Shown in pieces: positions 1 to 64,000 of a stretch of 64,000 nucleotides of DNA; the stretch's first letter is position 1; every line of letters begins with the position of its first letter. The notes under the pieces are model-generated. The model was not told the DNA's origin. It made no database searches and saw nothing but the letters and a program-made list of their open reading frames with translations. The position numbers and the translations under genes are program-made. Source of the DNA: Alteromonas sp. KC3 (GTDB taxonomy: Bacteria > Pseudomonadota > Gammaproteobacteria > Enterobacterales > Alteromonadaceae); the NCBI RefSeq assembly GCF_016756315.1, contig NZ_AP024235.1, positions 2,046,001-2,110,000 on the forward strand, given 5' to 3'.

Positions 1-593
1 TTTTAACGAATCTGCAGAACAGAGGTACCATTCCGCTGCTCTGAAGCCATATTCGTCTAGCGTAGTGTCATGTTTTTCTTCGGCATCCTCAATAGGCTCC
101 TGTGAAATGGCACCACTGTCTTCTTTCACAAAGTACACCTCAAATGTGCCTCGTCCATCCACCGAATGAGAATAACCACTGGTAAATTGACTGTCGCGAC
201 CATCAAATTGATTGTCTTCAAACTGTGCATATAGCGACGATACATCGGCCGCTGCAAGCGCATTTCCCACCATCGATTCTACCTGTTCACGTGTAAGTGG
301 TGCTTGAATATCGCCTTCAATATTACTTTTTATTTGTGTAGCAATTCCCTTTGGAACCGAAAATGACTTTTCAAACAGATTTCCTATTTGTGCGGCAATA
401 GTATTTGCTCTTGACCGAACGGTATCTTCAATTTGAGCAGAGACTTCGTCACTGACTTCATTAACAATCACCGATTCGGTTTTATTGAGTGAATAAATAC
501 TCACGGCAATGTAGCAGGTAGACATAATGACAAAGAGTGCGCCGACAACAAGAAGCAATTTTAGCGATAAACTTTTCCCTTCAAAAAACATGG
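1..593 (-). pseudogene. Methyl-accepting chemotaxis protein-like receptor, N-terminal part, apparently frameshifted; runs off the window
   Basis: Reading leftwards from an ATG at 593, the first 17 codons give a short cytoplasmic start and half of a hydrophobic segment (MFFEGKSLSLKLLLVVG). That frame meets a stop about 14 codons later. The frame starting at 540 then carries the other half of the segment (ALFVIMSTCYIAVSIY) and stays open to base 1. It encodes a periplasmic sensor region containing YAQFEDNQFDGRD and GRGTFEVYFVK, typical of Cache-type chemoreceptor sensors. The two halves join cleanly if two bases are removed from the GCGCGC tract at about 538-545. The signalling domain would lie outside the window, so receptor identity is inferred from the sensor only. 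The gene is either broken, slip-prone at the GC repeat, or carries a sequencing error. Confidence 0.6.
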
Positions 594-634
594 GCTACCC
601 CGTACTAACGTATAGATGTGAATGTGGTGTTGAT

Positions 635-1324
635 TTAGAACGTAAACGTATATCCAACTGTAGCGAGTAGTTTGACATCGTCATCATAATCTAAGTCGGT
701 TTTTTCTAAGCCTAAACTACAGGCCAAACCGAATAACTCAAAAGCCGCTTCGGCCTTTAAGTGAATATAGTCGTCATCATTAGTGTCCCAACTGTATATG
801 TCGGGATCCAAGCTTGTGGAGCGATCTATCTGAAACGTTAAATACACACTATCGTTGATTTGATAGCCTTGAGAAAGCGCGACAATGTAATGCCGAGCAC
901 CCACACCAAAATAGTCATCGGTGTACCAAACTTGAACGCGAGTTTCATTATAATTGAGAGCAGCATAGAACTCGGTATAGTTAAATTCACTGCTCTCATC
1001 ACCACCTAAGTATAAATAGCGGGCAACGCCTACATCGTACACCAAGCTTTCATTTAGGTTTCCTGTATGACCGGCATAAAAATCAACTTCGTAATCGGTA
1101 CCTTGACCATAATCAACACCCGATGCAAAACTTCCCGCATACCAACCCGAGTCATTCCACCAATCTAAAGAGCCTTGCAACGTGGCTTCGTCGTTAGTTT
1201 GGGACAAACCATTAAATAAATAGTCTGATACCAGCGTGGTGGTGATAGACACATCAGCATAACAAAATGAAGTGAAAGCGCAGCACAAGAGTGCTTGGAC
1301 GGGCAAAGCAGTAAGTTTGCGCAT
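635..1324 (-). CDS. TorF-family putative outer-membrane porin
   Basis: 229 residues with an N-terminal signal peptide ending near residue 23 (CAFTSFCYA-DVS). The mature protein opens with SITTTLVSDYLFNGLSQT, typical of the TorF/Gcw_chp family of small beta-barrel proteins. It is rich in alternating aromatic strands and ends in aromatic residues (GYTFTF), as outer-membrane proteins usually do. The substrate is unknown; the family is annotated as putative porin. It lies 41 bp downstream of the broken chemoreceptor on the same strand, and no shared function is evident. Confidence 0.8.
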   Translation of the reverse strand: MRKLTALPVQALLCCAFTSFCYADVSITTTLVSDYLFNGLSQTNDEATLQGSLDWWNDSGWYAGSFASGVDYGQGTDYEVDFYAGHTGNLNESLVYDVGVARYLYLGGDESSEFNYTEFYAALNYNETRVQVWYTDDYFGVGARHYIVALSQGYQINDSVYLTFQIDRSTSLDPDIYSWDTNDDDYIHLKAEAAFELFGLACSLGLEKTDLDYDDDVKLLATVGYTFTF

Positions 1325-1450
1325 AGGCTTACGTATATAAGATTTTTACGAATCTAATAAGCGTAGTTAACCAAACGGCTTTATGACAAGTTGAAGCAAA
1401 AGAAATTAAGAAATAGACAGGTAAGCACATTGGCCTTGGTGGTCCAATTA

Positions 1451-1483
1451 AAAAGCCATCACGCGTCAAAGGTGATGGCTTTT
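1451..1483 (-). terminator. Intrinsic terminator of the aminotransferase gene
   Basis: A 12-bp inverted repeat (AAAAGCCATCAC / GTGATGGCTTTT) with a 9-base loop lies 18 bp beyond the aminotransferase stop. The T-rich side on the minus strand fits a rho-independent terminator. Confidence 0.75.
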
Positions 1484-1500
1484 AGCATAAACCGGAAGCG

Positions 1501-2691
1501 TTATAGTACTGAAACAAGTGCCTTTGCTAAGGTTTCAACGTTTTCTTGGTTAATACCTGCAATGTTTACGCGGCTTGAGTCAACAAAATAAACACTGTGT
1601 TTTTCACGAACTTCGCGAACTTGTTCAGGGGTAATACACAAGAATGAGAACATACCCTTTTGATCATTCACAAAACTGAAGTCCTTTGGCGAGCCGTTAT
1701 CATGAAGGTTTTGCACAAGCATTGCGCGTAGAGACTTCATACGGTCGCGCATTTCATTTACTTCTGAAACCCACTCATTATTAAGCGTTTCATCTGATAG
1801 GATAATGTCAACGAGTGCGCCGCCGTAGCTAGGTGGCATCGAGTAAATGCCGCGGGCAATTGACTGAATTTGTCCTTGCGCGATTTTACGGGTTGCGGTA
1901 TCGGCAGTGATAATTGCCGCTAGGCCAACTCGTTCACGGTAAAGACCAAAGTTTTTAGAGCATGATGCTGCCACAATAACTTCTGGCAGGTTTTCTACCA
2001 ATAAACGCATGCCATAGGCATCTTCGTCCAAACCTTCACCAAAGCCTAGATAAGCAACGTCAATAAATGGCAGGAACTCACGTTCTTTAGCAACTGCCAA
2101 TACTTCATCCCACTGCGCATTAGTCAAATCAGCACCCGTTGGGTTGTGACAACAACCGTGAAGCAACACGATGTCGCCTTTTTCAACATTGCGAAGGGTG
2201 TCCATCATGGCATCAAAGCGAATGCTGGCCGACGCTTTGTCGAAGTACGGATAGGTCTCAATCTGAAGACCGGCCGAACCGATAAGCGGGATGTGATTAG
2301 CCCAAGTCGGGTCGCTTACCCATACCTTTGCGTTTTCATTACAGCGCGCAAGTAGCTCAGACAAAATACGCAGTGCGCCACAACCACCTGGCGCTTGAAC
2401 CGCTGCTACACGATCAGATAATAAAACAGGGCTACCTTTACCTAACAACAAAGACAACATGCCGTCGATAAAACCTTGGTTGCCTTGTGGCGTAATGTAG
2501 GTTTTGCTTTTCTCTGTGTCTAGAAGCACCTTCTGTGCTTTCGCAACACTTGAAAGAATAGGGGTATTACCTTGCTCATCTTTATATACGCCAACACCTA
2601 AATCGATTTTATTTGGGTTGGTATCTTCGCGATAAGCAGCTGACAGGCCAAGAATTGGATCTGGGGCGAGATGGGGTAATACTTCAAACAC
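1501..2691 (-). CDS. Class I aromatic amino acid / aspartate aminotransferase
   Basis: 396 residues, the usual size for the AspC/TyrB family of cytosolic PLP enzymes that exchange an amino group between aromatic or acidic amino acids and 2-oxoglutarate. The PLP lysine is K246 in SCSKNFGLY. The motifs HGCCHNPTGAD and DVAYLGFGEG carry the cofactor-binding Asn and Asp/Tyr positions. It is a single gene with its own terminator and about 240 bp of upstream non-coding sequence. I cannot separate TyrB from AspC specificity by eye; overall it resembles the aromatic-type enzymes. Confidence 0.9.
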   Translation of the reverse strand: MFEVLPHLAPDPILGLSAAYREDTNPNKIDLGVGVYKDEQGNTPILSSVAKAQKVLLDTEKSKTYITPQGNQGFIDGMLSLLLGKGSPVLLSDRVAAVQAPGGCGALRILSELLARCNENAKVWVSDPTWANHIPLIGSAGLQIETYPYFDKASASIRFDAMMDTLRNVEKGDIVLLHGCCHNPTGADLTNAQWDEVLAVAKEREFLPFIDVAYLGFGEGLDEDAYGMRLLVENLPEVIVAASCSKNFGLYRERVGLAAIITADTATRKIAQGQIQSIARGIYSMPPSYGGALVDIILSDETLNNEWVSEVNEMRDRMKSLRAMLVQNLHDNGSPKDFSFVNDQKGMFSFLCITPEQVREVREKHSVYFVDSSRVNIAGINQENVETLAKALVSVL

Positions 2692-2930
2692 GATATGTCC
2701 TCACGTTGGTATGCAAATAATAGCAGGCAGGCATTATGCCACCGATGGTAGAAAAAACGACCCCTATTGGTTGAAAATATTTCAATTTAGCTAAGTGTAA
2801 AGCTGTAAACGAACAATTTATTTCAACTGTGGGCCATTAAAGTGTATTGACTTGTTCGCTTCAATTATCGGTTATATCACGCGCTAATTGATTGACTATC
2901 TGAGTGTACAAAGGAGTAAGCCTTGATAAC

Positions 2931-3716
2931 TTACAATGTGAAAGCGCGTGTTTCTTGTGCTTTGCCGTGTTCGTCGAAGCGTCTCTCCAACCAGGTTATT
3001 TTATTGTTCAAATCGACTAACAGTAAAGTGGATGTGCGCGTACCGTAGTTAGGCGTGTGAATAAAAATCGACGATAGTGCTTTTTCCCATTCGTAACCAA
3101 TACCGGTATCGGGCAATGCGTCGTCTTCAGCTTTGTTATCTTGCGCTAACAATTCGAACAATGATTCATGGTCAATAAGTTTTGCATTGTTTACGTAGTG
3201 GTTAAGCGCTGTTACACCTTGAGTTACTTTTGGCCAGGGGGTGGCGATATCTGCATTTGAAAGCCCATACACGCCTTTTTCAATAGTGTGCGTGGTGTCG
3301 TTCACATTATTGTAAACACGCAATTTATTAATATTTCCAAACAGCAAATTGTAGCCGTTGTAGTGGTGCCTGTTTTCACGTATCCGGCTAAGGTAATGCT
3401 GGCTATCGTTTTCCACTTTATTTTTTGATGTACTTGCGTTCAATGAAAGCCAGTTAGCAACGAGCTCTCCTCTAGATATCGCATTTTGCTTGAGGTTGTG
3501 CGGCTCTCGTACATTCGTTAATGCAGAAATCATCCCGTTACGCGTAACGCCCATCCATGTTCCTCCTGCTTCCAAATCTCGACCAGCGAGCACCGTGGGA
3601 TGTGAATTCCAAAATTCAGAGGGGGCAGTAGGTCGAGCGTAAAACTCATCGCGATTTGCCGCGATGATAAGTGGGAAGTCCCGTCGCATTTTATTAGCGA
3701 TAAACAAGATACACAT
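2931..3716 (-). CDS. NRDE (TANGO2-like, DUF833) family protein
   Basis: The start is placed at MCILFI because this family begins with Met-Cys, where the cysteine is thought to act as an N-terminal nucleophile; an upstream ATG would add nine residues and bury it. The NRDE signature is present (AANRDEFYARPT), followed by FWNSHPTVLAGRD, GGTWMGVTRNG and a long variable C-terminal part. Total 261 residues, close to family size. The biochemical role is poorly known; TANGO2 homologues are linked to heme and lipid handling. It is monocistronic here. Confidence 0.85.
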   Translation of the reverse strand: MCILFIANKMRRDFPLIIAANRDEFYARPTAPSEFWNSHPTVLAGRDLEAGGTWMGVTRNGMISALTNVREPHNLKQNAISRGELVANWLSLNASTSKNKVENDSQHYLSRIRENRHHYNGYNLLFGNINKLRVYNNVNDTTHTIEKGVYGLSNADIATPWPKVTQGVTALNHYVNNAKLIDHESLFELLAQDNKAEDDALPDTGIGYEWEKALSSIFIHTPNYGTRTSTLLLVDLNNKITWLERRFDEHGKAQETRAFTL

Positions 3717-3862
3717 AAAGGTCTCACTACTGAAAATACGCATACAAGCGCTAAAATGTTAACTAAATGTTTACAATGAAGAAACATCAATTATGATCGG
3801 GGATAAGCACGTCATTTTGTGCCGCATCATTCGCCGCACCTTTCTCCGCATTATCGACAAAC

Positions 3863-4543
3863 ATGGCTACATCGATTATGCAGGGCAGTAGTAAGAGAAT
3901 AACAATAATGAATACCGGTTCACAAACACAGTCACATCGTCGCCCTTTATCACAGGTTAATATTGGTAAATTGGTATCTCGCAAATGGCCGCGATGGCTA
4001 TCGCGATTTGCAACATGGCTACTTACTAAGCGGGGATGGGTTGTAGAAGGTGAGTTTATCAATGAACGAAAAGCTATTATTGCCGTGGCACCACATACAT
4101 CTAACTGGGACTTTTTCATTGGCTTATTTGTGGTTTTTTCATTTAGGTTAAACTTAAACTTTTTTGGTAAGCACACAATTTTCAAGCCGCCACTTGGAGC
4201 TGTCGTTCGCCGATTGGGGGGAATTCCCATCGAGCGCAGTAAGGCTCATGGTGTGGTTAGTGTTATCGCAACTCAAATTAAGCAAGCTGATGATCTTATT
4301 CTTGCGTTGGCACCAGAGGGTACACGTAGTCCGATATTTCCTTGGAAAACGGGGTTTATGCATATAGCGCGTGAAGCTGAAATTCCGATTCAAGTTATTG
4401 GGATCGACTATGCTAAAAAGGCCATTGTATTGGGCCCGATTATTCAGAAAGTGACTAACATAGATGAACAAATGCAAACTATTTATGCGTTTTATGATAC
4501 TGTTTGCGCAAAATATCCAAAAAATTGCATAACACGGTCGTAA
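3863..4543 (+). CDS. 1-acyl-sn-glycerol-3-phosphate acyltransferase-like protein (PlsC family)
   Basis: Up to 226 residues. It has the acyltransferase motif I HTSNWD (H78-x4-D83), an FFGKHTIFK block and the motif III element PEGTRS. PlsC-type enzymes acylate lysophosphatidic acid or related acceptors at the inner membrane. The protein belongs to the short, HTSNWD-type subgroup rather than the classical 240-aa PlsC with NHxxxxD. The start is uncertain: ATG at 3863, 3878 or 3908 are all in frame, and the family homology starts near residue 35, so 3908 is equally plausible. It is divergent from the NRDE gene. Confidence 0.8.
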   Translation: MATSIMQGSSKRITIMNTGSQTQSHRRPLSQVNIGKLVSRKWPRWLSRFATWLLTKRGWVVEGEFINERKAIIAVAPHTSNWDFFIGLFVVFSFRLNLNFFGKHTIFKPPLGAVVRRLGGIPIERSKAHGVVSVIATQIKQADDLILALAPEGTRSPIFPWKTGFMHIAREAEIPIQVIGIDYAKKAIVLGPIIQKVTNIDEQMQTIYAFYDTVCAKYPKNCITRS

Positions 4544-4624
4544 GCCAATTCTATCGCAGAGATAATTGGCGCTAGTAAAGTCGTGATAATCCAAGTCGCT
4601 TTCATCATATTCGGAGCTTAACAC

Positions 4625-5866
4625 GTGACAAAACAGGGATTTACAACCCGTCAGGTTCATGCTGATCGCATGTTAAACGCACCAGAGCACGGTGGTGTTC
4701 ATACCAGTACTTCAAACTCAGTGTTGTTTGAATTTAAAGACGCAAAGGGCATTATCGATGCGTTTCAAGGCAAACGTGCTGCACACGTATATTCTCGTTC
4801 ATCTTCGCCTTCTGTCGCGGCACTACAAAATATGCTCAACGACCTTGAAGGTGGGGTAGGAGCGCTGTGTTTTGCAACGGGGATGGCAGCTATTAGCAGT
4901 GCTCTTTTTGCACTAGTAAAGTCAGGCGATCACTTAATTGTCAGTCAATACTTGTTCGGTAATACCCGTAGCTTCTTTGAAACGATTCAGGACTTTGGTG
5001 TACAGGTTACGTTTACTGATGTTACTGATATTGAACACATAAAAGCGGCTTATCAGCCCAATACTAAAGGCGTTTACACCGAAACAGTTGCTAACCCAGT
5101 CACCCAAGTTGCGGATTTACGTGGTATTGGTCAGTTCTGTGAAGAGAAATGTATTCTGTTTATGGTGGATAACACCATGACACCACCGCCGCTGTTTTAT
5201 GCAAAAGAGGTTAAAGCATCTTTGATTTTTTGCTCGTTAACCAAATATATCGCCGGCCACGGTAATGTGTTAGGCGGTGCCGTTATTGATACTGGCGTGT
5301 TTGATTGGCAACAATTTAGCAATATAAAGCCGGCTTATCAGGTTGACGATGTCTCTCAATGGGGGCTGACCCAGATTAAGAAAAAAGGGCTTCGTGACCT
5401 TGGGGCAACGCTTGCGCCGCAATCGGCCAGCGCGATTGCGCTAGGAATGGAAACCCTCGAACTGCGTATGGCGCGCAGTCAGTACAATGCAATGCAGTTA
5501 GCAACATTCTTAGACAACCACGCAAAAGTCGCTAAAGTGTTTTATCCTGGCTTAGCCGATCATCCACAGCACTTTACTGCCCGAGAGCACTTGAACAATG
5601 GCTATGGCGCTATTCTAAGTTTTGACTTAGTGGAAGGAGCCGACCCCGTTGCATTTCTTAATCAGATGGAGCTTGTAATCTGTGCGACCCACTTAGGGGA
5701 TAATCGCACTCTGGCATTGCCGGTAGCACCAACGATCTATTTTGAGAACACGGCACAGGAACGTCAAAAAATGGGGATTTCTGATTCAATGCTGCGACTT
5801 TCTGTGGGCATTGAAGATACCGCTGATTTAATAGCCGACTTTGATAGAGCGTTAGCCACATTGTAA
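4625..5866 (+). CDS. Cys/Met-metabolism PLP enzyme, O-acetylhomoserine sulfhydrylase (MetY)-like
   Basis: 413 residues. Starts with GTG at 4625, preceded by GGAG at the right distance. The PLP lysine is K207 in SLTKYIAGHGN; YSRSSSPSVAAL and FATGMAAI are the usual cofactor and substrate segments of the family (trans-sulfuration and direct sulfhydrylation enzymes). GHGN after the lysine fits O-acetyl- or O-succinylhomoserine sulfhydrylases better than cystathionine lyases. It probably works in methionine or homocysteine synthesis. It is followed directly by a strong terminator. Confidence 0.85.
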   Translation: MTKQGFTTRQVHADRMLNAPEHGGVHTSTSNSVLFEFKDAKGIIDAFQGKRAAHVYSRSSSPSVAALQNMLNDLEGGVGALCFATGMAAISSALFALVKSGDHLIVSQYLFGNTRSFFETIQDFGVQVTFTDVTDIEHIKAAYQPNTKGVYTETVANPVTQVADLRGIGQFCEEKCILFMVDNTMTPPPLFYAKEVKASLIFCSLTKYIAGHGNVLGGAVIDTGVFDWQQFSNIKPAYQVDDVSQWGLTQIKKKGLRDLGATLAPQSASAIALGMETLELRMARSQYNAMQLATFLDNHAKVAKVFYPGLADHPQHFTAREHLNNGYGAILSFDLVEGADPVAFLNQMELVICATHLGDNRTLALPVAPTIYFENTAQERQKMGISDSMLRLSVGIEDTADLIADFDRALATL

Positions 5867-5871
5867 AAAAT

Positions 5872-5897
5872 AAAAAAGGGGCGTATGCCCCTTTTTT
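5872..5897 (+). terminator. Intrinsic terminator after the MetY-like gene
   Basis: AAAAAAGGGGC, loop GTAT, GCCCCTTTTTT: a perfect stem flanked by A and T runs, so it can act in both directions. It sits 6 bp after the stop and 39 bp before the convergent DUF4397/CHRD gene end. Confidence 0.85.
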
Positions 5898-5935
5898 ATG
5901 CTTTGCAACTCATTTGTGACTAATTAGAGAGCAAG

Positions 5936-8407
5936 TTACTCGAAACCAAGTGTCACTTGGCCGCGGATCTCTCCGCTTGTGAACGCTGCCGAATGAAAGT
6001 TAGTGTAATAGCCACCGGCTTCCATTGTTGTCATTTGTGCTTCAGTAAGTGTTGTGTCGGCAGGTACAGACCACATACCATCCATTCCCTCAGTGAGTGC
6101 AATTACAACACCGCCGTTTACGCCAGCTTCACCTTCGTGAATATGCGCCATGGTGGCAGTCATTCCTGCAATTGTTACTGAGCCTGAAAGTGCGCCTGTC
6201 GTGGTATTTAGTGTAAACGCACCGCTACCCGTTGCATCAGTTGTCACCGCTGGAACTTCTTGAGCCCCAGTTGCGGTAATGCCATACACCTGAATATTAT
6301 CCGGGGTTATTTGACCGCGGATCTCACCACTAGGGTTGGCTTCTGTATGCACATTAACATAGTGACCGCCCGACAGTAATTGCGTAGCAGTCGCCATGTC
6401 TAAACTGACACTGCCGTCAGTCATCCATACACCTGCTGTTTCATCACTTTCAACAAGGGTCACTACTACGCCACCAGTTTCGCCTGCGAACCCACTGTGT
6501 ATGTGAGCCATGGTTGCATTTTCTAGCGTTGTTACTGCAACCAGTGACACTGAATTATCGGTCGTATCAAACAAGGCATAACCTGATCCAGACGCCATTG
6601 TGTCTACCGCGGGTACAGACTGATTGCCACTTAATGGAAAGGTAACAACCGCGGTAGTGTCAGCAACTATTTGACCTCGCACTTCGCCACTAGGGTTAGC
6701 TTCTGTATGTACGTTTAAGTACCACTCGCCGTTGGTTAACGCAGCCAGATTGCTCGGTGAAATTGTCGTTTCAGCCAATACATACGTACCATCACCGGCG
6801 TCCGTTAATGGAAATGCTACCGGACCATTCATTCCAATGCCACCATCGTGAACATGTACGCCTGTCACGTCAGTTAAACCTGATACATCAACACTTACGC
6901 TAAACGCTGGCAGGTCTTCATCAATCTCAACCACAGCCGAGGCCGACGACATTGTAGTAACCGCTGGTACTTCTTGAGAACCACTTAGCGATACATTATA
7001 TGTCATATCGGCGTTAAACGGCGGAGGGGGTGGTGCTAGGTCGTCTAGCAATGCTAGTTGAGGTAAATCACCGTCCATTGCACCGTCTAGTGCAATTGCG
7101 GTATACACACCACCGTTCTCTAGCGAAAGCACGCCAGTTTCAATTGCCGCTGTTTTAGTGCCTGTAGGCGTCACAGTAACGACATAGTCACCTTCGGCTA
7201 GGCCAACATAACCTGTTTCCGCTAAATCGTCTGTCGAGTAGGGAATATCGCTAAATGCTGGATCAACAGCATCTATTTCACCGTCTGCGGTAACATAAAT
7301 ATCCACGTTGCCTGCACTTGGCGAAGCGTGAACAATACGCACTTTCGCTTCAGTCGCAATGGCGCGAGGCATATCTACAAGCACGTCAAGTTCTGGCATT
7401 GCTAATGTGTTATTCGCAATAGCGGTATATCTCATGCCAATCTCAAGTGACAACGGCGCATCATCAATGGCCACAACACTATTGTCAGCGTCTGCGACTA
7501 CGTCGATAACATAGTCGCCAGGCGCGACAGAAACATAGTCAGTCGTGCGAGGAAACTGTATGCCGTCTACGAGTAGAACTTCGTTATTTGCGATAACATC
7601 GACTGCTGGTGCATCACTAATACCGTGTACTACCCGCACATCTGAGGTGGCGCTTGAGTCCCAAATTTTGAAACTTTCTGTTCCATCGGCGGCAAGCAGA
7701 GTCACTGGGGAGTCGCCAGTACCTACGTTATTGGTTGCTGCGATGAGTAAATCAGCACCATCAGCAAGATTAACCGTGCCAGAGTCATAAACTACAGTCG
7801 TTTCACCTGCAGGTGTTATACGAACCTGATAGTCGCCTGCTGGAACTTGCAGTAGGTCAGTGAAATCAGTAAACGATGCCGTAACAAGCGGTTGTTCTGC
7901 ACTTATATCAGTGCCAGGGGCAGTAACATAAATGTCTACGGTGGGGGCCATTGATGCAGCGTGAACAATTTGTACTTGTGCATTACCCGCTTCTACCGGT
8001 GTTTCAGCACTTGTTACCGTTAAAAAGGCCAGTGTTTCGTCGCTGACGTTTCCAACAGCAAAAATGTCATAATTGATATCTTCTTCTAGCGTAACATCAG
8101 CTTGGAGCACCTCAGCATCATCACCGGGTAAAACGGCGGTAACGCCTATATCGTATGTACCCGTAGCAACCTCAAAGCGTGATGAAGCCACCTGATAGTC
8201 AACATTCTCTAACCCGTTCAAAATGGCATCGTTGGCAGTAATATTGACCAATGGAGCATCTGATGCACTGTGGATCACTCTTACATTAGCAAACGTTGGA
8301 TCGGGCATGGGTTGGGGGGCTGGGGCGTCATCATCATCGTCATCTAGCCAACAGCCTGTGAGTGTGAGCGGCACAACGAGCAATGCGGCTTTGAGTTTCA
8401 GATTCAT
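5936..8407 (-). CDS. Large surface lipoprotein with four DUF4397 and three CHRD domains
   Basis: 823 residues. A lipoprotein signal (LTLTGC, C19) is followed by a run of aspartates and a proline-rich linker. Four DUF4397-like repeats follow, each starting with a V-x-I/V-V-H-x-x-x-x-A-P pattern (from about residues 40, 143, 253 and 353). After a Pro-rich hinge near 462 come three CHRD (chordin-type) domains, each starting with SGSQEVPAV-like and ending with a VHTEANPSGE(V/I)RGQI-like motif (about 470, 590 and 710). The protein is very acidic. Both domain types are common in secreted or cell-surface proteins of marine bacteria, with no known enzyme activity. It is monocistronic with a 250-bp upstream region. 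Confidence 0.85.
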   Translation of the reverse strand: MNLKLKAALLVVPLTLTGCWLDDDDDDAPAPQPMPDPTFANVRVIHSASDAPLVNITANDAILNGLENVDYQVASSRFEVATGTYDIGVTAVLPGDDAEVLQADVTLEEDINYDIFAVGNVSDETLAFLTVTSAETPVEAGNAQVQIVHAASMAPTVDIYVTAPGTDISAEQPLVTASFTDFTDLLQVPAGDYQVRITPAGETTVVYDSGTVNLADGADLLIAATNNVGTGDSPVTLLAADGTESFKIWDSSATSDVRVVHGISDAPAVDVIANNEVLLVDGIQFPRTTDYVSVAPGDYVIDVVADADNSVVAIDDAPLSLEIGMRYTAIANNTLAMPELDVLVDMPRAIATEAKVRIVHASPSAGNVDIYVTADGEIDAVDPAFSDIPYSTDDLAETGYVGLAEGDYVVTVTPTGTKTAAIETGVLSLENGGVYTAIALDGAMDGDLPQLALLDDLAPPPPPFNADMTYNVSLSGSQEVPAVTTMSSASAVVEIDEDLPAFSVSVDVSGLTDVTGVHVHDGGIGMNGPVAFPLTDAGDGTYVLAETTISPSNLAALTNGEWYLNVHTEANPSGEVRGQIVADTTAVVTFPLSGNQSVPAVDTMASGSGYALFDTTDNSVSLVAVTTLENATMAHIHSGFAGETGGVVVTLVESDETAGVWMTDGSVSLDMATATQLLSGGHYVNVHTEANPSGEIRGQITPDNIQVYGITATGAQEVPAVTTDATGSGAFTLNTTTGALSGSVTIAGMTATMAHIHEGEAGVNGGVVIALTEGMDGMWSVPADTTLTEAQMTTMEAGGYYTNFHSAAFTSGEIRGQVTLGFE

Positions 8408-8664
8408 ATCTTATTTCCTTTTTATTAACAATTGCTGCACAACCATTACGCCGCCAATTAGCCAAAAGTTTAAGCAAATGACTAACATTAAGCTTGTTTA
8501 ATAAGTGAACTAAAACCGAAAGGTCATTATTGTTAAAAATGAATAAACGTGAGTAACCTGGCACTTTAATGTTCTAAAAAATAGAATAATTTGGTTCATT
8601 TATACTAATTTTACTGTTTGCATGCCTGCACTAAAGTAAACGTACTCACTACAGGAGATCAGTC

Positions 8665-9264
8665 ATGAAAACAGTATTAGCAATTTATTCAAGTCTAAAC
8701 GGCGAACAAGGTAATTCATCAAAGCTTGCAAATGAGTATTTAGCAAAGCTAGAAGCCAAAGGTGACGTGTCTATTAAGCGCGTTGATTTATCGACTATGG
8801 AGCTTCCTCATCTATCTAGCGAGGAAATGCAGGCGTGGATGACTGCGCCTGCAGAACGAAGCGAAGCGCAACATGTACTAGCAAATCGTTCAGACTCAAT
8901 CGTGGAATCTGTAAAGCAAGCCGATGAAATTGTATTGGCGGTACCAATGTACAACTTTGGCATTCCATCAAGTCTAAAGGCGTACTTTGATCGTGTTGCG
9001 CGTGCTGGAATTACCTTTAAATACACTGAGAATGGTCCAGTAGGATTGCTAGAGAACAAGAGTGCAACTGTATTTGCTGCGCGCGGTGGTATTTATGCAG
9101 GTACTGACTTTGATACACAAACTCCATATCTTCAACACTTCTTGGGTTTTGTGGGTATTAGCAATGTAAACTTTGTTTATGCAGAAGGGCTTGCAATGGG
9201 CGAGGAGCAAGCGAAAAATGCATTTTCAGCAGCCAGTGAAAAAATTATTGAACTATCTGAATAA
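8665..9264 (+). CDS. azoR: FMN-dependent NADH-azoreductase
   Basis: 199 residues, standard length. Flavodoxin-like fold start with the phosphate loop SSLNGEQGNSSKLAN, then VPMYNFGIPSSLKAYFDRV and FAARGGIY, all typical of AzoR. It reduces azo dyes and quinones with NADH, and the likely physiological role is quinone detoxification. The ribosome binding site AGGAGA lies 8 bp before the ATG. It is followed by a strong terminator. Confidence 0.93.
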   Translation: MKTVLAIYSSLNGEQGNSSKLANEYLAKLEAKGDVSIKRVDLSTMELPHLSSEEMQAWMTAPAERSEAQHVLANRSDSIVESVKQADEIVLAVPMYNFGIPSSLKAYFDRVARAGITFKYTENGPVGLLENKSATVFAARGGIYAGTDFDTQTPYLQHFLGFVGISNVNFVYAEGLAMGEEQAKNAFSAASEKIIELSE

Positions 9265-9347
9265 CTCGCAGACTAACTATATGCAGTTAGCAAAAACGTT
9301 GGAAGTTGTTTGAGCTAATAGTGTGTTCCAAGTTGAGTGTGCTTGTT

Positions 9348-9378
9348 GCCCCGCGAATATCGCGGGGCTTTTTTTTGC
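9348..9378 (+). terminator. Intrinsic terminator of azoR
   Basis: GCCCCGCG, loop AATAT, CGCGGGGC followed by eight T residues. A textbook rho-independent terminator 84 bp after the azoR stop. Confidence 0.9.
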
Positions 9379-9391
9379 CTAAATAAAAAAT

Positions 9392-9946
9392 TTATTTGTT
9401 TAGCAATGCTTCAACATCGGCGATAAAAGACGCGTCAGTAGGTTTTGTTGAGCTAGGGTAGTGAGTAATTTTTTTGCCAGAGGCATCGATGAGATACTTG
9501 TTGAAATTCCACGATGGCGCTTTACCTGTTGCGGCTTTAAGCATGCGATACATTGGGTCGGCGTCTTCACCTGTAACAGAGGTTGGCTCAAACATCGGAA
9601 ATTTAACGCCGTAGGTTAGCTCACAAAGCTCAGCCGTTTTACCTTCATCATTATCCTCTTGATTAAAATCGTGCGAGGGAAAGCCCAGTACCACAAAGTC
9701 TTTGTCTTTATAATCACTGTAAAGGGTTTCAAGGCCTTCAAACTGTGGTGTATATCCGCAATAACTAGCAGTGTTAACAACCAACAGTGTTTTACCGCCA
9801 TACTCATCACATAAATTCACGGTTTCCTGCGAGTTAAGTTTACGTTTCATAAATTTCAACACACTAGGGCACTCACTAGCGGCAGCGGGGACACTCGACA
9901 TCGCTAGTACTGCTGCTAATGTTGCAACCACTTTTGTTACTTTCAT
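9392..9946 (-). CDS. Exported glutathione peroxidase family protein
   Basis: 184 residues with an N-terminal signal peptide (cleavage near AAAS, residue 24), so it probably acts in the periplasm. The peroxidatic cysteine is C63 in NTASYCGYTPQ; the Trp and Asn of the catalytic set are seen in SWNFNKYLID (W146, N147). The usual FPCNQF block is FPSHDF here, so the catalytic Gln position carries Asp (D93). Bacterial members of this kind usually use thioredoxin or other thiols rather than glutathione. It reduces hydroperoxides. Confidence 0.87.
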   Translation of the reverse strand: MKVTKVVATLAAVLAMSSVPAAASECPSVLKFMKRKLNSQETVNLCDEYGGKTLLVVNTASYCGYTPQFEGLETLYSDYKDKDFVVLGFPSHDFNQEDNDEGKTAELCELTYGVKFPMFEPTSVTGEDADPMYRMLKAATGKAPSWNFNKYLIDASGKKITHYPSSTKPTDASFIADVEALLNK

Positions 9947-10125
9947 CTATTACACCCTCTGATCGTTGTTTCTCTGTTATCTCATTGAATAAATAATGAC
10001 GTAAATCTAATAGCAAAACGGAATATGAATACGTTTGGTTCACAAACCATAACGATGAACGTTGACTATATAAGGTTGGCTCTGCGTATAATGTTGTCGA
10101 GTTTCACCTATAACGACTTAAAATA

Positions 10126-12615
10126 ATGAAAAAATATTCTACTTTATTTCTCGCTGCCAGCGTTACTTTCGCGTTGGGTGGTTGTGCTAGTACAACGGAT
10201 AATACCTCCACTACGGCGACAGCGTCTCCTGCGCGTTCGGTCCAACAAGCCGTTACACCTGAGGTTGAAATGCCGATGGCAGTGCAAAATGGCAAAATCA
10301 CGCTTAAACAAGTAATGGCAGATCCTCAGTGGATTGGTGCACTACCAACAGATATGGGCTGGTCAGTTGACGGTAGTAAAATTGTTTTTGAAAGAGAAAA
10401 ACAAGACAGTGCATTGTCGGACGTTTATATCGCCGATATCAACACGCCCAACGAGGCTGTAAAGGCGCCTTTATCTGACTTGCACAAATACCGCTTTGAC
10501 GAGCGCGTGGTGCGAAACGACGGCGTCATCGCTTTTGCTTTTGAAGATAGCGTGTTTATTCAGTTTACTAATGGTAAAACGGTACAGCTAACACGCGGTG
10601 GCAACTCGCTATCCAATCTTTCATTTATGACTGATGGACGTTTGATGGCACTAAGCGGTAATCGTTTTGTCGCTATTAATTTAGAAACGGGTACACGAGA
10701 AGAGCTATTAAGCTGGGAATTCGCTGATGAACCCAAGGCCGTTGAGCCAGCAAAGGATTATATTGCACAAGAGCAACACACACTCATTCAGTATATCGCT
10801 CTTCAGCGCAAGAACCGACAAGAGAAAGAAGACGCCGAGCAAGCGTTGGCGCAAAGTAACATTAGCGTAGCACCTGCACCGTTTTATTTCGATAAATCTC
10901 ATCGACTAGCTGGTATTAGTGTATCACCTGCTGGGAACTACGCAGTTGTGGCGACAACGGAGAGTAAACCGAGCCGCGATGATAGCGATATAATGCCGCA
11001 CTACATTCAGGAAGATAGCCGTATTGCAGCTAAATCAGTGAGGCAACGTGTGGCGGATGCAGAGCCAGTAAACCACGAATTATGGCTACTGAACTTAAAA
11101 ACTGGTGAAAAGAGTGCGCTAAATTACTTTAGTCTGCCGGGCTATAACGATGATGTACTTGCCAGCGTAAAAACGGAAAATGCAAAAGCAAATGGCGAAA
11201 GCTATGAAGTGAATCGCTTGCCGCGACCCATTACACTGTTACAAAGCTGGTATTGGACTAAGCCTTCTATACGTTGGCACAAAAACGGTGAAGCCGTCGC
11301 TGTGATGCTTGAAGCGTGGGATAACAAAGACCGTTGGATAGCCACGGTAAACTTAGAGAATAAGTCGTTAGAAAACCAACATCGCCTGCATGACGACGCA
11401 TGGGTAAATTATCGATTCAATGCATTTGATTGGTTAAACAATAGTGAAACACTTTACTTCCAGTCAGAACATAGTGGTTATGCACATTTGTACCTACAAA
11501 CGCCCGGCGAAAAACCTGTAGCATTGACCAGCGGTCAGTATATCGTTGATGATATTACGTTGTCGCCGGATGATAACTATCTGTATTTCAAAGCCAATAT
11601 TGAACATCCAGGGCTTTACGAGATCTACCGCGCGGACTTGTCAGACAAAAGCATAGAGACGATGACCGATTTAAACGGTATGACGGATTATGTGCTGAGT
11701 CCCGATGGTTCGCAGTTGGTGTTGAGCCACAGTAAAGTGAATAAACCTGCCGAATTGTATGTTAAACCAGCGCAGGAAGCTGTTGCTGCTGCGCAGATTA
11801 CACAAAGTACCAGCGACACCTTTAACGCATTACCATGGGCTGTGCCGAAAGTAGTGGCAATTCCATCGTCGCACACTGATGCACCCATTTATGCGCGTGT
11901 TTACTTGCCTGAAAATTACGACAGTGAAACGTCCAACAAAGCGGTAGTGTTCAATCACGGTGCGGGTTACCTTCAGAACGCACACCTTGGTTGGTCGGGC
12001 TATTTTAGAGAGTACATGTTCCACAGTATGCTTGTTCAACAAGGTTACGTTGTGCTTGATATGGATTACCGCGCAAGTGCTGGTTACGGTAGAGATTGGC
12101 GTACCGCTATTTACCGTCAAATGGGAACGCCTGAAGTACAAGATTTACGCGATGGTGTGAATTGGCTGGTGGATAATGCAAATGTGGATCGCGCGCGCAT
12201 TGGTACCTATGGTGGTTCGTATGGTGGCTTCTTAACATTTATGTCGATGTTTACAGCACCAGATTTGTTTGCTGCTGGCGCGGCGCTGAGACCTGTTACT
12301 GATTGGGCGCACTATAATACGCCATATACTGCGAATATTTTAAATACCCCTGATATCGATCCAATCGCATATGAGCGCAGTTCACCAATCTATTTCGCCG
12401 AAGGATTACAGAAGCCTCTGTTAATCAATGCGCCTATGGTTGATGATAATGTGTTTTTCCACGACACAGTTCGATTAGTTCAGCGTTTGATTGAGCTTGA
12501 AAAAGAAAACTTTGAAACAGCAATTTATCCGGTAGAGCCTCACGGGTTTGTGCAACCCAGCTCGTGGTTAGATGAATACCGCCGTATTTATAAGTTGTTT
12601 GAAGAGAACTTATAG
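10126..12615 (+). CDS. S9 family prolyl oligopeptidase / DPP4-like lipoprotein
   Basis: 829 residues. The lipobox FALGGC puts the modified cysteine near residue 20, so the protein is probably anchored in the outer membrane facing the periplasm. An N-terminal beta-propeller-like half (about 60-580) is followed by an alpha/beta hydrolase domain. The serine nucleophile lies in GTYGGSYGGF, the Asp in the VDDNVFFHD region and the His in EPHGF. These proteases cleave short peptides after proline or related residues, fitting a peptide-degrading heterotroph. It is monocistronic with a strong terminator. Confidence 0.9.
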   Translation: MKKYSTLFLAASVTFALGGCASTTDNTSTTATASPARSVQQAVTPEVEMPMAVQNGKITLKQVMADPQWIGALPTDMGWSVDGSKIVFEREKQDSALSDVYIADINTPNEAVKAPLSDLHKYRFDERVVRNDGVIAFAFEDSVFIQFTNGKTVQLTRGGNSLSNLSFMTDGRLMALSGNRFVAINLETGTREELLSWEFADEPKAVEPAKDYIAQEQHTLIQYIALQRKNRQEKEDAEQALAQSNISVAPAPFYFDKSHRLAGISVSPAGNYAVVATTESKPSRDDSDIMPHYIQEDSRIAAKSVRQRVADAEPVNHELWLLNLKTGEKSALNYFSLPGYNDDVLASVKTENAKANGESYEVNRLPRPITLLQSWYWTKPSIRWHKNGEAVAVMLEAWDNKDRWIATVNLENKSLENQHRLHDDAWVNYRFNAFDWLNNSETLYFQSEHSGYAHLYLQTPGEKPVALTSGQYIVDDITLSPDDNYLYFKANIEHPGLYEIYRADLSDKSIETMTDLNGMTDYVLSPDGSQLVLSHSKVNKPAELYVKPAQEAVAAAQITQSTSDTFNALPWAVPKVVAIPSSHTDAPIYARVYLPENYDSETSNKAVVFNHGAGYLQNAHLGWSGYFREYMFHSMLVQQGYVVLDMDYRASAGYGRDWRTAIYRQMGTPEVQDLRDGVNWLVDNANVDRARIGTYGGSYGGFLTFMSMFTAPDLFAAGAALRPVTDWAHYNTPYTANILNTPDIDPIAYERSSPIYFAEGLQKPLLINAPMVDDNVFFHDTVRLVQRLIELEKENFETAIYPVEPHGFVQPSSWLDEYRRIYKLFEENL

Positions 12616-12649
12616 TTCCTTGAATTAGCAATTAATAAGGCTGAGTGTT

Positions 12650-12686
12650 GTGCGGTAGGCTTCTAAAGCGTACCGCACTTTTTTTT
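12650..12686 (+). terminator. Intrinsic terminator of the S9 peptidase gene
   Basis: GTGCGGTA / TACCGCAC stem with a 13-base loop followed by eight T residues, 34 bp after the stop codon. Confidence 0.88.
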
Positions 12687-12719
12687 ATGGGATTCTCTAA
12701 ATTAAGATAAACGAAATGG

Positions 12720-13304
12720 CTAGCGTCTTCTTGCGGTCAAAAGCATGAGCGCGAAGATGATAAGACCTCCACATGCCCCAAATAAGTGAGCATCAACAGC
12801 AACTTTTGCGTCGATAAGCGCAGCAACTTGTGCGCTACTGCCATCAAATTGTTCATAACCCACCTTGATGGCAAGCCCTAACAATAGTAACCAACCAGAA
12901 CGCACCTTCTCTTTTATATCCATGCATGCTCCCCATGCAAATAGCCCGTGAAGTGCCCCAGAAAGCCCGGCATACCAGATAAGATCAGGCGAATAGAAGT
13001 AAAGACCAGCGCTTGTTCCAATACAACACCAAACAAACACCTTTAAAAATAAGCCAATGCGATAGTGCTCTTTGTGAAGCGCCCATAACAACGCGAGTCC
13101 TGCCAAATTTAGTAATAGATGAAAGCCATTCGTATGCACGAGGTTGCCGGTTACTAGTCTCCACGTTTCAAGACCTTGAATAGCATAACGGTCGTAAGCT
13201 AAATAATTACCTGATGTAGGCTCAAAGAAAAATGCAATTGTGGCACAAACTGCGACAATTAGGGGGCCAGCACTATACTTAAAGGAAAACGGCAGTGACA
13301 TCAT
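12720..13304 (-). CDS. Rhombosortase (rhomboid-family intramembrane protease)
   Basis: 194 residues with about six membrane segments. The catalytic Ser is in GLSGALHGLF (S115) and the His in DAHLFGACGG (H173); an early HTNGFHLLLNLAGL block matches the rhomboid TM2 pattern. The short size and GLSGxLHG motif match rhombosortases, which process proteins carrying a GlyGly-CTERM tail for surface release. No protein in this window ends with such a tail, so the substrates must be elsewhere. Convergent with the S9 peptidase gene. Confidence 0.85.
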   Translation of the reverse strand: MMSLPFSFKYSAGPLIVAVCATIAFFFEPTSGNYLAYDRYAIQGLETWRLVTGNLVHTNGFHLLLNLAGLALLWALHKEHYRIGLFLKVFVWCCIGTSAGLYFYSPDLIWYAGLSGALHGLFAWGACMDIKEKVRSGWLLLLGLAIKVGYEQFDGSSAQVAALIDAKVAVDAHLFGACGGLIIFALMLLTARRR

Positions 13305-13417
13305 TAGTGTTAGTTATTTTTTATAATAGAAATTGCTGGCTATGATACAGAAGTTGCCCGAGAGGTTAAAACCGAACCTCGTTAATTGTTCGAAAATTCA
13401 AGAGTAAAGGAACGCTT

Positions 13418-14182
13418 ATGTCTCATATTATTACTGAAGTGAATAATCATTGTTTATCTATTGTCATTAATAGAGTTGAAAAGAAAAACGCGCTTACTCG
13501 AGAAATGTATCAAGCCATGGCTGATGCAATATTTGACATAAAAGAAGATAAAACCATTAAAGCAATTATTATTAAAGGTGCAGGTGATTGTTTTACCGCT
13601 GGCAATGATATTAGCGATTTTGCAGAGCAACAAGACAATGCTCACGTACCTGAAACGGCATCGTTTATGCGGGCGCTTGCTGAATGTAAAGTGCCAGTAA
13701 TTGCCCAAGTACATGGTGTTGCGGTAGGCATTGGTACCACGTTACTTCTTCATTGCGATTTTGTTTATGCCACACCAGATAGCCGATTTGTTCTACCATT
13801 CATCAATTTAGGGCTTGTTCCCGAATATGCATCAAGTTATCTTCTACCCAAAGTAGCAGGGCATATAAAAGCGGCAGAATGGTTGATGTTGGGTGAACCG
13901 TTTAGTGCCGAAGAGGCCTATCAATTTGGTTTACTCACTAAGATTGTAGATGCTAATTCGATTTCGCAGGTTGTTAAAGATACCGCCCAAAAGCTCGTAG
14001 AAAAGCCAACGTTCTCTCTTATGCAAACTAAATCGCTGTTAAAAGGTGATGGTGAGCGCATTACGCTTCAGATGAACGAAGAGTTTGATATATTTCTCGA
14101 AGCACTAGGTACGACAGCTGCACAAGAAGCCTTTGATGCCTTTTTGAAAAAACGCCCCATAAACCCTGAAAAATTCAGATAA
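13418..14182 (+). CDS. Enoyl-CoA hydratase/isomerase family protein
   Basis: 254 residues, crotonase fold. The oxyanion-hole segments are KGAGDCFTAGNDI and AQVHGVAVGIGTTLLLHCD. It probably acts on acyl-CoA intermediates in the cytoplasm. The usual catalytic Glu pair is not obvious (PFINLGLVPEYAS has one Glu), which fits many crotonases of uncertain specificity. Ribosome binding site AAAGGAA before the ATG. The ggt gene follows 14 bp later on the same strand, suggesting co-transcription without a clear functional link. Confidence 0.85.
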   Translation: MSHIITEVNNHCLSIVINRVEKKNALTREMYQAMADAIFDIKEDKTIKAIIIKGAGDCFTAGNDISDFAEQQDNAHVPETASFMRALAECKVPVIAQVHGVAVGIGTTLLLHCDFVYATPDSRFVLPFINLGLVPEYASSYLLPKVAGHIKAAEWLMLGEPFSAEEAYQFGLLTKIVDANSISQVVKDTAQKLVEKPTFSLMQTKSLLKGDGERITLQMNEEFDIFLEALGTTAAQEAFDAFLKKRPINPEKFR

Positions 14183-14196
14183 GAGGAATCCGTATT

Positions 14197-15954
14197 TTGA
14201 GACGCAATGTTTTTCTAAAAGCCTCCGTTATTACCCTGGCGTTATCTACCAGTTTTGTTTTTGGTGTTGATGCTAAACAAACGCGTGAAGTAGGGGAGCC
14301 AGAAGCCGCAACAGGTTATATTGAGAAAAAGGCCTTTGAAGCACAAGAGTACATGGTTGTTGCAGCTAATCCTTATGCGTCTTGGGCGGGAAAAAACATT
14401 CTTGAAAAGGGCGGGAGCGCGATAGATGCCGCGGTTGCTGTACAGGCTATGCTGTCGCTTGTTGAGCCTCAGTCTTCAGGCATTGGTGGCGGCGCGTTTA
14501 TTCTTTATTGGGATAACAAGAATAAGGTACTACACACCTTTGACGGTCGCGAGACAGCACCTACCTCAGTGAATTCTCATTGGTTCATGAAAGGCAATAG
14601 CCCTATGCGATGGATTGATGCGGTTGTGGGCGGCAAATCAGTTGGCGTACCAGGGGCAGTTAAAGCGCTTGAAATGGCTCAAAGCGAGTTTGGTAAGTTG
14701 CCTTGGAATACCCTGTTTGACGACACAATAGCCACAGCCGAAGAGGGATTCAAGGTATCCCCACGCTTAGCAAAATTAGTTGCACTAGATTACCACCCGG
14801 GACTGAAAACGTTCCCTGCTAGTTCAGTGTATTTTTTCCCTGCTGGTAATCCTTTGCAAGAAGGCGTGATCAAGAAAAACCGAAAGCTTGCCAAAACATT
14901 AAGGGGCATTGCAGACAAAGGCAGTGATTACCTTTTAAAAGGAGAAGTTGCGCAGAAAATTGTTGATGCGGTGAATAGCGCGGAAATTAATCCAGGGCAA
15001 ATGACACTTGAAGATTTAGCGAGTTACGAGCCAGTAAAACGCGAGCCTGTTTGTGGTTTATACCACGAGAAGCGTATTTGCGGCATGGCCCCACCAAGCT
15101 CTGGCGGTGTTAATGTTTATCAAATTCTTAAAATGCTAGAAGGGTTTGATTTAAGTAAATACTCACCTGACTCGGTCGAGTTTGCGAATTTGTATACTCA
15201 GGCGAGCGCTATGTCTTACGCTGATCGAGAAAAATTCATAGCAGACAGCGATTTCACCAATTTGCCGTTTGCAGCCATGATCAACACAGCTTACCTAGAA
15301 CGCCGAGCACAGAGTATCGATGTGGACAAAAAGTGGCGTCGAGCTCGTGCAGGCAACCCGTATGCAGAGGCAAACGTTGCATTAGGTACGTCAATGGAGC
15401 TGCCTAATACATCACATGTGTCTATTGTTGATAAAGAGGGCAATGCGGTATCGATGACCACTAGCATCGAATTTATGTTTGGCTCAGGCATAATGGTTGA
15501 AGGCTTTCTGTTGAACAACCAACTAACCGATTTCTCATTTTCACCAACAAAAGATAGATTCCCCGTGCCCAACCGTGTTGAGCCAGGAAAGCGTCCAAGA
15601 AGTGCCATGAGTCCCACTATGGTGTTCGATAAAGAAGGCAACTTAGAAGTGGTAGTAGGGTCGCCTGGCGGCTCTCGAATCGTGAGTTATGTGGCGCAAA
15701 CGCTTATTGGGGTTATCGATTTTGACCTTGATATACAGCAAGCGATTAATATGCCCAAAATTACAAACCGCAACGATTATACTGCACTTGAAAAGGGGAC
15801 ACCTATCGCCAACTTAGAAGGCGCGTTGACGGAACTTGGCCACAACGTGAAGGTGGTAGATTTAAACAGCGGTCTGCACGGAATACAGTTCAAATCGGGT
15901 AAGCTTATTGGTGGTGCTGACCCGCGCAGAGAAGGTATTGCTGTAGGTAAGTAG
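14197..15954 (+). CDS. ggt: Gamma-glutamyltransferase
   Basis: 585 residues. The start is TTG at 14197 with AGAGGA upstream; no in-frame ATG gives the signal peptide (VITLALSTSFVFGVDA). It is exported to the periplasm. The proenzyme cleaves itself before a threonine, here T405 in ELPNTSHVSIVD, giving large and small subunits; GGxSGIGGG-like PQSSGIGGGAFILYW and GSPGGSRI are conserved family blocks. It hydrolyses glutathione or transfers the gamma-glutamyl group. Second gene after the enoyl-CoA hydratase and followed by a terminator. Confidence 0.93.
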   Translation: MRRNVFLKASVITLALSTSFVFGVDAKQTREVGEPEAATGYIEKKAFEAQEYMVVAANPYASWAGKNILEKGGSAIDAAVAVQAMLSLVEPQSSGIGGGAFILYWDNKNKVLHTFDGRETAPTSVNSHWFMKGNSPMRWIDAVVGGKSVGVPGAVKALEMAQSEFGKLPWNTLFDDTIATAEEGFKVSPRLAKLVALDYHPGLKTFPASSVYFFPAGNPLQEGVIKKNRKLAKTLRGIADKGSDYLLKGEVAQKIVDAVNSAEINPGQMTLEDLASYEPVKREPVCGLYHEKRICGMAPPSSGGVNVYQILKMLEGFDLSKYSPDSVEFANLYTQASAMSYADREKFIADSDFTNLPFAAMINTAYLERRAQSIDVDKKWRRARAGNPYAEANVALGTSMELPNTSHVSIVDKEGNAVSMTTSIEFMFGSGIMVEGFLLNNQLTDFSFSPTKDRFPVPNRVEPGKRPRSAMSPTMVFDKEGNLEVVVGSPGGSRIVSYVAQTLIGVIDFDLDIQQAINMPKITNRNDYTALEKGTPIANLEGALTELGHNVKVVDLNSGLHGIQFKSGKLIGGADPRREGIAVGK

Positions 15955-15986
15955 CTCTAAAGCGGTGCCATTAGACTGTAAGGAAT

Positions 15987-16019
15987 GGGAAGTTGCTTTT
16001 AAAACGACTTCCCGTTTTT
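15987..16019 (+). terminator. Intrinsic terminator of the hydratase-ggt unit
   Basis: GGGAAGT / ACTTCCC stem with a 13-base loop followed by GTTTTT. It ends on the convergent PhzF stop codon. Confidence 0.75.
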
Positions 16020-16827
16020 ACCTAATAATAATTTCACCCGATAAGTATTGTACGGTCTGCCCTGAAACTAAAACTCTGTCACCCGCTATCACGCACTTTA
16101 GTACACCTCCGCGTTTAGACGCTTGGTAGGCGTCCAGTTCTTTTTTGCCAAGTTGTTGAGACCAATAGGGGGCTAGTCCTGTATGAATAGAGCCCGTAAC
16201 GGGGTCTTCGTCACCACCATTGGCAGGCCAAAAATAACGCGAAACAAAGTCAAAATGCTTACTCGGCGCGGTAACTACCACATCGTAAGGGGCAAGCTTT
16301 TTGATCTGTGAGGTATCTTGTTCAACTAGCATTACATCATCTTCGTTATCATAGATCGCAAAATATGCCTGATCGTTTTGCAATATTGCACTAGGGGCGA
16401 TAGATAAGCCGTCAAGTAATGCTGAGGGGATATAATCAGGTTTTTGAGGAGCACGCGAGGGGAAATTCATTTGTATAAAACCGTCGGCTTTCTTTTCCAC
16501 TCGCATTACGCCAACTGCATCGGCAACAAATTCTATCTCGTGACTATCGGGAAAAAGACCAAAAACAACATGTGCTGAGGCCAATGTAGCATGACCGCAA
16601 AAGTCTATTTCTGTTACCGGCGAAAACCAGCGAATATGATAAACCAAGGTGTCTTCAGTTACGTTTTCTTCCTTTAGTAAGAATGCGGTTTCTGACAAAT
16701 TGTTTTCAATTGCAATAGACTGCATGAGCGCATCTGGCAACCATCTATCAAGTACTATTACAGCGGCGGAGTTTCCTCTGAATTGCTTATCTGTAAATGC
16801 ATCTATAACTTTTATTGCTAGCTTCAT
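16018..16827 (-). CDS. PhzF family isomerase/epimerase-like protein
   Basis: 269 residues from ATG at 16827; an in-frame GTG four codons upstream is possible but less likely. Motifs include FRGNSAAVIVLD, NNLSETAFL (the conserved Glu used for proton transfer in PhzF), DFCGHATLASAHV and GDEDPVTGSIHTGLAPYW. These are the signatures of the PhzF/diaminopimelate-epimerase fold. The physiological substrate of most family members is unknown, and phenazine genes are absent here. Confidence 0.9.
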   Translation of the reverse strand: MKLAIKVIDAFTDKQFRGNSAAVIVLDRWLPDALMQSIAIENNLSETAFLLKEENVTEDTLVYHIRWFSPVTEIDFCGHATLASAHVVFGLFPDSHEIEFVADAVGVMRVEKKADGFIQMNFPSRAPQKPDYIPSALLDGLSIAPSAILQNDQAYFAIYDNEDDVMLVEQDTSQIKKLAPYDVVVTAPSKHFDFVSRYFWPANGGDEDPVTGSIHTGLAPYWSQQLGKKELDAYQASKRGGVLKCVIAGDRVLVSGQTVQYLSGEIIIR

Positions 16828-17050
16828 TCGTGTTTCCACATAATCTCTAGGGTGATTACCTATAGCAATCGGCTTGCTTACATAATGCCCCGATTATATG
16901 CGAAGTTCTTAGAAATAGTGAATAATTTACCTGATCATGTCTTGGCTAAGCAGTTGTCATTCGTTGCGAAAAAAGTAATAAACGCTACCAAGAAACGGTA
17001 AGCAAGAAAATCAAATAGAAATGCTGAAAAGCAGGGAAGCGAAAGTTTTC

Positions 17051-17078
17051 GCACAGGCCTACTTACATAAACCTGTGC
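17051..17078 (-). terminator. Hairpin downstream of the secreted protein gene at 17.1 kb
   Basis: GCACAGG / CCTGTGC stem with a 14-base loop, with a second small hairpin (GCGAAA/TTTCGC) adjacent. It is a likely transcription end for the minus-strand run of genes starting at 24.3 kb, but the T-tract is weak. Confidence 0.4.
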
Positions 17079-17102
17079 AATAGCAGTTTAATCTTAGATT
17101 AC

Positions 17103-17615
17103 TTAGCCATGAGGCTGTGAAGAACGCTTAGATCCCTCTTGCACACACGCTTTAAAGTTACCCATTGCGATTTCTTTTGCATGTAACTCTATACCACCCG
17201 CATTTTTGTATGTGGTGTAGTCTTTATTTGGCATTTCTGTAGAAACGTACCAAAAATTCCCATCAACATTTTCACTACATGTACCAGGATAAGTCACTGT
17301 CCAAGTATTACGTAGATAACAGTTTTTAGCTGTTTGAATATAGGTATCTTCAGTCTTAACCGTGTCACCCTTTGTTCCCCAGATCCGCGTAATGGTAACT
17401 TCAGTAGCGATACCGTCCATGCCATTAGCGTGTTTATTAATGTAATAGTTCCAGTTGCCCTGCAATCGACTATTCTCAAGAATAAAGCTATCGCATTTGG
17501 TAATGCCATAGTCGTGAAACGACTTAAGCAGTGTTGCGTCATCATCAGCAAACGCAGCCCCGCAATGTAGTAGTGCACCAAATAATCCAAGCTTAATTAG
17601 TCTTGATTCCATCAT
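17103..17615 (-). CDS. Secreted protein of unknown function
   Basis: 170 residues. Signal peptide to about residue 23 (LLHCGAAFA-DDD). The mature part has four cysteines (near residues 40, 98, 112 and 158) that could form disulfides in the periplasm, and several Thr/Tyr-rich strands. I do not recognise the family. It is the downstream-most gene of a 7-kb minus-strand run of small exported proteins. Confidence 0.7.
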   Translation of the reverse strand: MMESRLIKLGLFGALLHCGAAFADDDATLLKSFHDYGITKCDSFILENSRLQGNWNYYINKHANGMDGIATEVTITRIWGTKGDTVKTEDTYIQTAKNCYLRNTWTVTYPGTCSENVDGNFWYVSTEMPNKDYTTYKNAGGIELHAKEIAMGNFKACVQEGSKRSSQPHG

Positions 17616-17718
17616 AACTCCATTTTTTTATTGTTGTTGCTAAGTGTGTTTTTTTAAGAACATGAAATGGCTCTCAACTTCCTAAATTCAGAGCCATTGC
17701 ATAGAAAACGTGTTTCTT

Positions 17719-18180
17719 TTATAGATAAGTATCGGGGTGAATTTTGTTAACCTTCCACTCACCATCTTCTTTCACCAGATCGATGCTGCGTAGGTCTTCA
17801 ATTTTGTCATCACCATACATTCCACTTAAGAATACGGTGATAGTAGATGTTTCTGAGAACTCAGAGCGGCCAACGCCACCTGAATTTTGAGGGGTAATAA
17901 TTACGGTGTCGTAGCGCAAGTTAAGTAGGTGGCGCTGTACGTTTCTATTTGAGTGGTAGCGAGTGAGAATACGAGACATTTTTTCGCTCGACAGCGCGAT
18001 AGCACGGTCGAGGTTATCGTCTTCATATACACTTCTTAGAAACGTTACAGTTGTGTATTCCGGCGTACTCTCGTCCAACATTCCATATCGACCAAGGCCG
18101 TCATCTTGTTTTTTATCACATGCAGCTAAAAACAATAATGTAAAAAGCCCGAATAGGGCGTACCACTTACCTGTTTTCAT
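17719..18180 (-). CDS. Small lipoprotein, possibly NTF2-like (DUF4878-type)
   Basis: 153 residues; lipobox FLAAC gives a modified Cys at about residue 21, followed by KKQDD. The rest (a helical stretch with LRSVYEDDNLDRAIALSSEKM, then strands ending in LVKEDGEWKVNKIHPDTYL) has the layout of small NTF2-like lipoproteins in which the final strand reads DGEWKV. Function unknown. A GGCTCT/AGAGCC hairpin lies just downstream (17666-17698). Confidence 0.7.
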   Translation of the reverse strand: MKTGKWYALFGLFTLLFLAACDKKQDDGLGRYGMLDESTPEYTTVTFLRSVYEDDNLDRAIALSSEKMSRILTRYHSNRNVQRHLLNLRYDTVIITPQNSGGVGRSEFSETSTITVFLSGMYGDDKIEDLRSIDLVKEDGEWKVNKIHPDTYL

Positions 18181-18321
18181 TGTGAGACCTTTTTGCTGAA
18201 TTCCATTTCTAATTTTTAGTAGTCGATAGATGCATAATCAACGATTTTCCACTGTATTTCAACTAACTTTGTGGCAAAAAATGGATATGCACTTCGAAAA
18301 AAAGCTAAATAATCTATCAGC

Positions 18322-18678
18322 TTACAGTCGAGTTGTGTTCTTCAACTCTTCGTCAAACAAAAAGTTGAGGGTATCTATTATGTCGGTAAATGCATCAAGC
18401 CCTTCGAAAGCTAAATCTTGGTCTATTGAAATGTGCGTAGCCAAATTTTTGCTAAATGAGTCTAACACTTCAGCAATTTCGCCTTCATTGAACATACCTA
18501 TAAACGTTCGGCACGCCGCTGAGGATGTTTTGCCCGATTCATTACACTTATTCGCAAGCAAACCGAGCTTTTTATATTCATTTACTTGTTGCTCAAGCTG
18601 CTCTTTTTCGCTTACCGCATTACAGGTAAAAGAAAACATCAATAATGGTACAGCAACGACATAGGGTAAAAGTTTCAT
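18322..18678 (-). CDS. Small secreted protein of unknown function
   Basis: 118 residues. A signal peptide ends near residue 21 (FTCNA-VSE), followed by a mostly helical protein with two cysteines (C44, C56). Its stop lies about 140 bp upstream of the next gene's start; its own start is 12 bp from the stop of the upstream membrane gene, so those two are probably co-transcribed. I do not recognise the family. Confidence 0.65.
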   Translation of the reverse strand: MKLLPYVVAVPLLMFSFTCNAVSEKEQLEQQVNEYKKLGLLANKCNESGKTSSAACRTFIGMFNEGEIAEVLDSFSKNLATHISIDQDLAFEGLDAFTDIIDTLNFLFDEELKNTTRL

Positions 18679-18689
18679 ATTGTTCTTCC

Positions 18690-18998
18690 TTATTTAGCTC
18701 TGTTGTATTCCCAACTCACGAGCGCAGCACATGCACCTGAAATTGCAAAGGTAACAAGCGATGCTGCAACTACGACAGCCCCGCCCAACGCCATACCAAA
18801 GCCATTACTTTGCATCAAGGTTTTAGTACCTGCTACTTCAACTTCAGCGGGCGGCATAACACTTATTATCAAATTCACAAGAATAAGTAGACAGCCAAGC
18901 CCAAACAACACGGCTGCAAGGTAAGCAATCACCCTTGCGGTAACTAGAAGTAACGTTAGATTCTGTGTTTTGATAGTTGAAAAGGGGATAAATGTCAT
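18690..18998 (-). CDS. Small inner-membrane protein, two predicted membrane segments
   Basis: 102 residues with hydrophobic stretches at about 18-47 and 68-95, a short polar loop between them, and a basic C-terminus (WEYNRAK). Looks like a small membrane protein of unknown function. It is followed 11 bp later by the secreted protein gene at 18.3 kb. Confidence 0.6.
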   Translation of the reverse strand: MTFIPFSTIKTQNLTLLLVTARVIAYLAAVLFGLGCLLILVNLIISVMPPAEVEVAGTKTLMQSNGFGMALGGAVVVAASLVTFAISGACAALVSWEYNRAK

Positions 18999-19070
18999 AA
19001 AAATCCTTTTAGCTAATTTATGTGCTTCCGTTGATGCTTAGACAGCAATGCTGCCATGATTTTGCTCTAA

Positions 19071-19793
19071 TTAATCGACCTTTAAATCGAATACCACATG
19101 TACAGTGGCGCTAAACACAATGTTTTCTTGTAAATAGCGACCTGGCTCGAATTCTTCGGCTTCAATTCTTGAACCTGTAACTTGTATTGTCTCAATGGCA
19201 TCATTAAAACCATATCTATCATAATGGTTTTGTGTCGCTGAGTTGATGCTATAAACATTACCTAATTTTGCGCCAAACGCACTAGCCATCGTACGGCCCT
19301 GATGCTTGGCATCCTCTACAGCATTAGCAACCGCCTCTTGCCTGAGCGCTTCTTGTCGAGAGGATTGGAATTCAATATTTTTTATTTCACTGACGCCTAT
19401 TTCAAGTGCAAAATTCATAAAGTCGTTCAGCATACTAATTTCTTTGAGTGTTACTTTTACAGTGCGACTCGCAATATAACCGTCTAGCACTTTTTTATCA
19501 TCGTCGGTGTAAATGTAATTTGCGTATGTAGTTATGCTGGACGCAGTAACATTCTGGTCGTCGACACTAAATCTCTCTAGCCCTGCTAATAGGTTATTAA
19601 TCCTTTTATCGACACTTTGCTTTGCGTTCAGGCTAGTGATATTTTGCGACTCTGTTTCAAAAGTGACAATGACCATATCAGGAGCAGCGGTAATTTTTGA
19701 CTGACCTTCAACAACGATATGCCTGTCATTTGGTACACTGGCAATAAGACTTAATGGGTATATAGCTAAAAGAATTGTGGCGAGAAACTTCAT
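19071..19793 (-). CDS. SIMPL (DUF541) domain periplasmic protein, YggE-like
   Basis: 240 residues, signal peptide near the N-terminus (LSLIASVPN). The SIMPL fold is indicated by the start HIVVEGQSKITAAPDMVIVTF, the central EIGVSEIKNIEFQSS and the helix with AVANAVEDAKHQGRTMASAFG. E. coli YggE of the same family lowers oxidative stress by an unknown mechanism. Interaction partners are unknown here. The neighbours on both sides are also small exported proteins. Confidence 0.85.
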   Translation of the reverse strand: MKFLATILLAIYPLSLIASVPNDRHIVVEGQSKITAAPDMVIVTFETESQNITSLNAKQSVDKRINNLLAGLERFSVDDQNVTASSITTYANYIYTDDDKKVLDGYIASRTVKVTLKEISMLNDFMNFALEIGVSEIKNIEFQSSRQEALRQEAVANAVEDAKHQGRTMASAFGAKLGNVYSINSATQNHYDRYGFNDAIETIQVTGSRIEAEEFEPGRYLQENIVFSATVHVVFDLKVD

Positions 19794-19921
19794 AAAACCT
19801 CCTTGTACCGGAAATTATCTAACGGTGTTCGTGTTGAACTCTATGCTGAGCAGTTTAACTATGAACCCAAACATCATTGTCTTGCATTCAGTTTGTGCTT
19901 CATGTCTATTTCCATTTCCTG

Positions 19922-20455
19922 TTAATCTTCATTGCCAACGTCGATGTCGGCGTTGTCGATAAGTGTAAAGTAACCATCTTCCTCATCAAGTTGCAGCAAA
20001 ATTGAGAGCGTTACTAACTGGCCTTCGGTAGGCTCTTCATTGAAGCCTGCTGCAATTGAAAAAGACGTTTCTCCCTTGAACTGGTCTGAAATTAGATTTT
20101 GTGTCTCTTTAAAATTCTTAACTGCGAGTTCGGAAAGCTTGAAAGTGTATTCAGTTTTCGCTGGTGTTGACGTGAAAAAGCCATCTTGTGCGGCAATAGT
20201 CTTTTGCATGTCAAGATCAAGAGGGTAGGTGAAATTCCTCACACCTTTGTCATTGTCTAACGTTAGGCTCAGTTTGATTTTTTCTAAATCAAGAGTGAAG
20301 GGTTGTGACACGATTATTTTTGAGCGTATTTCAGAGCCATTCAACGCGACGAAACTTTGCTCGCTAAAGCTGCGAAACTTTAACATTGTTGATATTGGAA
20401 TGCTTGAGCAGCTGGATAACAGCAATACAAGAATGAACAAGTAAACATTTTTCAT
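19922..20455 (-). CDS. Lipoprotein of unknown function
   Basis: 177 residues. The start is set at ATG 20455 because GGAGAGATC precedes it and it gives a good lipoprotein signal (LVLLLSSCSS, Cys near 16). The mature region is beta-rich with an acidic C-terminus (DIDVGNED). It resembles general outer-membrane or periplasmic lipoproteins without a family I can name. Confidence 0.7.
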   Translation of the reverse strand: MKNVYLFILVLLLSSCSSIPISTMLKFRSFSEQSFVALNGSEIRSKIIVSQPFTLDLEKIKLSLTLDNDKGVRNFTYPLDLDMQKTIAAQDGFFTSTPAKTEYTFKLSELAVKNFKETQNLISDQFKGETSFSIAAGFNEEPTEGQLVTLSILLQLDEEDGYFTLIDNADIDVGNED

Positions 20456-20600
20456 GATCTCTCCATGATCGACAGCTTTAATTGCACTATGCCAACATAG
20501 CAACGAAGTCGCGCAGAATGAAACAAAAAACTGTAACTGTTTTTGTATCCCAATAATTAGGCTGCGCGTTATTATTTAATGATTGGTTAATATCATTTAT

Positions 20601-21059
20601 TTACTGCTTACTCGAATGCCTAGTGGCATCGTGGTATTGCCACAGAACATTAATGATTTTCCAGTCATCATTTTCGTTCTTATATAAATGCATGTAGTCA
20701 ATCCATTCGTCAACAGTTAGCTTCACAGATGCCGCTCGGTTATCGATATCTAAAATTTTTATGTCAACCATCGGAGAAGAGGGAAATTTATCACCTTCTT
20801 TGTTGTAGTTTTCAGCCACCCAAACCATGGTGTCGAAGTCAGTTTCCATAATGTATTCTGACCCCTCTTTAGATTCCCAATATGTTCGCTTTGCTAATTT
20901 TTTATCTAGCCCTCTTTCCATTAATTCGGGTTTCGATTGATGTTGCGACTCGATGTAATCGAGAACTGCTCGTTCGATGTTTTTGTGTTCATTTAATGCT
21001 TCAGCTAATACCGAATGCGATAAAAGACCTGACAGTACAAGTGCAAAAAAACGACGCAT
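20601..21059 (-). CDS. Secreted NTF2-like protein (putative lumazine-binding type)
   Basis: 152 residues, signal peptide to about residue 19 (HSVLAEA). The order helix (AVLDYIESQHQSKPELMERGL) - strands - final NDDWKIINVLWQYH matches the exported SnoaL/NTF2-like group often annotated as putative lumazine-binding. The ligand is unknown; most such proteins have no proven enzyme activity. It is one of three or four NTF2-like proteins in this block. Confidence 0.75.
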   Translation of the reverse strand: MRRFFALVLSGLLSHSVLAEALNEHKNIERAVLDYIESQHQSKPELMERGLDKKLAKRTYWESKEGSEYIMETDFDTMVWVAENYNKEGDKFPSSPMVDIKILDIDNRAASVKLTVDEWIDYMHLYKNENDDWKIINVLWQYHDATRHSSKQ

Positions 21060-21125
21060 GGGGCTTCCTTATAGTACGAAAGGGCATAGGTGTTTGGGAT
21101 ATAATGGCAAAGCGTTTTATTCACG

Positions 21126-21623
21126 TTAAGTATGAAATCGGGCAAGGTAGCTTAACAAGGGCGCTATTGCCGTAACGAATGTTACTACTATGCCAAGCTT
21201 GTTGGCCTTAAGTAAAAAACTTTTTTCTGGCTTTTTGGGGTTGTAGAAAACAGTTACTTCGTTTTGAGAGGTTACGTGAACGCCTGATGTTTGTTTTGCA
21301 AGTAGCGCTCTTGCATTGTAATTAGTCACAATCACCCAAGGCGAAATGCGCTTTCCCTGATAGGTTTTTCCGTCAACAGTATACGAATAAAGCGCTTTGC
21401 CCTGATACTGTTGTTCGGATAGTTCGTTTGTATTTCCGAAAGTTTCAATGCCAAGCTTGTGCAATTTCCCCTGAGTTGAAGCCCAAAACCGCGTTCTAAT
21501 TTGGAAGTAGGTGGAGAACGAACAAACCACAAGCATGTATAATGACGCCCAAAACCATATACCCTGAAGCTCTCCTTCAGATGCCAAACCAATCATTTTC
21601 TGTAAGTAGTTCAAAGCGTCCAT
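21126..21623 (-). CDS. DUF3592 membrane protein
   Basis: 165 residues, membrane segments at about 22-42 and 142-162, with a DUF3592 loop between them: ALYSYTVDGKTYQGKRIS followed by VTVFYNPKKPEKSFLL. The family has no established function. The upstream and downstream neighbours are also membrane or exported proteins. Confidence 0.8.
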   Translation of the reverse strand: MDALNYLQKMIGLASEGELQGIWFWASLYMLVVCSFSTYFQIRTRFWASTQGKLHKLGIETFGNTNELSEQQYQGKALYSYTVDGKTYQGKRISPWVIVTNYNARALLAKQTSGVHVTSQNEVTVFYNPKKPEKSFLLKANKLGIVVTFVTAIAPLLSYLARFHT

Positions 21624-21728
21624 AGTGCATCTGTTTCGTGATTGAGCAAATACTACTTAGCTACAGTAGCGAAGCCACCCAAAGTGTACGGTATGAATAA
21701 TCAAGTGAGTTGACCTGTTTGTGAATTA

Positions 21729-22013
21729 CTATGCCCAATACAGAAGCCCCACTGCAATAATCCATATTCCGGAGATGAAAAGTAGATTAACAAGGGAGGG
21801 CGACTTGAATTTTGATTGAACGCCATCATAGCAAGCAACAATAAACGGAATGATGGCCAAGATTCCACCATAAACCAAACCTTTAAAAAAACCTGCGATC
21901 AGCCCCCATTCTTCAAACGCTATTGAGTAAAGCCAAGTAACAACCCAAACAACTAAGCATAAACCGAATAATAGTTTGGCAACCTTTTCCCTGTTTTCAA
22001 AAATCTGATGCAT
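21729..22013 (-). CDS. Small membrane protein, three predicted membrane segments
   Basis: 94 residues; hydrophobic stretches near 12-34, 36-62 and 74-93. No family recognised. The short size and orphan nature fit integron-cassette-type genes, but no attC site is seen next to it. Confidence 0.6.
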   Translation of the reverse strand: MHQIFENREKVAKLLFGLCLVVWVVTWLYSIAFEEWGLIAGFFKGLVYGGILAIIPFIVACYDGVQSKFKSPSLVNLLFISGIWIIAVGLLYWA

Positions 22014-22109
22014 ATTTAGTCCTTTAAATGACCACTTTTTATATTACATTGCAATAAGCCTACGCCATGCTAGTACAATTAATATAGGTATTCGTTTCAG
22101 TTTCTGTCA

Positions 22110-22589
22110 TCACCTCGTTGTAGGTTTAATGCTAGCTGACACACTCACTAATTTCCATTGGCCGCTATGTTTAGACCATACTTGTGTACCACCGCCTGAG
22201 GCAGTGTGCGTTGTGCCATTTTTGAGTAAAACAGTTTGCGTAAACTCATTTACCAAAATGACAGTGTTGTTATCAATAACTGAAATCTTCACATTGGGGA
22301 ACTCAAGCGATGTAACTTTTTGTATCGAGTTAAACCCTGCATCTACAACTGGAGTAAGTTCATTTAGATCGTTCCAGTTTGTACCGTCACTGTTTAAACC
22401 CACAAATTTATCGGAATCAAAATGTTCAAAATACGCGTTAGCATCTAGCTTTTTTGAAGCCTCTACAAGGCTATTGAAAGAATCCAGTACTTCTTTTTTA
22501 ATGTCTTCTTGGTCAATATTGGCCTGCGTAACATGTGACAGTGATAACGTGAAGACCGCTATAAGCAATTGTTTATTTAACACTAACAA
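22110..22589 (-). CDS. Secreted NTF2-like protein (DUF4440/SnoaL type)
   Basis: 159 residues, signal peptide ending near VTQA (residue 23). The helix EVLDSFNSLVEASKKLDANAYFEHFDSDKFVG and the last strand HSGQWKLVSVSASI are the hallmarks of NTF2-like DUF4440 proteins. Unknown ligand. Confidence 0.75.
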   Translation of the reverse strand: MLVLNKQLLIAVFTLSLSHVTQANIDQEDIKKEVLDSFNSLVEASKKLDANAYFEHFDSDKFVGLNSDGTNWNDLNELTPVVDAGFNSIQKVTSLEFPNVKISVIDNNTVILVNEFTQTVLLKNGTTHTASGGGTQVWSKHSGQWKLVSVSASIKPTTR

Positions 22590-22672
22590 CTCCTTGGCTC
22601 GACTAACTTATTCATTGAACGTAGCTGCAATTTGAATAGAGCACTGAAAATCAGGTACGAAGCTAACCCTAA

Positions 22673-23140
22673 TTACAGGCCATGGTGTCGTCTTATGTGC
22701 TTAATTTTTCCATGTTCGTTGAACTCCAGCGACATAATGTTAATCGCAGTGTATTCAATAGGTTTATTCATATGGCTGGGATGTCCTTTGGCATGCTCTT
22801 TAAACTTAACAAACGTAACATTGCGACCTACCATAATGTCTAAAATGTTTATGTTGCTAAAATATATTTTGTCTTCTAGTTTTGCGATCATTGCAGAACG
22901 CAACTCGTCCTTATTTGTAACAGTCACATTAAATTTTACGTGCTCATCCTTGAAGTCATCTGCAAGGAATGACAAAAAGTGATCAACGTCCTTTTCATCC
23001 GAATTAGGTTGCTGGCGTAGGTTTTTTGCTTCTATAAATTGCTTCGTTAACTCCCTTAGCTTCGACTCGTCAAGCGGTTCTGCTGATAGGGCAGTCATAG
23101 ATACAAAGTAAAACATTAAAATTGAAAATGCCGTTTTCAC
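22673..23140 (-). CDS. Secreted NTF2-like (SnoaL) protein
   Basis: 155 residues with a signal peptide (MTALSA-EPL). LTKQFIEAKN, DVDHFLSFLADDFKDEHV and a later NIMSLEFNEHGKIKHIRRHH fit the NTF2-like fold with the usual helix and closing strand. It is a second exported NTF2-like protein next to the one at 22.1 kb, but not an obvious duplicate. Confidence 0.7.
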   Translation of the reverse strand: MKTAFSILMFYFVSMTALSAEPLDESKLRELTKQFIEAKNLRQQPNSDEKDVDHFLSFLADDFKDEHVKFNVTVTNKDELRSAMIAKLEDKIYFSNINILDIMVGRNVTFVKFKEHAKGHPSHMNKPIEYTAINIMSLEFNEHGKIKHIRRHHGL

Positions 23141-23272
23141 TGAATTTTCCTTAATTTTTGGTCTTCATTTACGAAGCCTTTCTCGACTTTGGGTATTGTT
23201 TAGTAGCCAATTAAAACTAAAAACTTACTAATAAAGCGAGAAATTTCATAGTATTCCTTGTTATGTGCAACA

Positions 23273-23638
23273 CTATCCTTTTAGTAGGGTGAGAATTTCG
23301 TTGTTATCTGAATCGAATATTGAAACAGATCGGTCACCTAATATGATAGTTACGGGTACGTATTGATCTTTGTAACCATCGAACATGTCTCCAACCCACT
23401 TAGCATTTGATGATTCCGACTTAACAATGTTTTTGATGACGGTTAAGCCAGTGTTTTCTTTGTGTGTCAGGTGCTCTTTAACACTAGCGATACCCGAATC
23501 TAAATTGAATTCAATATAGGCCGGTTTACTAGCGTGTTTCCATACACCTTCTAGTGTATTTATATCACTGGCCATCGCGAAGCCCGCAACTAAGCTAATG
23601 CAAACCGAGATAAAGCGCAGAGTGGTTGTTTTTATCAT
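23273..23638 (-). CDS. Small secreted protein of unknown function
   Basis: 121 residues, signal peptide to about residue 23 (GFAMASD). The mature part is a small beta-rich protein starting INTLEGVWKHASKPAYIEF. Just beyond its stop lies TTGTTATGTGC, resembling the R'' end of the attC sites further right, but no attC body follows. Confidence 0.6.
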   Translation of the reverse strand: MIKTTTLRFISVCISLVAGFAMASDINTLEGVWKHASKPAYIEFNLDSGIASVKEHLTHKENTGLTVIKNIVKSESSNAKWVGDMFDGYKDQYVPVTIILGDRSVSIFDSDNNEILTLLKG

Positions 23639-23670
23639 TCTTATCCTCCTAGATTGAGCAGTACTGCTAT

Positions 23671-24312
23671 CTATTTGCCAAATATAACCTTCATTTCTGG
23701 CAGCTTTTTTAGCTTGCGAGAATGAACAATTGCATCGTGTATAGCCAGAAGTTGATCGCTTGGTTTAAGTTTTAGCAGTGATTGAGCAAAGTCTTTCACT
23801 GAAATAGCCCAATCTCGGTCATCGTCGCATTCCAATACATTCTCTAAATATATATTTGCGTTTTGAAAATCTGAAGCATGCAAACAAACCAAGCCTTTGT
23901 TTAGGCAAGCCCAAATATTTTGCTTGTCACCCGCAGTGTTCGTTAATACATATTCTTTTGCAAGGTCTGGAGACGACATTGATTGACGATGAGCAAGGGC
24001 TTTGACCTTTGCTTTCTCTGCCAACGCGACCGCTTCAAAGAAAAAAGACTCCTCGTGTTTAAATTCTATGAATGAGTTTTCTCTATATCCAATATCGAAA
24101 GAAAGATATTCTTTCGGGTACCACAACCATGATATGCCTACATTTAGATAAGTGCCTTTAGACCAACTAGATGGCTGAAATTCGATCATAGTTAGCCACC
24201 AGCCGTTATCGTCTAGCCAAACTCTAGACTGGCCTTTTCTAACTAACCCTACAGGCTTCAGAATTTCCCTAGCAGCTTTATTGATAAGTTTGCTATGTAT
24301 TGGTGTGGCCAT
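23671..24312 (-). CDS. DUF4304-like protein
   Basis: 213 residues, no signal peptide, so probably cytoplasmic. LKPVGLVRKGQSRVWLDDNGWWLTMIEFQPSSW and TYLNVGISWLW-type segments match the DUF4304 family, often carried on mobile cassettes. The C-terminal half is helical. Its start lies 14 bp from the first attC-like site, so it may be the last cassette gene of the array whose own attC has been lost. Confidence 0.7.
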   Translation of the reverse strand: MATPIHSKLINKAAREILKPVGLVRKGQSRVWLDDNGWWLTMIEFQPSSWSKGTYLNVGISWLWYPKEYLSFDIGYRENSFIEFKHEESFFFEAVALAEKAKVKALAHRQSMSSPDLAKEYVLTNTAGDKQNIWACLNKGLVCLHASDFQNANIYLENVLECDDDRDWAISVKDFAQSLLKLKPSDQLLAIHDAIVHSRKLKKLPEMKVIFGK

Positions 24313-24325
24313 AGTTTGCTCTAGG

Positions 24326-24430
24326 TACCTTACTTTTTACAACGGGCACTTACGCGCAGGCTAAAACTCGAAGCAGCCCACGTGTATGCGTCACAGCGAG
24401 ATTGCGAGCGATTTAATGCGTTTAATGTAT
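24326..24430 (-). repeat. attC-like site 1, degenerate (left-most)
   Basis: Contains the diagnostic core (AAGCAGCCCACGTGTATGCG then TCACAGCGAG) but the R' box is CCTTAC instead of CCTAAC and the R'' end is unclear. It marks the left end of the recognisable array. Confidence 0.65.
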
Positions 24431-24442
24431 TCAACCCATGCT

Positions 24443-24470
24443 TTGCAATGCGCAATCGCATGCGTATATT
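24443..24470 (+). promoter_or_regulatory. Predicted promoter of ccdAB
   Basis: TTGCAA, 16-base spacer, TATATT upstream of ccdA. The spacer includes an inverted repeat ATGCG/CGCAT that could be a CcdA-CcdB autoregulatory operator. A cassette-borne promoter is expected because ccdAB points against the other cassettes. Confidence 0.5.
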
Positions 24471-24499
24471 TGGTGGTGATATTAGTTGGAGCAATAAAA

Positions 24500-24745
24500 A
24501 TGCAAGATTTATATGACATCCATGCCCCAAAGAAAGCGACAAATTTAAGCTTGAACAGCGATTTACTGCAAAAAGCTCGAGATTTAAAAGTTAACCTGTC
24601 TGCAACCTTAGAGCAAGCACTTAAAGACAAGCTAAAAAATGTTGAAGCAGAGAAGTGGAAAAAAGAAAACAAAGCTGCCATTGCTGCATACAATGAATTT
24701 GTTGCTGAGAACGGTTGTATAGGTGATGAGTACCGAAACTTCTAA
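24500..24745 (+). CDS. ccdA: CcdA-type antitoxin
   Basis: 81 residues from ATG 24500 (GGAG eight bases upstream); the longer in-frame extension lacks an RBS. N-terminal ribbon-helix-helix part (KKATNLSLNSDLLQKARDLKVNLS) for DNA binding. The conserved C-terminal toxin-binding tail is W-x-x-EN-x-x-x-I-x-x-Y-N-x-F-V-x-x-x-G, ending DEYRNF. The stop overlaps the toxin start (TAATG). CcdA neutralises the gyrase poison CcdB. Toxin-antitoxin cassettes are common stabilisers of large integron arrays and often have their own promoter and reverse orientation, as here. Confidence 0.92.
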   Translation: MQDLYDIHAPKKATNLSLNSDLLQKARDLKVNLSATLEQALKDKLKNVEAEKWKKENKAAIAAYNEFVAENGCIGDEYRNF

Positions 24746-25062
24746 TGGCGCAGTTTGATGTTTACAGAAACCCAAGTAAGAAAACGAATAAAGCTTACCC
24801 TTTTCTTGTTGATGTTCAAAACTCTGTAATTGATTAGTTGGCAACAAGGCTGGTTGTACCGTTAACAAATAGCGATACTAGAAACAGTCTTTACATGAAA
24901 AAATTGACTCCTTCGATAGAATTCGAAGGCTCAATATACTTATTTTTAGCCCAACAACTAAGTTCCATACCCGAAGACGTGCTCAATGATCGCGTTGGTA
25001 CATTGGCGCAATCCAGAGAACTGCTGATAGATGCAATAGACTTCGCTATTACAGGAATATAG
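24745..25062 (+). pseudogene. ccdB: CcdB-type gyrase toxin interrupted by an in-frame amber codon
   Basis: Starts at 24745, overlapping ccdA by one base. The first 30 codons give MAQFDVYRNPSKKTNKAYPF...VQNSVID, a normal CcdB start. Codon 31 is TAG (24835-24837), where homologues continue D-N/T-x-x-T-R-L. The same frame then continues LATRLVVPLTNSD and ends QSRELLIDAIDFAITGI, the full CcdB C-terminus whose last residues contact gyrase. So one nonsense mutation separates two intact halves. The toxin is probably inactive unless the codon is suppressed or translation restarts at TTG 24838, which would lack the first 30 residues. Confidence 0.88.
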
Positions 25063-25103
25063 CGTCCCAGCGAGCAGCGCGAGTGCCTTTAGTTTTAGTT
25101 GCC
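25063..25103 (-). repeat. Half attC site fused to the ccdB end
   Basis: GCGTCCCAGCGAGC...GCGAGTGCCTTTAG matches the R''-side half of the other attC sites, but the L'-R' half is missing and the ccdB stop codon lies directly at its edge. A deletion or faulty recombination between the ccdAB cassette and the next cassette is likely. Confidence 0.65.
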
Positions 25104-25430
25104 TTAGTTAAAAATATTAATATATGACACATGTAGGCCAAACGCGATATAGCCTAGAGATAAAATGGCATTGAGAAACCAAATCAAGAGCCAAAACACA
25201 CCTGTAAAGTTAAAAATCTTTCGTATTTTAGGGCTTAATAGCGCAATTGTCGAAGTGATAGAGCCCAAAGCAGAGCAACAAAATAGTGGAAGCACTGTAA
25301 ACATTAATAAAAGGCCTGCAGCCCCCGCAGATGCCCCACTTGAGTCAGGTTCTATTGGAATTAATATCAAATACGATAAACAGACCGATACTAATAAAAA
25401 TAATAAGCTAAGTAATTGAAGACTTCTCAT
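25104..25430 (-). CDS. Cassette gene: small membrane protein
   Basis: 108 residues with about three membrane segments (near 5-25, 38-66 and 77-104) and two adjacent cysteines in the second (LFCCSALGS). No family recognised. It is bounded by attC 2 upstream and the half attC downstream. Confidence 0.6.
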   Translation of the reverse strand: MRSLQLLSLLFLLVSVCLSYLILIPIEPDSSGASAGAAGLLLMFTVLPLFCCSALGSITSTIALLSPKIRKIFNFTGVFWLLIWFLNAILSLGYIAFGLHVSYINIFN

Positions 25431-25442
25431 ATAGCCCCTAGT

Positions 25443-25546
25443 AGCTAACTTTTAAATAAGGGACGCAGACGCGTGGGCAGTAATGCAATGAAGCCCATGT
25501 GTTGGCGTCCCAGAAAATGGCAGCGAACGACTACAGTTGTTAGGAG
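25443..25546 (-). repeat. attC site 2
   Basis: R' box AGCTAAC, core with GCGTGGGCAGTAATGC...GCCCATGTGTTGGCGTCC, R'' box GTTAGGA. It has an atypical central stretch (AGAAAATGGCAGCG). It overlaps the stop of the next gene by a few bases. Confidence 0.8.
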
Positions 25547-25929
25547 ACATTCTTTAATATCTCCTTGTTTTTGAATCCTACTTTTGTTGCTACGAATACA
25601 ACCACACACGAAATAAATGCCTCAAAAGCGAATGTGGTTGAAAGATATAGTTCGCCCATAACGAGTGTATATAAAACAGTCGAGATTAAACAACTGCAAA
25701 TAAAAAGGATAATGGCGTGCTGGTATGGTTTTGAATTTAATCCGCTAGCAAACCACCAAAAAACTACAAAAGTTAAAATGCCACTCACAAGGTACGATGT
25801 TGTAATGAACATAACATCTGGCACAGGCACTTTAAACATTCCAAATACTAAAACCAATAATGCAACGCCTACAACAGGGAAAAGGATTGATAGAGGGATA
25901 AACAAAAATATCCTTTTTAACTGCAACAT
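25540..25929 (-). CDS. Cassette gene: small membrane protein, four predicted membrane segments
   Basis: 129 residues with hydrophobic segments near 7-31, 38-62, 72-91 and 97-118. No known family. It lies 37 bp downstream of the lipoprotein gene at 25.97 kb with no attC between, so the two genes share one cassette. Confidence 0.6.
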   Translation of the reverse strand: MLQLKRIFLFIPLSILFPVVGVALLVLVFGMFKVPVPDVMFITTSYLVSGILTFVVFWWFASGLNSKPYQHAIILFICSCLISTVLYTLVMGELYLSTTFAFEAFISCVVVFVATKVGFKNKEILKNVS

Positions 25930-25966
25930 TCATTTGCGTCCTTTCTTGATGAACTTATTACGCGCA

Positions 25967-26512
25967 CTAGGCGCCTTGGTATGACATCACCGCAACTAAG
26001 TTACTAGGTTTGGCACTATTTACTGTTATAACCCATTGTTCTAGAAAACTACTACCTTGATACAATGTATATGAAGTTGTAGTTAGACTACCAGATTGCG
26101 AAACTAACTCTTTTTTATAAGTAAACCCGCTGTCTTTGGGAGGTAACCAAGCTTCCAAACTTGCTTGAATTGTATTTGGCTCACCTTGGTGTATGTATAC
26201 AGAACAAAGTCCATTTTCTAGTAATGCAAGTCCGAAATTACCCTCATCATTCTTCAAGTACCAAGCTTTGCCTGCGTTACCTTTTAGGTAACTTTGAGAA
26301 ATTTGCTCAGGTGCAATTACGAATCCTTTTCTTTTGGCTGATTGCTCTAAAGCCGCAGGGCTTTGACGACCGACTACACACGTTCCCATGAACAACTGGA
26401 TTGGCGTTGATTTTCGTAGAGCAAGACCTTCATCTTCTTTTGCTAGAGTTGATTTACACCCAATGGTTGAAAGAAGCAGGGTTGCAACAATGTAAGATTT
26501 AACTCGATTCAT
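25967..26512 (-). CDS. Cassette gene: lipoprotein of unknown function
   Basis: 181 residues from ATG 26512, chosen because it gives a lipoprotein signal (LLLSTIGCKS, Cys near 19); an upstream ATG at 26560 would run back through the attC site. The mature part is beta-rich with two further Cys (GTCVVG and NGLCSVY). First gene of a two-gene cassette with the membrane protein that follows. Confidence 0.65.
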   Translation of the reverse strand: MNRVKSYIVATLLLSTIGCKSTLAKEDEGLALRKSTPIQLFMGTCVVGRQSPAALEQSAKRKGFVIAPEQISQSYLKGNAGKAWYLKNDEGNFGLALLENGLCSVYIHQGEPNTIQASLEAWLPPKDSGFTYKKELVSQSGSLTTTSYTLYQGSSFLEQWVITVNSAKPSNLVAVMSYQGA

Positions 26513-26520
26513 ATTCCGTA

Positions 26521-26632
26521 TGCCTGACTTTCCAATAACGGGATGAGACATGTGGGGCATAATGGCGAAGCCGTCCCGCGTGTATGCATCCCAGCGAACG
26601 TAGTGAGCGGCTATATTTGTTTGTTAGTTGCC
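26521..26632 (-). repeat. attC site 3
   Basis: R' box GCCTGAC (one change from GCCTAAC), core GGGGCATAATGGCGAAGCCG...CCCGCGTGTATGCATCCCAGCG, R'' box GTTAGTTGCC. Its variant core is shared with attC 9 at 29.7 kb. Confidence 0.82.
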
Positions 26633-26639
26633 AATTGCA

Positions 26640-26804
26640 TCAATGAGGCCCACCGTACTGAAGTACCAAATAAAAATACACTAAATAGCTAACCATCGTA
26701 AATATTTGAAACAATAGTAAGGTCCATTTTTGACGTGAAGTGAATTGCAGATTGCCTAAAGAGATTAGCGCAAAGACCAAAACACCGATAAGGGCGACCG
26801 GCAA
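26640..26804 (-). CDS. Cassette gene: very small membrane protein (non-ATG start)
   Basis: 54 residues from TTG at 26804, or 58 from TTG at 26816, ending at TGA 26640-26642. Two hydrophobic segments: LPVALIGVLVFALISLG and FQIFTMVSYLVYFYLVL, separated by a basic loop (TSRQKW). No ATG start and no clear ribosome binding site, so expression is uncertain. The cassette is otherwise normal, with an attC downstream and a short attC-like junction upstream. Confidence 0.4.
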   Translation of the reverse strand: MPVALIGVLVFALISLGNLQFTSRQKWTLLLFQIFTMVSYLVYFYLVLQYGGPH

Positions 26805-26838
26805 TAAACGCCCCAAACGCCTTTAGCGTTTCGTTAGG
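26800..26838 (-). repeat. attC-like site 4, unusually short
   Basis: About 39 bp. GGCAATAAAC on the left resembles the complement of the previous cassette's R'' (GTTAGTTGCC). An AAACGC/GCGTTT hairpin sits in the middle, and GTTAGGTGCG on the right is the R'' of the next cassette. It is either a minimal attC or an attC that lost its central 70 bp. Confidence 0.45.
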
Positions 26839-27508
26839 TGCGTTTTAGTTTAAAAAAACCTTCTTTTCTCGATAAATAATAAAGTGCCATAATTTGAGCG
26901 GCACAGATACCTAAAACTAATGCGATCGCGATTTCATAAGAATAACCGATGCCAACAAGGCAAATTATTGGCTCAGGGTGAATCCCGCCTATAAATATGA
27001 GATGCGGCATTCCGAAAAAGACGGGAAACACTGTATAGCAAAGTATGTCGTAGAACAAAAATGTGCCACACGCTGCAAGTGCTCTATAAACGCCCTTTGG
27101 CTTTATGAAGTAGAGGTACAGTGTACAAAAAAGAGAAACTAGATAAGTGGTACCACTTCCCATGAGACCGACTATTGGCAGCAAGGCACCGTCTTGGGAG
27201 GTATTCTTTGTAACTACTTTAAGCTCAGGCTTGAGTTTTAAAGATTGGGCGGACTCAGGAAATTCAATTACAAACCTAGGTGTTTCTGGAATAAAGCTGA
27301 CATAGGCAACCGAACTCCCAGGCCAGGCTGTAGTTGAAACGGTTGCGCCAATACTCGGGAACAGTTCAATACCGGGCCAGATATTGATAATTGGTGTTCC
27401 AAGCCCGAAGACTACTCCCGAAAAAGCATGGCCAGCTTCATGAATCAGAACAGACGCAAGAAAATAAAAAAACAAAAGACCAGCAAGCAACAAAATCCTT
27501 TTAAACAT
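26834..27508 (-). CDS. Cassette gene: M50-like intramembrane metallopeptidase
   Basis: 224 residues from ATG 27508; the longer ORF runs into attC 5. The first membrane helix contains HEAGH (H23-E24-xx-H27), the zinc site of site-2-protease/M50 peptidases. A 60-residue extracytoplasmic part follows, then about four more membrane segments. A second metal-ligand motif of the N/D-P-G type is not clear, so activity is uncertain. Intramembrane metalloproteases usually cleave membrane-anchored regulators; no partner is encoded in the same cassette. Confidence 0.7.
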   Translation of the reverse strand: MFKRILLLAGLLFFYFLASVLIHEAGHAFSGVVFGLGTPIINIWPGIELFPSIGATVSTTAWPGSSVAYVSFIPETPRFVIEFPESAQSLKLKPELKVVTKNTSQDGALLPIVGLMGSGTTYLVSLFCTLYLYFIKPKGVYRALAACGTFLFYDILCYTVFPVFFGMPHLIFIGGIHPEPIICLVGIGYSYEIAIALVLGICAAQIMALYYLSRKEGFFKLKRT

Positions 27509-27528
27509 AAGTAGCTCAATCCTTCTAG

Positions 27529-27626
27529 CACCTAACTCTAAGTAAGGCGCGCAGGCACGTGGTCTATAATGCGAAGTAGCCCGCATGTATGCAACTCAGC
27601 GAGCGAAGTAATTTTTTTGTTATGCT
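27529..27626 (-). repeat. attC site 5
   Basis: R' CACCTAAC, core GCACGTGGTCTATAATGCGA...AGCCCGCATGTATGCAAC, R'' GTTATGC. Shorter than most and with several substitutions in the L boxes. Confidence 0.8.
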
Positions 27627-28075
27627 CGTGCATGAAACGACCTAAATATTTTACTTATAACAACCAAAACCATGCATCCGATAATTGTGAAAAAAGATGC
27701 CCAGATTGGAATCCAAAGTATAGCCAAAGCAGATGTCGAGGAAGTATGTGCGTCAGTGAATAACGAGTGCTGCATTCCCCAATAGCCGTGCAGAATAAAT
27801 GAAGTGTTGAGTAGCAATATAATCCAAATGCCAATTCGGCCAAATGTAGTAGAACTCAACTTTGATTTAGCAGCAAAAAGACCTAAAACGATGAATGGAA
27901 TAGCTCTAAAGCCTGCAGAAAATAGATAACTATTAAAAGTTGAATATTGAAACGTTCGCTCGACAGCTGAATTAAACTCTAAGTGCCCTACAAAAACAGC
28001 AAGCAAAAATTTAGAGAGATATTCGTTTGCTAGTAAAAAAAGTAAAACTAAAGTAAACCAAAAATTCCTTTTCAT
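27620..28075 (-). CDS. Cassette gene: membrane protein, about four segments
   Basis: 151 residues with hydrophobic segments near 7-28, 48-63, 71-95 and 119-140. No family recognised. The C-terminus (FRSFHARA) is encoded inside the attC R'' end, which is common in cassettes. Confidence 0.6.
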   Translation of the reverse strand: MKRNFWFTLVLLFLLANEYLSKFLLAVFVGHLEFNSAVERTFQYSTFNSYLFSAGFRAIPFIVLGLFAAKSKLSSTTFGRIGIWIILLLNTSFILHGYWGMQHSLFTDAHTSSTSALAILWIPIWASFFTIIGCMVLVVISKIFRSFHARA

Positions 28076-28089
28076 AAATTTCCTATAAA

Positions 28090-28198
28090 GTGCATAACTT
28101 TTTAATAAGGGCGCAGGCGCGCGGGCGATAATGCGAAGTAGCTCACGTGTATACGCACCAGCCGGCGCCAGCAGACAACTTAACTTTTTTGTCAGGGT
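28090..28198 (-). repeat. attC site 6
   Basis: R' TGCATAAC, core GCGCGGGCGATAATGCGAAG...CTCACGTGTATACGCACC, R'' GTCAGGG (one change from GTTAGGG). The distal arm has a GCCGGCGCCAGC insertion. Confidence 0.8.
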
Positions 28199-28572
28199 AG
28201 CTTGCCGAAAGATGTATCGATACTAAGGGTATAAATATACCCATTGTTGATAAACTCAAATGATTCTTGTTGTCCAATTGTGAAGTCTCTAGCATCAGCG
28301 CCAACGTTGTATGGCTTGCCTGTAGACGTATCCTTGAGTGAAAAATATATATTTACCTCACCATCTTCTATGACTCTATTGGTCATCACAATTTGATATA
28401 GATTTGAGATTTTAAGGGTGTTCGAGGAATTAAAGTCCGCAAGTACTCCGGTGTTATAACTTTGCAGGACGTTCGAGCCAATTTCCTGTTTTTCGAATAC
28501 AAGCCGCGTGAACAAGTCGTCTTCTGCATTGACCGCGAAGCAACAAAGAAAAAATAAAACTAAAAACTTCAT
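28192..28572 (-). CDS. Cassette gene: small secreted protein
   Basis: 126 residues, signal peptide to about residue 17 (CCFAVNAEDD), then a soluble beta-rich protein ending YTLSIDTSFGKLP. No family recognised. Confidence 0.62.
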   Translation of the reverse strand: MKFLVLFFLCCFAVNAEDDLFTRLVFEKQEIGSNVLQSYNTGVLADFNSSNTLKISNLYQIVMTNRVIEDGEVNIYFSLKDTSTGKPYNVGADARDFTIGQQESFEFINNGYIYTLSIDTSFGKLP

Positions 28573-28593
28573 CTGAAAATTCCTTTTTCCGGT

Positions 28594-28695
28594 TACCCTA
28601 ACTTTTAAATATGGGGCGCATACGCATGGGCTAAAATGCGTAGCAGCCCATATGTTTGTTTTTCACCGAGCGAAGCAAGTACTTTGTAATACGTC
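28594..28695 (-). repeat. attC site 7
   Basis: R' ACCCTAAC, core GCATGGGCTAAAATGCGTAG...AGCCCATATGTTTG, degenerate R'' GTAATAC. It is the least conserved of the central sites. Confidence 0.75.
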
Positions 28696-29242
28696 ACCAT
28701 GCCAGGCTCTCCAATTCAATTTTATTGCCCACCTGCCTAACAACTCTAATCTTTGAATTCTTAACGTCTATATGCCAATTGCTTTTTGAGTGAATTTTCC
28801 CAATTTCCTTGGGGTTACCTGTGATTTTATTTGCAATGAAAAATGTATCAGTCTGTTTTTTACTGTCTCTTGTTACAACTAACATTGTCGGTTTTGGCTG
28901 TCTGTCAATGATGCCGGTATTATTTTTGACCGGAGATGAATAACTGTTATTAAACTCGACTACTCCGTCTTTCAGAGCTGTTTCAAAAGATAAAGCAACT
29001 ATTTGTTTTTCGTGATTTTCGGGAAACAAATAATAGCCGGAGTCTTTGGAGGGGTCATATATAAAAATATTCACAATAGCTTCGTCACTGCTGCTTAAGA
29101 AGCTTGATTCTTTTTCTAGTTTTACACTCTTAAAGTATAAGCCAGTCACCGGATCATATTGATCAATACTCGGGCTGTAATATCCACCGCCAACTGCGAA
29201 AAAAGAAAATAAAACTAGAGTTGTTGTGATTAAGTGTTTCAT
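28694..29242 (-). CDS. Cassette gene: secreted protein of unknown function
   Basis: 182 residues with a hydrophobic N-terminus (ITTTLVLFSFFAVGGGYYS) that could be a signal peptide. The mature part is beta-rich and lysine-rich near the C-terminus (IGKIHSKSNWHIDVKNSKIRVV). No family recognised. Preceded by GGAGGACAC, a strong ribosome binding site. Confidence 0.65.
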   Translation of the reverse strand: MKHLITTTLVLFSFFAVGGGYYSPSIDQYDPVTGLYFKSVKLEKESSFLSSSDEAIVNIFIYDPSKDSGYYLFPENHEKQIVALSFETALKDGVVEFNNSYSSPVKNNTGIIDRQPKPTMLVVTRDSKKQTDTFFIANKITGNPKEIGKIHSKSNWHIDVKNSKIRVVRQVGNKIELESLAW

Positions 29243-29272
29243 GTGTCCTCCTGACGTTTAACACCCGGCTAA

Positions 29273-29374
29273 GGGGCAAAATACATGGGCTATAAAAACG
29301 ATCGAAGCGATGACAGCCCACGTGATTTTTATCCCAGCAACCCGCGCAGCGGGTTGCGACTTGAGCGTTATGTT
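29273..29374 (-). repeat. attC site 8
   Basis: R' CGTTTAAC, core CATGGGCTATAAAAACGATC...ACAGCCCACGTGATTTTT, R'' GTTATGT. The apical loop carries GATCGAAGCGATGA rather than the common ATGCGAAGC. Confidence 0.78.
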
Positions 29375-29652
29375 TCTTTTGCATTGATTGTCTTAGCGAA
29401 TAGTTTCGCGAAATCAGTTTTAAACATTCTATCGATTGCTGTGATTTTAGATAGTAAAGCTTCTATATCAAATTGTTCCGGTTTGTTTTCTATGATGGCA
29501 AGAGCTTCATTGTGGAGTGAAAATGCAAGGTGCGCAGATATTTTTTCACTGGTCACTTCGTTAGTTGTACTGCCTAGATGATTACCCAATAGTCCTTTGA
29601 GCTCGTAAATGGCAAGTGCCAAGATTCGAAGTTGGGTCTCCTGATTATTCAT
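29368..29652 (-). CDS. Cassette gene: small helical cytoplasmic protein
   Basis: 94 residues from ATG 29652 (GGAAG seven bases upstream). No signal peptide; mostly amphipathic helix (LRILALAIYELKGLLGNHLG, then EKISAHLAFSLHNEALAII). No family recognised; a small dimeric binding or regulatory protein is possible. Confidence 0.6.
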   Translation of the reverse strand: MNNQETQLRILALAIYELKGLLGNHLGSTTNEVTSEKISAHLAFSLHNEALAIIENKPEQFDIEALLSKITAIDRMFKTDFAKLFAKTINAKET

Positions 29653-29671
29653 TTTGACTTCCTTAATATGA

Positions 29672-29780
29672 AACATGACTTTTCAATAACGGGCGCAGGC
29701 ACGTAGGGCATAATGGCGAAGCCGCCCCGCGTGTATGTGTCCCAGCGAACGCAGTGAATGTGTTGATTGGGTTGTTAGCT
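29672..29780 (-). repeat. attC site 9
   Basis: R' CATGAC (the complement matches the upstream cassette's R'' except for one base), core GTAGGGCATAATGGCGAAGC...CCCCGCGTGTATGTGTCCC, R'' GTTAGCT. Same core variant as attC 3. Confidence 0.82.
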
Positions 29781-30074
29781 GCTAAATGCCACGTACTCCC
29801 ACAGAGTTGGAATCAACCAGCCAACAAAAAATAATAAAAGAGCCAACCCAAGCGAAAACAAAATAAGCCATTTAGGGTGTATTTCTTCACCATCCGGATT
29901 GTCGTAACCACTTGGCAATTCATCTGGCATATGTACTAATTGAGTCACAGCAATAACAACACAAATACACTCAACGGCAAAGAGTAAACTTGATTGTGTG
30001 AAATACGAAATCGCTAATGCCACACAAGAAATTGTTAATATTGAACTTCTTATACCTGACAGATACTTATTCAT
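29775..30074 (-). CDS. Cassette gene: small membrane protein
   Basis: 99 residues, about three hydrophobic segments (9-27, 28-45 and 68-92) with a polar acidic loop (PDELPSGYDNPDGEE) facing one side. No family recognised. Confidence 0.58.
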   Translation of the reverse strand: MNKYLSGIRSSILTISCVALAISYFTQSSLLFAVECICVVIAVTQLVHMPDELPSGYDNPDGEEIHPKWLILFSLGLALLLFFVGWLIPTLWEYVAFSS

Positions 30075-30082
30075 TTCTCTTG

Positions 30083-30194
30083 GCTGCTAACTTTTCAATA
30101 AGAGGCGATGACGCGTGGGGCGTTATAGCGAAGCGGCCCTGCGTGTTTGCGTCTCAGTGGGCACTAGCCCACGATTTTATTTTTTGTTAGCAAT
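30083..30194 (-). repeat. attC site 10
   Basis: R' TGCTAAC, core GCGTGGGGCGTTATAGCGAA...GCCCTGCGTGTTTGCGTC, R'' GTTAGCA. The apical arm has TGGGCACTAGCCCACG. Confidence 0.82.
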
Positions 30195-30198
30195 CATG

Positions 30199-30753
30199 TT
30201 AATCAAAGTCAATGTAGCCGCCAAGTTTACCGCAATGAATACATTTAAATATGTAAGCACTTGGTGACCCATCAGCATCGAGTGACTGAAAGAAGCCTTC
30301 CCATTCTCCGTCTTTTAGACCGTACGTCGCGGTTGCCTCGGATTTTAAACTGACTTCTAAATCCTGACCGTATTCATTTATCTCCCTGAATCCGGCACAA
30401 CCAAGAAAATCTGTACCGTCATTACAATGCGTCCACCACTTTTCCTGTTGCCAACCAGTAAAACCAGGAGTTAAATAGGTTATTTCTTCCTTGACTGATG
30501 AAGCCACGTCGTCCCAATCACCATATCCACCTATACCGTCGTAATCTGTAAACTCCGCATCAAATTTCTTGTGGGCAGTACCATCTGCGATACACCAAGG
30601 ACATATTGAGTCTTCTAATTCGACTTCAGAATAGGGCAGCCCACCATAGATATATCCGGTGGCTTTACCACAGCACAGGCAAACTGCATCTGACTCAATG
30701 ATTGACCCTGACTTTAACGGATCAGAATGATATTTAAACTTAGGAAGTTCCAT
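30199..30753 (-). CDS. Cassette gene: CbrC-family (UPF0167) protein
   Basis: 184 residues. It starts LPKFKYHSDPLKSGSIIES, followed by VCLCCGKATGYIY, ICPWCIADG and the late KCIHCGKLGGYID. The paired cysteines look like a zinc-binding core. E. coli CbrC of this family is associated with tolerance to colicin E2, through an unknown mechanism. Preceded by GGAGGAAC, a very strong ribosome binding site. It is one of the few cassette genes with a recognisable family. Confidence 0.85.
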   Translation of the reverse strand: MELPKFKYHSDPLKSGSIIESDAVCLCCGKATGYIYGGLPYSEVELEDSICPWCIADGTAHKKFDAEFTDYDGIGGYGDWDDVASSVKEEITYLTPGFTGWQQEKWWTHCNDGTDFLGCAGFREINEYGQDLEVSLKSEATATYGLKDGEWEGFFQSLDADGSPSAYIFKCIHCGKLGGYIDFD

Positions 30754-30764
30754 GTTCCTCCTTA

Positions 30765-30875
30765 ATGGCTAACTTCTAAATAAGGGGCGCAGGCACGTGG
30801 GCTAAAATGCGAAGCAGCCCACGTGTATGCGTCCCAGCGAACGAAGTGAGTGACTGAGTTTGTTTGTTAGGTGTG
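30765..30875 (-). repeat. attC site 11, near consensus
   Basis: R' GGCTAAC, core GCACGTGGGCTAAAATGCGA...AGCAGCCCACGTGTATGCG, TCCCAGCGAACGAAGTGAG, R'' GTTAGGTG. Close to the consensus of the array. Confidence 0.88.
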
Positions 30876-30893
30876 CGCCGAAATAGCAACGGG

Positions 30894-31163
30894 CTAACCA
30901 CGCAACAGCTTTACAAACTTAACTGATTGCTTTGCAGCCTCATATGTAAAGAATGCTACAACAGAAACGCTAATCGCAAATTGAATGCTAGCCGGAAGTA
31001 AATTCATAAACCTTAAACCTCGTGAAGTAAATTCGATTGGTTCATTGCTTTGCCATGCGTAATAGAAATGAGAAGCAACCCAGCTAAATAGAGATACTAA
31101 CAACCAGAGACTTAATGCTCCGATAAATGCTAGCTCAGTATCTCCACCATCTTTATTTGTCAT
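30894..31163 (-). CDS. Cassette gene: small membrane protein, two segments
   Basis: 89 residues with hydrophobic stretches at about 9-36 and 54-78 and a basic C-terminus (FVKLLRG). No family recognised. Confidence 0.55.
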   Translation of the reverse strand: MTNKDGGDTELAFIGALSLWLLVSLFSWVASHFYYAWQSNEPIEFTSRGLRFMNLLPASIQFAISVSVVAFFTYEAAKQSVKFVKLLRG

Positions 31164-31170
31164 CCTTGGA

Positions 31171-31288
31171 ACACCTAACTTTAAGCTAAGGAGCAGTAAT
31201 GCGTGGGCTAAAATCCGAACGAAGCGACAGAGCCCACGTGTTACTGTCCCAGCGAGCCTACGAGCGGCTTAATGTGATTGTTAGGTAC
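31171..31288 (-). repeat. attC site 12
   Basis: R' CACCTAAC, core GCGTGGGCTAAAATCCGAAC...GAGCCCACGTGTTACTGTCC, R'' GTTAGGTAC. The apical part carries GAACGAAGCGACAG. Confidence 0.82.
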
Positions 31289-31291
31289 GTT

Positions 31292-31780
31292 CTACTGACT
31301 AAAATAGGTATCTCCTCGCACTATGGAGGTATTAGACTTCTCGTCACTAATTAGGACTTCTGGGTCAGCGGTTGCAAGAACAAACACCGTCTGATCTTCT
31401 GTCCAGATATAATACCCCAAAATTTCATCAGGCCCAGTTTGATCAACAATACTGTCTGACTGCACATACTTTTGATATTCGAGGCCATTGCACTTTTTTA
31501 CAGGGCCGAATTCATGGGTAATATCTAATTTTTCTGTAGGTGAAGAGTAAGACTCATCAATTATATGGAACGAAACCACTTCGTTAAAGATGACTCGTAG
31601 ACTTCGACTCGTTTCCAAAACTTTAACAGGGAAATAAGGCCCGATCGGAGTACCAGTATCAGACAACACCATTTCTCGCTCATTTGACTTAACACCCTCA
31701 ACCAGTTTGATGCTAAGCACACTAGGGTGATGGAACTCTGCCTTTTCGAAAAACCATGTGTCTACCTTCGGAATATTCAT
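31292..31780 (-). CDS. Cassette gene: cytoplasmic protein of unknown function
   Basis: 162 residues, no signal peptide. Beta-rich with an immunity-protein-like look (KVDTWFFEKAEFHHPSVLSIKL, then acidic strands and EDQTVFVLATADPEVL), but I cannot assign a family. Its upstream cassette boundary is where the first IS110 element is inserted. Confidence 0.6.
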   Translation of the reverse strand: MNIPKVDTWFFEKAEFHHPSVLSIKLVEGVKSNEREMVLSDTGTPIGPYFPVKVLETSRSLRVIFNEVVSFHIIDESYSSPTEKLDITHEFGPVKKCNGLEYQKYVQSDSIVDQTGPDEILGYYIWTEDQTVFVLATADPEVLISDEKSNTSIVRGDTYFSQ

Positions 31781-31795
31781 AAGTACCTAGACACA

Positions 31796-31808
31796 ATGAC
31801 TCCCTGTG
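31796..31808 (+). repeat. Left subterminal inverted repeat of the first IS
   Basis: ATGACTCCCTGTG, paired with its complement at 33354-33366 (one mismatch). Confidence 0.85.
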
Positions 31809-31810
31809 AA

Positions 31811-31899
31811 ATGCTAGCCTCCGCATTCTCGTGGGTTAACTTTTCAGCCAGAGCCATAATTAGTTTGTTCAATACTAAATCAATTTGGAGGCTAGCATG
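31811..31899 (+). promoter_or_regulatory. Stem that can mask the transposase ribosome binding site and start codon (first IS)
   Basis: ATGCTAGCCTCC at 31811-31822 is a perfect 12-bp complement of GGAGGCTAGCAT at 31888-31899, which contains the Shine-Dalgarno sequence and the AT of the ATG. In any transcript that enters from the left, this pairing would close the start. It probably limits transposase made from readthrough of flanking genes, as in other IS families. Confidence 0.7.
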
Positions 31900-33051
31900 A
31901 ACAAACATAGCATGATTTTTATCGGATTGGATACGCATAAAGAGTTTCACGAAGTTGCTTATTGTGAAGAACAGCGTGGCGCGTCGCCCGTTCATTATGG
32001 TCGTATTCCCTCCTCTAAGGTCTGTGTCAAAAAGCTTATTCGCCAGTTTGAATCTAAATATCCTGGTGCAACACTTCACGTTGTTTATGAGGCTGGCCCT
32101 TGTGGCTATTGGATTTATCGTCTGATAACGAGCTTGGGACACTGTTGCTATGTTGTGGCACCGTCTCTTATCCCGAAAAAGCCAGGAGAGCGAATTAAAA
32201 CCGACCGACGAGATGCGCTTAAGCTCGTTAGGTCACTAAAGTCTGAAGACCTTACACCCATCTATGTGCCCGAGCCGGAAGATGAAGCTGTGCGGGATTT
32301 ATCTCGAGCTCGAGAAGCAGCAATGAAGGATTTAAAAGAAGCGAAGTACCAGCTTAAAGCTTTACTATTGCGAAACAACATACGCTATGAAGGTACGGCC
32401 AACTGGTCGAAGAAACACCTTCGCTGGCTCACGGAATTGATATTGCCTCACCCGGCCCAGCAAATTGTCTTACAAGAACAATTGCAAACCATAGAAGAGC
32501 GTATCCGGCGACTGGAAAGGCTCGACAATGAGTTAACCCACCATGTACACCAATGGCGTTATTATCCGGTAGTGAAAGCCGTTCAGGCGATGCGAGGTGT
32601 TCGATTGCTCGTTGCTGTTGGAGTGGTGGCAGAGCTTGGTGATTTACAGCGTTTTGACCATCCAAGAAAACTCATGGCGTATTTAGGTTTAGTCCCCAGC
32701 GAACAATCATCAGGCGGAAAGCGACACTTAGGAGCCATTACAAAAGCAGGAAATGGCCGAGCACGGCGTTTACTGATTGAGGGGGCGCACAGCTACCGTT
32801 ATCCGGCTAACGTCTCTACTGAATTACAGTTAAGGCAGGAAGGCTTACCTAAAGACATCGTCGATATCGCTTGGAAAGCACAGCTTCGCTTGTGCAAACG
32901 CTATCAGCGCATGAGTAAAAAGGGTAAACACTACAATTTAATCGTTACCGCGATTGCCAGAGAAATGGCTGCTTATATTTGGGCTATTGCAAAGGAAGTG
33001 GTACTTACGCCGGTTAATCCAAAACTAAGATTGAGCCGAGTACCTGCATGA
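31897..33051 (+). CDS. IS110-family (IS1111 group) DEDD transposase/recombinase
   Basis: 384 residues from ATG 31897 (GGAGG upstream). N-terminal RuvC-like domain with acidic residues D12 (FIGLDTH), E65 (VVYEAGPCGYW), D103 and D106 (KTDRRDALKL). A coiled linker (about 128-215) leads to the C-terminal Tnp_20 domain from MRGVRLLVAVGVVAELG, with the serine region PSEQSSGG (S268, S271, S272) and TKAGNGRARRLLIEGAH. IS110 recombinases use a non-coding RNA to choose target and donor. The frame is intact, so the element may be active. Confidence 0.95.
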   Translation: MNKHSMIFIGLDTHKEFHEVAYCEEQRGASPVHYGRIPSSKVCVKKLIRQFESKYPGATLHVVYEAGPCGYWIYRLITSLGHCCYVVAPSLIPKKPGERIKTDRRDALKLVRSLKSEDLTPIYVPEPEDEAVRDLSRAREAAMKDLKEAKYQLKALLLRNNIRYEGTANWSKKHLRWLTELILPHPAQQIVLQEQLQTIEERIRRLERLDNELTHHVHQWRYYPVVKAVQAMRGVRLLVAVGVVAELGDLQRFDHPRKLMAYLGLVPSEQSSGGKRHLGAITKAGNGRARRLLIEGAHSYRYPANVSTELQLRQEGLPKDIVDIAWKAQLRLCKRYQRMSKKGKHYNLIVTAIAREMAAYIWAIAKEVVLTPVNPKLRLSRVPA

Positions 33052-33350
33052 TAAACGAGTTTGAGCTAACGCATTTGGATCAGGCCGCGGGATGTGGCAC
33101 AACCTACGAGGGCGTTATGATGGCGATAACTTAACGGTTATTGATCCACGAGCATAGACTGATGAGAAGGTGACCACGGCGGAGTGAGTAAGGTAGGCGC
33201 TGTTCATTATAATTAATGAATAACCCACGAATACCAGCATGATAACCGACGACATTACTGCCTCATCCGGTGCGTTAGCTCATTTATTTTGAGTAATAAA
33301 GAATACTAATTATGGGCTGAAAGAGTGTCAGGGAAGCGCTCGTTCAGGGT
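33052..33350 (+). ncRNA. Candidate bridge (seek) RNA region of the first IS
   Basis: About 300 bp without an ORF between the transposase stop and the right inverted repeat, the place where IS1111-group elements encode their RNA. A stem GGATCA/TGATCC (33077-33082, 33142-33147) encloses a loop with ACCT (33102-33105) and GGGCGTTA (33110-33117). These correspond to the left target ACCT and the complement of the right target TAACGCCC. A second region has ATACCAG (33231-33237), identical to the joined IS ends (ATACC|AG), next to a TTCATT/AATGAA hairpin. RNA boundaries are unknown. Confidence 0.6.
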
Positions 33351-33353
33351 TGA

Positions 33354-33366
33354 CAAAGGGAGTCAT
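33354..33366 (-). repeat. Right subterminal inverted repeat of the first IS
   Basis: CAAAGGGAGTCAT, the mate of 31796-31808. Confidence 0.85.
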
Positions 33367-33369
33367 ACC

Positions 33370-33476
33370 AACGCCCAACTAAGGGGCGATAACACATGGG
33401 CTAAAATTAGGAACGAAGTGACGCAGCCCATGTGTTAGCGTCCCAGCGAGCGAAGCGAGTGCCTTGAGTGGTTTGA
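33370..33476 (-). repeat. attC site 13, interrupted by two IS elements
   Basis: R' is split by the first IS (ACCT at 31785-31788, AAC at 33370-33372). The core ACATGGGCTAAAATTAGGAA...GCAGCCCATGTGTTAGCG is intact. The second IS separates the body from the R'' end GTTATACC at 35070-35077. The rebuilt site would be about 115 bp. Confidence 0.8.
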
Positions 33477-33482
33477 TACTTA

Positions 33483-33559
33483 TTGAGCCTTCTCCCCAGC
33501 TTATCCAATTTTATTGGCTAAGCTGGAAGGCGACCAAACCCAAAATGGAGAAGACTCAA
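33483..33559 (+). promoter_or_regulatory. Stem that can mask the transposase ribosome binding site (second IS)
   Basis: TTGAGCCTTCTCC (33483-33495), overlapping the left inverted repeat, pairs with GGAGAAGACTCAA (33547-33559) at 12 of 13 positions; the latter is the Shine-Dalgarno region up to the start codon. Between the arms lies a strong hairpin CAGCTTA/TAAGCTG extended by CCAAT/ATTGG (33497-33525). Confidence 0.68.
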
Positions 33560-34605
33560 TGCAATTCTATACTAACTTACATCCTTTTTACTGCGGAATC
33601 GATCTTCATGCACGAATGCTTTATGTGTGCATCCTAGATGAACGCGGCGAGATACTGGTTCATAAGAAGATAAAAGATTCTCCCGAGCAGCTTTTAAACC
33701 TTCTTTCACCCTACATCGGGAATATTGTGGTGGGCGCAGAATGTATGCACTGCTGGTACTGGCTTAGTGATTTTTGTGAACATCATAATATTGATTTTAT
33801 CCTTGGCCACGCTCTCTACATGAAAGCTATTCATGGCGGTAAGACGAAGAACGATAAAATTGATGCGTACAAGATTGCCAAGTTAATACGAGGTGGTAAT
33901 TTTCCTTTGGCTTATGTTTATCCAAAGGAAAAACGTGCTATTCGAGATTTATTGCGTAGACGAACGCACGCCATGCGCCATAGTGCCGAGTTGAAAGCAT
34001 TCATAAAGAATGCGTTGTCACAATACAACCTGCCAGTACCTGAAAAGTCAGACCTAAGCTACACCACCGGTCGCGATGCAATGCGTGGACACTTCCCTAA
34101 TCCACAGGTTCAACGCAGTATTGATATGAATCTACGATTGATAGAAGTTTACGACCATGAAGTCAGCAGTATTGAATGTTATGTAGAAAAGCTCACTAAG
34201 CATGATAATGGTAGAGACTACTATCTGCTGCGTTCATTGCCTGGTGTCGGGCGAGTATTGGCCCTTACCATTCTTTATGAGATTGGCACTATTAAGCGCT
34301 TTGACAGTGTTCAGAAGTTTGCGTCTTATTCTCGGCTAGTCAAATGCAAAGCGGAATCAGCCGGTAAAGCCTACGGTACACAGGGTAATAAAATTGGTAA
34401 TGCGCACCTTAAATGGGCGTTCTCTGAAGCCGCAGTGCTGTTTTTGAAGGGTAATCCTCCGGCGCAAGCTTATCTCGCAAAATTACAGAAGCGCATGAGC
34501 AAAGCTAAAGCGCTCTCTGCATTGGCACATAAACTTGGTCGTTGTATGTACTTTATGTTGAAGAATCAAACGGTGTTTGACAGTGAGCGCTTTTTAGCGG
34601 GGTAA
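33559..34605 (+). CDS. IS110-family DEDD transposase/recombinase, second type
   Basis: 348 residues from ATG 33559 (GGAG upstream); an upstream in-frame ATG at 33514 has no such site. RuvC-like acidic residues D15 (YCGIDLHARM), E61 (VVGAECMHCWYW), D99 and D102 (KNDKIDAYKIAKLI). C-terminal Tnp_20 domain from SLPGVGRVLALTILYEIG to RLVKCKAESAGKAYGTQGNKIGN, with the serine within CKAESAGK. Clearly diverged from the first transposase (a different IS, not a duplicate). The frame is intact. Confidence 0.95.
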   Translation: MQFYTNLHPFYCGIDLHARMLYVCILDERGEILVHKKIKDSPEQLLNLLSPYIGNIVVGAECMHCWYWLSDFCEHHNIDFILGHALYMKAIHGGKTKNDKIDAYKIAKLIRGGNFPLAYVYPKEKRAIRDLLRRRTHAMRHSAELKAFIKNALSQYNLPVPEKSDLSYTTGRDAMRGHFPNPQVQRSIDMNLRLIEVYDHEVSSIECYVEKLTKHDNGRDYYLLRSLPGVGRVLALTILYEIGTIKRFDSVQKFASYSRLVKCKAESAGKAYGTQGNKIGNAHLKWAFSEAAVLFLKGNPPAQAYLAKLQKRMSKAKALSALAHKLGRCMYFMLKNQTVFDSERFLAG

Positions 34606-35050
34606 GTCGCACAGACGGATGAGCTGACCGCCTAACTGGTCGAATGGCGAGTATTGTGTTCATGATGATTTAGGGAAAAGAGCCTGTTCAACATGAACTA
34701 TACCAGTGTCCACAGCCACTACGCTTTGATTAGACATCCGTCTGTTGCGCATCAACACTCTGTGCTAAATCGCTTGCGCCTGAACTGAGCCTGCCCCTAA
34801 CTGGCGACATAAATCAGCCACTACGTTTGAATAGTGCCAGCATCAGGTTAACCGATGAATGTCTAGTGCCCCTGTACTCGTAATGGATTCCATGGTAACA
34901 GGCAGCGATGAGATCGCACTAAGAGAGCCTCTATATGTGTTTGCCGCAGGCGATGCCTTACGGCAACAATGACAGATGAAGCTAGGAGATTTAGCCCAGA
35001 GATTTGGACTGGCTGCTAACGCAGCCAGAGAAATACTATTATCTATTGAC
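34606..35050 (+). ncRNA. Candidate bridge (seek) RNA region of the second IS
   Basis: 445 bp without an ORF after the transposase. AGACGGATG (34613-34621) pairs perfectly with CATCCGTCT (34735-34743). Two near-identical segments, CAGCCACTACGCTTTGATTAG (34713-34733) and CAGCCACTACGTTTGAATAG (34815-34834), lie in separate loops, the second enclosed by CTGGC/GCCAG. Both contain TTTGA(T/A), similar to the left target flank GGTTTGA. This fits a two-loop RNA with target and donor guides, but the guides are not resolved. Confidence 0.5.
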
Positions 35051-35076
35051 GGGAGTTGGGCTCATATGTGTTATAC

Positions 35077-35532
35077 CTACTGTTTACTTACAGAGAGCAC
35101 ACTGTAAGCCCAAACATTTATTTTAAGTTCTTTGCAAAGAGCACCATCCATGCAAATGCCACTAAACCAAATATCTCCAAACCCTATATTTAGTCCGTTG
35201 TAATTATAAAATAAGTTTTTAAATTGCTGCTCTTTAACCCTTGTCAGCATTTCCGGTGTAACAATGCTGTCGTAGTTTTCAATGAATTGTTCTATGGTAT
35301 CGTAATAAACGCTACCGCTAGGATAATTAACTCGTATTGGATACAAGTTTAGCGACGCTACCTGTTGCTTATCACCCGATAACAAGCTTGATTTTAAATT
35401 TAAGAAGAAAGCTTCGTAGTCTAGATCACTTTTAAAATACTCGTTGAGTCTCTTATTCGAAATATCCTTAACATTGTCGGAAAATGCCGGACCACTGAAC
35501 AATAAAAGAAAAATAACTAGGTAAGCTCTCAA
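35077..35532 (-). CDS. Cassette gene: secreted protein of unknown function
   Basis: 151 residues, signal peptide to about residue 18 (SGPAFSDN). It has the pattern NLYPIRVNYPSGSVYYDTIEQFIENYDSIVTPEM and a late FGDIWFSGICMDGALCKELK with a probable disulfide pair. The same pattern occurs in small exported proteins of enteric bacteria, without known function. Its stop overlaps the R'' end of the interrupted attC 13. Confidence 0.68.
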   Translation of the reverse strand: MRAYLVIFLLLFSGPAFSDNVKDISNKRLNEYFKSDLDYEAFFLNLKSSLLSGDKQQVASLNLYPIRVNYPSGSVYYDTIEQFIENYDSIVTPEMLTRVKEQQFKNLFYNYNGLNIGFGDIWFSGICMDGALCKELKINVWAYSVLSVSKQ

Positions 35533-35543
35533 TTAAACACCCT

Positions 35544-35657
35544 GTAGGTATAACTTTTAAATAAGGGGCGCAGGCGCGTGGGCTAAAATGCGAAGCAGCC
35601 CACGTGTATGCGTCCCAACGAACGCAGTGAGTGCCTTAATTTTTTTGTTAGGTGCGT
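35544..35657 (-). repeat. attC site 14, near consensus
   Basis: R' end GTAGGTATAAC, an 11-base complement of the neighbouring cassette's R'' end at 35070-35080; core GCGCGTGGGCTAAAATGCGA...AGCAGCCCACGTGTATGCG; R'' GTTAGGTG. Confidence 0.9.
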
Positions 35658-35668
35658 GTAGATACATC

Positions 35669-36007
35669 CTAGTTTTCCCTGCCAAGGTAAGCCCTGATTG
35701 ATGAAATTAAACCTGCGTTATTGAATGTTACAACGTCTACAACGTAAAGTACTTCTGTCTGGTTAACTATAATCTTGAGCTCTCCAGAGACTGAGTTCTC
35801 GTTTTCCATAATATTTAAGATTTCGATTTCCAAACTTGAAGCATTGTTAAAATTCTTCTGAGTTTCTGATATGGCGATAGCTTTACCATGAACAGAGATT
35901 TTCCAATCTCTTAAATGAATATCGGGTGCAAAGAGTTTTGAAACCGCTTCGATATCTTTGTTTTGATAGCTAAGAAGATACGATTTAAACTTTTCTGAAT
36001 TATTCAT
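35669..36007 (-). CDS. Cassette gene: cytoplasmic NTF2-like (SnoaL) protein
   Basis: 112 residues from ATG 36007 (GGATTGG upstream; a TTG two codons earlier is less likely). SEKFKSYLLSYQNKDIEAVSKLFAPDIHLRDW is the typical SnoaL first helix pair, and the last strand reads VDVVTFNNAGLISSIRAYLG. No signal peptide, unlike the NTF2-like proteins at 20-23 kb. The ligand or reaction is unknown; the family includes small-molecule isomerases and many binding proteins. Confidence 0.78.
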   Translation of the reverse strand: MNNSEKFKSYLLSYQNKDIEAVSKLFAPDIHLRDWKISVHGKAIAISETQKNFNNASSLEIEILNIMENENSVSGELKIIVNQTEVLYVVDVVTFNNAGLISSIRAYLGREN

Positions 36008-36020
36008 TTCCAATCCTTAG

Positions 36021-36133
36021 AAGCACCTAACGCTAAGCTAAGGGGCGCAGGCATGTGGGCTAAAATGCGAAGCAGCCCACGTGTATGCGTCCCAGCCTGC
36101 GCAGCAGGCGACTTAATTTTTTTGTTAGGCGCC
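36021..36133 (-). repeat. attC site 15
   Basis: R' GCACCTAAC, core GCATGTGGGCTAAAATGCGA...AGCAGCCCACGTGTATGCG, R'' GTTAGGC. The apical part has CCTGCGCAGCAGG. Confidence 0.88.
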
Positions 36134-36541
36134 ATTCGCTAGTCTAATTACACCTACCAAAGCGTTGATTAATAAGGCGCCAGCTGCAAGCCATAAGCTA
36201 ATCCTAGTGTATTTGTTTGACTTTTTTATGGCCGCGTACTCAGCGTTTCTTTTTTGAAGTATCTCTGCCGCAGAAAACATCATGCTTTTTTGTACTGGGT
36301 AATAAAAACAGTTCTTTCGACATGCTCCAACAACGGTTTTATAAAAGTCTTCGTCTTTTCGTATTCCTTCATCCCAAACTCCCATATAGCACCTAAACCA
36401 GCTATACATCTGTAAGTCAGGCTTTGTTTTAGTTTGTAATATTACAGCTCGCTCTTTTGCTGAAACAGAACTTGTTGACCTGTCTTCTTTTAACAGAACA
36501 CTTTTAGCGAAGAAGTGGCAGTTGTTGCAGTTTTTCTTCAT
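36125..36541 (-). CDS. Cassette gene: Cys-rich protein with a C-terminal membrane anchor
   Basis: 138 residues. Four to five cysteines are arranged like zinc ligands (C5-xx-C8, C51, and C74-x4-C79 in VGACRKNCFYYP). A charged helix (ILQKRNAEYAAIKKSNKY) and one C-terminal membrane segment (WLAAGALLINALVGVI) follow. It may be a cytoplasmic zinc or iron-sulfur domain anchored by its tail. No family recognised. No lipobox or signal peptide. Confidence 0.65.
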   Translation of the reverse strand: MKKNCNNCHFFAKSVLLKEDRSTSSVSAKERAVILQTKTKPDLQMYSWFRCYMGVWDEGIRKDEDFYKTVVGACRKNCFYYPVQKSMMFSAAEILQKRNAEYAAIKKSNKYTRISLWLAAGALLINALVGVIRLANGA

Positions 36542-36552
36542 GGCTCAATCCT

Positions 36553-36665
36553 TGGTGCCTAACTTTTAAATAAGGGGCGCAGACGCGTGGGCTACAATGC
36601 GAAGCAGCCCACGTGTATGCGTCCCAGCGAACGAAGTGAGTGACTTAATTTTTTTGTTATGTGCG
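36553..36665 (-). repeat. attC site 16, near consensus
   Basis: R' GTGCCTAAC, core ACGCGTGGGCTACAATGCGA...AGCAGCCCACGTGTATGCG, R'' GTTATGTGC. The paired boxes CGCGTGGGCT and AGCCCACGTG form the main stem. Confidence 0.9.
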
Positions 36666-37016
36666 TGCATGAAACTGCCTAAGAATGATAATGCCACATA
36701 TTGAAAACGAAGCTAGGGACACTAACAAAGGTAAGCCAAACGAAATTATAAAACCTACTGAGATTAACAAGGCATAGCCAATGCAAAAGTTTGCTGCGCT
36801 TAGTTTGGAGACATTTGGAAATTTAAAAGAAGAATAGATTCCGATAGAGATACTTATAAGCCCCAAAACACAACCAAAAATTAAAAGAAAAGCTCCGAGC
36901 TCAGTGGGTGGTCCAAGTATAAGGATACTTGTACCCAGTAATGTTAACGGAATAAGGACAATTGCATTAACGAGAACAAATGTTATAAGCAGTATTTTTT
37001 GGTCTTTTAATTCCAT
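36657..37016 (-). CDS. Cassette gene: membrane protein, four predicted segments
   Basis: 119 residues with hydrophobic segments near 8-29, 33-61, 73-96 and 97-113. No family recognised. Right-most clear gene of the array, so by integron logic one of the most recently added and best expressed cassettes. Confidence 0.6.
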   Translation of the reverse strand: MELKDQKILLITFVLVNAIVLIPLTLLGTSILILGPPTELGAFLLIFGCVLGLISISIGIYSSFKFPNVSKLSAANFCIGYALLISVGFIISFGLPLLVSLASFSICGIIILRQFHART

Positions 37017-37029
37017 TTTTACCTTTAAA

Positions 37030-37140
37030 GCACATAACTTTTAAATAAGGGGCGCATTCACGTGGGCTAATATGCGAAGCAGCCCACGTGTATGCGTCCC
37101 AGTGCGCACCAGCGCACGACTTAATTTTTTTGTTATACAC
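37030..37140 (-). repeat. attC site 17 (right-most)
   Basis: R' GCACATAAC (complement of attC 16 R'' GTTATGTGC), core TCACGTGGGCTAATATGCGA...AGCAGCCCACGTGTATGCG, R'' GTTATACAC. Its cassette would extend right to 37370. Confidence 0.88.
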
Positions 37141-37364
37141 AAACCGTCTGTTAACTGCCAGCATGTTGAAGAAAATAGAGTAAAAGCACCGAATAAAACA
37201 ACTAGCGATTCTGACTTCTATTAGTCGCCAAAGAAGGGAGCTGCTTGAGTTGAAAAGCAGAACTTTTGAGTTACCTTCGAGGCTAGCCAAAAACTAAAAC
37301 GAACCCCCAAAGCCGTTGTAAAAAAGCGCTGAACTTTGACTTACTCTTTACTAAAAAATGGGTG
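37141..37364. other. Body of the right-most cassette, no convincing gene
   Basis: About 225 bp between attC 17 and the boundary GTGTATAAC at 37363-37371, which is the exact complement of attC 17's R'' GTTATACAC. The only long reading frame starts at a TTG and runs straight through the attC, so I do not call it. The cassette could carry a promoter, an RNA or a decayed gene. Confidence 0.5.
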
Positions 37365-37500
37365 GTGTATAACAATTTAGTGTACGGAAAAAATCCTTTT
37401 TACAATGCGGACTTTATCCATCTATCACTCAAATAATTCTTTAACTTTCTCACGTAAATAAATCCACATCAACGTCTTACAACATTTAGTGTAAATGGAG
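37363..37500 (-). other. Array edge, attI-like candidate
   Basis: Read on the minus strand, ACACTAAATTGTTATACACC (junction, 37363-37382) and ACACTAAATGTTGTAAG (37481-37497) form an imperfect direct repeat about 110 bp apart, each with a GTT core. Integron attI sites contain such GTT-type repeats beside the first cassette. An adjacent integrase gene is expected but absent, so this could also be only the last junction with the old flank. Confidence 0.35.
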
Positions 37501-37601
37501 GAGGCGAAAGGTGGAAAATATCTTTTCTATTTTTTCGCTTGCCGAAATTGCAGAGGTCTGTATTTAAATACAGTTTTATATTTTTGTTCCCACAAACAAA
37601 A

Positions 37602-37625
37602 AACGAGGCCTAAGCCTCGTTTTTC
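37602..37625 (-). terminator. Intrinsic terminator of cysK
   Basis: AACGAGGC, loop CTAA, GCCTCGTT with A and T runs on both sides, 20 bp after the cysK stop. It would also insulate cysK from the array. Confidence 0.85.
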
Positions 37626-37645
37626 AATTCAATCACAATAGGTGC

Positions 37646-38611
37646 TTACTGCACTTCCTCTTGCTCGTCGAACGCGCCAGCGAACAGTGGGCTACTTAGG
37701 TAACGCTCTGTACCACTCGCTAGAAGTACTACAACAACCTTATCTTTGTTTTCTGGTCGCTCAGCAAAACGCTTAGCGGCAACTACTGCTGCACCAGATG
37801 AAATACCCGCAAGAATACCTTCGTCGGTCATTAGCTTGCGCGCCATTTCCATACATTCTTCGTTGGTCACTTGCTCAACTTCGTCGATTAAATCTAGGTC
37901 TAGGTTGCCAGGAATAAAGCCTGCACCAATACCTTGAATTTTGTGCGGGCCAGGAGTTAGTTCTTCACCCGCAAGCGCCTGCGTAATTACTGGTGAGTCA
38001 GTAGGCTCAACCGCAACAGAAGTAATTGCCTTACCTTTGGTGTTTTTAAGGTAACGGCTAACACCAGTAATTGTGCCGCCTGTACCTACACCTGCTACAA
38101 ACGCGTCTACTTTACCATCTGTGTCTTCCCAAATTTCTGGGCCAGTGGTTTTTTCGTGAATAGCTGGGTTTGCTGGGTTATCAAACTGCTGAAGCAGCAC
38201 GTATTTGTCTGGGTCAGAGTTCACAATTTCTTGTGCTGCCGCTACTGCACCTTTCATACCTTTTGGTGCTTCAGTAAGTACTAGGTTTGCACCTAGCGCT
38301 TTAAGTAGTTTACGGCGCTCAAGGCTCATGCTGCTAGGCATGGTAAGCGTTAGCTTGTATCCACGTGATGCAGCAACAAACGCAAGGGCAATACCTGTGT
38401 TACCACTGGTAGGCTCTACAATTTCTTTACCTTCAGTAAGGACACCGCGTTTTTCCGCGTCCCAAATCATGTTGGCACCAATACGGCACTTAACGCTGAA
38501 GCTTGGGTTGCGCGACTCAATTTTCGCGTACACATTACCTGATGTTACGCGATTAAGTTTAACGAGTGGCGTGCGGCCAATCGATAGGGAATTATCTTCA
38601 AATACGTTCAT
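37646..38611 (-). CDS. cysK: Cysteine synthase A (O-acetylserine sulfhydrylase)
   Basis: 321 residues from ATG 38611 (AAGGATTG upstream). PLP lysine K41 in [23 protein letters not shown] and the phosphate loop [11 protein letters not shown] follow. It converts O-acetylserine and sulfide to cysteine in the cytosol. The C-terminus has a CysK-type LSSPLFAG. It is the right flank of the cassette array and the first core gene beyond it. Confidence 0.95.
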
Positions 38612-38825
38612 TTTCAATCCTTACCTCGTTCCTTAATTTCTAGGAAACCCCGTTCTGTCGTGATCTGTACGACCTTTTTAATAGTTAATAATTCATAGCG
38701 TGAATTAGGGGATTTCGTCATACCCCTATATCATTGGTCCCAAACGCAAAAATGCAAAGTGTTTTTTAGCTATATGTTATTGTTAAAATACATGAAGACG
38801 AAGAATTATACGGAGTACAACATCC

Positions 38826-39662
38826 ATGGCTTTTAGTGGCACGTCTAATTACATCGCAACCAAAGACTTACAATTAGCGGTTAATGCCGCCATTACGCTA
38901 GAGCGCCCGCTATTAATTAAGGGCGAGCCAGGCACAGGTAAAACAATGTTAGCCGAGGAACTGGCTGAAAGTTTAGGCACCGAGCTTATTCAATGGCACA
39001 TTAAGTCAACCACCAAAGCGCAGCAGGGTTTGTATGAATATGACGCCGTATCGCGTTTGCGCGACTCGCAGCTAGGTGATGATCGCGTACACGACATTGG
39101 CAATTACATTGTAAAAGGTAAACTTTGGGAGGCGTTTAGTGCCGAAAAACGCCCGGTACTTTTGATAGATGAAATAGACAAAGCAGATATTGAGTTTCCA
39201 AACGACTTGTTACTAGAGCTCGATAAAATGGAGTTCTTTGTGTATGAAACACAAGAGCGCGTTGTGGCAAAGCAGCGTCCTATTGTTATTATAACGTCGA
39301 ACAATGAAAAAGAACTGCCTGATGCATTTTTGCGCCGCTGTTTCTTCCATTATATTCAGTTCCCGAACCCTGACGAAATGCAGGAAATCGTGAATGTGCA
39401 TTTCCCTGATTTAAAGAAAAAGCTGCTTGATGAAGCATTAAAAGCGTTTTTTGAAATTCGTGACGTGCCTGGGCTTAAGAAAAAGCCATCTACCTCTGAG
39501 CTTATCGACTGGCTTAAACTGTTAGTTGCAGAAGACATTCCGCCAGAGGCGCTTCACTCGAAAGACGGCAAAGCAGCCATTCCGCCGCTTTACGGTGCAC
39601 TACTTAAAAACGAACAAGACATTCACTTGTTTGAAAAACTGGTCTTTATGGCGCGTCGCTAA
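38826..39662 (+). CDS. MoxR-type AAA+ ATPase (CoxD-like)
   Basis: 278 residues. Walker A GEPGTGKTML, Walker B VLLIDEIDKA, sensor 1 IITSNNEKELPDAFLRRC with an arginine finger. MoxR ATPases work with VWA-domain proteins as chaperones that insert metals or activate enzyme complexes; in CO dehydrogenase clusters this pair is CoxD-CoxE. The stop overlaps the next start (TAATG), so translation is coupled. GGAG lies upstream of the ATG. Confidence 0.9.
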   Translation: MAFSGTSNYIATKDLQLAVNAAITLERPLLIKGEPGTGKTMLAEELAESLGTELIQWHIKSTTKAQQGLYEYDAVSRLRDSQLGDDRVHDIGNYIVKGKLWEAFSAEKRPVLLIDEIDKADIEFPNDLLLELDKMEFFVYETQERVVAKQRPIVIITSNNEKELPDAFLRRCFFHYIQFPNPDEMQEIVNVHFPDLKKKLLDEALKAFFEIRDVPGLKKKPSTSELIDWLKLLVAEDIPPEALHSKDGKAAIPPLYGALLKNEQDIHLFEKLVFMARR

Positions 39663-40843
39663 TGCTTATTCAGTTCTTTTTCACGCTACGAAAGTATCAG
39701 GTTAAAACCACGCTTCGCGAGTTACTTGATTTACTCAGAGCTCTGGAAAAGCATGTGGTGTACGCCGATATTGAGTCGTTCTATAGCCTAGCGCGTACCA
39801 TCATGGTGAAAGACGAAACCCAGTACGATAAGTTCGATAGGGCGTTTGCCGAGTACTTTGAAGGGGTAGAGTCGGTCGATTTGTTTGGTAAAGACATTCC
39901 AGAAGAATGGCTTCGCAAAGAAATAGAGAAAAATCTAAGCCCCGAAGAGCGCGAGGCGCTTCGTAAAGCAGGCGGCCTTGACGCGCTAATGGAAACCTTG
40001 AAAAAACGCTTGGAAGAACAAGAAAAGCGCCACCAAGGTGGAAATAAATGGGTTGGTACGGGCGGTACATCGCCGTTTGGCGCCTATGGTGATAACCCAG
40101 AAGGCGTGCGTATTGGCCAAAAAGGCAATAGAAAGTTCTCTGCGGTTAAGGTGTGGGATAAGCGCGAGTTTAAAAACTTAAGTTCTGACGTGGAACTGGG
40201 TACGCGTAACATAAAAATAGCCCTGCGCAAGCTTAGAAAGTTTGCACGCACTGGCGCCAGCGAACAGCTTGATGTGCCAACCACCATTGGTGAAACGGCG
40301 AAAAAGGGCGGTTTGTTAGATATTCATATGGCGCCAGAACGCCATAACGCGGTAAAGGTGTTGATGTTTTTTGATGTGGGTGGCTCTATGGACCCTCACG
40401 TAAAAAGCACCCAAGAATTGTTTTCTGCCGTACAGTCAGAGTTTAAATACTTAGAGTATTTTTATTTTCACAACTGTGTGTATGAAGAGGTATGGAAAGA
40501 CAACTTACGCCGCAATAAAGAGCGCATTCCTATTTGGGATATCATTCATCGCTACGGTAAAGACTATAAAGTCATTTTTGTTGGCGATGCCACCATGGGG
40601 CCGTATGAAATTACCTACCCAGGCGGCAGTGTAGAGCACTGGAATGAAGAGCCGGGCAGCGTATGGCTGCAACGTTTGCTTAATCACTTCAATAACGCGG
40701 TATGGCTAAACCCGCAGGCTGAAAACTATTGGCCGTATTATTCGTCTATTAAGATCATTCGTGAAATCATGGAAGACAGGATGTACGGTTTAACCTTAGA
40801 AGGGTTAACCGACGCAATTAAAGGGTTAAGTCGCAGCCGATGA
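39662..40843 (+). CDS. VWA-domain protein (CoxE-like)
   Basis: 393 residues. The N-terminal helical half has a charged stretch (KKRLEEQEKRHQGGNKW). The C-terminal VWA domain has the MIDAS signature FFDVGGSMDPH (D-x-G-x-S), and GDATMGPYEI and LNPQAENYW belong to the CoxE-like family. Partner of the MoxR ATPase in maturation of a target enzyme. The stop overlaps the next start (ATGA). Confidence 0.9.
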   Translation: MLIQFFFTLRKYQVKTTLRELLDLLRALEKHVVYADIESFYSLARTIMVKDETQYDKFDRAFAEYFEGVESVDLFGKDIPEEWLRKEIEKNLSPEEREALRKAGGLDALMETLKKRLEEQEKRHQGGNKWVGTGGTSPFGAYGDNPEGVRIGQKGNRKFSAVKVWDKREFKNLSSDVELGTRNIKIALRKLRKFARTGASEQLDVPTTIGETAKKGGLLDIHMAPERHNAVKVLMFFDVGGSMDPHVKSTQELFSAVQSEFKYLEYFYFHNCVYEEVWKDNLRRNKERIPIWDIIHRYGKDYKVIFVGDATMGPYEITYPGGSVEHWNEEPGSVWLQRLLNHFNNAVWLNPQAENYWPYYSSIKIIREIMEDRMYGLTLEGLTDAIKGLSRSR

Positions 40844-41556
40844 GCTATCGATTAGGCTGCATTTTACTGGCAGGCGGGCAAAGTGCCCGCTTTGGCAGTA
40901 ACAAGCTGATGTCGGTTCACCCAGTATCTAACAAACCGTTAGTGGCGCATAGTGCCCAGCAGCTGCTGGAACTGCCCAGTGTGACAAATTCCCACGCTAC
41001 CCTCGTAACACACACAGACGCGATCCATTACTTACCTCAACCTGTCGTGGTCACGGGCAAATGGGATCTTAGTGTGCGTGAAGCACTAGCGCATGTCCCC
41101 GTCAGTCTGGTTACTAACAGCCTGTGGCAAGAGGGCATTGCGTCAAGTATCCGCGAGGGCGTTAAACACCTTGTAGGTAGCGCATCACCAAGACTTGAAG
41201 CTAGCCAGGCAAACCCCAGCCATATACTCATTACCCTTGCAGACTTACCCCGATTAACGGCCCACGACTTAGCCGATTTGGTCGCGGCTTCTTGTGCTAA
41301 TCCAACGCATATTGTGTGTAGTAAATGGAGTGATGATAGTAGTGGCTCTAGCTCTATTAGTGCAAAGCCAAAGCTTACGGTTCCAGCCATATTCCCTGCG
41401 ACAGCGTTTAAAGCATTATTGGCCTTAACGGGCGATGTGGGTGCAAAGCCAGTTATTAAAGGCTATGAAAAAGTAGGGAAGGTAACTGCGGTGTCTATAC
41501 CTAATGCGCAATTTGATATAGACACCCCTCAAGACTGGACGCCGCTGGCAGATTAA
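40840..41556 (+). CDS. MobA/MocA-like molybdenum cofactor nucleotidyltransferase
   Basis: 238 residues. Starts LGCILLAGGQSARFGSNKL, the NTP-binding loop of the MobA-like NTP_transf_3 family, followed by LITLADLPRL (metal-binding Asp) and NAQFDIDTPQDW. MocA members transfer CMP to molybdopterin for xanthine-dehydrogenase-type enzymes. Its fusion by overlap to MoxR and VWA genes, with moeA nearby, points to maturation of a molybdoenzyme encoded elsewhere. Confidence 0.85.
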   Translation: MSYRLGCILLAGGQSARFGSNKLMSVHPVSNKPLVAHSAQQLLELPSVTNSHATLVTHTDAIHYLPQPVVVTGKWDLSVREALAHVPVSLVTNSLWQEGIASSIREGVKHLVGSASPRLEASQANPSHILITLADLPRLTAHDLADLVAASCANPTHIVCSKWSDDSSGSSSISAKPKLTVPAIFPATAFKALLALTGDVGAKPVIKGYEKVGKVTAVSIPNAQFDIDTPQDWTPLAD

Positions 41557-41638
41557 TCTGCGTGTAGCGGCGCTTCTAGGTTATTTTAACGCTGTGCACG
41601 CGCGTTGTGGCAATACCGATAATGTGGCAATACCGATA

Positions 41639-43003
41639 CTAAGCGCGCAACGTCGCACCGGGGCGCTGAATATAAAGCAAACGTGCACCCAACATCACAG
41701 CGGCTGCACTTAGCCCTACAATAAACCCAATCCAGAAGCCGGCAGCTGCCATGGGCTCGGCAGTTACCCAGTTGGTTCTGCCCAAGATCACGCCCGTGGG
41801 TAAGCCAATTAACCAGTACGACACAAACGTAATGATAAACATCGCTGTCGTATCTTTATAACCGCGAAGCGCATTGGCCGAAATAACCTGCACAGCGTCA
41901 GACAGCTGAAACAATGCTGCGTAAATCAGCAGCGCATTAGCTAGGGTATATACGGCTTCATCACTGGTATAAAGGCCAATAATAAAGCCCTTTGCTAGCA
42001 AGGTGAACGTAGCGGTGCACGCTGCGGTACAAAAGCCAATTAAAATGGCAGTGCGTGCTGCAATTTTCGCTTGTCGCCCGTTGTTTTGACCTATGCGATA
42101 ACCAATACGAATTGCTGCAGCCATACCAATGCTCATCGGAAACATAAACATTAACGCCGAGAAGTTAAGTGCTACCTGGTGCGCGGCTACTGTATTGGCA
42201 CCAAATGGGGCCAGTAGCAGTGCCACTAATGAAAATAGCGTTACTTCAAATAAAATAGTCATAGCAATGGGTAGGCCCATTTTAAACGTACGGTTTATGG
42301 TAGTGAAATTAGGCTTATATACCTTGCCAAATAGGTTGTACTTTTTAAGGGCAGGGGCAAAACGCACGTACACAAATGTTGCAATAAGCATGGTGTAAAT
42401 AACGATGGCAGTAGCCACGCCACAACCTGCGCCACCCATTGCGGGTATTGGCCCTGCACCGTAAATAAACATGTAGTTGCCTACAATGTTAGCCAGCAAT
42501 CCAATAACAGTAATCGTCATGGTGGGTTTAGTTTTACCCAAACCTTCACAATAGTTACGTAGCCATTGGTATAGCGCAAAGCCTGGCATGGCCAGTAGCA
42601 CATAGGTAACGTAGTCTACGGTAATGGTGAATAGCTCTGGTGCCATGGGAAATAGCGATACTATGCTTTTGGTAAACGGTAATAGCGCGGTAACCACTAC
42701 ACCTACAAAAAATACCAAGTAGCCAGCCTGCTGCGACGCATCGGCAATGCCTTCTATGTTCTTGTTACCTTGCAAGCGCGAAATAATAGGCGGCAAAGCC
42801 AGCGCAATACCTTGAATAAAGCACAAAAGCGGTACAGTAATGCTAAAACCAAGGGCAACAGCAGCCATGTCGGTTGCGCTGTAACGCCCCGCCATAATGG
42901 TATCGCTTACGCCCATTAGCATTTGTGTAATTTGCGCAACCAATAAAGGCCACGCCAGTTTTAATATATCTCTACCTTCCAGTAGGAAGCGTTTCTTGTT
43001 CAC
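41639..43003 (-). CDS. MATE-family multidrug efflux transporter
   Basis: 454 residues, about 12 membrane segments in two similar halves (LAWPLLVAQITQMLMGVSDTIMAG; NRTFKMGLPIAMTILFEVTLFS). NorM-like MATE proteins export cationic drugs in exchange for sodium or protons at the inner membrane. Convergent with the MoxR-VWA-MocA unit; a 17-bp tandem duplication lies just past its stop. Confidence 0.9.
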   Translation of the reverse strand: MNKKRFLLEGRDILKLAWPLLVAQITQMLMGVSDTIMAGRYSATDMAAVALGFSITVPLLCFIQGIALALPPIISRLQGNKNIEGIADASQQAGYLVFFVGVVVTALLPFTKSIVSLFPMAPELFTITVDYVTYVLLAMPGFALYQWLRNYCEGLGKTKPTMTITVIGLLANIVGNYMFIYGAGPIPAMGGAGCGVATAIVIYTMLIATFVYVRFAPALKKYNLFGKVYKPNFTTINRTFKMGLPIAMTILFEVTLFSLVALLLAPFGANTVAAHQVALNFSALMFMFPMSIGMAAAIRIGYRIGQNNGRQAKIAARTAILIGFCTAACTATFTLLAKGFIIGLYTSDEAVYTLANALLIYAALFQLSDAVQVISANALRGYKDTTAMFIITFVSYWLIGLPTGVILGRTNWVTAEPMAAAGFWIGFIVGLSAAAVMLGARLLYIQRPGATLRA

Positions 43004-43113
43004 GAGTGTGTTGTCTCAAGTAGTCGTCGTGTGCGCACAATGTGCTGCAACACGCTTTATGTTTGTATGCTGCCGCGCGCTTTTAAACGCAGTCACTGCG
43101 GCTAATTCGTTCT

Positions 43114-44328
43114 TTATAGGTGAAAGGGCATCACCGGTACACTGTCGCCTTTGTTCAGAGTGGCAATATCTTCGTGGATCACCATTAAACAGTTGGCCGA
43201 GGTAATTGAAGTCATTACACCAGAGCTCTGCGATTTAAACGGTGTTACTTCCCATTCGCCTTTTGCGTTTTTCACCATGGTTGCACGCTGAAAATCTCGT
43301 CGTCCCGCACGGCGTTTTACATCTCGGGTAATGTTAGCGTTGATGTAAAGTGGTTCGTAGTTACCGGTTTGTCCCTGCAGCTTCTTAATTACGGGCACTA
43401 CTAACAGCTTTGCCGTAACAAATGATGACACTGGGTTGCCAGGCAAACCGCAAAATAAGGTGTTGCCTATCTTCCCAAGGGCAAATGGCTTACCCGGTTT
43501 AACCGCAATCTTCCAAAAATCAATGTTGCCTAGTTCGCTTATAATATCTTTTACATAGTCAGCATCGCCAACCGATACGCCGCCACTGCTTACCATTACA
43601 TCTACTTTGGTGCTAGCTTCAGTGAAAAGCGCGCGTAGTGAGGCTTCGTCATCTTCAACAATACCAAAATCGATAATATCCACGTTTTCGTTGCGCAAAA
43701 TACTGCTTACGCCCACGCGGTTCGACTCGTAAATTTGTGTGTTGGCGCGCTCGCTGCCAGGGTACGCCAATTCAGACCCAGTGGCTACCACGCCAACGCG
43801 AAGTTTACGGTACACCGTAACGTCGCTTTTGCCTTGCGAAGACAATAACATAAGGTGCTCTGCGCACAGCTGCGTACCTTGTTTTACTAGCACATCGCCA
43901 ACGGCAATATCGTTGGCTTTTTTACGAATATTCTCACCAGACGAGGGCGCTTTCGTAATGCAAACGTTGTCTTTGCCACCGTCGGTGTTTTCAATCATTA
44001 CCACGGCGTCGGCCTGTGGTGGTATAGGGGCGCCTGTCATTATCTTAAACGCATGGCCCGCTAGTAGTGGTGTGCTTGCTTCCATGCCTGCGGTAATTAC
44101 ACCTTGCACGTTAAGAGGCGTTTCGCCGTTAAGCGACGCGGTATTAACGGCGTATCCGTCCATAGCGGAATTGTCCCAAGGCGGTACGTCTACATTGGCC
44201 ACAACATCATCGGCCAGTATGCGGTTGGTGGCATCAAAAATACTTATTTGTTCAGTCTCGCTAATAGGCGAAGCGGCATCGAGTGCTTTAGACAACGCTT
44301 CTTCTAACGAAAGCCATTTAGATGACAT
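43114..44328 (-). CDS. moeA: Molybdopterin molybdenumtransferase
   Basis: 404 residues from ATG 44328 (AAGGTGG upstream; an in-frame GTG three codons earlier is unlikely). PPWDNSAMDGYAV, GHAFKIMTGAPIPPQADAVV, VSSGGVSVGDADYV and FCGLPGNPVSSFV are the MoeA core motifs. It inserts molybdate into adenylylated molybdopterin in the cytosol. No moaA, moaE or moeB genes are present in the window. Confidence 0.93.
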   Translation of the reverse strand: MSSKWLSLEEALSKALDAASPISETEQISIFDATNRILADDVVANVDVPPWDNSAMDGYAVNTASLNGETPLNVQGVITAGMEASTPLLAGHAFKIMTGAPIPPQADAVVMIENTDGGKDNVCITKAPSSGENIRKKANDIAVGDVLVKQGTQLCAEHLMLLSSQGKSDVTVYRKLRVGVVATGSELAYPGSERANTQIYESNRVGVSSILRNENVDIIDFGIVEDDEASLRALFTEASTKVDVMVSSGGVSVGDADYVKDIISELGNIDFWKIAVKPGKPFALGKIGNTLFCGLPGNPVSSFVTAKLLVVPVIKKLQGQTGNYEPLYINANITRDVKRRAGRRDFQRATMVKNAKGEWEVTPFKSQSSGVMTSITSANCLMVIHEDIATLNKGDSVPVMPFHL

Positions 44329-44523
44329 ACCAACCACCTTATAAACTGTTGTTCTGTATATTAATGAACAGCGGATGTTACAGAAAAACCAACGTTATAC
44401 CAAAGATTAATGTAGGTTTTAACCGGGGTTTTGTGAAACCGCGTGAAAGGATGGAAAGTTGATTACCCATTAAGAACGTCACTTTGTTCTGTTGGAATGA
44501 GCATCACGGGATATTTTAGTCTT

Positions 44524-45189
44524 TTACAACGTCAATAACTGGGTAAAACAATCAAACACCCAGTCGGGTTCATGAATGGCAATATCTTCGCCGTAGTTGT
44601 AACCGTAAGTTAACCCGACACACCTCATATTAGCGGCCTTGGCCGCCTGTATATCATTTTTTGAATCGCCCACCATTATACACGTCTCTGGCATCACGTT
44701 CAGGGTATCGCTAACGTGTAATAAGGGCAGGGGAGATGGTTTTTTCTCAGGTAAAGAGTCGCCGCCAACCGTTACCAAAAACATGTCATTTAATGAATAC
44801 GCGTTAAGAATTGGTGGAATAAATTCCTCGGGTTTATTAGTTACCAGCGCCAGGTTGTACTGCTTACATTTAAGCGTTGCTAGTGTGTCGAATACCCCTT
44901 TGTACAATGTGGAATATTGGCATACCAATACGCGGTAATGCGCTAAAAATTTATCAAGCGCCGCGTCTACTTGTGCACTACTTTGGCCATGGGAAATGCT
45001 TGTACTTCCACTTAGCCCTCGCTCAACCAGCATTCGCGCACCATTACCAACCCAATGCCTTATTGTGGTTTCAGGGTACGTCGGTAAGCCCATGTCATGA
45101 AGCGTAGCGTTTAGTGCGTGAGCGAGGTCGGGTACTGAGTCGACTAAGGTGCCGTCTAGGTCAAAGATAAATGTGGAAATAGGTTGCAT
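44524..45189 (-). CDS. gph: HAD-family phosphoglycolate phosphatase
   Basis: 221 residues. HAD motif I FIFDLDGTLVDS, motif II VTNKPEE, motif III KPSPLPLL, motif IV MVGDSKNDIQAA. Shorter than E. coli Gph (252) but with the family order intact. It removes phosphate from 2-phosphoglycolate, mainly after DNA repair. It lies next to the glucosylglycerate operon and releases a two-carbon acid, but a metabolic link is only a guess. Confidence 0.85.
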   Translation of the reverse strand: MQPISTFIFDLDGTLVDSVPDLAHALNATLHDMGLPTYPETTIRHWVGNGARMLVERGLSGSTSISHGQSSAQVDAALDKFLAHYRVLVCQYSTLYKGVFDTLATLKCKQYNLALVTNKPEEFIPPILNAYSLNDMFLVTVGGDSLPEKKPSPLPLLHVSDTLNVMPETCIMVGDSKNDIQAAKAANMRCVGLTYGYNYGEDIAIHEPDWVFDCFTQLLTL

Positions 45190-45298
45190 TACTACCTTAT
45201 GTGTTGATGGAACTTCGAAAAGTATAATACCGCAGCTTCCCTTCCGCGGTCAGTGTTTGTTTGTGCGCCGGCTTTTTGTTTACTAGCGCAAGTACTAT

Positions 45299-47053
45299 TT
45301 ACTCAAAGTCTTGGTTACTAATCCAAAGCGTTTGGTAAGGCTTCATCTGCAAACTGCCACTTGCTAACGCAATTTCATCTCGAGAGATAAGATCAATCCA
45401 GTTATCGGTGCCAATTAAGTTAATATCTGACAACAATACGGTTTGGTCTTCATCGCTAATGTTACTTATGCAGAATACGCTTTGTTTTCTATCTAGACTT
45501 TGTCGCCAGTAACCAAATAGCTGTGTACCTAACTGCAGCGTAAACTGTGTAGCGTTAGGGTGAAACGCCGGTTGTGCTTTTCTTATGCGAATAAGCTGCG
45601 ACAAACGGGTTAGTACTTTGTGATGCTGCGAGAAAGGCGAATCAAGTAATGCTTCTAGTTCTTTTAAGTCCCAGCGACGTCGGTTTATAGAACGGTTTTG
45701 GCCTGTATTGGCGACTTTCTCATAGTCGTTTGAGGTGCCCAACAAACTGTGAATGTATAGCCCTGGGATCCCTTCCATACCCAGCATGATTGCATGAGCG
45801 CAAATAAAGCGATCTACTTGATATTTATCTGGGCCCTTAGTGGTGCCTTGAAGTGCATCAAACAAGGTAATGTTTATTTCATAAGGCTTTTGCTGACCGT
45901 GATCAGACGCACGCCATGAAATTTTACCCCCAAAGTGTTGCATCGTATGCACCAACTCCGATATTTCTTCTTCACTTAGCAAACCCTCAGCAGGCCTAAG
46001 CCCAATACCGTCATGCGAAGCAATAAAGTTGAAGTACGCAGTACCATTTTGTGCAGGAGGCATGCTCATCATCCAACTTTTCAAATAGGTGCAGTCGCCT
46101 GTTACCAAGGTATTTACCAATAGTGGCGGTAATGAAAAATTATAAATGGCGTGCGCTTCATTGGCGTTACCAAAATAGGTTAGGTTTTCGCGGTTGGGAA
46201 TATTGGTTTCAGTAATAATAATGATTGAAGGGTCGACATGTTCAATCAAAGTGCGCAACAAGCGAATAACTTCGTGCGTTTGCGGCAAGTTAATGCAATT
46301 CGTGCCCACAATTTTCCATAGGAAGGCGACGGCATCTAGTCGAAACAACTTCGAGCCTTTGTCGATGTATAGGCGAATAATATCAACAAAAGCCAGTAAA
46401 ACCTTAGGGTTTCTAAAATCAAAATCTACCTGATCGTGACTAAACGTACACCATACGTGCTTGGTGCCGTTAGCCGTTTCAGTTTCACGCAACAATGGCG
46501 AAACCCGAGGTCGGGTTACCATCGACAAATCATCAGTCGGATCCGCTGTAAAAAAGTAGTCAGAACCCGGCCCTTCACCTTTAATGAAATTATCAAACCA
46601 CACGCTTCTTGCTGAACAGTGATTTATCACAAGATCAGCCATTAACCCGTAGTCTTTGGCTATGTCTTCAACATCGTCCCACGAGCCAAGCGCTTCGTTA
46701 ACTGTCGAATAATCAATAACCGAAAAGCCATCGTCAGAGCTATACGGAAAGAACGGCAGTATATGTACGTTGTTTATCGTATTTTTGCAGTAGCGGTGAA
46801 GAAAGCGGTTAAGCGTCACAAGCGGGCGCTCGTCATCATCTATCACGCTGTCGCCATAGGTGATCATCACGACGTCTTCCTCATCCCAATAATTGTGATG
46901 AGATTGAGGCGAGGCTATATCGGCATCTGACTTGATGCCAATAGTATTCATTAAGTCGGTCGCTAACGTCTCATACGAGACGTTAAGCGCTACATCGGCA
47001 TAAATACTTTCAAGATGGTGTTTTACTTTGTCATGGAGAAGGTCCCATGCCAT
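45299..47053 (-). CDS. GH13 sucrose-phosphorylase-like enzyme, probably glucosylglycerate phosphorylase
   Basis: 584 residues. GH13 catalytic set: nucleophile D240 ([11 protein letters not shown]), acid/base E282 ([10 protein letters not shown]) and transition-state D348 (FIASHDGIG). The family (GH13_18) splits sugar-glucosides with phosphate to give glucose 1-phosphate. The gene lies 5 bp after the GpgS-like gene in an operon with a phosphatase and glycerate kinase, so glucosylglycerate is a better substrate guess than sucrose. Specificity cannot be proven from sequence alone. Confidence 0.85.
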
Positions 47054-47058
47054 ATTAC

Positions 47059-48282
47059 TTACTCCATAAATTCTGCAGTATCAGCTTCAACCGCCTCTAA
47101 AAGACGCTCTAAAATATCGGGTACCGCACTGGTTACGCGGTTCCAGCTCGGTATAAACGGCGTTTCCATGGGGTTTTCTAAAAAGTTTTGACCCGCTTTC
47201 ATAATGTTGCTGGCAAACATTTCTACCGCTTTTTCTTCGCTGTGAATGTCAAGGCTAAGCCCGTTCATGACGGCGTCGTTGTGATAGGTCTCAATAAAGT
47301 CTAGCGCAATGCGGAAATAGGTTGCTTTAATCGAGCGAAACATTTCATTACTGAAAGTATAGCCTTGTGTTGCCAACTTTCTGAAAATGGCTTTGGTAAT
47401 GTCGATAGACATTTTCGACAAACCACCTTGGTCGTTGTTAAGCGATAAATCTTGGTGCTTGTGGTCGTAAATGTCACAAATATCTGCCTGACACAGTCTG
47501 TTGTGAGAATAGTTGCGGTGCATTTCAGACAGTACGCCAATTTCCAAACCCCAGTCGCTAGGAATGCGAATATCGTTAAGCACGTCGCGTCTAAACGAGA
47601 ATTCTCCCGCTAGTGGATAGCGAAAGCTGTCCATAAACTCAAGGTACTCGTTGTCACCCATAATGCGTTTAAGTGCGCGCAAGAGGGGCGTTACGAGTAA
47701 ACGAGAAACACGGCCGTTAATTTTGCCATTAGCGACACGCGCGTAATAGCCTTTACAGAATTCATAGTTAAACTGCGGGTTAGCCACCGGGTAGATGAGG
47801 CGGGCAAGTAAATCTTTCTCGTAAGTCACGATATCACAATCATGCAGTGCTACCGATTCAGCTCGGTTCGACGCCAGTACATAGCCCATGCAGTACCATA
47901 CGTTTCGCCCTTTACCCAACTCTTTAGGCGCAAGGCCTTGGGCTTGAAGCTCTTCATCTAACGCTTTAAGCCTAGGGCCATCGTTCCATAATATGCGGTG
48001 GTGCTGTGGTAGTTTTCCAAAGAATTTAAGCGCGTGTTTGTATTGTTCTTGATTGGCTCTATCTAAACCAATAACAACTTCAGACAAGTATGGAACTTCA
48101 GTGAGTTCATTAACGATATGCGGAAGCGCGTCGCCTTCAAGCTCTGAAAAAAGAGAGGGAAGAATTAGCGCCATTGGACGCTTTTGTGAAAATTGAAGAA
48201 GCTCTGCTTCAAGCTCTTCGGTTGGACGACGAGCCAAGTTATGTAACGTTGTTACCACACCATTTTGATAAAAATCAGCCAT
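47059..48282 (-). CDS. gpgS: Glucosyl-3-phosphoglycerate synthase-like glycosyltransferase (GT81)
   Basis: 407 residues. The GT81/MpgS-type nucleotide-sugar region contains [15 protein letters not shown] with a D-x-D-like metal site, and [13 protein letters not shown] and [13 protein letters not shown] are acceptor-loop segments of the GpgS family. It transfers glucose from a nucleotide sugar to 3-phosphoglycerate. Preceded by AGGAGGACAC, a very strong ribosome binding site. Second step partner is the phosphatase 12 bp upstream. Confidence 0.85.
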
Positions 48283-48294
48283 GTGTCCTCCTGA

Positions 48295-49104
48295 TCAAAG
48301 GGATAATAGTTGTGTTAGCATTTCATTCCAGCCTTCAGGGCCGGTTAGGGTGCTGGTATATACCTCTTCTTTTTGTACTTCGGGTGGAGGATTTACCGGT
48401 GATAATATTCTTATAGGGGTATGCGCTGCCTCTAGCATCGCCACGTCGTTTTTACCGTCACCAAGGGCTACTGTGTTCACTTTGGTCACGTGCTGTTTTT
48501 GGTATTCACTGGCAAGCCACTTAAGCGCTTGACCTTTATCACAGTTGCCTGAGACGTGAATGAATCGGCCTCCTTCTAGTGGGAAGGCGCCTCTGTCTTT
48601 CACCGCTTTTAAAAAGCGCTGCTTTTCATCATCGCTTCCTAGCCACAAAATGGGTTCACCAAATTGCCGTTTAGCTGCAAGCGATGCGGAGTGTTCGTCA
48701 AGGTCAGTACATTCTTGAATTTCATCTAGTGACATTTTTGAAAATTGTTTGTACTTACTATCAAAGTCGCTGCCCATCTTCTCAAGCAACTTAATCCAGT
48801 AGTTCTTATTTGAGATAAAGGCTTTACACCAATAGCCATCTACCCACACTGTGCCACTAGGTTTTTGCTTAAAAAAGCCATGAGGAATAAATATCGCAGC
48901 ACCATTTTCGATAATAAAAGGGCCATCCAATCCTATCCGCTCTCGCAATGGCTCCAATTCAGCAAAGGTTTTGCTGGTAGTGGGTATTACGGGAATGTCT
49001 TTTTGTTTTAATGCCGCTAAAGCCGGTTTCGCCGCCTCAAAAGAGTAGGTATGGTGGTCTAACAGCGTGCCGTCCATATCGGTGAAAACAAGCGTTTTCG
49101 TCAT
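48295..49104 (-). CDS. HAD phosphatase of the mannosyl/glucosyl-3-phosphoglycerate type
   Basis: 269 residues from ATG 49104; the longer reading frame overlaps the kinase too far. HAD motif I VFTDMDGTLLDHH, PTTSKTFAEL (motif II) and ALGDGKNDVAMLEAA (motif IV) fit the Cof-type MPGP subfamily. In this operon it should remove the phosphate from glucosyl-3-phosphoglycerate, giving glucosylglycerate. Overlaps the upstream kinase by four bases (ATGA). Confidence 0.88.
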   Translation of the reverse strand: MTKTLVFTDMDGTLLDHHTYSFEAAKPALAALKQKDIPVIPTTSKTFAELEPLRERIGLDGPFIIENGAAIFIPHGFFKQKPSGTVWVDGYWCKAFISNKNYWIKLLEKMGSDFDSKYKQFSKMSLDEIQECTDLDEHSASLAAKRQFGEPILWLGSDDEKQRFLKAVKDRGAFPLEGGRFIHVSGNCDKGQALKWLASEYQKQHVTKVNTVALGDGKNDVAMLEAAHTPIRILSPVNPPPEVQKEEVYTSTLTGPEGWNEMLTQLLSL

Positions 49105-49973
49105 TGTTTTACATCCTGTTCTGTTATCGTTCTTGTTGAATCTAATATAAAAACCGTGTCGCATCTGTCGGGCAAGCAATCAAGTGCGTGCTCTGTAATG
49201 CGTTGATAGTGTTGCACAAAGTTTGCCACTTCTTCGTCACTCATAATGCCAGCGCCTTTGCCCTGCACAGAAGCGGCTAGTTTGTGTTCTTGCTCTAGAC
49301 GCCATTGGTAAACACAATCAAACGAGGGCGCTTTCAGCATTACGCTATAGTTGATCTTGTTAAACAGCGCTTGGTATTCACCTGCTAATTCAGTATTGAC
49401 AAAAGATCGCCAAATACCAAGCGGATCGTCTACTTCTTCAAGATGATTAATCGGGCGCTTAACATCATCAGCAGATTGTGCAGGCACACCAACACACCAG
49501 CCTTCAAGAATAACGAAGTCCGGTGATTCGCTTACCACAGGCCACTGCGCTTTGGGCTGCGGATTGTCAGTTGCTTTATTAAACCGGGGGAGAGCAGTGG
49601 GCTGACCACTTTCAAGTTGTCGAAGTGTAGTGAGCGCCAAAGCCGTATCGTGTGTACCAGGTACTCCGCGAGTCTTCAGCAGTGGATGTACCTTTATAGC
49701 CAACGCGTTACGCTGTGATTGGTCAAGATAGAAGTCATCGATAGACAAAGACACAACGCGTTTGCCATGTACTGACGTTAAAAAGGCTTCAATAAAACTG
49801 GTTAATGTGGATTTTCCAGAACCTTGACATCCATTGATGCCCACAACGAAAGGTTTTGATGCACCTTCTTGGTGCTTGAGTAGCCGTTCACATAATGGAG
49901 TGAACCATTTTTGTGCAATCTCTGCATAGCTACTTGGCAATTGATGTGTTGCTAGAAAGCCATGTATGTCCAT
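49101..49973 (-). CDS. Glycerate kinase-like P-loop kinase
   Basis: 290 residues. Walker A GINGCQGSGKSTLT; SIDDFYLDQSQRN and FVILEGWCVGV are typical of the D-glycerate 3-kinase (plant GLYK-like) and related P-loop kinases. It would phosphorylate glycerate released by the phosphorylase, returning it to the pool used by GpgS. First gene of the four-gene operon. An alternative reading as a uridine-kinase-like enzyme is less likely in this context. Confidence 0.85.
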   Translation of the reverse strand: MDIHGFLATHQLPSSYAEIAQKWFTPLCERLLKHQEGASKPFVVGINGCQGSGKSTLTSFIEAFLTSVHGKRVVSLSIDDFYLDQSQRNALAIKVHPLLKTRGVPGTHDTALALTTLRQLESGQPTALPRFNKATDNPQPKAQWPVVSESPDFVILEGWCVGVPAQSADDVKRPINHLEEVDDPLGIWRSFVNTELAGEYQALFNKINYSVMLKAPSFDCVYQWRLEQEHKLAASVQGKGAGIMSDEEVANFVQHYQRITEHALDCLPDRCDTVFILDSTRTITEQDVKQ

Positions 49974-50067
49974 GTTGTCACCCTAATCAATGCAGATTAC
50001 TTACACTTTAGCAGATTAGGGTTACAACATTTATGCCAACACAGAGTCGTTGGTTCAGGAAAGGTCT

Positions 50068-51066
50068 TTACTTCTTGTTGGCTACAATAACGGCTCGTTG
50101 TGGTGCAGGGTAGCCTTCAATGGTGCGGGTAATATCTTCTGGATCGAGAAAATCTTTCAAAGATTGCGTGTCCATCCAAGGCGTTGAGCGTTGCTCGTCT
50201 AATGTCGTGTGATTCACATCCACCACGCGAATATTTTCAAAGCCTAGGCGTGATAGCCAAACGGTAAGTGCCGCAGTGCTAGGTAAAAACCAGACATTAC
50301 GCATTTGAGCGTAACGCTCGCCCGCCATTAGTACGGTATTTTCATCACCGTCCACTACTAGCGTTTCAAGCACCAACTCGCCGCCTTTGCGAAGTTGGTC
50401 TTTAAGCTGTGTTAAAAACGCCATAGGGTCTTTTCTGTGATACAGCACGCCCATAGAGAATACGGTATCGAAAGCCTTCAGCGGCTGCATGTCTTCAATG
50501 CCCATAGGAAGAAAATGGATATTGTTTGTGGCAACATTTTCGTTATGCATGAAGTGCTTTATGGCGTGAAACTGAATGAAGAATAGTTGCGTTGGGTCGA
50601 CGCCAATAACGCGAGAGGCACCTTCGCCGAGCATGCGCCACATGTGATATCCACTTCCGCAGCCCACGTCTAATACGTGCCGGTTTTCTAGTGACGCTAT
50701 GTGAGGTACAACACGGTCCCACTTCCAGTCCGAGCGCCATTCCGTGTCTATGTGAATGCCGTGCACATGATATGGACCTTTTCTCCATGGCATAAATTGT
50801 TTTAGTAAGCCTTCAATTTGTTTTTGCGTATAGGTATCAACGTCTTTTTCGCTTCCTATAGTCACAGTATTTTTCAAATCGATGGTGCTGCAGGCGGGTT
50901 TGGGCAATTTATTGAGTAACCTACACCACTTATCAAATTCACCGTGTTTTCCGTTGCGCTGCCATTCGTCCATTAATGCAGGAAGTGTTTGTAGCCAGTG
51001 GGCAAGTGGGCTGTCTAATAACGATTTATAGCAGTCGTTAAACCAAATGTTTTCTAGTTTACTCAT
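50068..51066 (-). CDS. cmoB: tRNA U34 carboxymethyltransferase
   Basis: 332 residues, a little longer than E. coli CmoB. SAM-binding motif [38 protein letters not shown] is a conserved CmoB block. It uses carboxy-SAM made by CmoA to form 5-oxyacetic acid uridine at the tRNA wobble position. It follows cmoA by 20 bp on the same strand, so the two form an operon. Confidence 0.95.
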
Positions 51067-51086
51067 GTTGTTCCTAGTATGTCGGC

Positions 51087-51827
<741 letters not shown>

Positions 51828-51989
51828 TCATTTCGTAATTTGGGCCGCAATTTTAACGTTTGAATTGAAAATGCCAATCTAAAACACCAATTTTCTTGAA
51901 ATTTAGTCTATTTTTAAGGTTTAGGGCTTTTCGTTACTAAACGAAAGTATTAATCTATCAACAAATACAATAAGGAAGCAGTAACGCTA

Positions 51990-52625
51990 ATGACGAGAAT
52001 TCTAGTAGCAGACGATCACCCATTGTTTCGCGAAGCTTTAAGCGGCGCGTTAGAACCCTACTTTGAAAATTCGCAAATCATCGAGGCAGGAAGTCTTGAA
52101 TCAGCACTTGAAAAATTAAATGAATTCGATGGCGTCGAACTGGTTCTTCTTGATTTAAATATGCCTGGTGGAGAGTACTTTAACGGCCTAATTACACTTC
52201 GTGAGCAATACCCTGATATTCCCGTTGGCGTAATTTCAGGTAGTGATAGCGTTGAAGTTGTTGCTCAGGTTATGAGTCTTGGCGCACAGGGTTTCATACC
52301 TAAAGTATCTGCAACGCGCGAAATAGCGCAAGCGATTGTAGATATAATCGCGGGTAAAAAATGGCTACCAGAGGGAATGGAAGAAGAACTCGATAAAGTT
52401 GATGACGAACTGAAGGTCCTACTTCAGCGATTCCGCGAGTTAACCCCTAAGCAAATTCAAGTATTGTCGTATTTACGTGCAGGTCTGATGAATAAACAAA
52501 TTGCACATGAGATGAATGTTACCGAAGCAACCATTAAGGCACATATCAGCGCCATACTGCGTAAACTAGAAATTAATACCCGAACTCAGGCAGTTCTATT
52601 AATGGACAAACTTCAGCTTAGCTAG
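51990..52625 (+). CDS. NarL/FixJ-type response regulator
   Basis: 211 residues. Receiver domain with the acidic pair VADDHP (D8, D9) and phosphorylation-site region LVLLDLNMPGG, then a LuxR-type HTH (LTPKQIQVLSYLRAGLMNKQIAHEMNVTEATIKAHISAILRK). No sensor kinase is adjacent. The 170-bp upstream region has the inverted repeat TTTCGTT/AACGAAA near 51926-51948, a possible operator. Target genes cannot be told from here. Confidence 0.9.
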   Translation: MTRILVADDHPLFREALSGALEPYFENSQIIEAGSLESALEKLNEFDGVELVLLDLNMPGGEYFNGLITLREQYPDIPVGVISGSDSVEVVAQVMSLGAQGFIPKVSATREIAQAIVDIIAGKKWLPEGMEEELDKVDDELKVLLQRFRELTPKQIQVLSYLRAGLMNKQIAHEMNVTEATIKAHISAILRKLEINTRTQAVLLMDKLQLS

Positions 52626-52641
52626 TATTTGTAAATTGATT

Positions 52642-52671
52642 AAAAAAACCGGAGTTTATTCCGGTTTTTTT
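52642..52671 (+). terminator. Intrinsic terminator of the response regulator
   Basis: AACCGGA, loop GTTTA, TTCCGGTT followed by a T run, 17 bp after the stop codon. Confidence 0.88.
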
Positions 52672-52700
52672 ATGTCAGATTAACAGACTAACCAAATAAG

Positions 52701-52727
52701 AAAGGCCGCTATTAAGCGGCCTTTTTA
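52701..52727 (-). terminator. Intrinsic terminator of fadE
   Basis: AAAGGCCGCT, loop ATTA, AGCGGCCTTTTT-type stem, 28 bp beyond the fadE stop. Confidence 0.85.
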
Positions 52728-52754
52728 GTTAGAAACGTGTAATGGTCAACGCGC

Positions 52755-55220
52755 TTACGCTGCCTTGCCACCACGCTTTTTAGTCGATGCACTAGACGAG
52801 TTTATCTTTGCTACCAATTCTTCGTGGTCGAAATCGTCAACGTTGATGGTACGCAAACGACCCGCTTCAGTTTTACGCAGCAGATTCGCTTCGTCTTCGT
52901 TGATAACGCCTTCTGCAAGCGCTTCATCAGCAAGCTTTTCAAGTTGCGTGAATGGCAACTTAGCTTTCTTATGCTTACAAATACGCTCGAAAATTGGCTC
53001 GCTTGCCAAAACGTCATCAAGCGTCTGCTCAAGGTCACCCATTAAGCTGCCTTCTTCGCGAGTTAAGTACTGGCCATAGCCTAAACGGCTACGTGCAGAG
53101 CAAGGCGTTTGTAGCATTTGCGCAATGGCATGCTCTGTTTTATCAGATGGCTTGCCAACACGACGGCCAAATGGAATAACCATAGCGCGCATAACGACTG
53201 CAATGGCTTTATTCGGGAAGTTCGCCAAGAAGTCATCAATAGCGGTTTCAATGTCGTGTAGGGTAGTTTGCATTGCCCAATGAAGAAGAGGTAAGTCTTC
53301 TTTTAAGCGACCTTCTTCGTCGAAACGCTTAAGTGTTGTACTGCCTAAGTAAAGGCCACTTAGAATATCGCCTAAACGCGCAGATAAGCGTTCACGACGT
53401 TTTAAATCACCGCCAAGTACACCCATTGATACGTCAGTAAGCAATGCTAAGTTTGCACTATAACCCTGTAGAAGCTTGTAGTAGCGAGCTGTTTCATCAG
53501 TAAATGGTGCACTGCTAAACGCGCCGTTAGTTAACGAGAACCAGACGCTGCGTACAGTGTTCGCTACGGCAAAACCAATATGACCAAATACCGCTTTATC
53601 AAAGGCTTTCAGCGCTTCTTTTCTATCTTCAATTGAAGCTGCTTCAATTTCCTTAAGAACAAACGGGTGACAGCGCATTGCGCCTTGACCAAAGATCATC
53701 ATGTTTCGCGTAAGGATATTTGCACCTTCAACGGTAATAGAAACAGGCACACCTTGATAACCACGACCAAGGTAGTTATTTGGCCCAAGCATTACGCCTT
53801 TACCACCGTGAACATCCATTGCATCGTTGATAACTTGACGCATTTTTTCAGTTAGGTGGTATTTACAGATTGCCGAAATTACCGAAGGTTTTTCGCCAAG
53901 GTCAACACCAACGGTTGAGAAGCGCGTCACACCATCCATCAAGTAAGCGTTACCGCCGATGCGAGCCAGCATCTCTTCAACCCCTTCCATATGACCTACA
54001 GGCATACGGAATTGACGACGAATACGAGCATACGCACCAGTTGCCAGTGATACCGACTTAGCGCCACCTGCTGCTGATGAAGGAAGAGTTATACAACGAC
54101 CCACTGACAAACACTCTACAAGCATACGCCAGCCGCGACCCGCCATTTTCGGACCACCGATGATATAGTCGATAGGCACAAAGATATCTTCACCCTTAAT
54201 TGGACCGTTTTGGAATGGCGTATTAAGTGGGAAGTGGCGGCGGCCAATTTCCAAACCTTTGGTGTCACGCGGAATAAGGGCACACGTAATACCTGGCTCT
54301 TTATTGTCGCTAAGAAGACCGTCTGGATCTTGAAGCTTAAACGCGAGTCCAATAACCGTCGCAACCGGCGCAAGAGTGATGTAGCGCTTGTTGAACGTAA
54401 GGCGCATACCCAATACTTCTTCACCGTTGAATTCGCCTTTGCAAACCACACCCACATCAGGGATCGCACCCGCATCTGAACCTGCTTCAGGGCCGGTAAG
54501 CGCGAAACAAGGAATTTCTTCACCTGCTGCAAGACGCGGTAGATAGTGGTCTTGTTGCTCTTTGGTACCGTAGTGCTGAAGTAGTTCACCTGGGCCTAAT
54601 GAGTTAGGAACACCAACAGTGCTCGATAATACAGCGCTGACACCGGCCAACTTTTGTAGTACACGAGATTGCGCATAGGCAGAAAACTCTAAACCACCGT
54701 ATTGCTTCTTAATGATCATAGCGAAGAACTTATGATCTTTTAGATACTGCCAAATCTCAGGAGGTAGATCGGCATCTTTGTGATTGATTTGCCACTCGTC
54801 TACCATAGAGCATACCGTGTCACACGGACCGTCTAGAAACGCTTGCTCTTCAGCAGTCAGACGCCCTTTAGGGATGCGGTGTAACTTATCCCAGTCTGGC
54901 TTACCGCTGAAAATATCACCGTCCCACCATACAGTACCAGCATCAATAGCTTCTTGTTCTGTGCTTGACATTTCAGGCATCACTTTGCGATAGAACGCAA
55001 GTAGTTTAGTTGAAATGTATTGCTGTCTGATGTTCGATAGCGTGAAAGGAAGTGTTAATGCTAGGTATACCACCCAGCCTAAAAGGCCGATATCGCCAAA
55101 GAGGGTGCCTAAAATCATGACACCTGCGCCCATGGCAACTGCCGTTACCAAGCTGGTGCGTTTATAGCTAGCAACCGCTAGTGTCAAAACCACCAGTAAA
55201 AACCATATAAAATCTGCCAT
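52755..55220 (-). CDS. fadE: Acyl-CoA dehydrogenase FadE
   Basis: 821 residues, the size of E. coli FadE. Two N-terminal membrane segments ([17 protein letters not shown] and [15 protein letters not shown]) are followed by the acyl-CoA dehydrogenase core ([71 protein letters not shown] region) and a C-terminal DUF1974 part. It catalyses the first step of fatty acid beta-oxidation at the membrane. A FadR-like palindrome lies about 85 bp upstream. Confidence 0.95.
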
Positions 55221-55300
55221 ACTTCACTCCTGAAAGGCGTTGAACATTATACAGGTCGCTGCTCAATTGGGGTGAGCACTTCACAATGCACCAGTGCAAA

Positions 55301-55317
55301 TTGAGGTCAGACCAGCA
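55301..55317 (-). promoter_or_regulatory. FadR-like operator upstream of fadE
   Basis: The palindromic core GGTCAGACC matches the centre of the E. coli FadR site (TGGTCNGACCA). Position about 85 bp before the fadE start fits repression of beta-oxidation genes. Only one side has the full TGG/CCA extension. Confidence 0.4.
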
Positions 55318-55537
55318 TGCTGTAAACCTATTATTTAATAGGGCAAAGATCAAGATTTTTACATGAATATTGTATTAATAACTGCATAAATAATAGGGTG
55401 CATCTATTAGTATAGCTGTTGCTTATAGATCGCTATTCAACATGCAGATAAATAGCGGTATTTGAAAAGAATTTAATATTTGTGGATGGCAACATTAATG
55501 CACAATATAAACGCACTAATGTTGTGCTTAAAACAAA

Positions 55538-55570
55538 CTGCCGAGTTTAACAAGATGTTAAACTCGGCAG
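55538..55570 (-). terminator. Terminator of the purM-purN-DUF3108 operon
   Basis: A perfect 14-bp stem CTGCCGAGTTTAAC/GTTAAACTCGGCAG with a 5-base loop, followed on the minus strand by TTTGTTTT. Confidence 0.85.
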
Positions 55571-55606
55571 AGTTAATACGATGAAAAAAGACGATACCAA
55601 AATCGA

Positions 55607-56350
55607 CTACAGCTCAGTGAATGACTTAAGCTTTATGTCACCTTGTTCATCGCCTTCTTTAAACTGTTGTAAACGCACAAGTGCATAGTTTAACGAAGGG
55701 GCAAACCATGCAAACGTCTCACGTTTTTTTGAGTCTCGAATAAGCTTCACCTTCACTGCCTCAATCTTGCCATAGGGCAGGGACAGTGTTTCATTATCTA
55801 CAACTTCAACGCCGTAATGACGCAACTCACCACGGTAGTTTACGAAGTCATAAGAGAGTGAAGTTTTTCCTTCTGCCAGCTGCTTAGCAAGGTCTAGACG
55901 GTATATTTGATTATCAAACTCACCGTTCCAATCAAAAGTATCGCCATTTTCGACATTAATTTTACCGTTACCCTGATGACTAAACGTGACTTTTAATGCT
56001 TTATCTGGCCCAGTACCAGAACGATCGTAAAAGTACTGTGATGGCACAACAGTGTTATCACTTACAGTAAAAATCGAGTGTTCACTGCGTTTATCAGACA
56101 GGAAAAACTTAGATACCTTTGACGTATATAGCAGCGAATACTGATTGTTACCTAATTTAGATAACTCTATGCTGGCTTCGCCAACATCATCGTCCCATTT
56201 ATACGCGGTATAGGTTGCCTTGTAGGGCGTAAGCGACAGTGTGTCGCTTTGGGAATCTTGTGCCATTGCTGACAAAGACAGTGTCAGCAATGTGCAACTT
56301 ACAAGCCCTTTACTCGCTCGCATAACCAGATTCTGGAAGTTCTTGATCAT
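55607..56350 (-). CDS. DUF3108 domain periplasmic protein
   Basis: 247 residues, signal peptide ending at LSAMAQDS; an internal start at 56323 would give a tighter signal peptide. The DUF3108 region covers LTPYKATYTAYKWDDDVGEASIEL to YGKIEAVKVKLIRDSKKRETFAWFAPSLNYALVRL. Function unknown. Overlaps the end of purN by 14 or 41 bases depending on the start, so it is in the same operon, as in many gammaproteobacteria. Confidence 0.88.
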   Translation of the reverse strand: MIKNFQNLVMRASKGLVSCTLLTLSLSAMAQDSQSDTLSLTPYKATYTAYKWDDDVGEASIELSKLGNNQYSLLYTSKVSKFFLSDKRSEHSIFTVSDNTVVPSQYFYDRSGTGPDKALKVTFSHQGNGKINVENGDTFDWNGEFDNQIYRLDLAKQLAEGKTSLSYDFVNYRGELRHYGVEVVDNETLSLPYGKIEAVKVKLIRDSKKRETFAWFAPSLNYALVRLQQFKEGDEQGDIKLKSFTEL

Positions 56351-56960
56351 CTAAAACAGCCTTATTGTTTCGCATTTTAAGTCGACCCGCGCTGTACCAA
56401 GATAGCACAAGTGGATAAATGCGGCGCTCCTGCTCTTGAACACGCTCGGCTAAATCGCTTGCTGTATCATCTTCAAACACCGGTACTCGGCTTTGAATAA
56501 TGACAGGACCACCATCTAACTCGGGTGTTACAAAATGAACGCTAACACCGTGTTCAGTGTCTGAGTTATCAATAGCGCGCTGATGCGTATTCAACCCTTT
56601 GTACTTTGGCAACAAAGATGGATGAATGTTCACTAATTTTCCAGAAAAATAGTTTACAAACTCAGGTGTTAGAATACGCATGAAGCCTGCAAGCACAACA
56701 CAATCGGCACCAAATGCGTCGATTTGTGCTTTCAAGGCGTTATCGTAATCGATGCGGTCTTCATATTGCGTATGATCAATACATACTGCTTCAATGCCTG
56801 CTTCTTTTGCACGCTCTAAACCGTAGGCATTTGGACGATTACTGATCACACCACTAATTTGTGCATTCAAACGGTGTGCTTTTATTTCATCAATAATAGC
56901 TTGTAAATTACTACCATTACCCGAAATTAATACACATAACTTAGTCACAGCTTCACTCAC
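56310..56960 (-). CDS. purN: Phosphoribosylglycinamide formyltransferase
   Basis: 216 residues. [49 protein letters not shown] and [17 protein letters not shown] include the catalytic Asn, His and Asp. It transfers a formyl group to GAR in purine synthesis. Overlaps purM by four bases (ATGA). Confidence 0.96.
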
Positions 56961-57997
56961 GCGTTGATCTCTACTTGCTCTTCGCCGTCTTTGGATTCAA
57001 TGTCACCAATTACCCACGCGTTTTCGCCGTGCTGTTTAAGGATAGACAACGCGTTGTCTACGTCTGCTTCGTCAACAACAATAACAAGGCCAACACCACA
57101 GTTAAAAGTACGGTACATTTCGTGGCGCGTCACGTTACCGTTCTCTTGCAACCAAGAGAAAATGGCAGGCCATTCCCATGTAGATTCGTTAATAACGACT
57201 TTGGCATCTTCAGGTAGTACGCGAGGGATATTTTCCCAGAAACCACCGCCCGTGATGTGAGAGATTGCGCTAACTTCTACTTCTTCTAATAGGGCTAACA
57301 CCGACTTGACGTAAATACGCGTTGGTTCAAGCAACTGGTCAATAATTGGTTTGTCGTTAAGGTTCTCATTAACGTTAGCACCGCTTACCTCAATGATTTT
57401 ACGAACCAATGAATAACCATTTGAATGCGGACCAGATGAACCTAATGCAATGAGCTTTTGGCCAGGTTTAACATTTGTGCCATCGATAACCTTGTCAGCT
57501 TCAACAACACCCACACAGAAGCCGGCTATGTCATAGTCGCCGTCATGGTACATTCCAGGCATTTCAGCTGTTTCACCACCAATCAAGGCACAGCCTGCTT
57601 GTTGACAACCTGCGCCAATACCAGTTACCACTGATGCTGCAACATCAACGTCAAGCTTGCCAGTGGCGTAATAATCAAGGAAGAACAAAGGTTCGGCGCC
57701 TTGAACAATCAGGTCGTTTACGCACATTGCAACAAGGTCGATTCCCACACCATCATGACGGTTGGCGTCCATTGCAACTCTTAGTTTTGTACCAACACCA
57801 TCGGTGCCAGATACAAGAAGCGGCTTTTTATATTTAGTAGGGAGCTCGCATAACGCACCAAAGCCTCCTAAATTACCTTTCACCTCGGGGCGGTGTGTTT
57901 TTTTGGTAACAGATTTAATACGTTCAACAAGTTGATTTCCTGCGTCGATATCTACGCCTGCATCTTTGTAACTTAAAGAGGTTTTATTTTCGCTCAC
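56957..57997 (-). CDS. purM: Phosphoribosylformylglycinamidine cyclo-ligase (AIR synthetase)
   Basis: 346 residues, GTG start at 57997. [60 protein letters not shown] and [15 protein letters not shown] are PurM motifs. It closes the imidazole ring in purine synthesis. An AAACGT half site of PurR type sits right at the start codon, but no full PurR palindrome is seen. Confidence 0.96.
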
Positions 57998-58331
57998 GTT
58001 TGGGCCCTGGAACTAAGAGGTAGAAAAACGCGGATTCTACCAGTAAGTAGACACAAGTCCAATTTGTCACAGGGTTTTTATGGTCTTTTTTTTGCAGAAG
58101 TTTTTCTAGGTTTTGCCTATTTAAAACAGATGTTGACCAAAAGGTTAGTGCTAAATTGCTGGTATCGAAAAACAATGTGTCACAATCTTTTTCATTTTAA
58201 GGATGAAATTAGCCCCAATATAAAAGAGAATAGAAATCTTAAGCGTATTAGCCTTGTGTAACGTAATGATGAAGTTAAATTCATAAGGTGTTAAAGGTAA
58301 CGGTTTGGTTTTAAAAACGAATGGAGATTGG
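57998..58331. other. Divergent non-coding region between purM and DUF2066
   Basis: About 330 bp, AT-rich, with promoters expected for both directions. I see no repeat, RNA or small gene that stands out. Confidence 0.5.
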
Positions 58332-59732
58332 ATGTTAACAATGGTTAAGCGCAACGCTAGTCATTATGTTAGTCGCGTATTTAAGGGCGCAAGGATCGCA
58401 GGTGTGTGTGCATTGTTGACGTTAAACGCTGTGCCCAGTGTTTTCGCTGCACAACGTGTCATTGTCAATGAAGCGCACATTGAAGTAAGCGACCAAAGCC
58501 AGCGCACACAACAAGCCGCATTAAAGGAAGCGCTTAAACAGGTGTTCGTAAAAATGTCTGGAAGCACTGCGGTTCTCGACAATGCAGGCGTAAAAGCGGC
58601 ACTGCGTACACCCCAAGCGATGTTACGTTCTTATCGTTTCGACTTTGACGGGAATCGCACATATTACGTTGCCGAATTTGATAACACTAAGCTAACAGAG
58701 CTGCTTCAGCGTGAAATGTTACCGCTGTGGGGAGACCGTCGCCCAGAAACTATTGTCTGGATAGCGCAGGATGTATCTGATGAAGATAAACGCGTTATTC
58801 TTGAAGAATCTTCACAATCAGAACTTACTCTCACGTTAAAGCAGACAGCTAAAGAACGCGGCATTCCACTTAGCTTGCCGTTAATGGATCTCACCGACAA
58901 TGTGAATATCACTACATATGACGTGTGGGGACGATTTGTTGAACCTTTGCAATCGGCCTCAGTGCGCTATGGCATTGATAACATCATTGGTGCACGGGTG
59001 TATAAGAACGATCCTACCGTAATACCCGAGTTACCAGAAACTGTTGTTGCTTCTGGCACGGTCGACGCGTTAGAGGACGTGCTCGACAGTGAACCTGCGC
59101 GTATGTCTGATCAAAATATTGAACGTGATACGCCAGAGGGTGTTACCAACAGCAATAATGATATCAGTGCCGACAGCGACGTCATGAAGGAAACTGAAAT
59201 AGGCGACAATTCAGCGTTGGGTATGGCTTCAACGAATGCTAATACACAAGCGCAACCGCTGGCCCCGTTTACGATGGACGAATTTACTCACTATGCGAAA
59301 CGTGCAGACGAGGGTGATTTTGCATTGGATTGGGTGTTTATAGGTGGTGGCAAAGTGAGTTATGGCAGTATCTATGGCGACACACCTGAATTACTTGCCA
59401 GTGAACTTGTCGATGCGTATTCAAATTATCTATCCTCTTTGTATGCTGTTGTGGGTATAGATGCCTCGGAGCGCGAAGTGCTAACCGTGTCTATCGCAAA
59501 TGTAGGAACCATTGGCAGTTATGCGAGTGTTAAAGCCTATCTAAACAGTTTGAGTGTTATCGAAAGCGCGACATTAATTGAGCAATCAGGCACGGTAGCG
59601 ACTTTTGCGCTCACATTAGTAGGTACGGTTGACGACCTATTAAATAGTGTTCGACTTGAGACGAAATTGCGGCCAGTCACTGATGCACATGGCGAATCAG
59701 TGGAAGGGCACAGCTTTTACTGGAGTAATTAG
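58332..59732 (+). CDS. DUF2066 domain-containing protein
   Basis: 466 residues from ATG 58332 (GGAG five bases upstream; an upstream TTG at 58305 is less likely). Signal peptide to about residue 39 (NAVPSVFAAQR). DUF2066 region: QRTQQAALKEALKQVFVKMSGST and VAEFDNTKLTELLQREMLPLWGDRRPETIVWIAQ. An acidic linker (about 265-320) separates it from a C-terminal part found in marine members. Function unknown. It lies 6 bp before hda in a conserved pair. Confidence 0.88.
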   Translation: MLTMVKRNASHYVSRVFKGARIAGVCALLTLNAVPSVFAAQRVIVNEAHIEVSDQSQRTQQAALKEALKQVFVKMSGSTAVLDNAGVKAALRTPQAMLRSYRFDFDGNRTYYVAEFDNTKLTELLQREMLPLWGDRRPETIVWIAQDVSDEDKRVILEESSQSELTLTLKQTAKERGIPLSLPLMDLTDNVNITTYDVWGRFVEPLQSASVRYGIDNIIGARVYKNDPTVIPELPETVVASGTVDALEDVLDSEPARMSDQNIERDTPEGVTNSNNDISADSDVMKETEIGDNSALGMASTNANTQAQPLAPFTMDEFTHYAKRADEGDFALDWVFIGGGKVSYGSIYGDTPELLASELVDAYSNYLSSLYAVVGIDASEREVLTVSIANVGTIGSYASVKAYLNSLSVIESATLIEQSGTVATFALTLVGTVDDLLNSVRLETKLRPVTDAHGESVEGHSFYWSN

Positions 59733-59738
59733 AAAAGC

Positions 59739-60476
59739 ATGCAATTACCTTTGCCAGTGACACTGCCTATCGACGAAAACTTTGATAGTTTCGTCAATAT
59801 AGGTAATGAAGAAGTGGTGGCGCTACTAGAGAACATCGTTATAGCGCTCCCTGACTGGCGTCATGCACAAGGGCTAGGGCATTTGTCTACACTCAAACTT
59901 CCCCTAGTTACTTTGCTCGGTGCGTCGGCTATTGGTAAAAGTCATTTGTTGTTTGCTACATGCCATCAACTCGCTGAAAAATCAGTTAATCACTTGTATC
60001 TTAATATGAATGATTTTCAGGCTTGGTCTTACGATATTTTCGAAGGGCTCGAGAATTTATCAGTACTTGCCCTTGATAATGTCCATGCCATTGCGGGTGA
60101 TGAAAGATGGGAAGAAGCACTCTTTGACCTGTTAAATCGCGTGAGTGAAACACAGCATACGCTGGTAATATGTACCAGTCATTTAGGACCATCAAACCCT
60201 GCATTTACACTGCCAGATCTGCGTTCTAGGCTGGCGTGGGGTGTTATTTACCACGTTAATCACCTTGATGACGCAGGGCGTGAAGAAGCCGTGCGACTGA
60301 GAGCGGCCGAAAGAGGGCTTAAACTGTCGAATCAAGCGCTACAATTTTTGCTGAATCACAGTGAGCGCGACTTAAAGAGCCTAATGGCCTTATTGGCAAG
60401 ACTTGATACACGCTCGTTGCAAGAACAAAAACGCTTGTCAGTGGCAATGGTTAAACGTGAACTAGGCCTTATTTAA
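59739..60476 (+). CDS. hda: DnaA regulatory inactivator Hda
   Basis: 245 residues. AAA+ protein related to DnaA domain III: start LPLPVTLPIDENFDSFVNIGNEEVV with the clamp-binding QLPLPV-type motif, degenerate Walker A LLGASAIGKSHL, Walker B VLALDNVHAIAGD, and the C-terminal lid with LNHSERDLKSLMALLARLD. It binds the DNA clamp and promotes ATP hydrolysis by DnaA to prevent over-initiation. Confidence 0.95.
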   Translation: MQLPLPVTLPIDENFDSFVNIGNEEVVALLENIVIALPDWRHAQGLGHLSTLKLPLVTLLGASAIGKSHLLFATCHQLAEKSVNHLYLNMNDFQAWSYDIFEGLENLSVLALDNVHAIAGDERWEEALFDLLNRVSETQHTLVICTSHLGPSNPAFTLPDLRSRLAWGVIYHVNHLDDAGREEAVRLRAAERGLKLSNQALQFLLNHSERDLKSLMALLARLDTRSLQEQKRLSVAMVKRELGLI

Positions 60477-60492
60477 CCCCTCATTACATTGC

Positions 60493-62439
60493 TTACTGAT
60501 ATTTGCCGTTATCAATGCGTCTTATCATTTCTAATTCATCACTTACCGTAAGTGTGTTCGATCCGTCTTGTTGATTGTGAGATGCGTTACTTTCAACAAC
60601 ATCAGTCTTGTTATTTGATGACACACCAAACGACACGGTCTCACGCCATGATCTATCAGTTGGAAGCATAATAGGTGAGGGTAGGCTCGCTTGAATGTCA
60701 GGTACATTGAGATTGGGCAGTATGCGGCTCACTGCGTAGTCTACTCTCGGTTTTACGTTATCGTCACTTACCCGGTTACGCTGACCCCATGTAATGGTAA
60801 AGCTACCATCATCAATACGCTCTTGAGCAAATAATCCAAGGTCGGCACTGACACCCAACCGATACAACATCATGAACCGCTCAAAGAGGGTGGCGATGTC
60901 TTCGCGCTCAGTATAGTAAGAATAAAACGATACTGCGCCGTCAGTTTCGAACCAATTGGCTATCTGTAATGCGGTGTAATTACGCTGTGCTGCTGTGGCT
61001 GTTTGGCCTCCATAGCGAACTTGCGCAACAGCATGTAGTTGCGATGAGGTGAGTGGCAACGCATTAGATAGCGATGTAGAAATCGGTGCGGCATCATTGT
61101 AAGCGGAAAGTGGGCTCTCGCTAGGGGCTAGGTTGTCCCATTCTGTGTAATCAAAGAAGTCATTGGCGTGTCCAAGTTCGTGATATAACAGCCATGTCAG
61201 TGCAGCTTCAACTTCACTATCACTTCGTGAGAGTCTATCAGCAGCGTTAAAGCTTGTTAGAATGGGAAAGTAATACTCTCCCTCCTTTGTATAACGCCAA
61301 CTACTCGTAAAATCTAAGTCGCTACCAAATCCGCTGCGATAATCTGGGCGTGTATTGATGGTGTCGCGCTCTTGCGGTGTGCGCCAAAAGTTGTTTGCGT
61401 CTAAATAAATTGCCCCAGTAGCAACCCAATAGTATGAAGGCCTAATATCGTAAGATATAACTACTGCCGTTGTTGCTCTAAGCAGTTTAAGCATATCCTC
61501 TTTGCTTTGCGATGTTTCTAAAAAGCGTTTAAATGCGTCACCCATCCAAGGATGCGACACATAGGTTCTATCTAAGATATCTTCAACAGAAGGAGACTCT
61601 GTTTCTTGACCAATTAGCGGGAGAGTTGAGAAACGACAGCTACTTTTTACTTGGTTATTGTAAACGCATTGGCTAAGTGCTGATGCATAAGGGCTATCAG
61701 GCCTATACGGTTGCATATGGCTGCTTACCGTTTCATTCGTGTCGTTATCGACAAAGAAACCGTCAAGGTCAACATCAACGTTCTTGACTACCACTGAGGC
61801 ACTATCACTGAGTTGGGTCCCGTTTGATAATGTTAGGGTCGCGTTTATGGTAATAATACTGTCTGCACTAACACGCGGTGCTTGAAAATAGATGTTATGG
61901 CTTAAATCACCGTCATCGAATGAAAACCCGTTAACTTGTGGTCCGCGAGTTTGTGTCCAATCAATGGCGGTAACGGTAAGACCGTTAAGGTTTTGGGTAT
62001 TTACTGATAAAGAAACACGGCCGCCTTCAGTGGCTTCATGACCTAGGCGTAACACCGCCATAGGTTCATTCGAATTGGTTACTGATAATGTAAGTACATC
62101 ATCTAACCGGCGTCCATCGTCTAAGGTTAATTCAACACTTACTACGTAGTCGCCTGCACGTTGTGCGTCAAAACCCACAGCTTGGGTATGTGCACCGAGC
62201 GGCGGTGAATCTAGGTTTGTTACTTGCCAGGCAATAGCAGTAATCTGTCGCCCTGATGGGGCTACTACAGCAAAATCGACACTATCACCGACGCGAGCAT
62301 CAGTTGGGCCATCTATAGTAATGCCTGTCGGTGAGTCTGTTACAGGTGGAGAAGCTGGCGAATCTGAACCCGAGCCACCACATGCGGCGATAAAAACAAG
62401 TCCAAACCCCGCAGCAAGGTAAAAACGCCAGCTTTTCAT
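60493..62439 (-). CDS. Large lipoprotein with a HExxH zinc-metallopeptidase motif
   Basis: 648 residues from ATG 62439 (GAGGTAGAG upstream). Lipobox FIAACGGSGSD. The N-terminal half has PKD/Ig-like repeats (about 45-225; each ends in a LSVTNS or VVVKNV type strand). A middle domain contains a single LLYHELGHANDFFDYTEW motif (HExxH plus downstream acidic residues), preceded by TSSWRYTKEGEYYFPI. It may be a surface metalloprotease of an undefined family. It sits at the end of an operon with DUF2069, wrbA and an ArsC-like gene. Confidence 0.75.
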   Translation of the reverse strand: MKSWRFYLAAGFGLVFIAACGGSGSDSPASPPVTDSPTGITIDGPTDARVGDSVDFAVVAPSGRQITAIAWQVTNLDSPPLGAHTQAVGFDAQRAGDYVVSVELTLDDGRRLDDVLTLSVTNSNEPMAVLRLGHEATEGGRVSLSVNTQNLNGLTVTAIDWTQTRGPQVNGFSFDDGDLSHNIYFQAPRVSADSIITINATLTLSNGTQLSDSASVVVKNVDVDLDGFFVDNDTNETVSSHMQPYRPDSPYASALSQCVYNNQVKSSCRFSTLPLIGQETESPSVEDILDRTYVSHPWMGDAFKRFLETSQSKEDMLKLLRATTAVVISYDIRPSYYWVATGAIYLDANNFWRTPQERDTINTRPDYRSGFGSDLDFTSSWRYTKEGEYYFPILTSFNAADRLSRSDSEVEAALTWLLYHELGHANDFFDYTEWDNLAPSESPLSAYNDAAPISTSLSNALPLTSSQLHAVAQVRYGGQTATAAQRNYTALQIANWFETDGAVSFYSYYTEREDIATLFERFMMLYRLGVSADLGLFAQERIDDGSFTITWGQRNRVSDDNVKPRVDYAVSRILPNLNVPDIQASLPSPIMLPTDRSWRETVSFGVSSNNKTDVVESNASHNQQDGSNTLTVSDELEMIRRIDNGKYQ

Positions 62440-62449
62440 AACTCTACCT

Positions 62450-62869
62450 CTATTGTTGGCCCTCAAAGTAGGCTTTCTCTTCTTTCATTTCTTCTTTGAG
62501 TTTCTTGAGTCCTAAACCAAGTTCTCTACCGCGCTTACGTGCAAAAGCGCTACAGCCCACAAACATACCAGTACACAAAACAATCTCTATGATCGCATAC
62601 CAAAATTCGGCGGGAACAGCGTAGGCAACAGTGCACCCGTGAATAAGATAAAACAAAACGACAAAGTTTGCCCATGCGTGTGTGTAGGGTTTACCTTTAA
62701 GCACGCCCCAATATGGAAGCAGTAGCGGTAGTATGTAAAACAGAGCAATAAAAATAGGTGAGTAGGTGTGCTCCTTAGTAAAAGTAAATTGCCACAATGT
62801 TATCCAAACGATAAGTAATGTGTGACTAACTAATGCGAGATAGCGAAAGAAACGCGTATCGGGTGCCAT
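62450..62869 (-). CDS. DUF2069 membrane protein
   Basis: 139 residues from ATG 62869 (GGAG upstream). About four membrane segments (from LALVSHTLLIVWITLWQF to EIVLCTGMFVGCSAFARKRG), then a charged tail (KKLKEEMKEEKAYFEGQQ). DUF2069 has no known function and often follows wrbA. Its start comes one base after the wrbA stop. Confidence 0.88.
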   Translation of the reverse strand: MAPDTRFFRYLALVSHTLLIVWITLWQFTFTKEHTYSPIFIALFYILPLLLPYWGVLKGKPYTHAWANFVVLFYLIHGCTVAYAVPAEFWYAIIEIVLCTGMFVGCSAFARKRGRELGLGLKKLKEEMKEEKAYFEGQQ

Positions 62870-62870
62870 A

Positions 62871-63470
62871 TTATTTCTCCGAGGGTGCTTGTTGGCTAAG
62901 TGCTTTTGCAAAGCGCGCTAGCCGTTTACCTTGTGCCATACACAACGCTTTTTCGTCGTCGCTCAATTGTTGCGGGTTGGCAAAATCATGGTGTGCCACA
63001 TGACTAACGCCGTAAGGGCTGCCACCTGTCGTTGTACTATGTAGCTCGGGTTCACTATAAGGTAAACCACACACTACCATGCCATGGTGAATTAGCGGTA
63101 GCATCATAGATAACAGCGTAGATTCTTGACCACCGTGCATCGATGATGATGACGTAAATACACATGCTGGCTTATCAATTAGCGCGCCTTTAAGCCACAA
63201 ACTGCTTGTTGAGTCGAGAAAGTGCTTCATTGGCGCGGCCATATTACCAAACCGAGTTGGACTCCCTAATGCCAATGCGCTGCATTGTTCCAGCTCTTGT
63301 AATGTCACTGTTGCAACGGGTGAGCGATCATCGTCTTCGCTTGGGTTTAAGCTTGGCACAGTACGTACAATAACAGGCACATCAAGCGCGCTCACGCCTT
63401 GTGCTATGGCGTCGGCAAGGCGCTTTGTACTGCCATTTCGGCTGTAGTAAAGCACGAGAACAGGTGACAT
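62871..63470 (-). CDS. wrbA: NAD(P)H:quinone oxidoreductase, WrbA type
   Basis: 199 residues, flavodoxin-like: phosphate loop YYSRNGSTKRLADAI, ALGSPTRFGNMAAPMKHFLD, VFTSSSSMHGGQE and GLPYSEPEL. It reduces quinones with NAD(P)H using FMN. Its start overlaps the stop of the ArsC-like gene (TAATG). Confidence 0.9.
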   Translation of the reverse strand: MSPVLVLYYSRNGSTKRLADAIAQGVSALDVPVIVRTVPSLNPSEDDDRSPVATVTLQELEQCSALALGSPTRFGNMAAPMKHFLDSTSSLWLKGALIDKPACVFTSSSSMHGGQESTLLSMMLPLIHHGMVVCGLPYSEPELHSTTTGGSPYGVSHVAHHDFANPQQLSDDEKALCMAQGKRLARFAKALSQQAPSEK

Positions 63471-63835
63471 TATAAAATATCCAGTACTGATTCTGGTGGG
63501 CGGCCAATTCTGGCGGCATCGCCATTAATTACAATAGGTCGTTCGATGAGCTTTGGTGTTGTCGCCATCGCCGCAAACAGCTGCTGGTCAGTCACGTTAC
63601 TATCACCTAAATTGGCCGCTTTGTACTCGTCTTCTTTGGTACGCATCATCTGGCGAACTGATTCAAGATTAAGTTTTTTAAATATGTCCTTAATTTCCGA
63701 CTCCGATAAGGGGGCTTTGAGGTACTCAACGATAACGGGCGTGACGCCTTTTTCTTCTAGTAGCGCAAGGGTTTGTCTGCTTTTAGAGCATCGCGGGTTA
63801 TGAATAATAGAAACATCTGTCATGGTTATTCTCAT
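63470..63835 (-). CDS. ArsC/YfgD-like (glutaredoxin-type) reductase
   Basis: 121 residues. The N-terminal motif IIHNPRCSKSRQTL holds the catalytic Cys near residue 15; YLKAPLSESEIKDI and RPIVINGDAARIGRPPESVLDIL match the ArsC/YffB family. The usual arginines of arsenate binding are partly visible. No ars genes are next to it, so it may be the YfgD-type rather than a dedicated arsenate reductase. Start is 63835 or 63823; neither has a clear ribosome binding site. Confidence 0.88.
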   Translation of the reverse strand: MRITMTDVSIIHNPRCSKSRQTLALLEEKGVTPVIVEYLKAPLSESEIKDIFKKLNLESVRQMMRTKEDEYKAANLGDSNVTDQQLFAAMATTPKLIERPIVINGDAARIGRPPESVLDIL

Positions 63836-64000
63836 CGTTAGTCTTGTTTAACACGTTGATTTGTTAAGTTGTTGATTTAGTCAACCTTGATGCCACATAG
63901 TATACCTATATTTAAATAGTTGTTTTTAACTAAATGCATCTGGCAATATGAATGAAATGAGTGATGCGATGTGTCGTCATCACGAAATGAATACAAGGGT

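Follow-up and report, generated by a model that had tools for sequence, protein, structure and literature searches.

An attC array without an integrase gene in Alteromonas sp. KC3 begins at an attI-type site and is a likely satellite integron

The large cassette array in the analysed window (a stretch of 64,000 nt from Alteromonas sp. KC3, contig NZ_AP024235.1, positions 2,046,001 to 2,110,000) has no integrase gene, and at its right end an integron-type leader carries what is, by homology, an attI-type site. From the sequence we consider it likely that the array is a satellite integron, i.e., an attI site with an attC array that lacks an intI gene and would be loaded in trans. A preliminary description had reported about 17 attC-like sites of one family at 24326..37370, followed by cysK. 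We found 16 attC sites at 24319-37142, all on the minus strand and alignable as one family, and two half-sites (25060-25093 and, by eye, about 26800-26840), which make the earlier figure of about 17 a reasonable one. The bounds given earlier were nearly exact, the array running from 24319, the start of the leftmost attC match, to the right-hand core GTTA (37370-37373). The attI still present at this end, and the recurrence of the same attI at integrase-less loci in the genus, had gone unnoticed. The right end comprises the following features:

37370..37426, minus strand: 57-nt attI-type site by homology, with the core GTTA (37373-37370) at its end, then the first cassette
37427..37557, minus strand: integron leader spacer
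37558..37573, minus strand: putative LexA-type box CTGTATTTAAATACAG, 204 nt before the core end
37646..38617, minus strand: putative cysK, conserved and next to the platform on the chromosome

We take the box at 37558..37573 to be of the LexA type; binding is putative. Among the leaders scanned, such a box was found at 204-205 nt in 11 of 12 with intI and was kept in 12 of 13 copies at the cysK locus and in 17 of 24 integrase-less leaders. Satellites may therefore answer DNA damage on their own. The leader spacer of the window showed a mean identity of 0.56 to 12 intI-bearing leaders and of 0.45 to 11 other leaders at the cysK locus, and a cysK match was present in 58 of the 59 genus genomes. 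A simple consensus scan of 37000-37700 gave no sigma-70-like site for a Pc promoter. Upstream of the window attI, the first 1.5 kb contained no intI match, and the TIGR02249 search detected no intI in the window or directly beside the array, in agreement with the earlier description. The only TIGR02249 match above the cut-off in the genome was an intI with an open frame at genome positions 561150-562097, 1.5 Mb from the window array.

An attG insertion was our first idea. It was dropped, as the edge of the array is conserved in relatives and homologous to the attI beside intI, while attG is a site unrelated to attI. According to this explanation a cassette was inserted by chance at a genomic GTT and then grew into an array. 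This mode of insertion is already known from the available text of PMC12444791, and the edge is indeed a GTT core. However, with its 57-nt block, and with a LexA-type box spaced as in intI leaders, the edge is no random site, and we hold this origin to be barely conceivable.

An Rfam scan of the window had no matches at the gathering score, and the attC model (R1) was therefore built from the 16 window sites themselves. Its RNAalifold structure has 13 pairs only, and it acts mainly as a sequence profile. The repeats scored 59.9-134.8 bits, as the training set and not as independent matches; the 46 other matches in the genome are independent. The 4.56-Mb genome (one contig) gave 62 matches at E ≤ 0.01, with 150 of 822 first-look candidates scored. 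All were on the minus strand and formed three clusters, 31 beside intI (537-560.6 kb; array A), 16 in the window, and 15 at 2.414-2.426 Mb (array C, integrase-less). The whole-genome search proposed earlier thus yielded one intI, with array A, and a third array. The cassette genes of the window array are mostly on the minus strand. From the attI end, the array comprises:

37372 to about 37033: cassette B01, own strand without an ATG frame of more than 44 codons
37024..37142, minus strand: attC of B01, R1 120.4 bits, fold z -7.8
36657-37016: B02 gene, 119 aa, no Pfam match above cut-off
36549..36666, minus strand: attC of B02, R1 134.8 bits
36125-36541: B03 gene, 138 aa, no Pfam match
36017..36134, minus strand: attC of B03, R1 118.9 bits
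35669-36013: B04 gene, SnoaL-like, PF12680 27.3 bits (cut-off 27)
35540..35657, minus strand: attC of B04, R1 128 bits
35077-35532: B05 gene, 151 aa, no Pfam match
33476..35073, plus strand: IS110-type element inside B05, ending at the B05 attC; transposase 33514-34605 (PF01548, PF02371)
33358..33485, minus strand: attC of B05, R1 93 bits
31788..33367, plus strand: second IS110-type element, directly after the B05 attC; transposase 31885-33051 (PF01548, PF02371)
31292-31780: B06 gene, 162 aa, no Pfam match
31165..31290, minus strand: attC of B06, R1 95.6 bits
30894-31163: B07 gene, 89 aa
30759..30876, minus strand: attC of B07, R1 126.5 bits
30199-30753: B08 gene, UPF0167, PF03691 191.2 bits
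30077..30196, minus strand: attC of B08, R1 86.8 bits
29665..29784, minus strand: attC of B09, R1 99.6 bits; gene 29775-30074
29248..29382, minus strand: attC of B10, R1 59.9 bits; gene 29368-29676
28588..28696, minus strand: attC of B11, R1 84.7 bits; gene 28694-29242
28084..28201, minus strand: attC of B12, R1 90.6 bits; gene 28192-28572
27522..27629, minus strand: attC of B13, R1 90.3 bits; gene 27620-28075
26514..26633, minus strand: attC of B14, R1 97.5 bits; gene 26834-27586 and the half-site near 26800-26840
25435..25553, minus strand: attC of B15, R1 92.2 bits; genes 25967-26560 and 25540-25929
B16 cassette: gene 25104-25430, half-site 25060-25093, CcdA-type gene on the opposite strand
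24386..24745, plus strand: CcdA-type antitoxin gene, PF07362 103.2 bits
24319..24434, minus strand: attC of B16, leftmost and degenerate, R1 85 bits, fold z +1.8

Bottom-strand folding, which is independent of the model, gave z < -2 in 10 of the 16 sites: all eight on the attI side and two of the eight on the far side, so that the six poorly folding sites are all among the eight leftmost. In the window array (rho 0.75, p 0.0008, 16 sites), and likewise in array A (rho 0.60, p 0.0004, 31 sites), attC sites farther from attI folded less well; in array C the polarity was not significant (rho 0.32, p 0.24).

Related attI sites were found well outside the window. A profile of 10 sites from the cysK locus had nine matches at E < 1 outside those sites. 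Seven of them, at seven loci outside the genus, were on the expected strand and preceded intI by 84-264 bp (two at E < 0.001, five at E 0.04-0.63), and further matches at E 1-10 were off attI positions or on the opposite strand. Within the genus, the attI search was strictly filtered and limited to 85 scored candidates per genome, and its counts are therefore lower bounds. It returned 75 rows, i.e., 72 distinct matches and three opposite-strand echoes, and 70 of the 72 were examined (those of 27.1 and 22.5 bits were left out). At least 70 attI copies thus occur in 30 of 59 genomes: 23 beside intI, at 159-169 bp from the intI match, 46 without intI, and one beside an intI fragment. Besides the window, 12 further cysK loci have a related attI. 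With at least 300 bp of downstream sequence, 37 of 41 integrase-less copies led into same-strand attC sites (17 of 20 for copies beside intI), and four of the 41 had no attC within the stretch examined. The first recognised attC was 4.3 kb (genome G039) and 2.3 kb (G024) from attI. At locus C, 30 of the 57 genomes having the neighbouring gene were sampled; a site fitting a narrow attI pattern was found in at least five of the 30 loci (G000, G041, G049, G038, G039), and attC sites within 1.5 kb in at least seven. Arrays in the genus start at attI with and without intI, and the first bases past the core differ in each of the 13 copies at the cysK locus.

The satellite reading has to be weighed against decay, in which the locus once held a complete integron, its intI was lost, and nothing but decay of the array has followed, with attI still visible as the loss was recent enough. 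The leader retains the box, the spacing and the attI of intI-bearing leaders, minus the intI frame, and genome G021 looks like a half-way state, with a type-1 attI beside an intI match of 97 residues and no intI match at E ≤ 1e-60 in the genome. Of ten attI copies compared, that of the window also departs most from the consensus, with 9 of its 57 positions different (0-5 in the other nine), and the distal attC sites fold poorly. However, over 11 copies from 11 species at the cysK locus, the attI block (identity 0.91) is better conserved than the adjacent gene (0.79-0.86), while most of the spacer has diverged (0.61-0.67); for identities past the core, gaps were counted as differences and one copy had only 47 bp there. 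Also against mere decay, the bases just past the core differ between all 13 copies, and some satellites are as large as intI arrays (28-33 attC in four genomes, stretches up to 20 kb). We consider the remnant explanation rather unlikely. The many attI sites away from intI in related genomes suggest that these arrays are satellites served at a distance rather than dead remnants. The earlier alternative of a remnant or an array fed from elsewhere thus held in part on each side, with a leader without intI gene here and an open-frame intI elsewhere in the genome.

The attI sites of the 11 copies from the cysK locus were as similar to 12 intI-side sites (0.895) as the latter among themselves (0.904), while spacer identity was 0.41 and 0.75, respectively. 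Three other integrase-less copies had an attI only 0.72-0.81 like those beside intI. Likeness could also result from gene conversion with the attI beside intI, which would keep satellite attI sites alike without function. Copies at separate places of one genome are indeed alike, but genomes G022, G024, G038 and G039, where intI has another attI type, keep a cysK-locus attI with two to five differences from the consensus (0-4 in four type-1 genomes, nine in the window genome, which is type 2; the consensus includes the compared copies themselves). This counter-evidence is weak, also because G038 has a second type-1 satellite, and we give concerted evolution a small probability.

The earlier claim of a single integrase type behind the array is doubtful, since the window attI is type 1 and the attI of the resident intI is type 2. 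For this reason most of the content of the array is probably the work of an earlier type-1 integrase, and the resident integrase may now serve the array weakly or not at all. Present activity of the window array is hypothetical, its attI having diverged further than the other nine copies in the comparison.

Cassettes common to different arrays were found within the same genome. Cassettes C01 (1 mismatch over 534 bp), C03 (1 over 566 bp) and C05 (0 over 423 bp) of array C have near-identical counterparts in array A; in each of them homology runs exactly from one GTT core to the next, and the neighbouring cassettes are different. The B07 body has 98.4% identity over 307 bp with A24 of the intI array, its left edge being at GTTA, and B07 is the sole counted cassette common to the window array and array A at ≥97%. 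Homologous or segmental copying instead of IntI activity could account for single events, and the IS110-type elements are likewise identical copies (100% over 1598 bp with one array A copy for 33476..35073, and over 1580 bp with two array A copies for 31788..33367). The GTT cores bounding three cassettes on both sides, with differing neighbours, argue against copying as the source of the near-identical A and C cassettes, which we regard as improbable.

We also compared whole cassettes of 19 satellite arrays from 12 genomes, picked by available stretches (some of them short), with bodies outside 120-1300 bp dropped. At 99% identity, 6 of 206 satellite cassettes matched the intI array of their own genome, compared to 0 of 2266 cassette-by-array comparisons with other genomes; the values were 7/206 and 5/2266 at 97%, and 12/206 and 38/2266 at 90%. 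Cassette sharing is thus less specific for the own genome at lower identity. Fifteen of the 19 satellite arrays had no cassette in common with their own intI array at 97%. Comparison of array stretches of up to 12 kb (95% identity, 200 bp) gave five matches within genomes (G012, G018, G054) and 18 between genomes; the matches of G012 and G018 are uncounted under the whole-cassette rule, and G054 is outside that sample.

In the satellite reading, IntI made elsewhere would recombine folded single-strand attC sites and in this way release cassettes, which would enter a satellite attI in trans (attC x attI). One integrase would serve several chromosomal platforms, and selection would maintain the satellite attI sites. 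We lean slightly towards the view that Alteromonas carries a distributed integron, with one intI and several selectively kept attI platforms, and that CALINs called by software would be live satellites.

Sedentary chromosomal integrons of the Vibrio type have one attI beside intI. They have attI, attC array and LexA-type leader box in common with the window array, but the Alteromonas intI is not in cis and there are several attI platforms per genome. Compared to a complete integron, the window array has an attI at its end (by homology) and attC sites that fold on the bottom strand (10 of 16), but no intI in cis. By the IntegronFinder definition (at least two attC, no intI nearby) it is a CALIN, with 16 attC sites and intI 1.5 Mb away. 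The available text of PMC9024848 describes CALINs as proposed degraded integrons; the window array instead keeps attI and leader, conserved across species. In the accessible part of PMC12444791, CALINs can be mobilised in trans, and those of Xanthomonas are likewise integrase-less at relatively conserved fixed loci, with intI possibly elsewhere in the genome. Unlike for the window array, no attI is reported for them in that part, and the authors contrast them with attG insertion.

Two integrase-less attC regions in Alteromonas are already published: Lopez-Perez 2014 (PMC4119200), as far as its available text goes, lists three attC regions per genome, one with intI, the third missing in A. australica H17. 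The integrase-less regions are very probably of the same kind as the window array, and that text mentions no attI, no more than three regions and no cassette sharing between regions. We found no published account of integrase-less arrays starting at attI, or of a second or orphan attI, in a search outside which most subscription journals lie. The available text of PMC9024848, a large survey, counts 2961 integrase-less arrays, close to its 2760 complete integrons, and states that attI sites other than those of class 1 are poorly described and go undetected by IntegronFinder, so that satellites with attI would routinely escape notice. If many CALINs keep attI and load in trans, the working unit would be the genome and not the locus, and cassette capacity would be underestimated.

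A PADLOC search with 10 proteins, one of them from outside the window array, assigned none to a family. Downstream of the CcdA-type gene, a second reading frame is broken by a stop near 24834.

The genome is a single contig of 4,561,647 bases, and the window spans its positions 2,046,001–2,110,000. The integrase model TIGR02249 matched above cut-off once (561150–562097, an open frame of 325 codons), and such a match was present in 56 of 59 Alteromonas genomes. The preliminary description had considered an array fed by an integrase elsewhere, and the whole-genome searches returned one intI above cut-off together with two arrays, A and C, besides that of the window. The attC model placed all three on the same strand:

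attC arrays of the genome
Array A: beside intI, 31 attC sites
Array B: within the window, 16 attC sites
Array C: 2.414–2.426 Mb, 15 attC sites

The sites of array B are on the minus strand at window 24319–37142, and two half-sites were found in addition. Its cassette genes are small and most are without family; the curated Pfam cut-off was passed by 3 of 17 non-transposase cassette proteins (SnoaL-like, UPF0167, and CcdA). At window 24386–25093, a plus-strand gene for the CcdA-type antitoxin runs opposite to the array and precedes a reading frame that a stop codon interrupts. This putatively CcdB-like partner looks inactivated. Window 18300–24300, between the array and a lipoprotein-like gene, is occupied by a row of small genes on the minus strand, among which no attC site was recognised; it may represent either former array content or a variable stretch that has nothing to do with the array. 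Two IS110-type elements are within the array. The element at window 31788–33367 is also present at three places in array A (loci L016 and L120), and in all four array copies seen in the genome (A02, A08, A14, and B06) it follows immediately upon the GTT core of an attC. IS1111-family elements targeting attC are known (PMC11187229). The cassette at window 37033–37372, about 335 bp long and lacking any sizeable ORF, has five copies in array A and one in array C, with 78–89% identity among most and 100% between two. In Vibrio, cassettes that carry no gene but have promoter activity have been described (PMC11014356).

The right end of array B is near cysK, and the region downstream of this gene was compared across 20 relatives, with contig ends truncating it in some. 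It contained attC sites in nine relatives, and in eight of these the array was behind a small gene adjoining cysK, which by eye is lipoprotein-like and had only sub-threshold Pfam matches. The platform followed cysK directly in the ninth relative, G039, and in the window. All ten edges showed a conserved stretch with terminal TAAATTGTTA, followed by different bases in each. A genus scan added three further cysK-locus copies (G023, G044, and G049) with again different first bases, so that 13 of 13 differed. Block-wise mean pairwise identity of 11 copies behind the small gene was 0.79–0.86 in the small gene, 0.44 in the 16 nt before a LexA-type box, 0.79 in the box, 0.61–0.67 in the spacer, 0.91 in the final 57 nt (corresponding to window 37370–37426, minus strand), and 0.39, 0.24, and 0.14 in the next three blocks. 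Judged by sequence conservation, this pattern is what would be expected of an attI.

Searching the available loci, 80 intI loci of named records among them, with a profile built from the ten sites gave nine matches at E<1 beyond the ten themselves. Seven had the expected orientation and lay 84–264 bp upstream of intI (L111, E 1.4e-5; L071, E 3.2e-4; L067, L069, L061, L057, and L070, E 0.04–0.63), the weak ones carrying weight because of their position; the other two were elsewhere in L111. The right edge of the window array is almost certainly an attI. The sequence model of the ten sites matched in at least 30 of the 59 genomes, and 70 of 72 distinct matches were examined; as strict filters were applied, these counts are lower bounds. 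Of these copies, 23 had a full-length intI match 159–169 bp off, one an intI fragment, and 46 no intI. At least one copy without intI was also present in 22 of the 23 genomes with an intI-side copy, and seven genomes, G000 (the genome of the window) included, had copies only without complete intI alongside. Up to four integrase-less copies were found per genome (G018 and G025). Same-strand attC sites followed 37 of 41 integrase-less copies with at least 300 bp downstream, compared to 17 of 20 intI-side copies. At 0.52 Mb of G021 (L181), an attI of the window type is beside a 97-residue intI match, and this genome had no intI match at E≤1e-60; this platform is a decaying integron.

The attI sequences of 11 cysK-locus and 12 intI-side copies were 0.895 identical (0.904 among intI-side copies), whereas spacer identity was 0.41 between the groups and 0.75 among intI-side copies. 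The site was therefore held as the remaining leader drifted. Among 12 other copies, one of them that beside an intI fragment, nine were 0.88–0.92 and three 0.72–0.81 identical to the intI-side attI, with spacers at 0.31–0.79. A CTG-N10-CAG box was present 204–205 nt before the core end in 11 of 12 intI-bearing leaders; control of intI promoters by LexA as part of the SOS response has been described (PMC3108266). A putative LexA-type box was found in 12 of 13 cysK-locus leaders (175–204 nt; CTGTATTTAAATACAG at 204 nt in the window) and in 17 of 24 integrase-less leaders scanned, a count that leaves out L198, whose leader the pattern missed, and the leader beside the intI fragment. The spacer of the window resembles intI-bearing leaders (0.56) more closely than it does the remaining cysK-locus leaders (0.45), and its platform sits on the opposite side of the small gene relative to platforms of other species; the window platform may therefore stem from a separate event.

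The intI genes of G000, G022, G023, G024, G038, and G039 have a different attI (type 2), with a GGACAAAAA-CCCGTTC stretch and then terminal GATTAAATTGTTA. The edge of array C is similar to this type: a 24-mer of it occurred, with up to three mismatches, only there and in the attI beside intI in G000, and the reversed control pattern had no occurrence in the same search. At the same locus, G039 has a site nearly identical to its own attI. So G000 has one intI platform plus one satellite (attI and attC array without adjacent intI) per attI type. Another integron family of the genus (G020, G045, and G006; L218, L219, and L223) has several ACTGAGA-type repeats before the core in its intI leaders, unlike either attI type.

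Cassettes of array C recurred in array A: C01 (534 bp) differed from A23 at one position, with A10 equally close, C03 (566 bp) likewise differed from A11 at one position, and C05 (423 bp) was identical to A01. In all three the homology was limited by the GTT core at both ends and the neighbours were unlike. Over 339 bp, C02 matched the final part of A02 exactly, and in A02 an IS stands before this part. B07 was 98.4% identical to A24 over the body, with the left edge at GTTA and the ungapped match ending short of attC. For 19 satellite arrays of 12 genomes, cassettes were compared with intI arrays of the own genome (206 cassettes) and of other genomes (2266 cassette-by-array comparisons). Matches at ≥99% numbered 6 versus 0, at 97% 7 versus 5, and at 90% 12 versus 38; the 99% matches came from G000 (array C), G025, and G047. 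Bottom-strand folding of attC, relative to dinucleotide shuffles, weakened away from the attI end in array B (rho 0.75, p 0.0008) and array A (rho 0.60, p 0.0004), and was not significantly related to this distance in array C (rho 0.32, p 0.24). New cassettes entering at the attI end, with ageing of far-end sites, would explain this polarity.

The window array falls under the definition of a CALIN and has the anatomy of an integron platform. Integrase-less attC regions of Alteromonas are already in print (PMC4119200), and the section on them does not mention attI there. In Xanthomonas, CALINs are found at relatively conserved loci and CALINs can be mobilised in trans (PMC12444791); narrow search terms in one open-licence collection of papers returned no report of attI at CALINs. 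We consider it probable that the satellites of this genus receive their cassettes in trans. Present-day loading of the window array in this strain is rather doubtful: among the ten attI compared, its own has diverged most (9 of 57 positions), this attI is of another type than the one belonging to the resident integrase, and arrays B and A have only one counted, slightly diverged cassette in common.

The first cassette started with GGCGTCATTTA directly after attI in six platforms of four genomes, intI-side as well as satellite (L152, L157, L165, L204, L028, and L182), and with AAGGCGTCAG, or one base off, in four further platforms and in A01 of G000. Certain cassettes may favour or gain from the first place.
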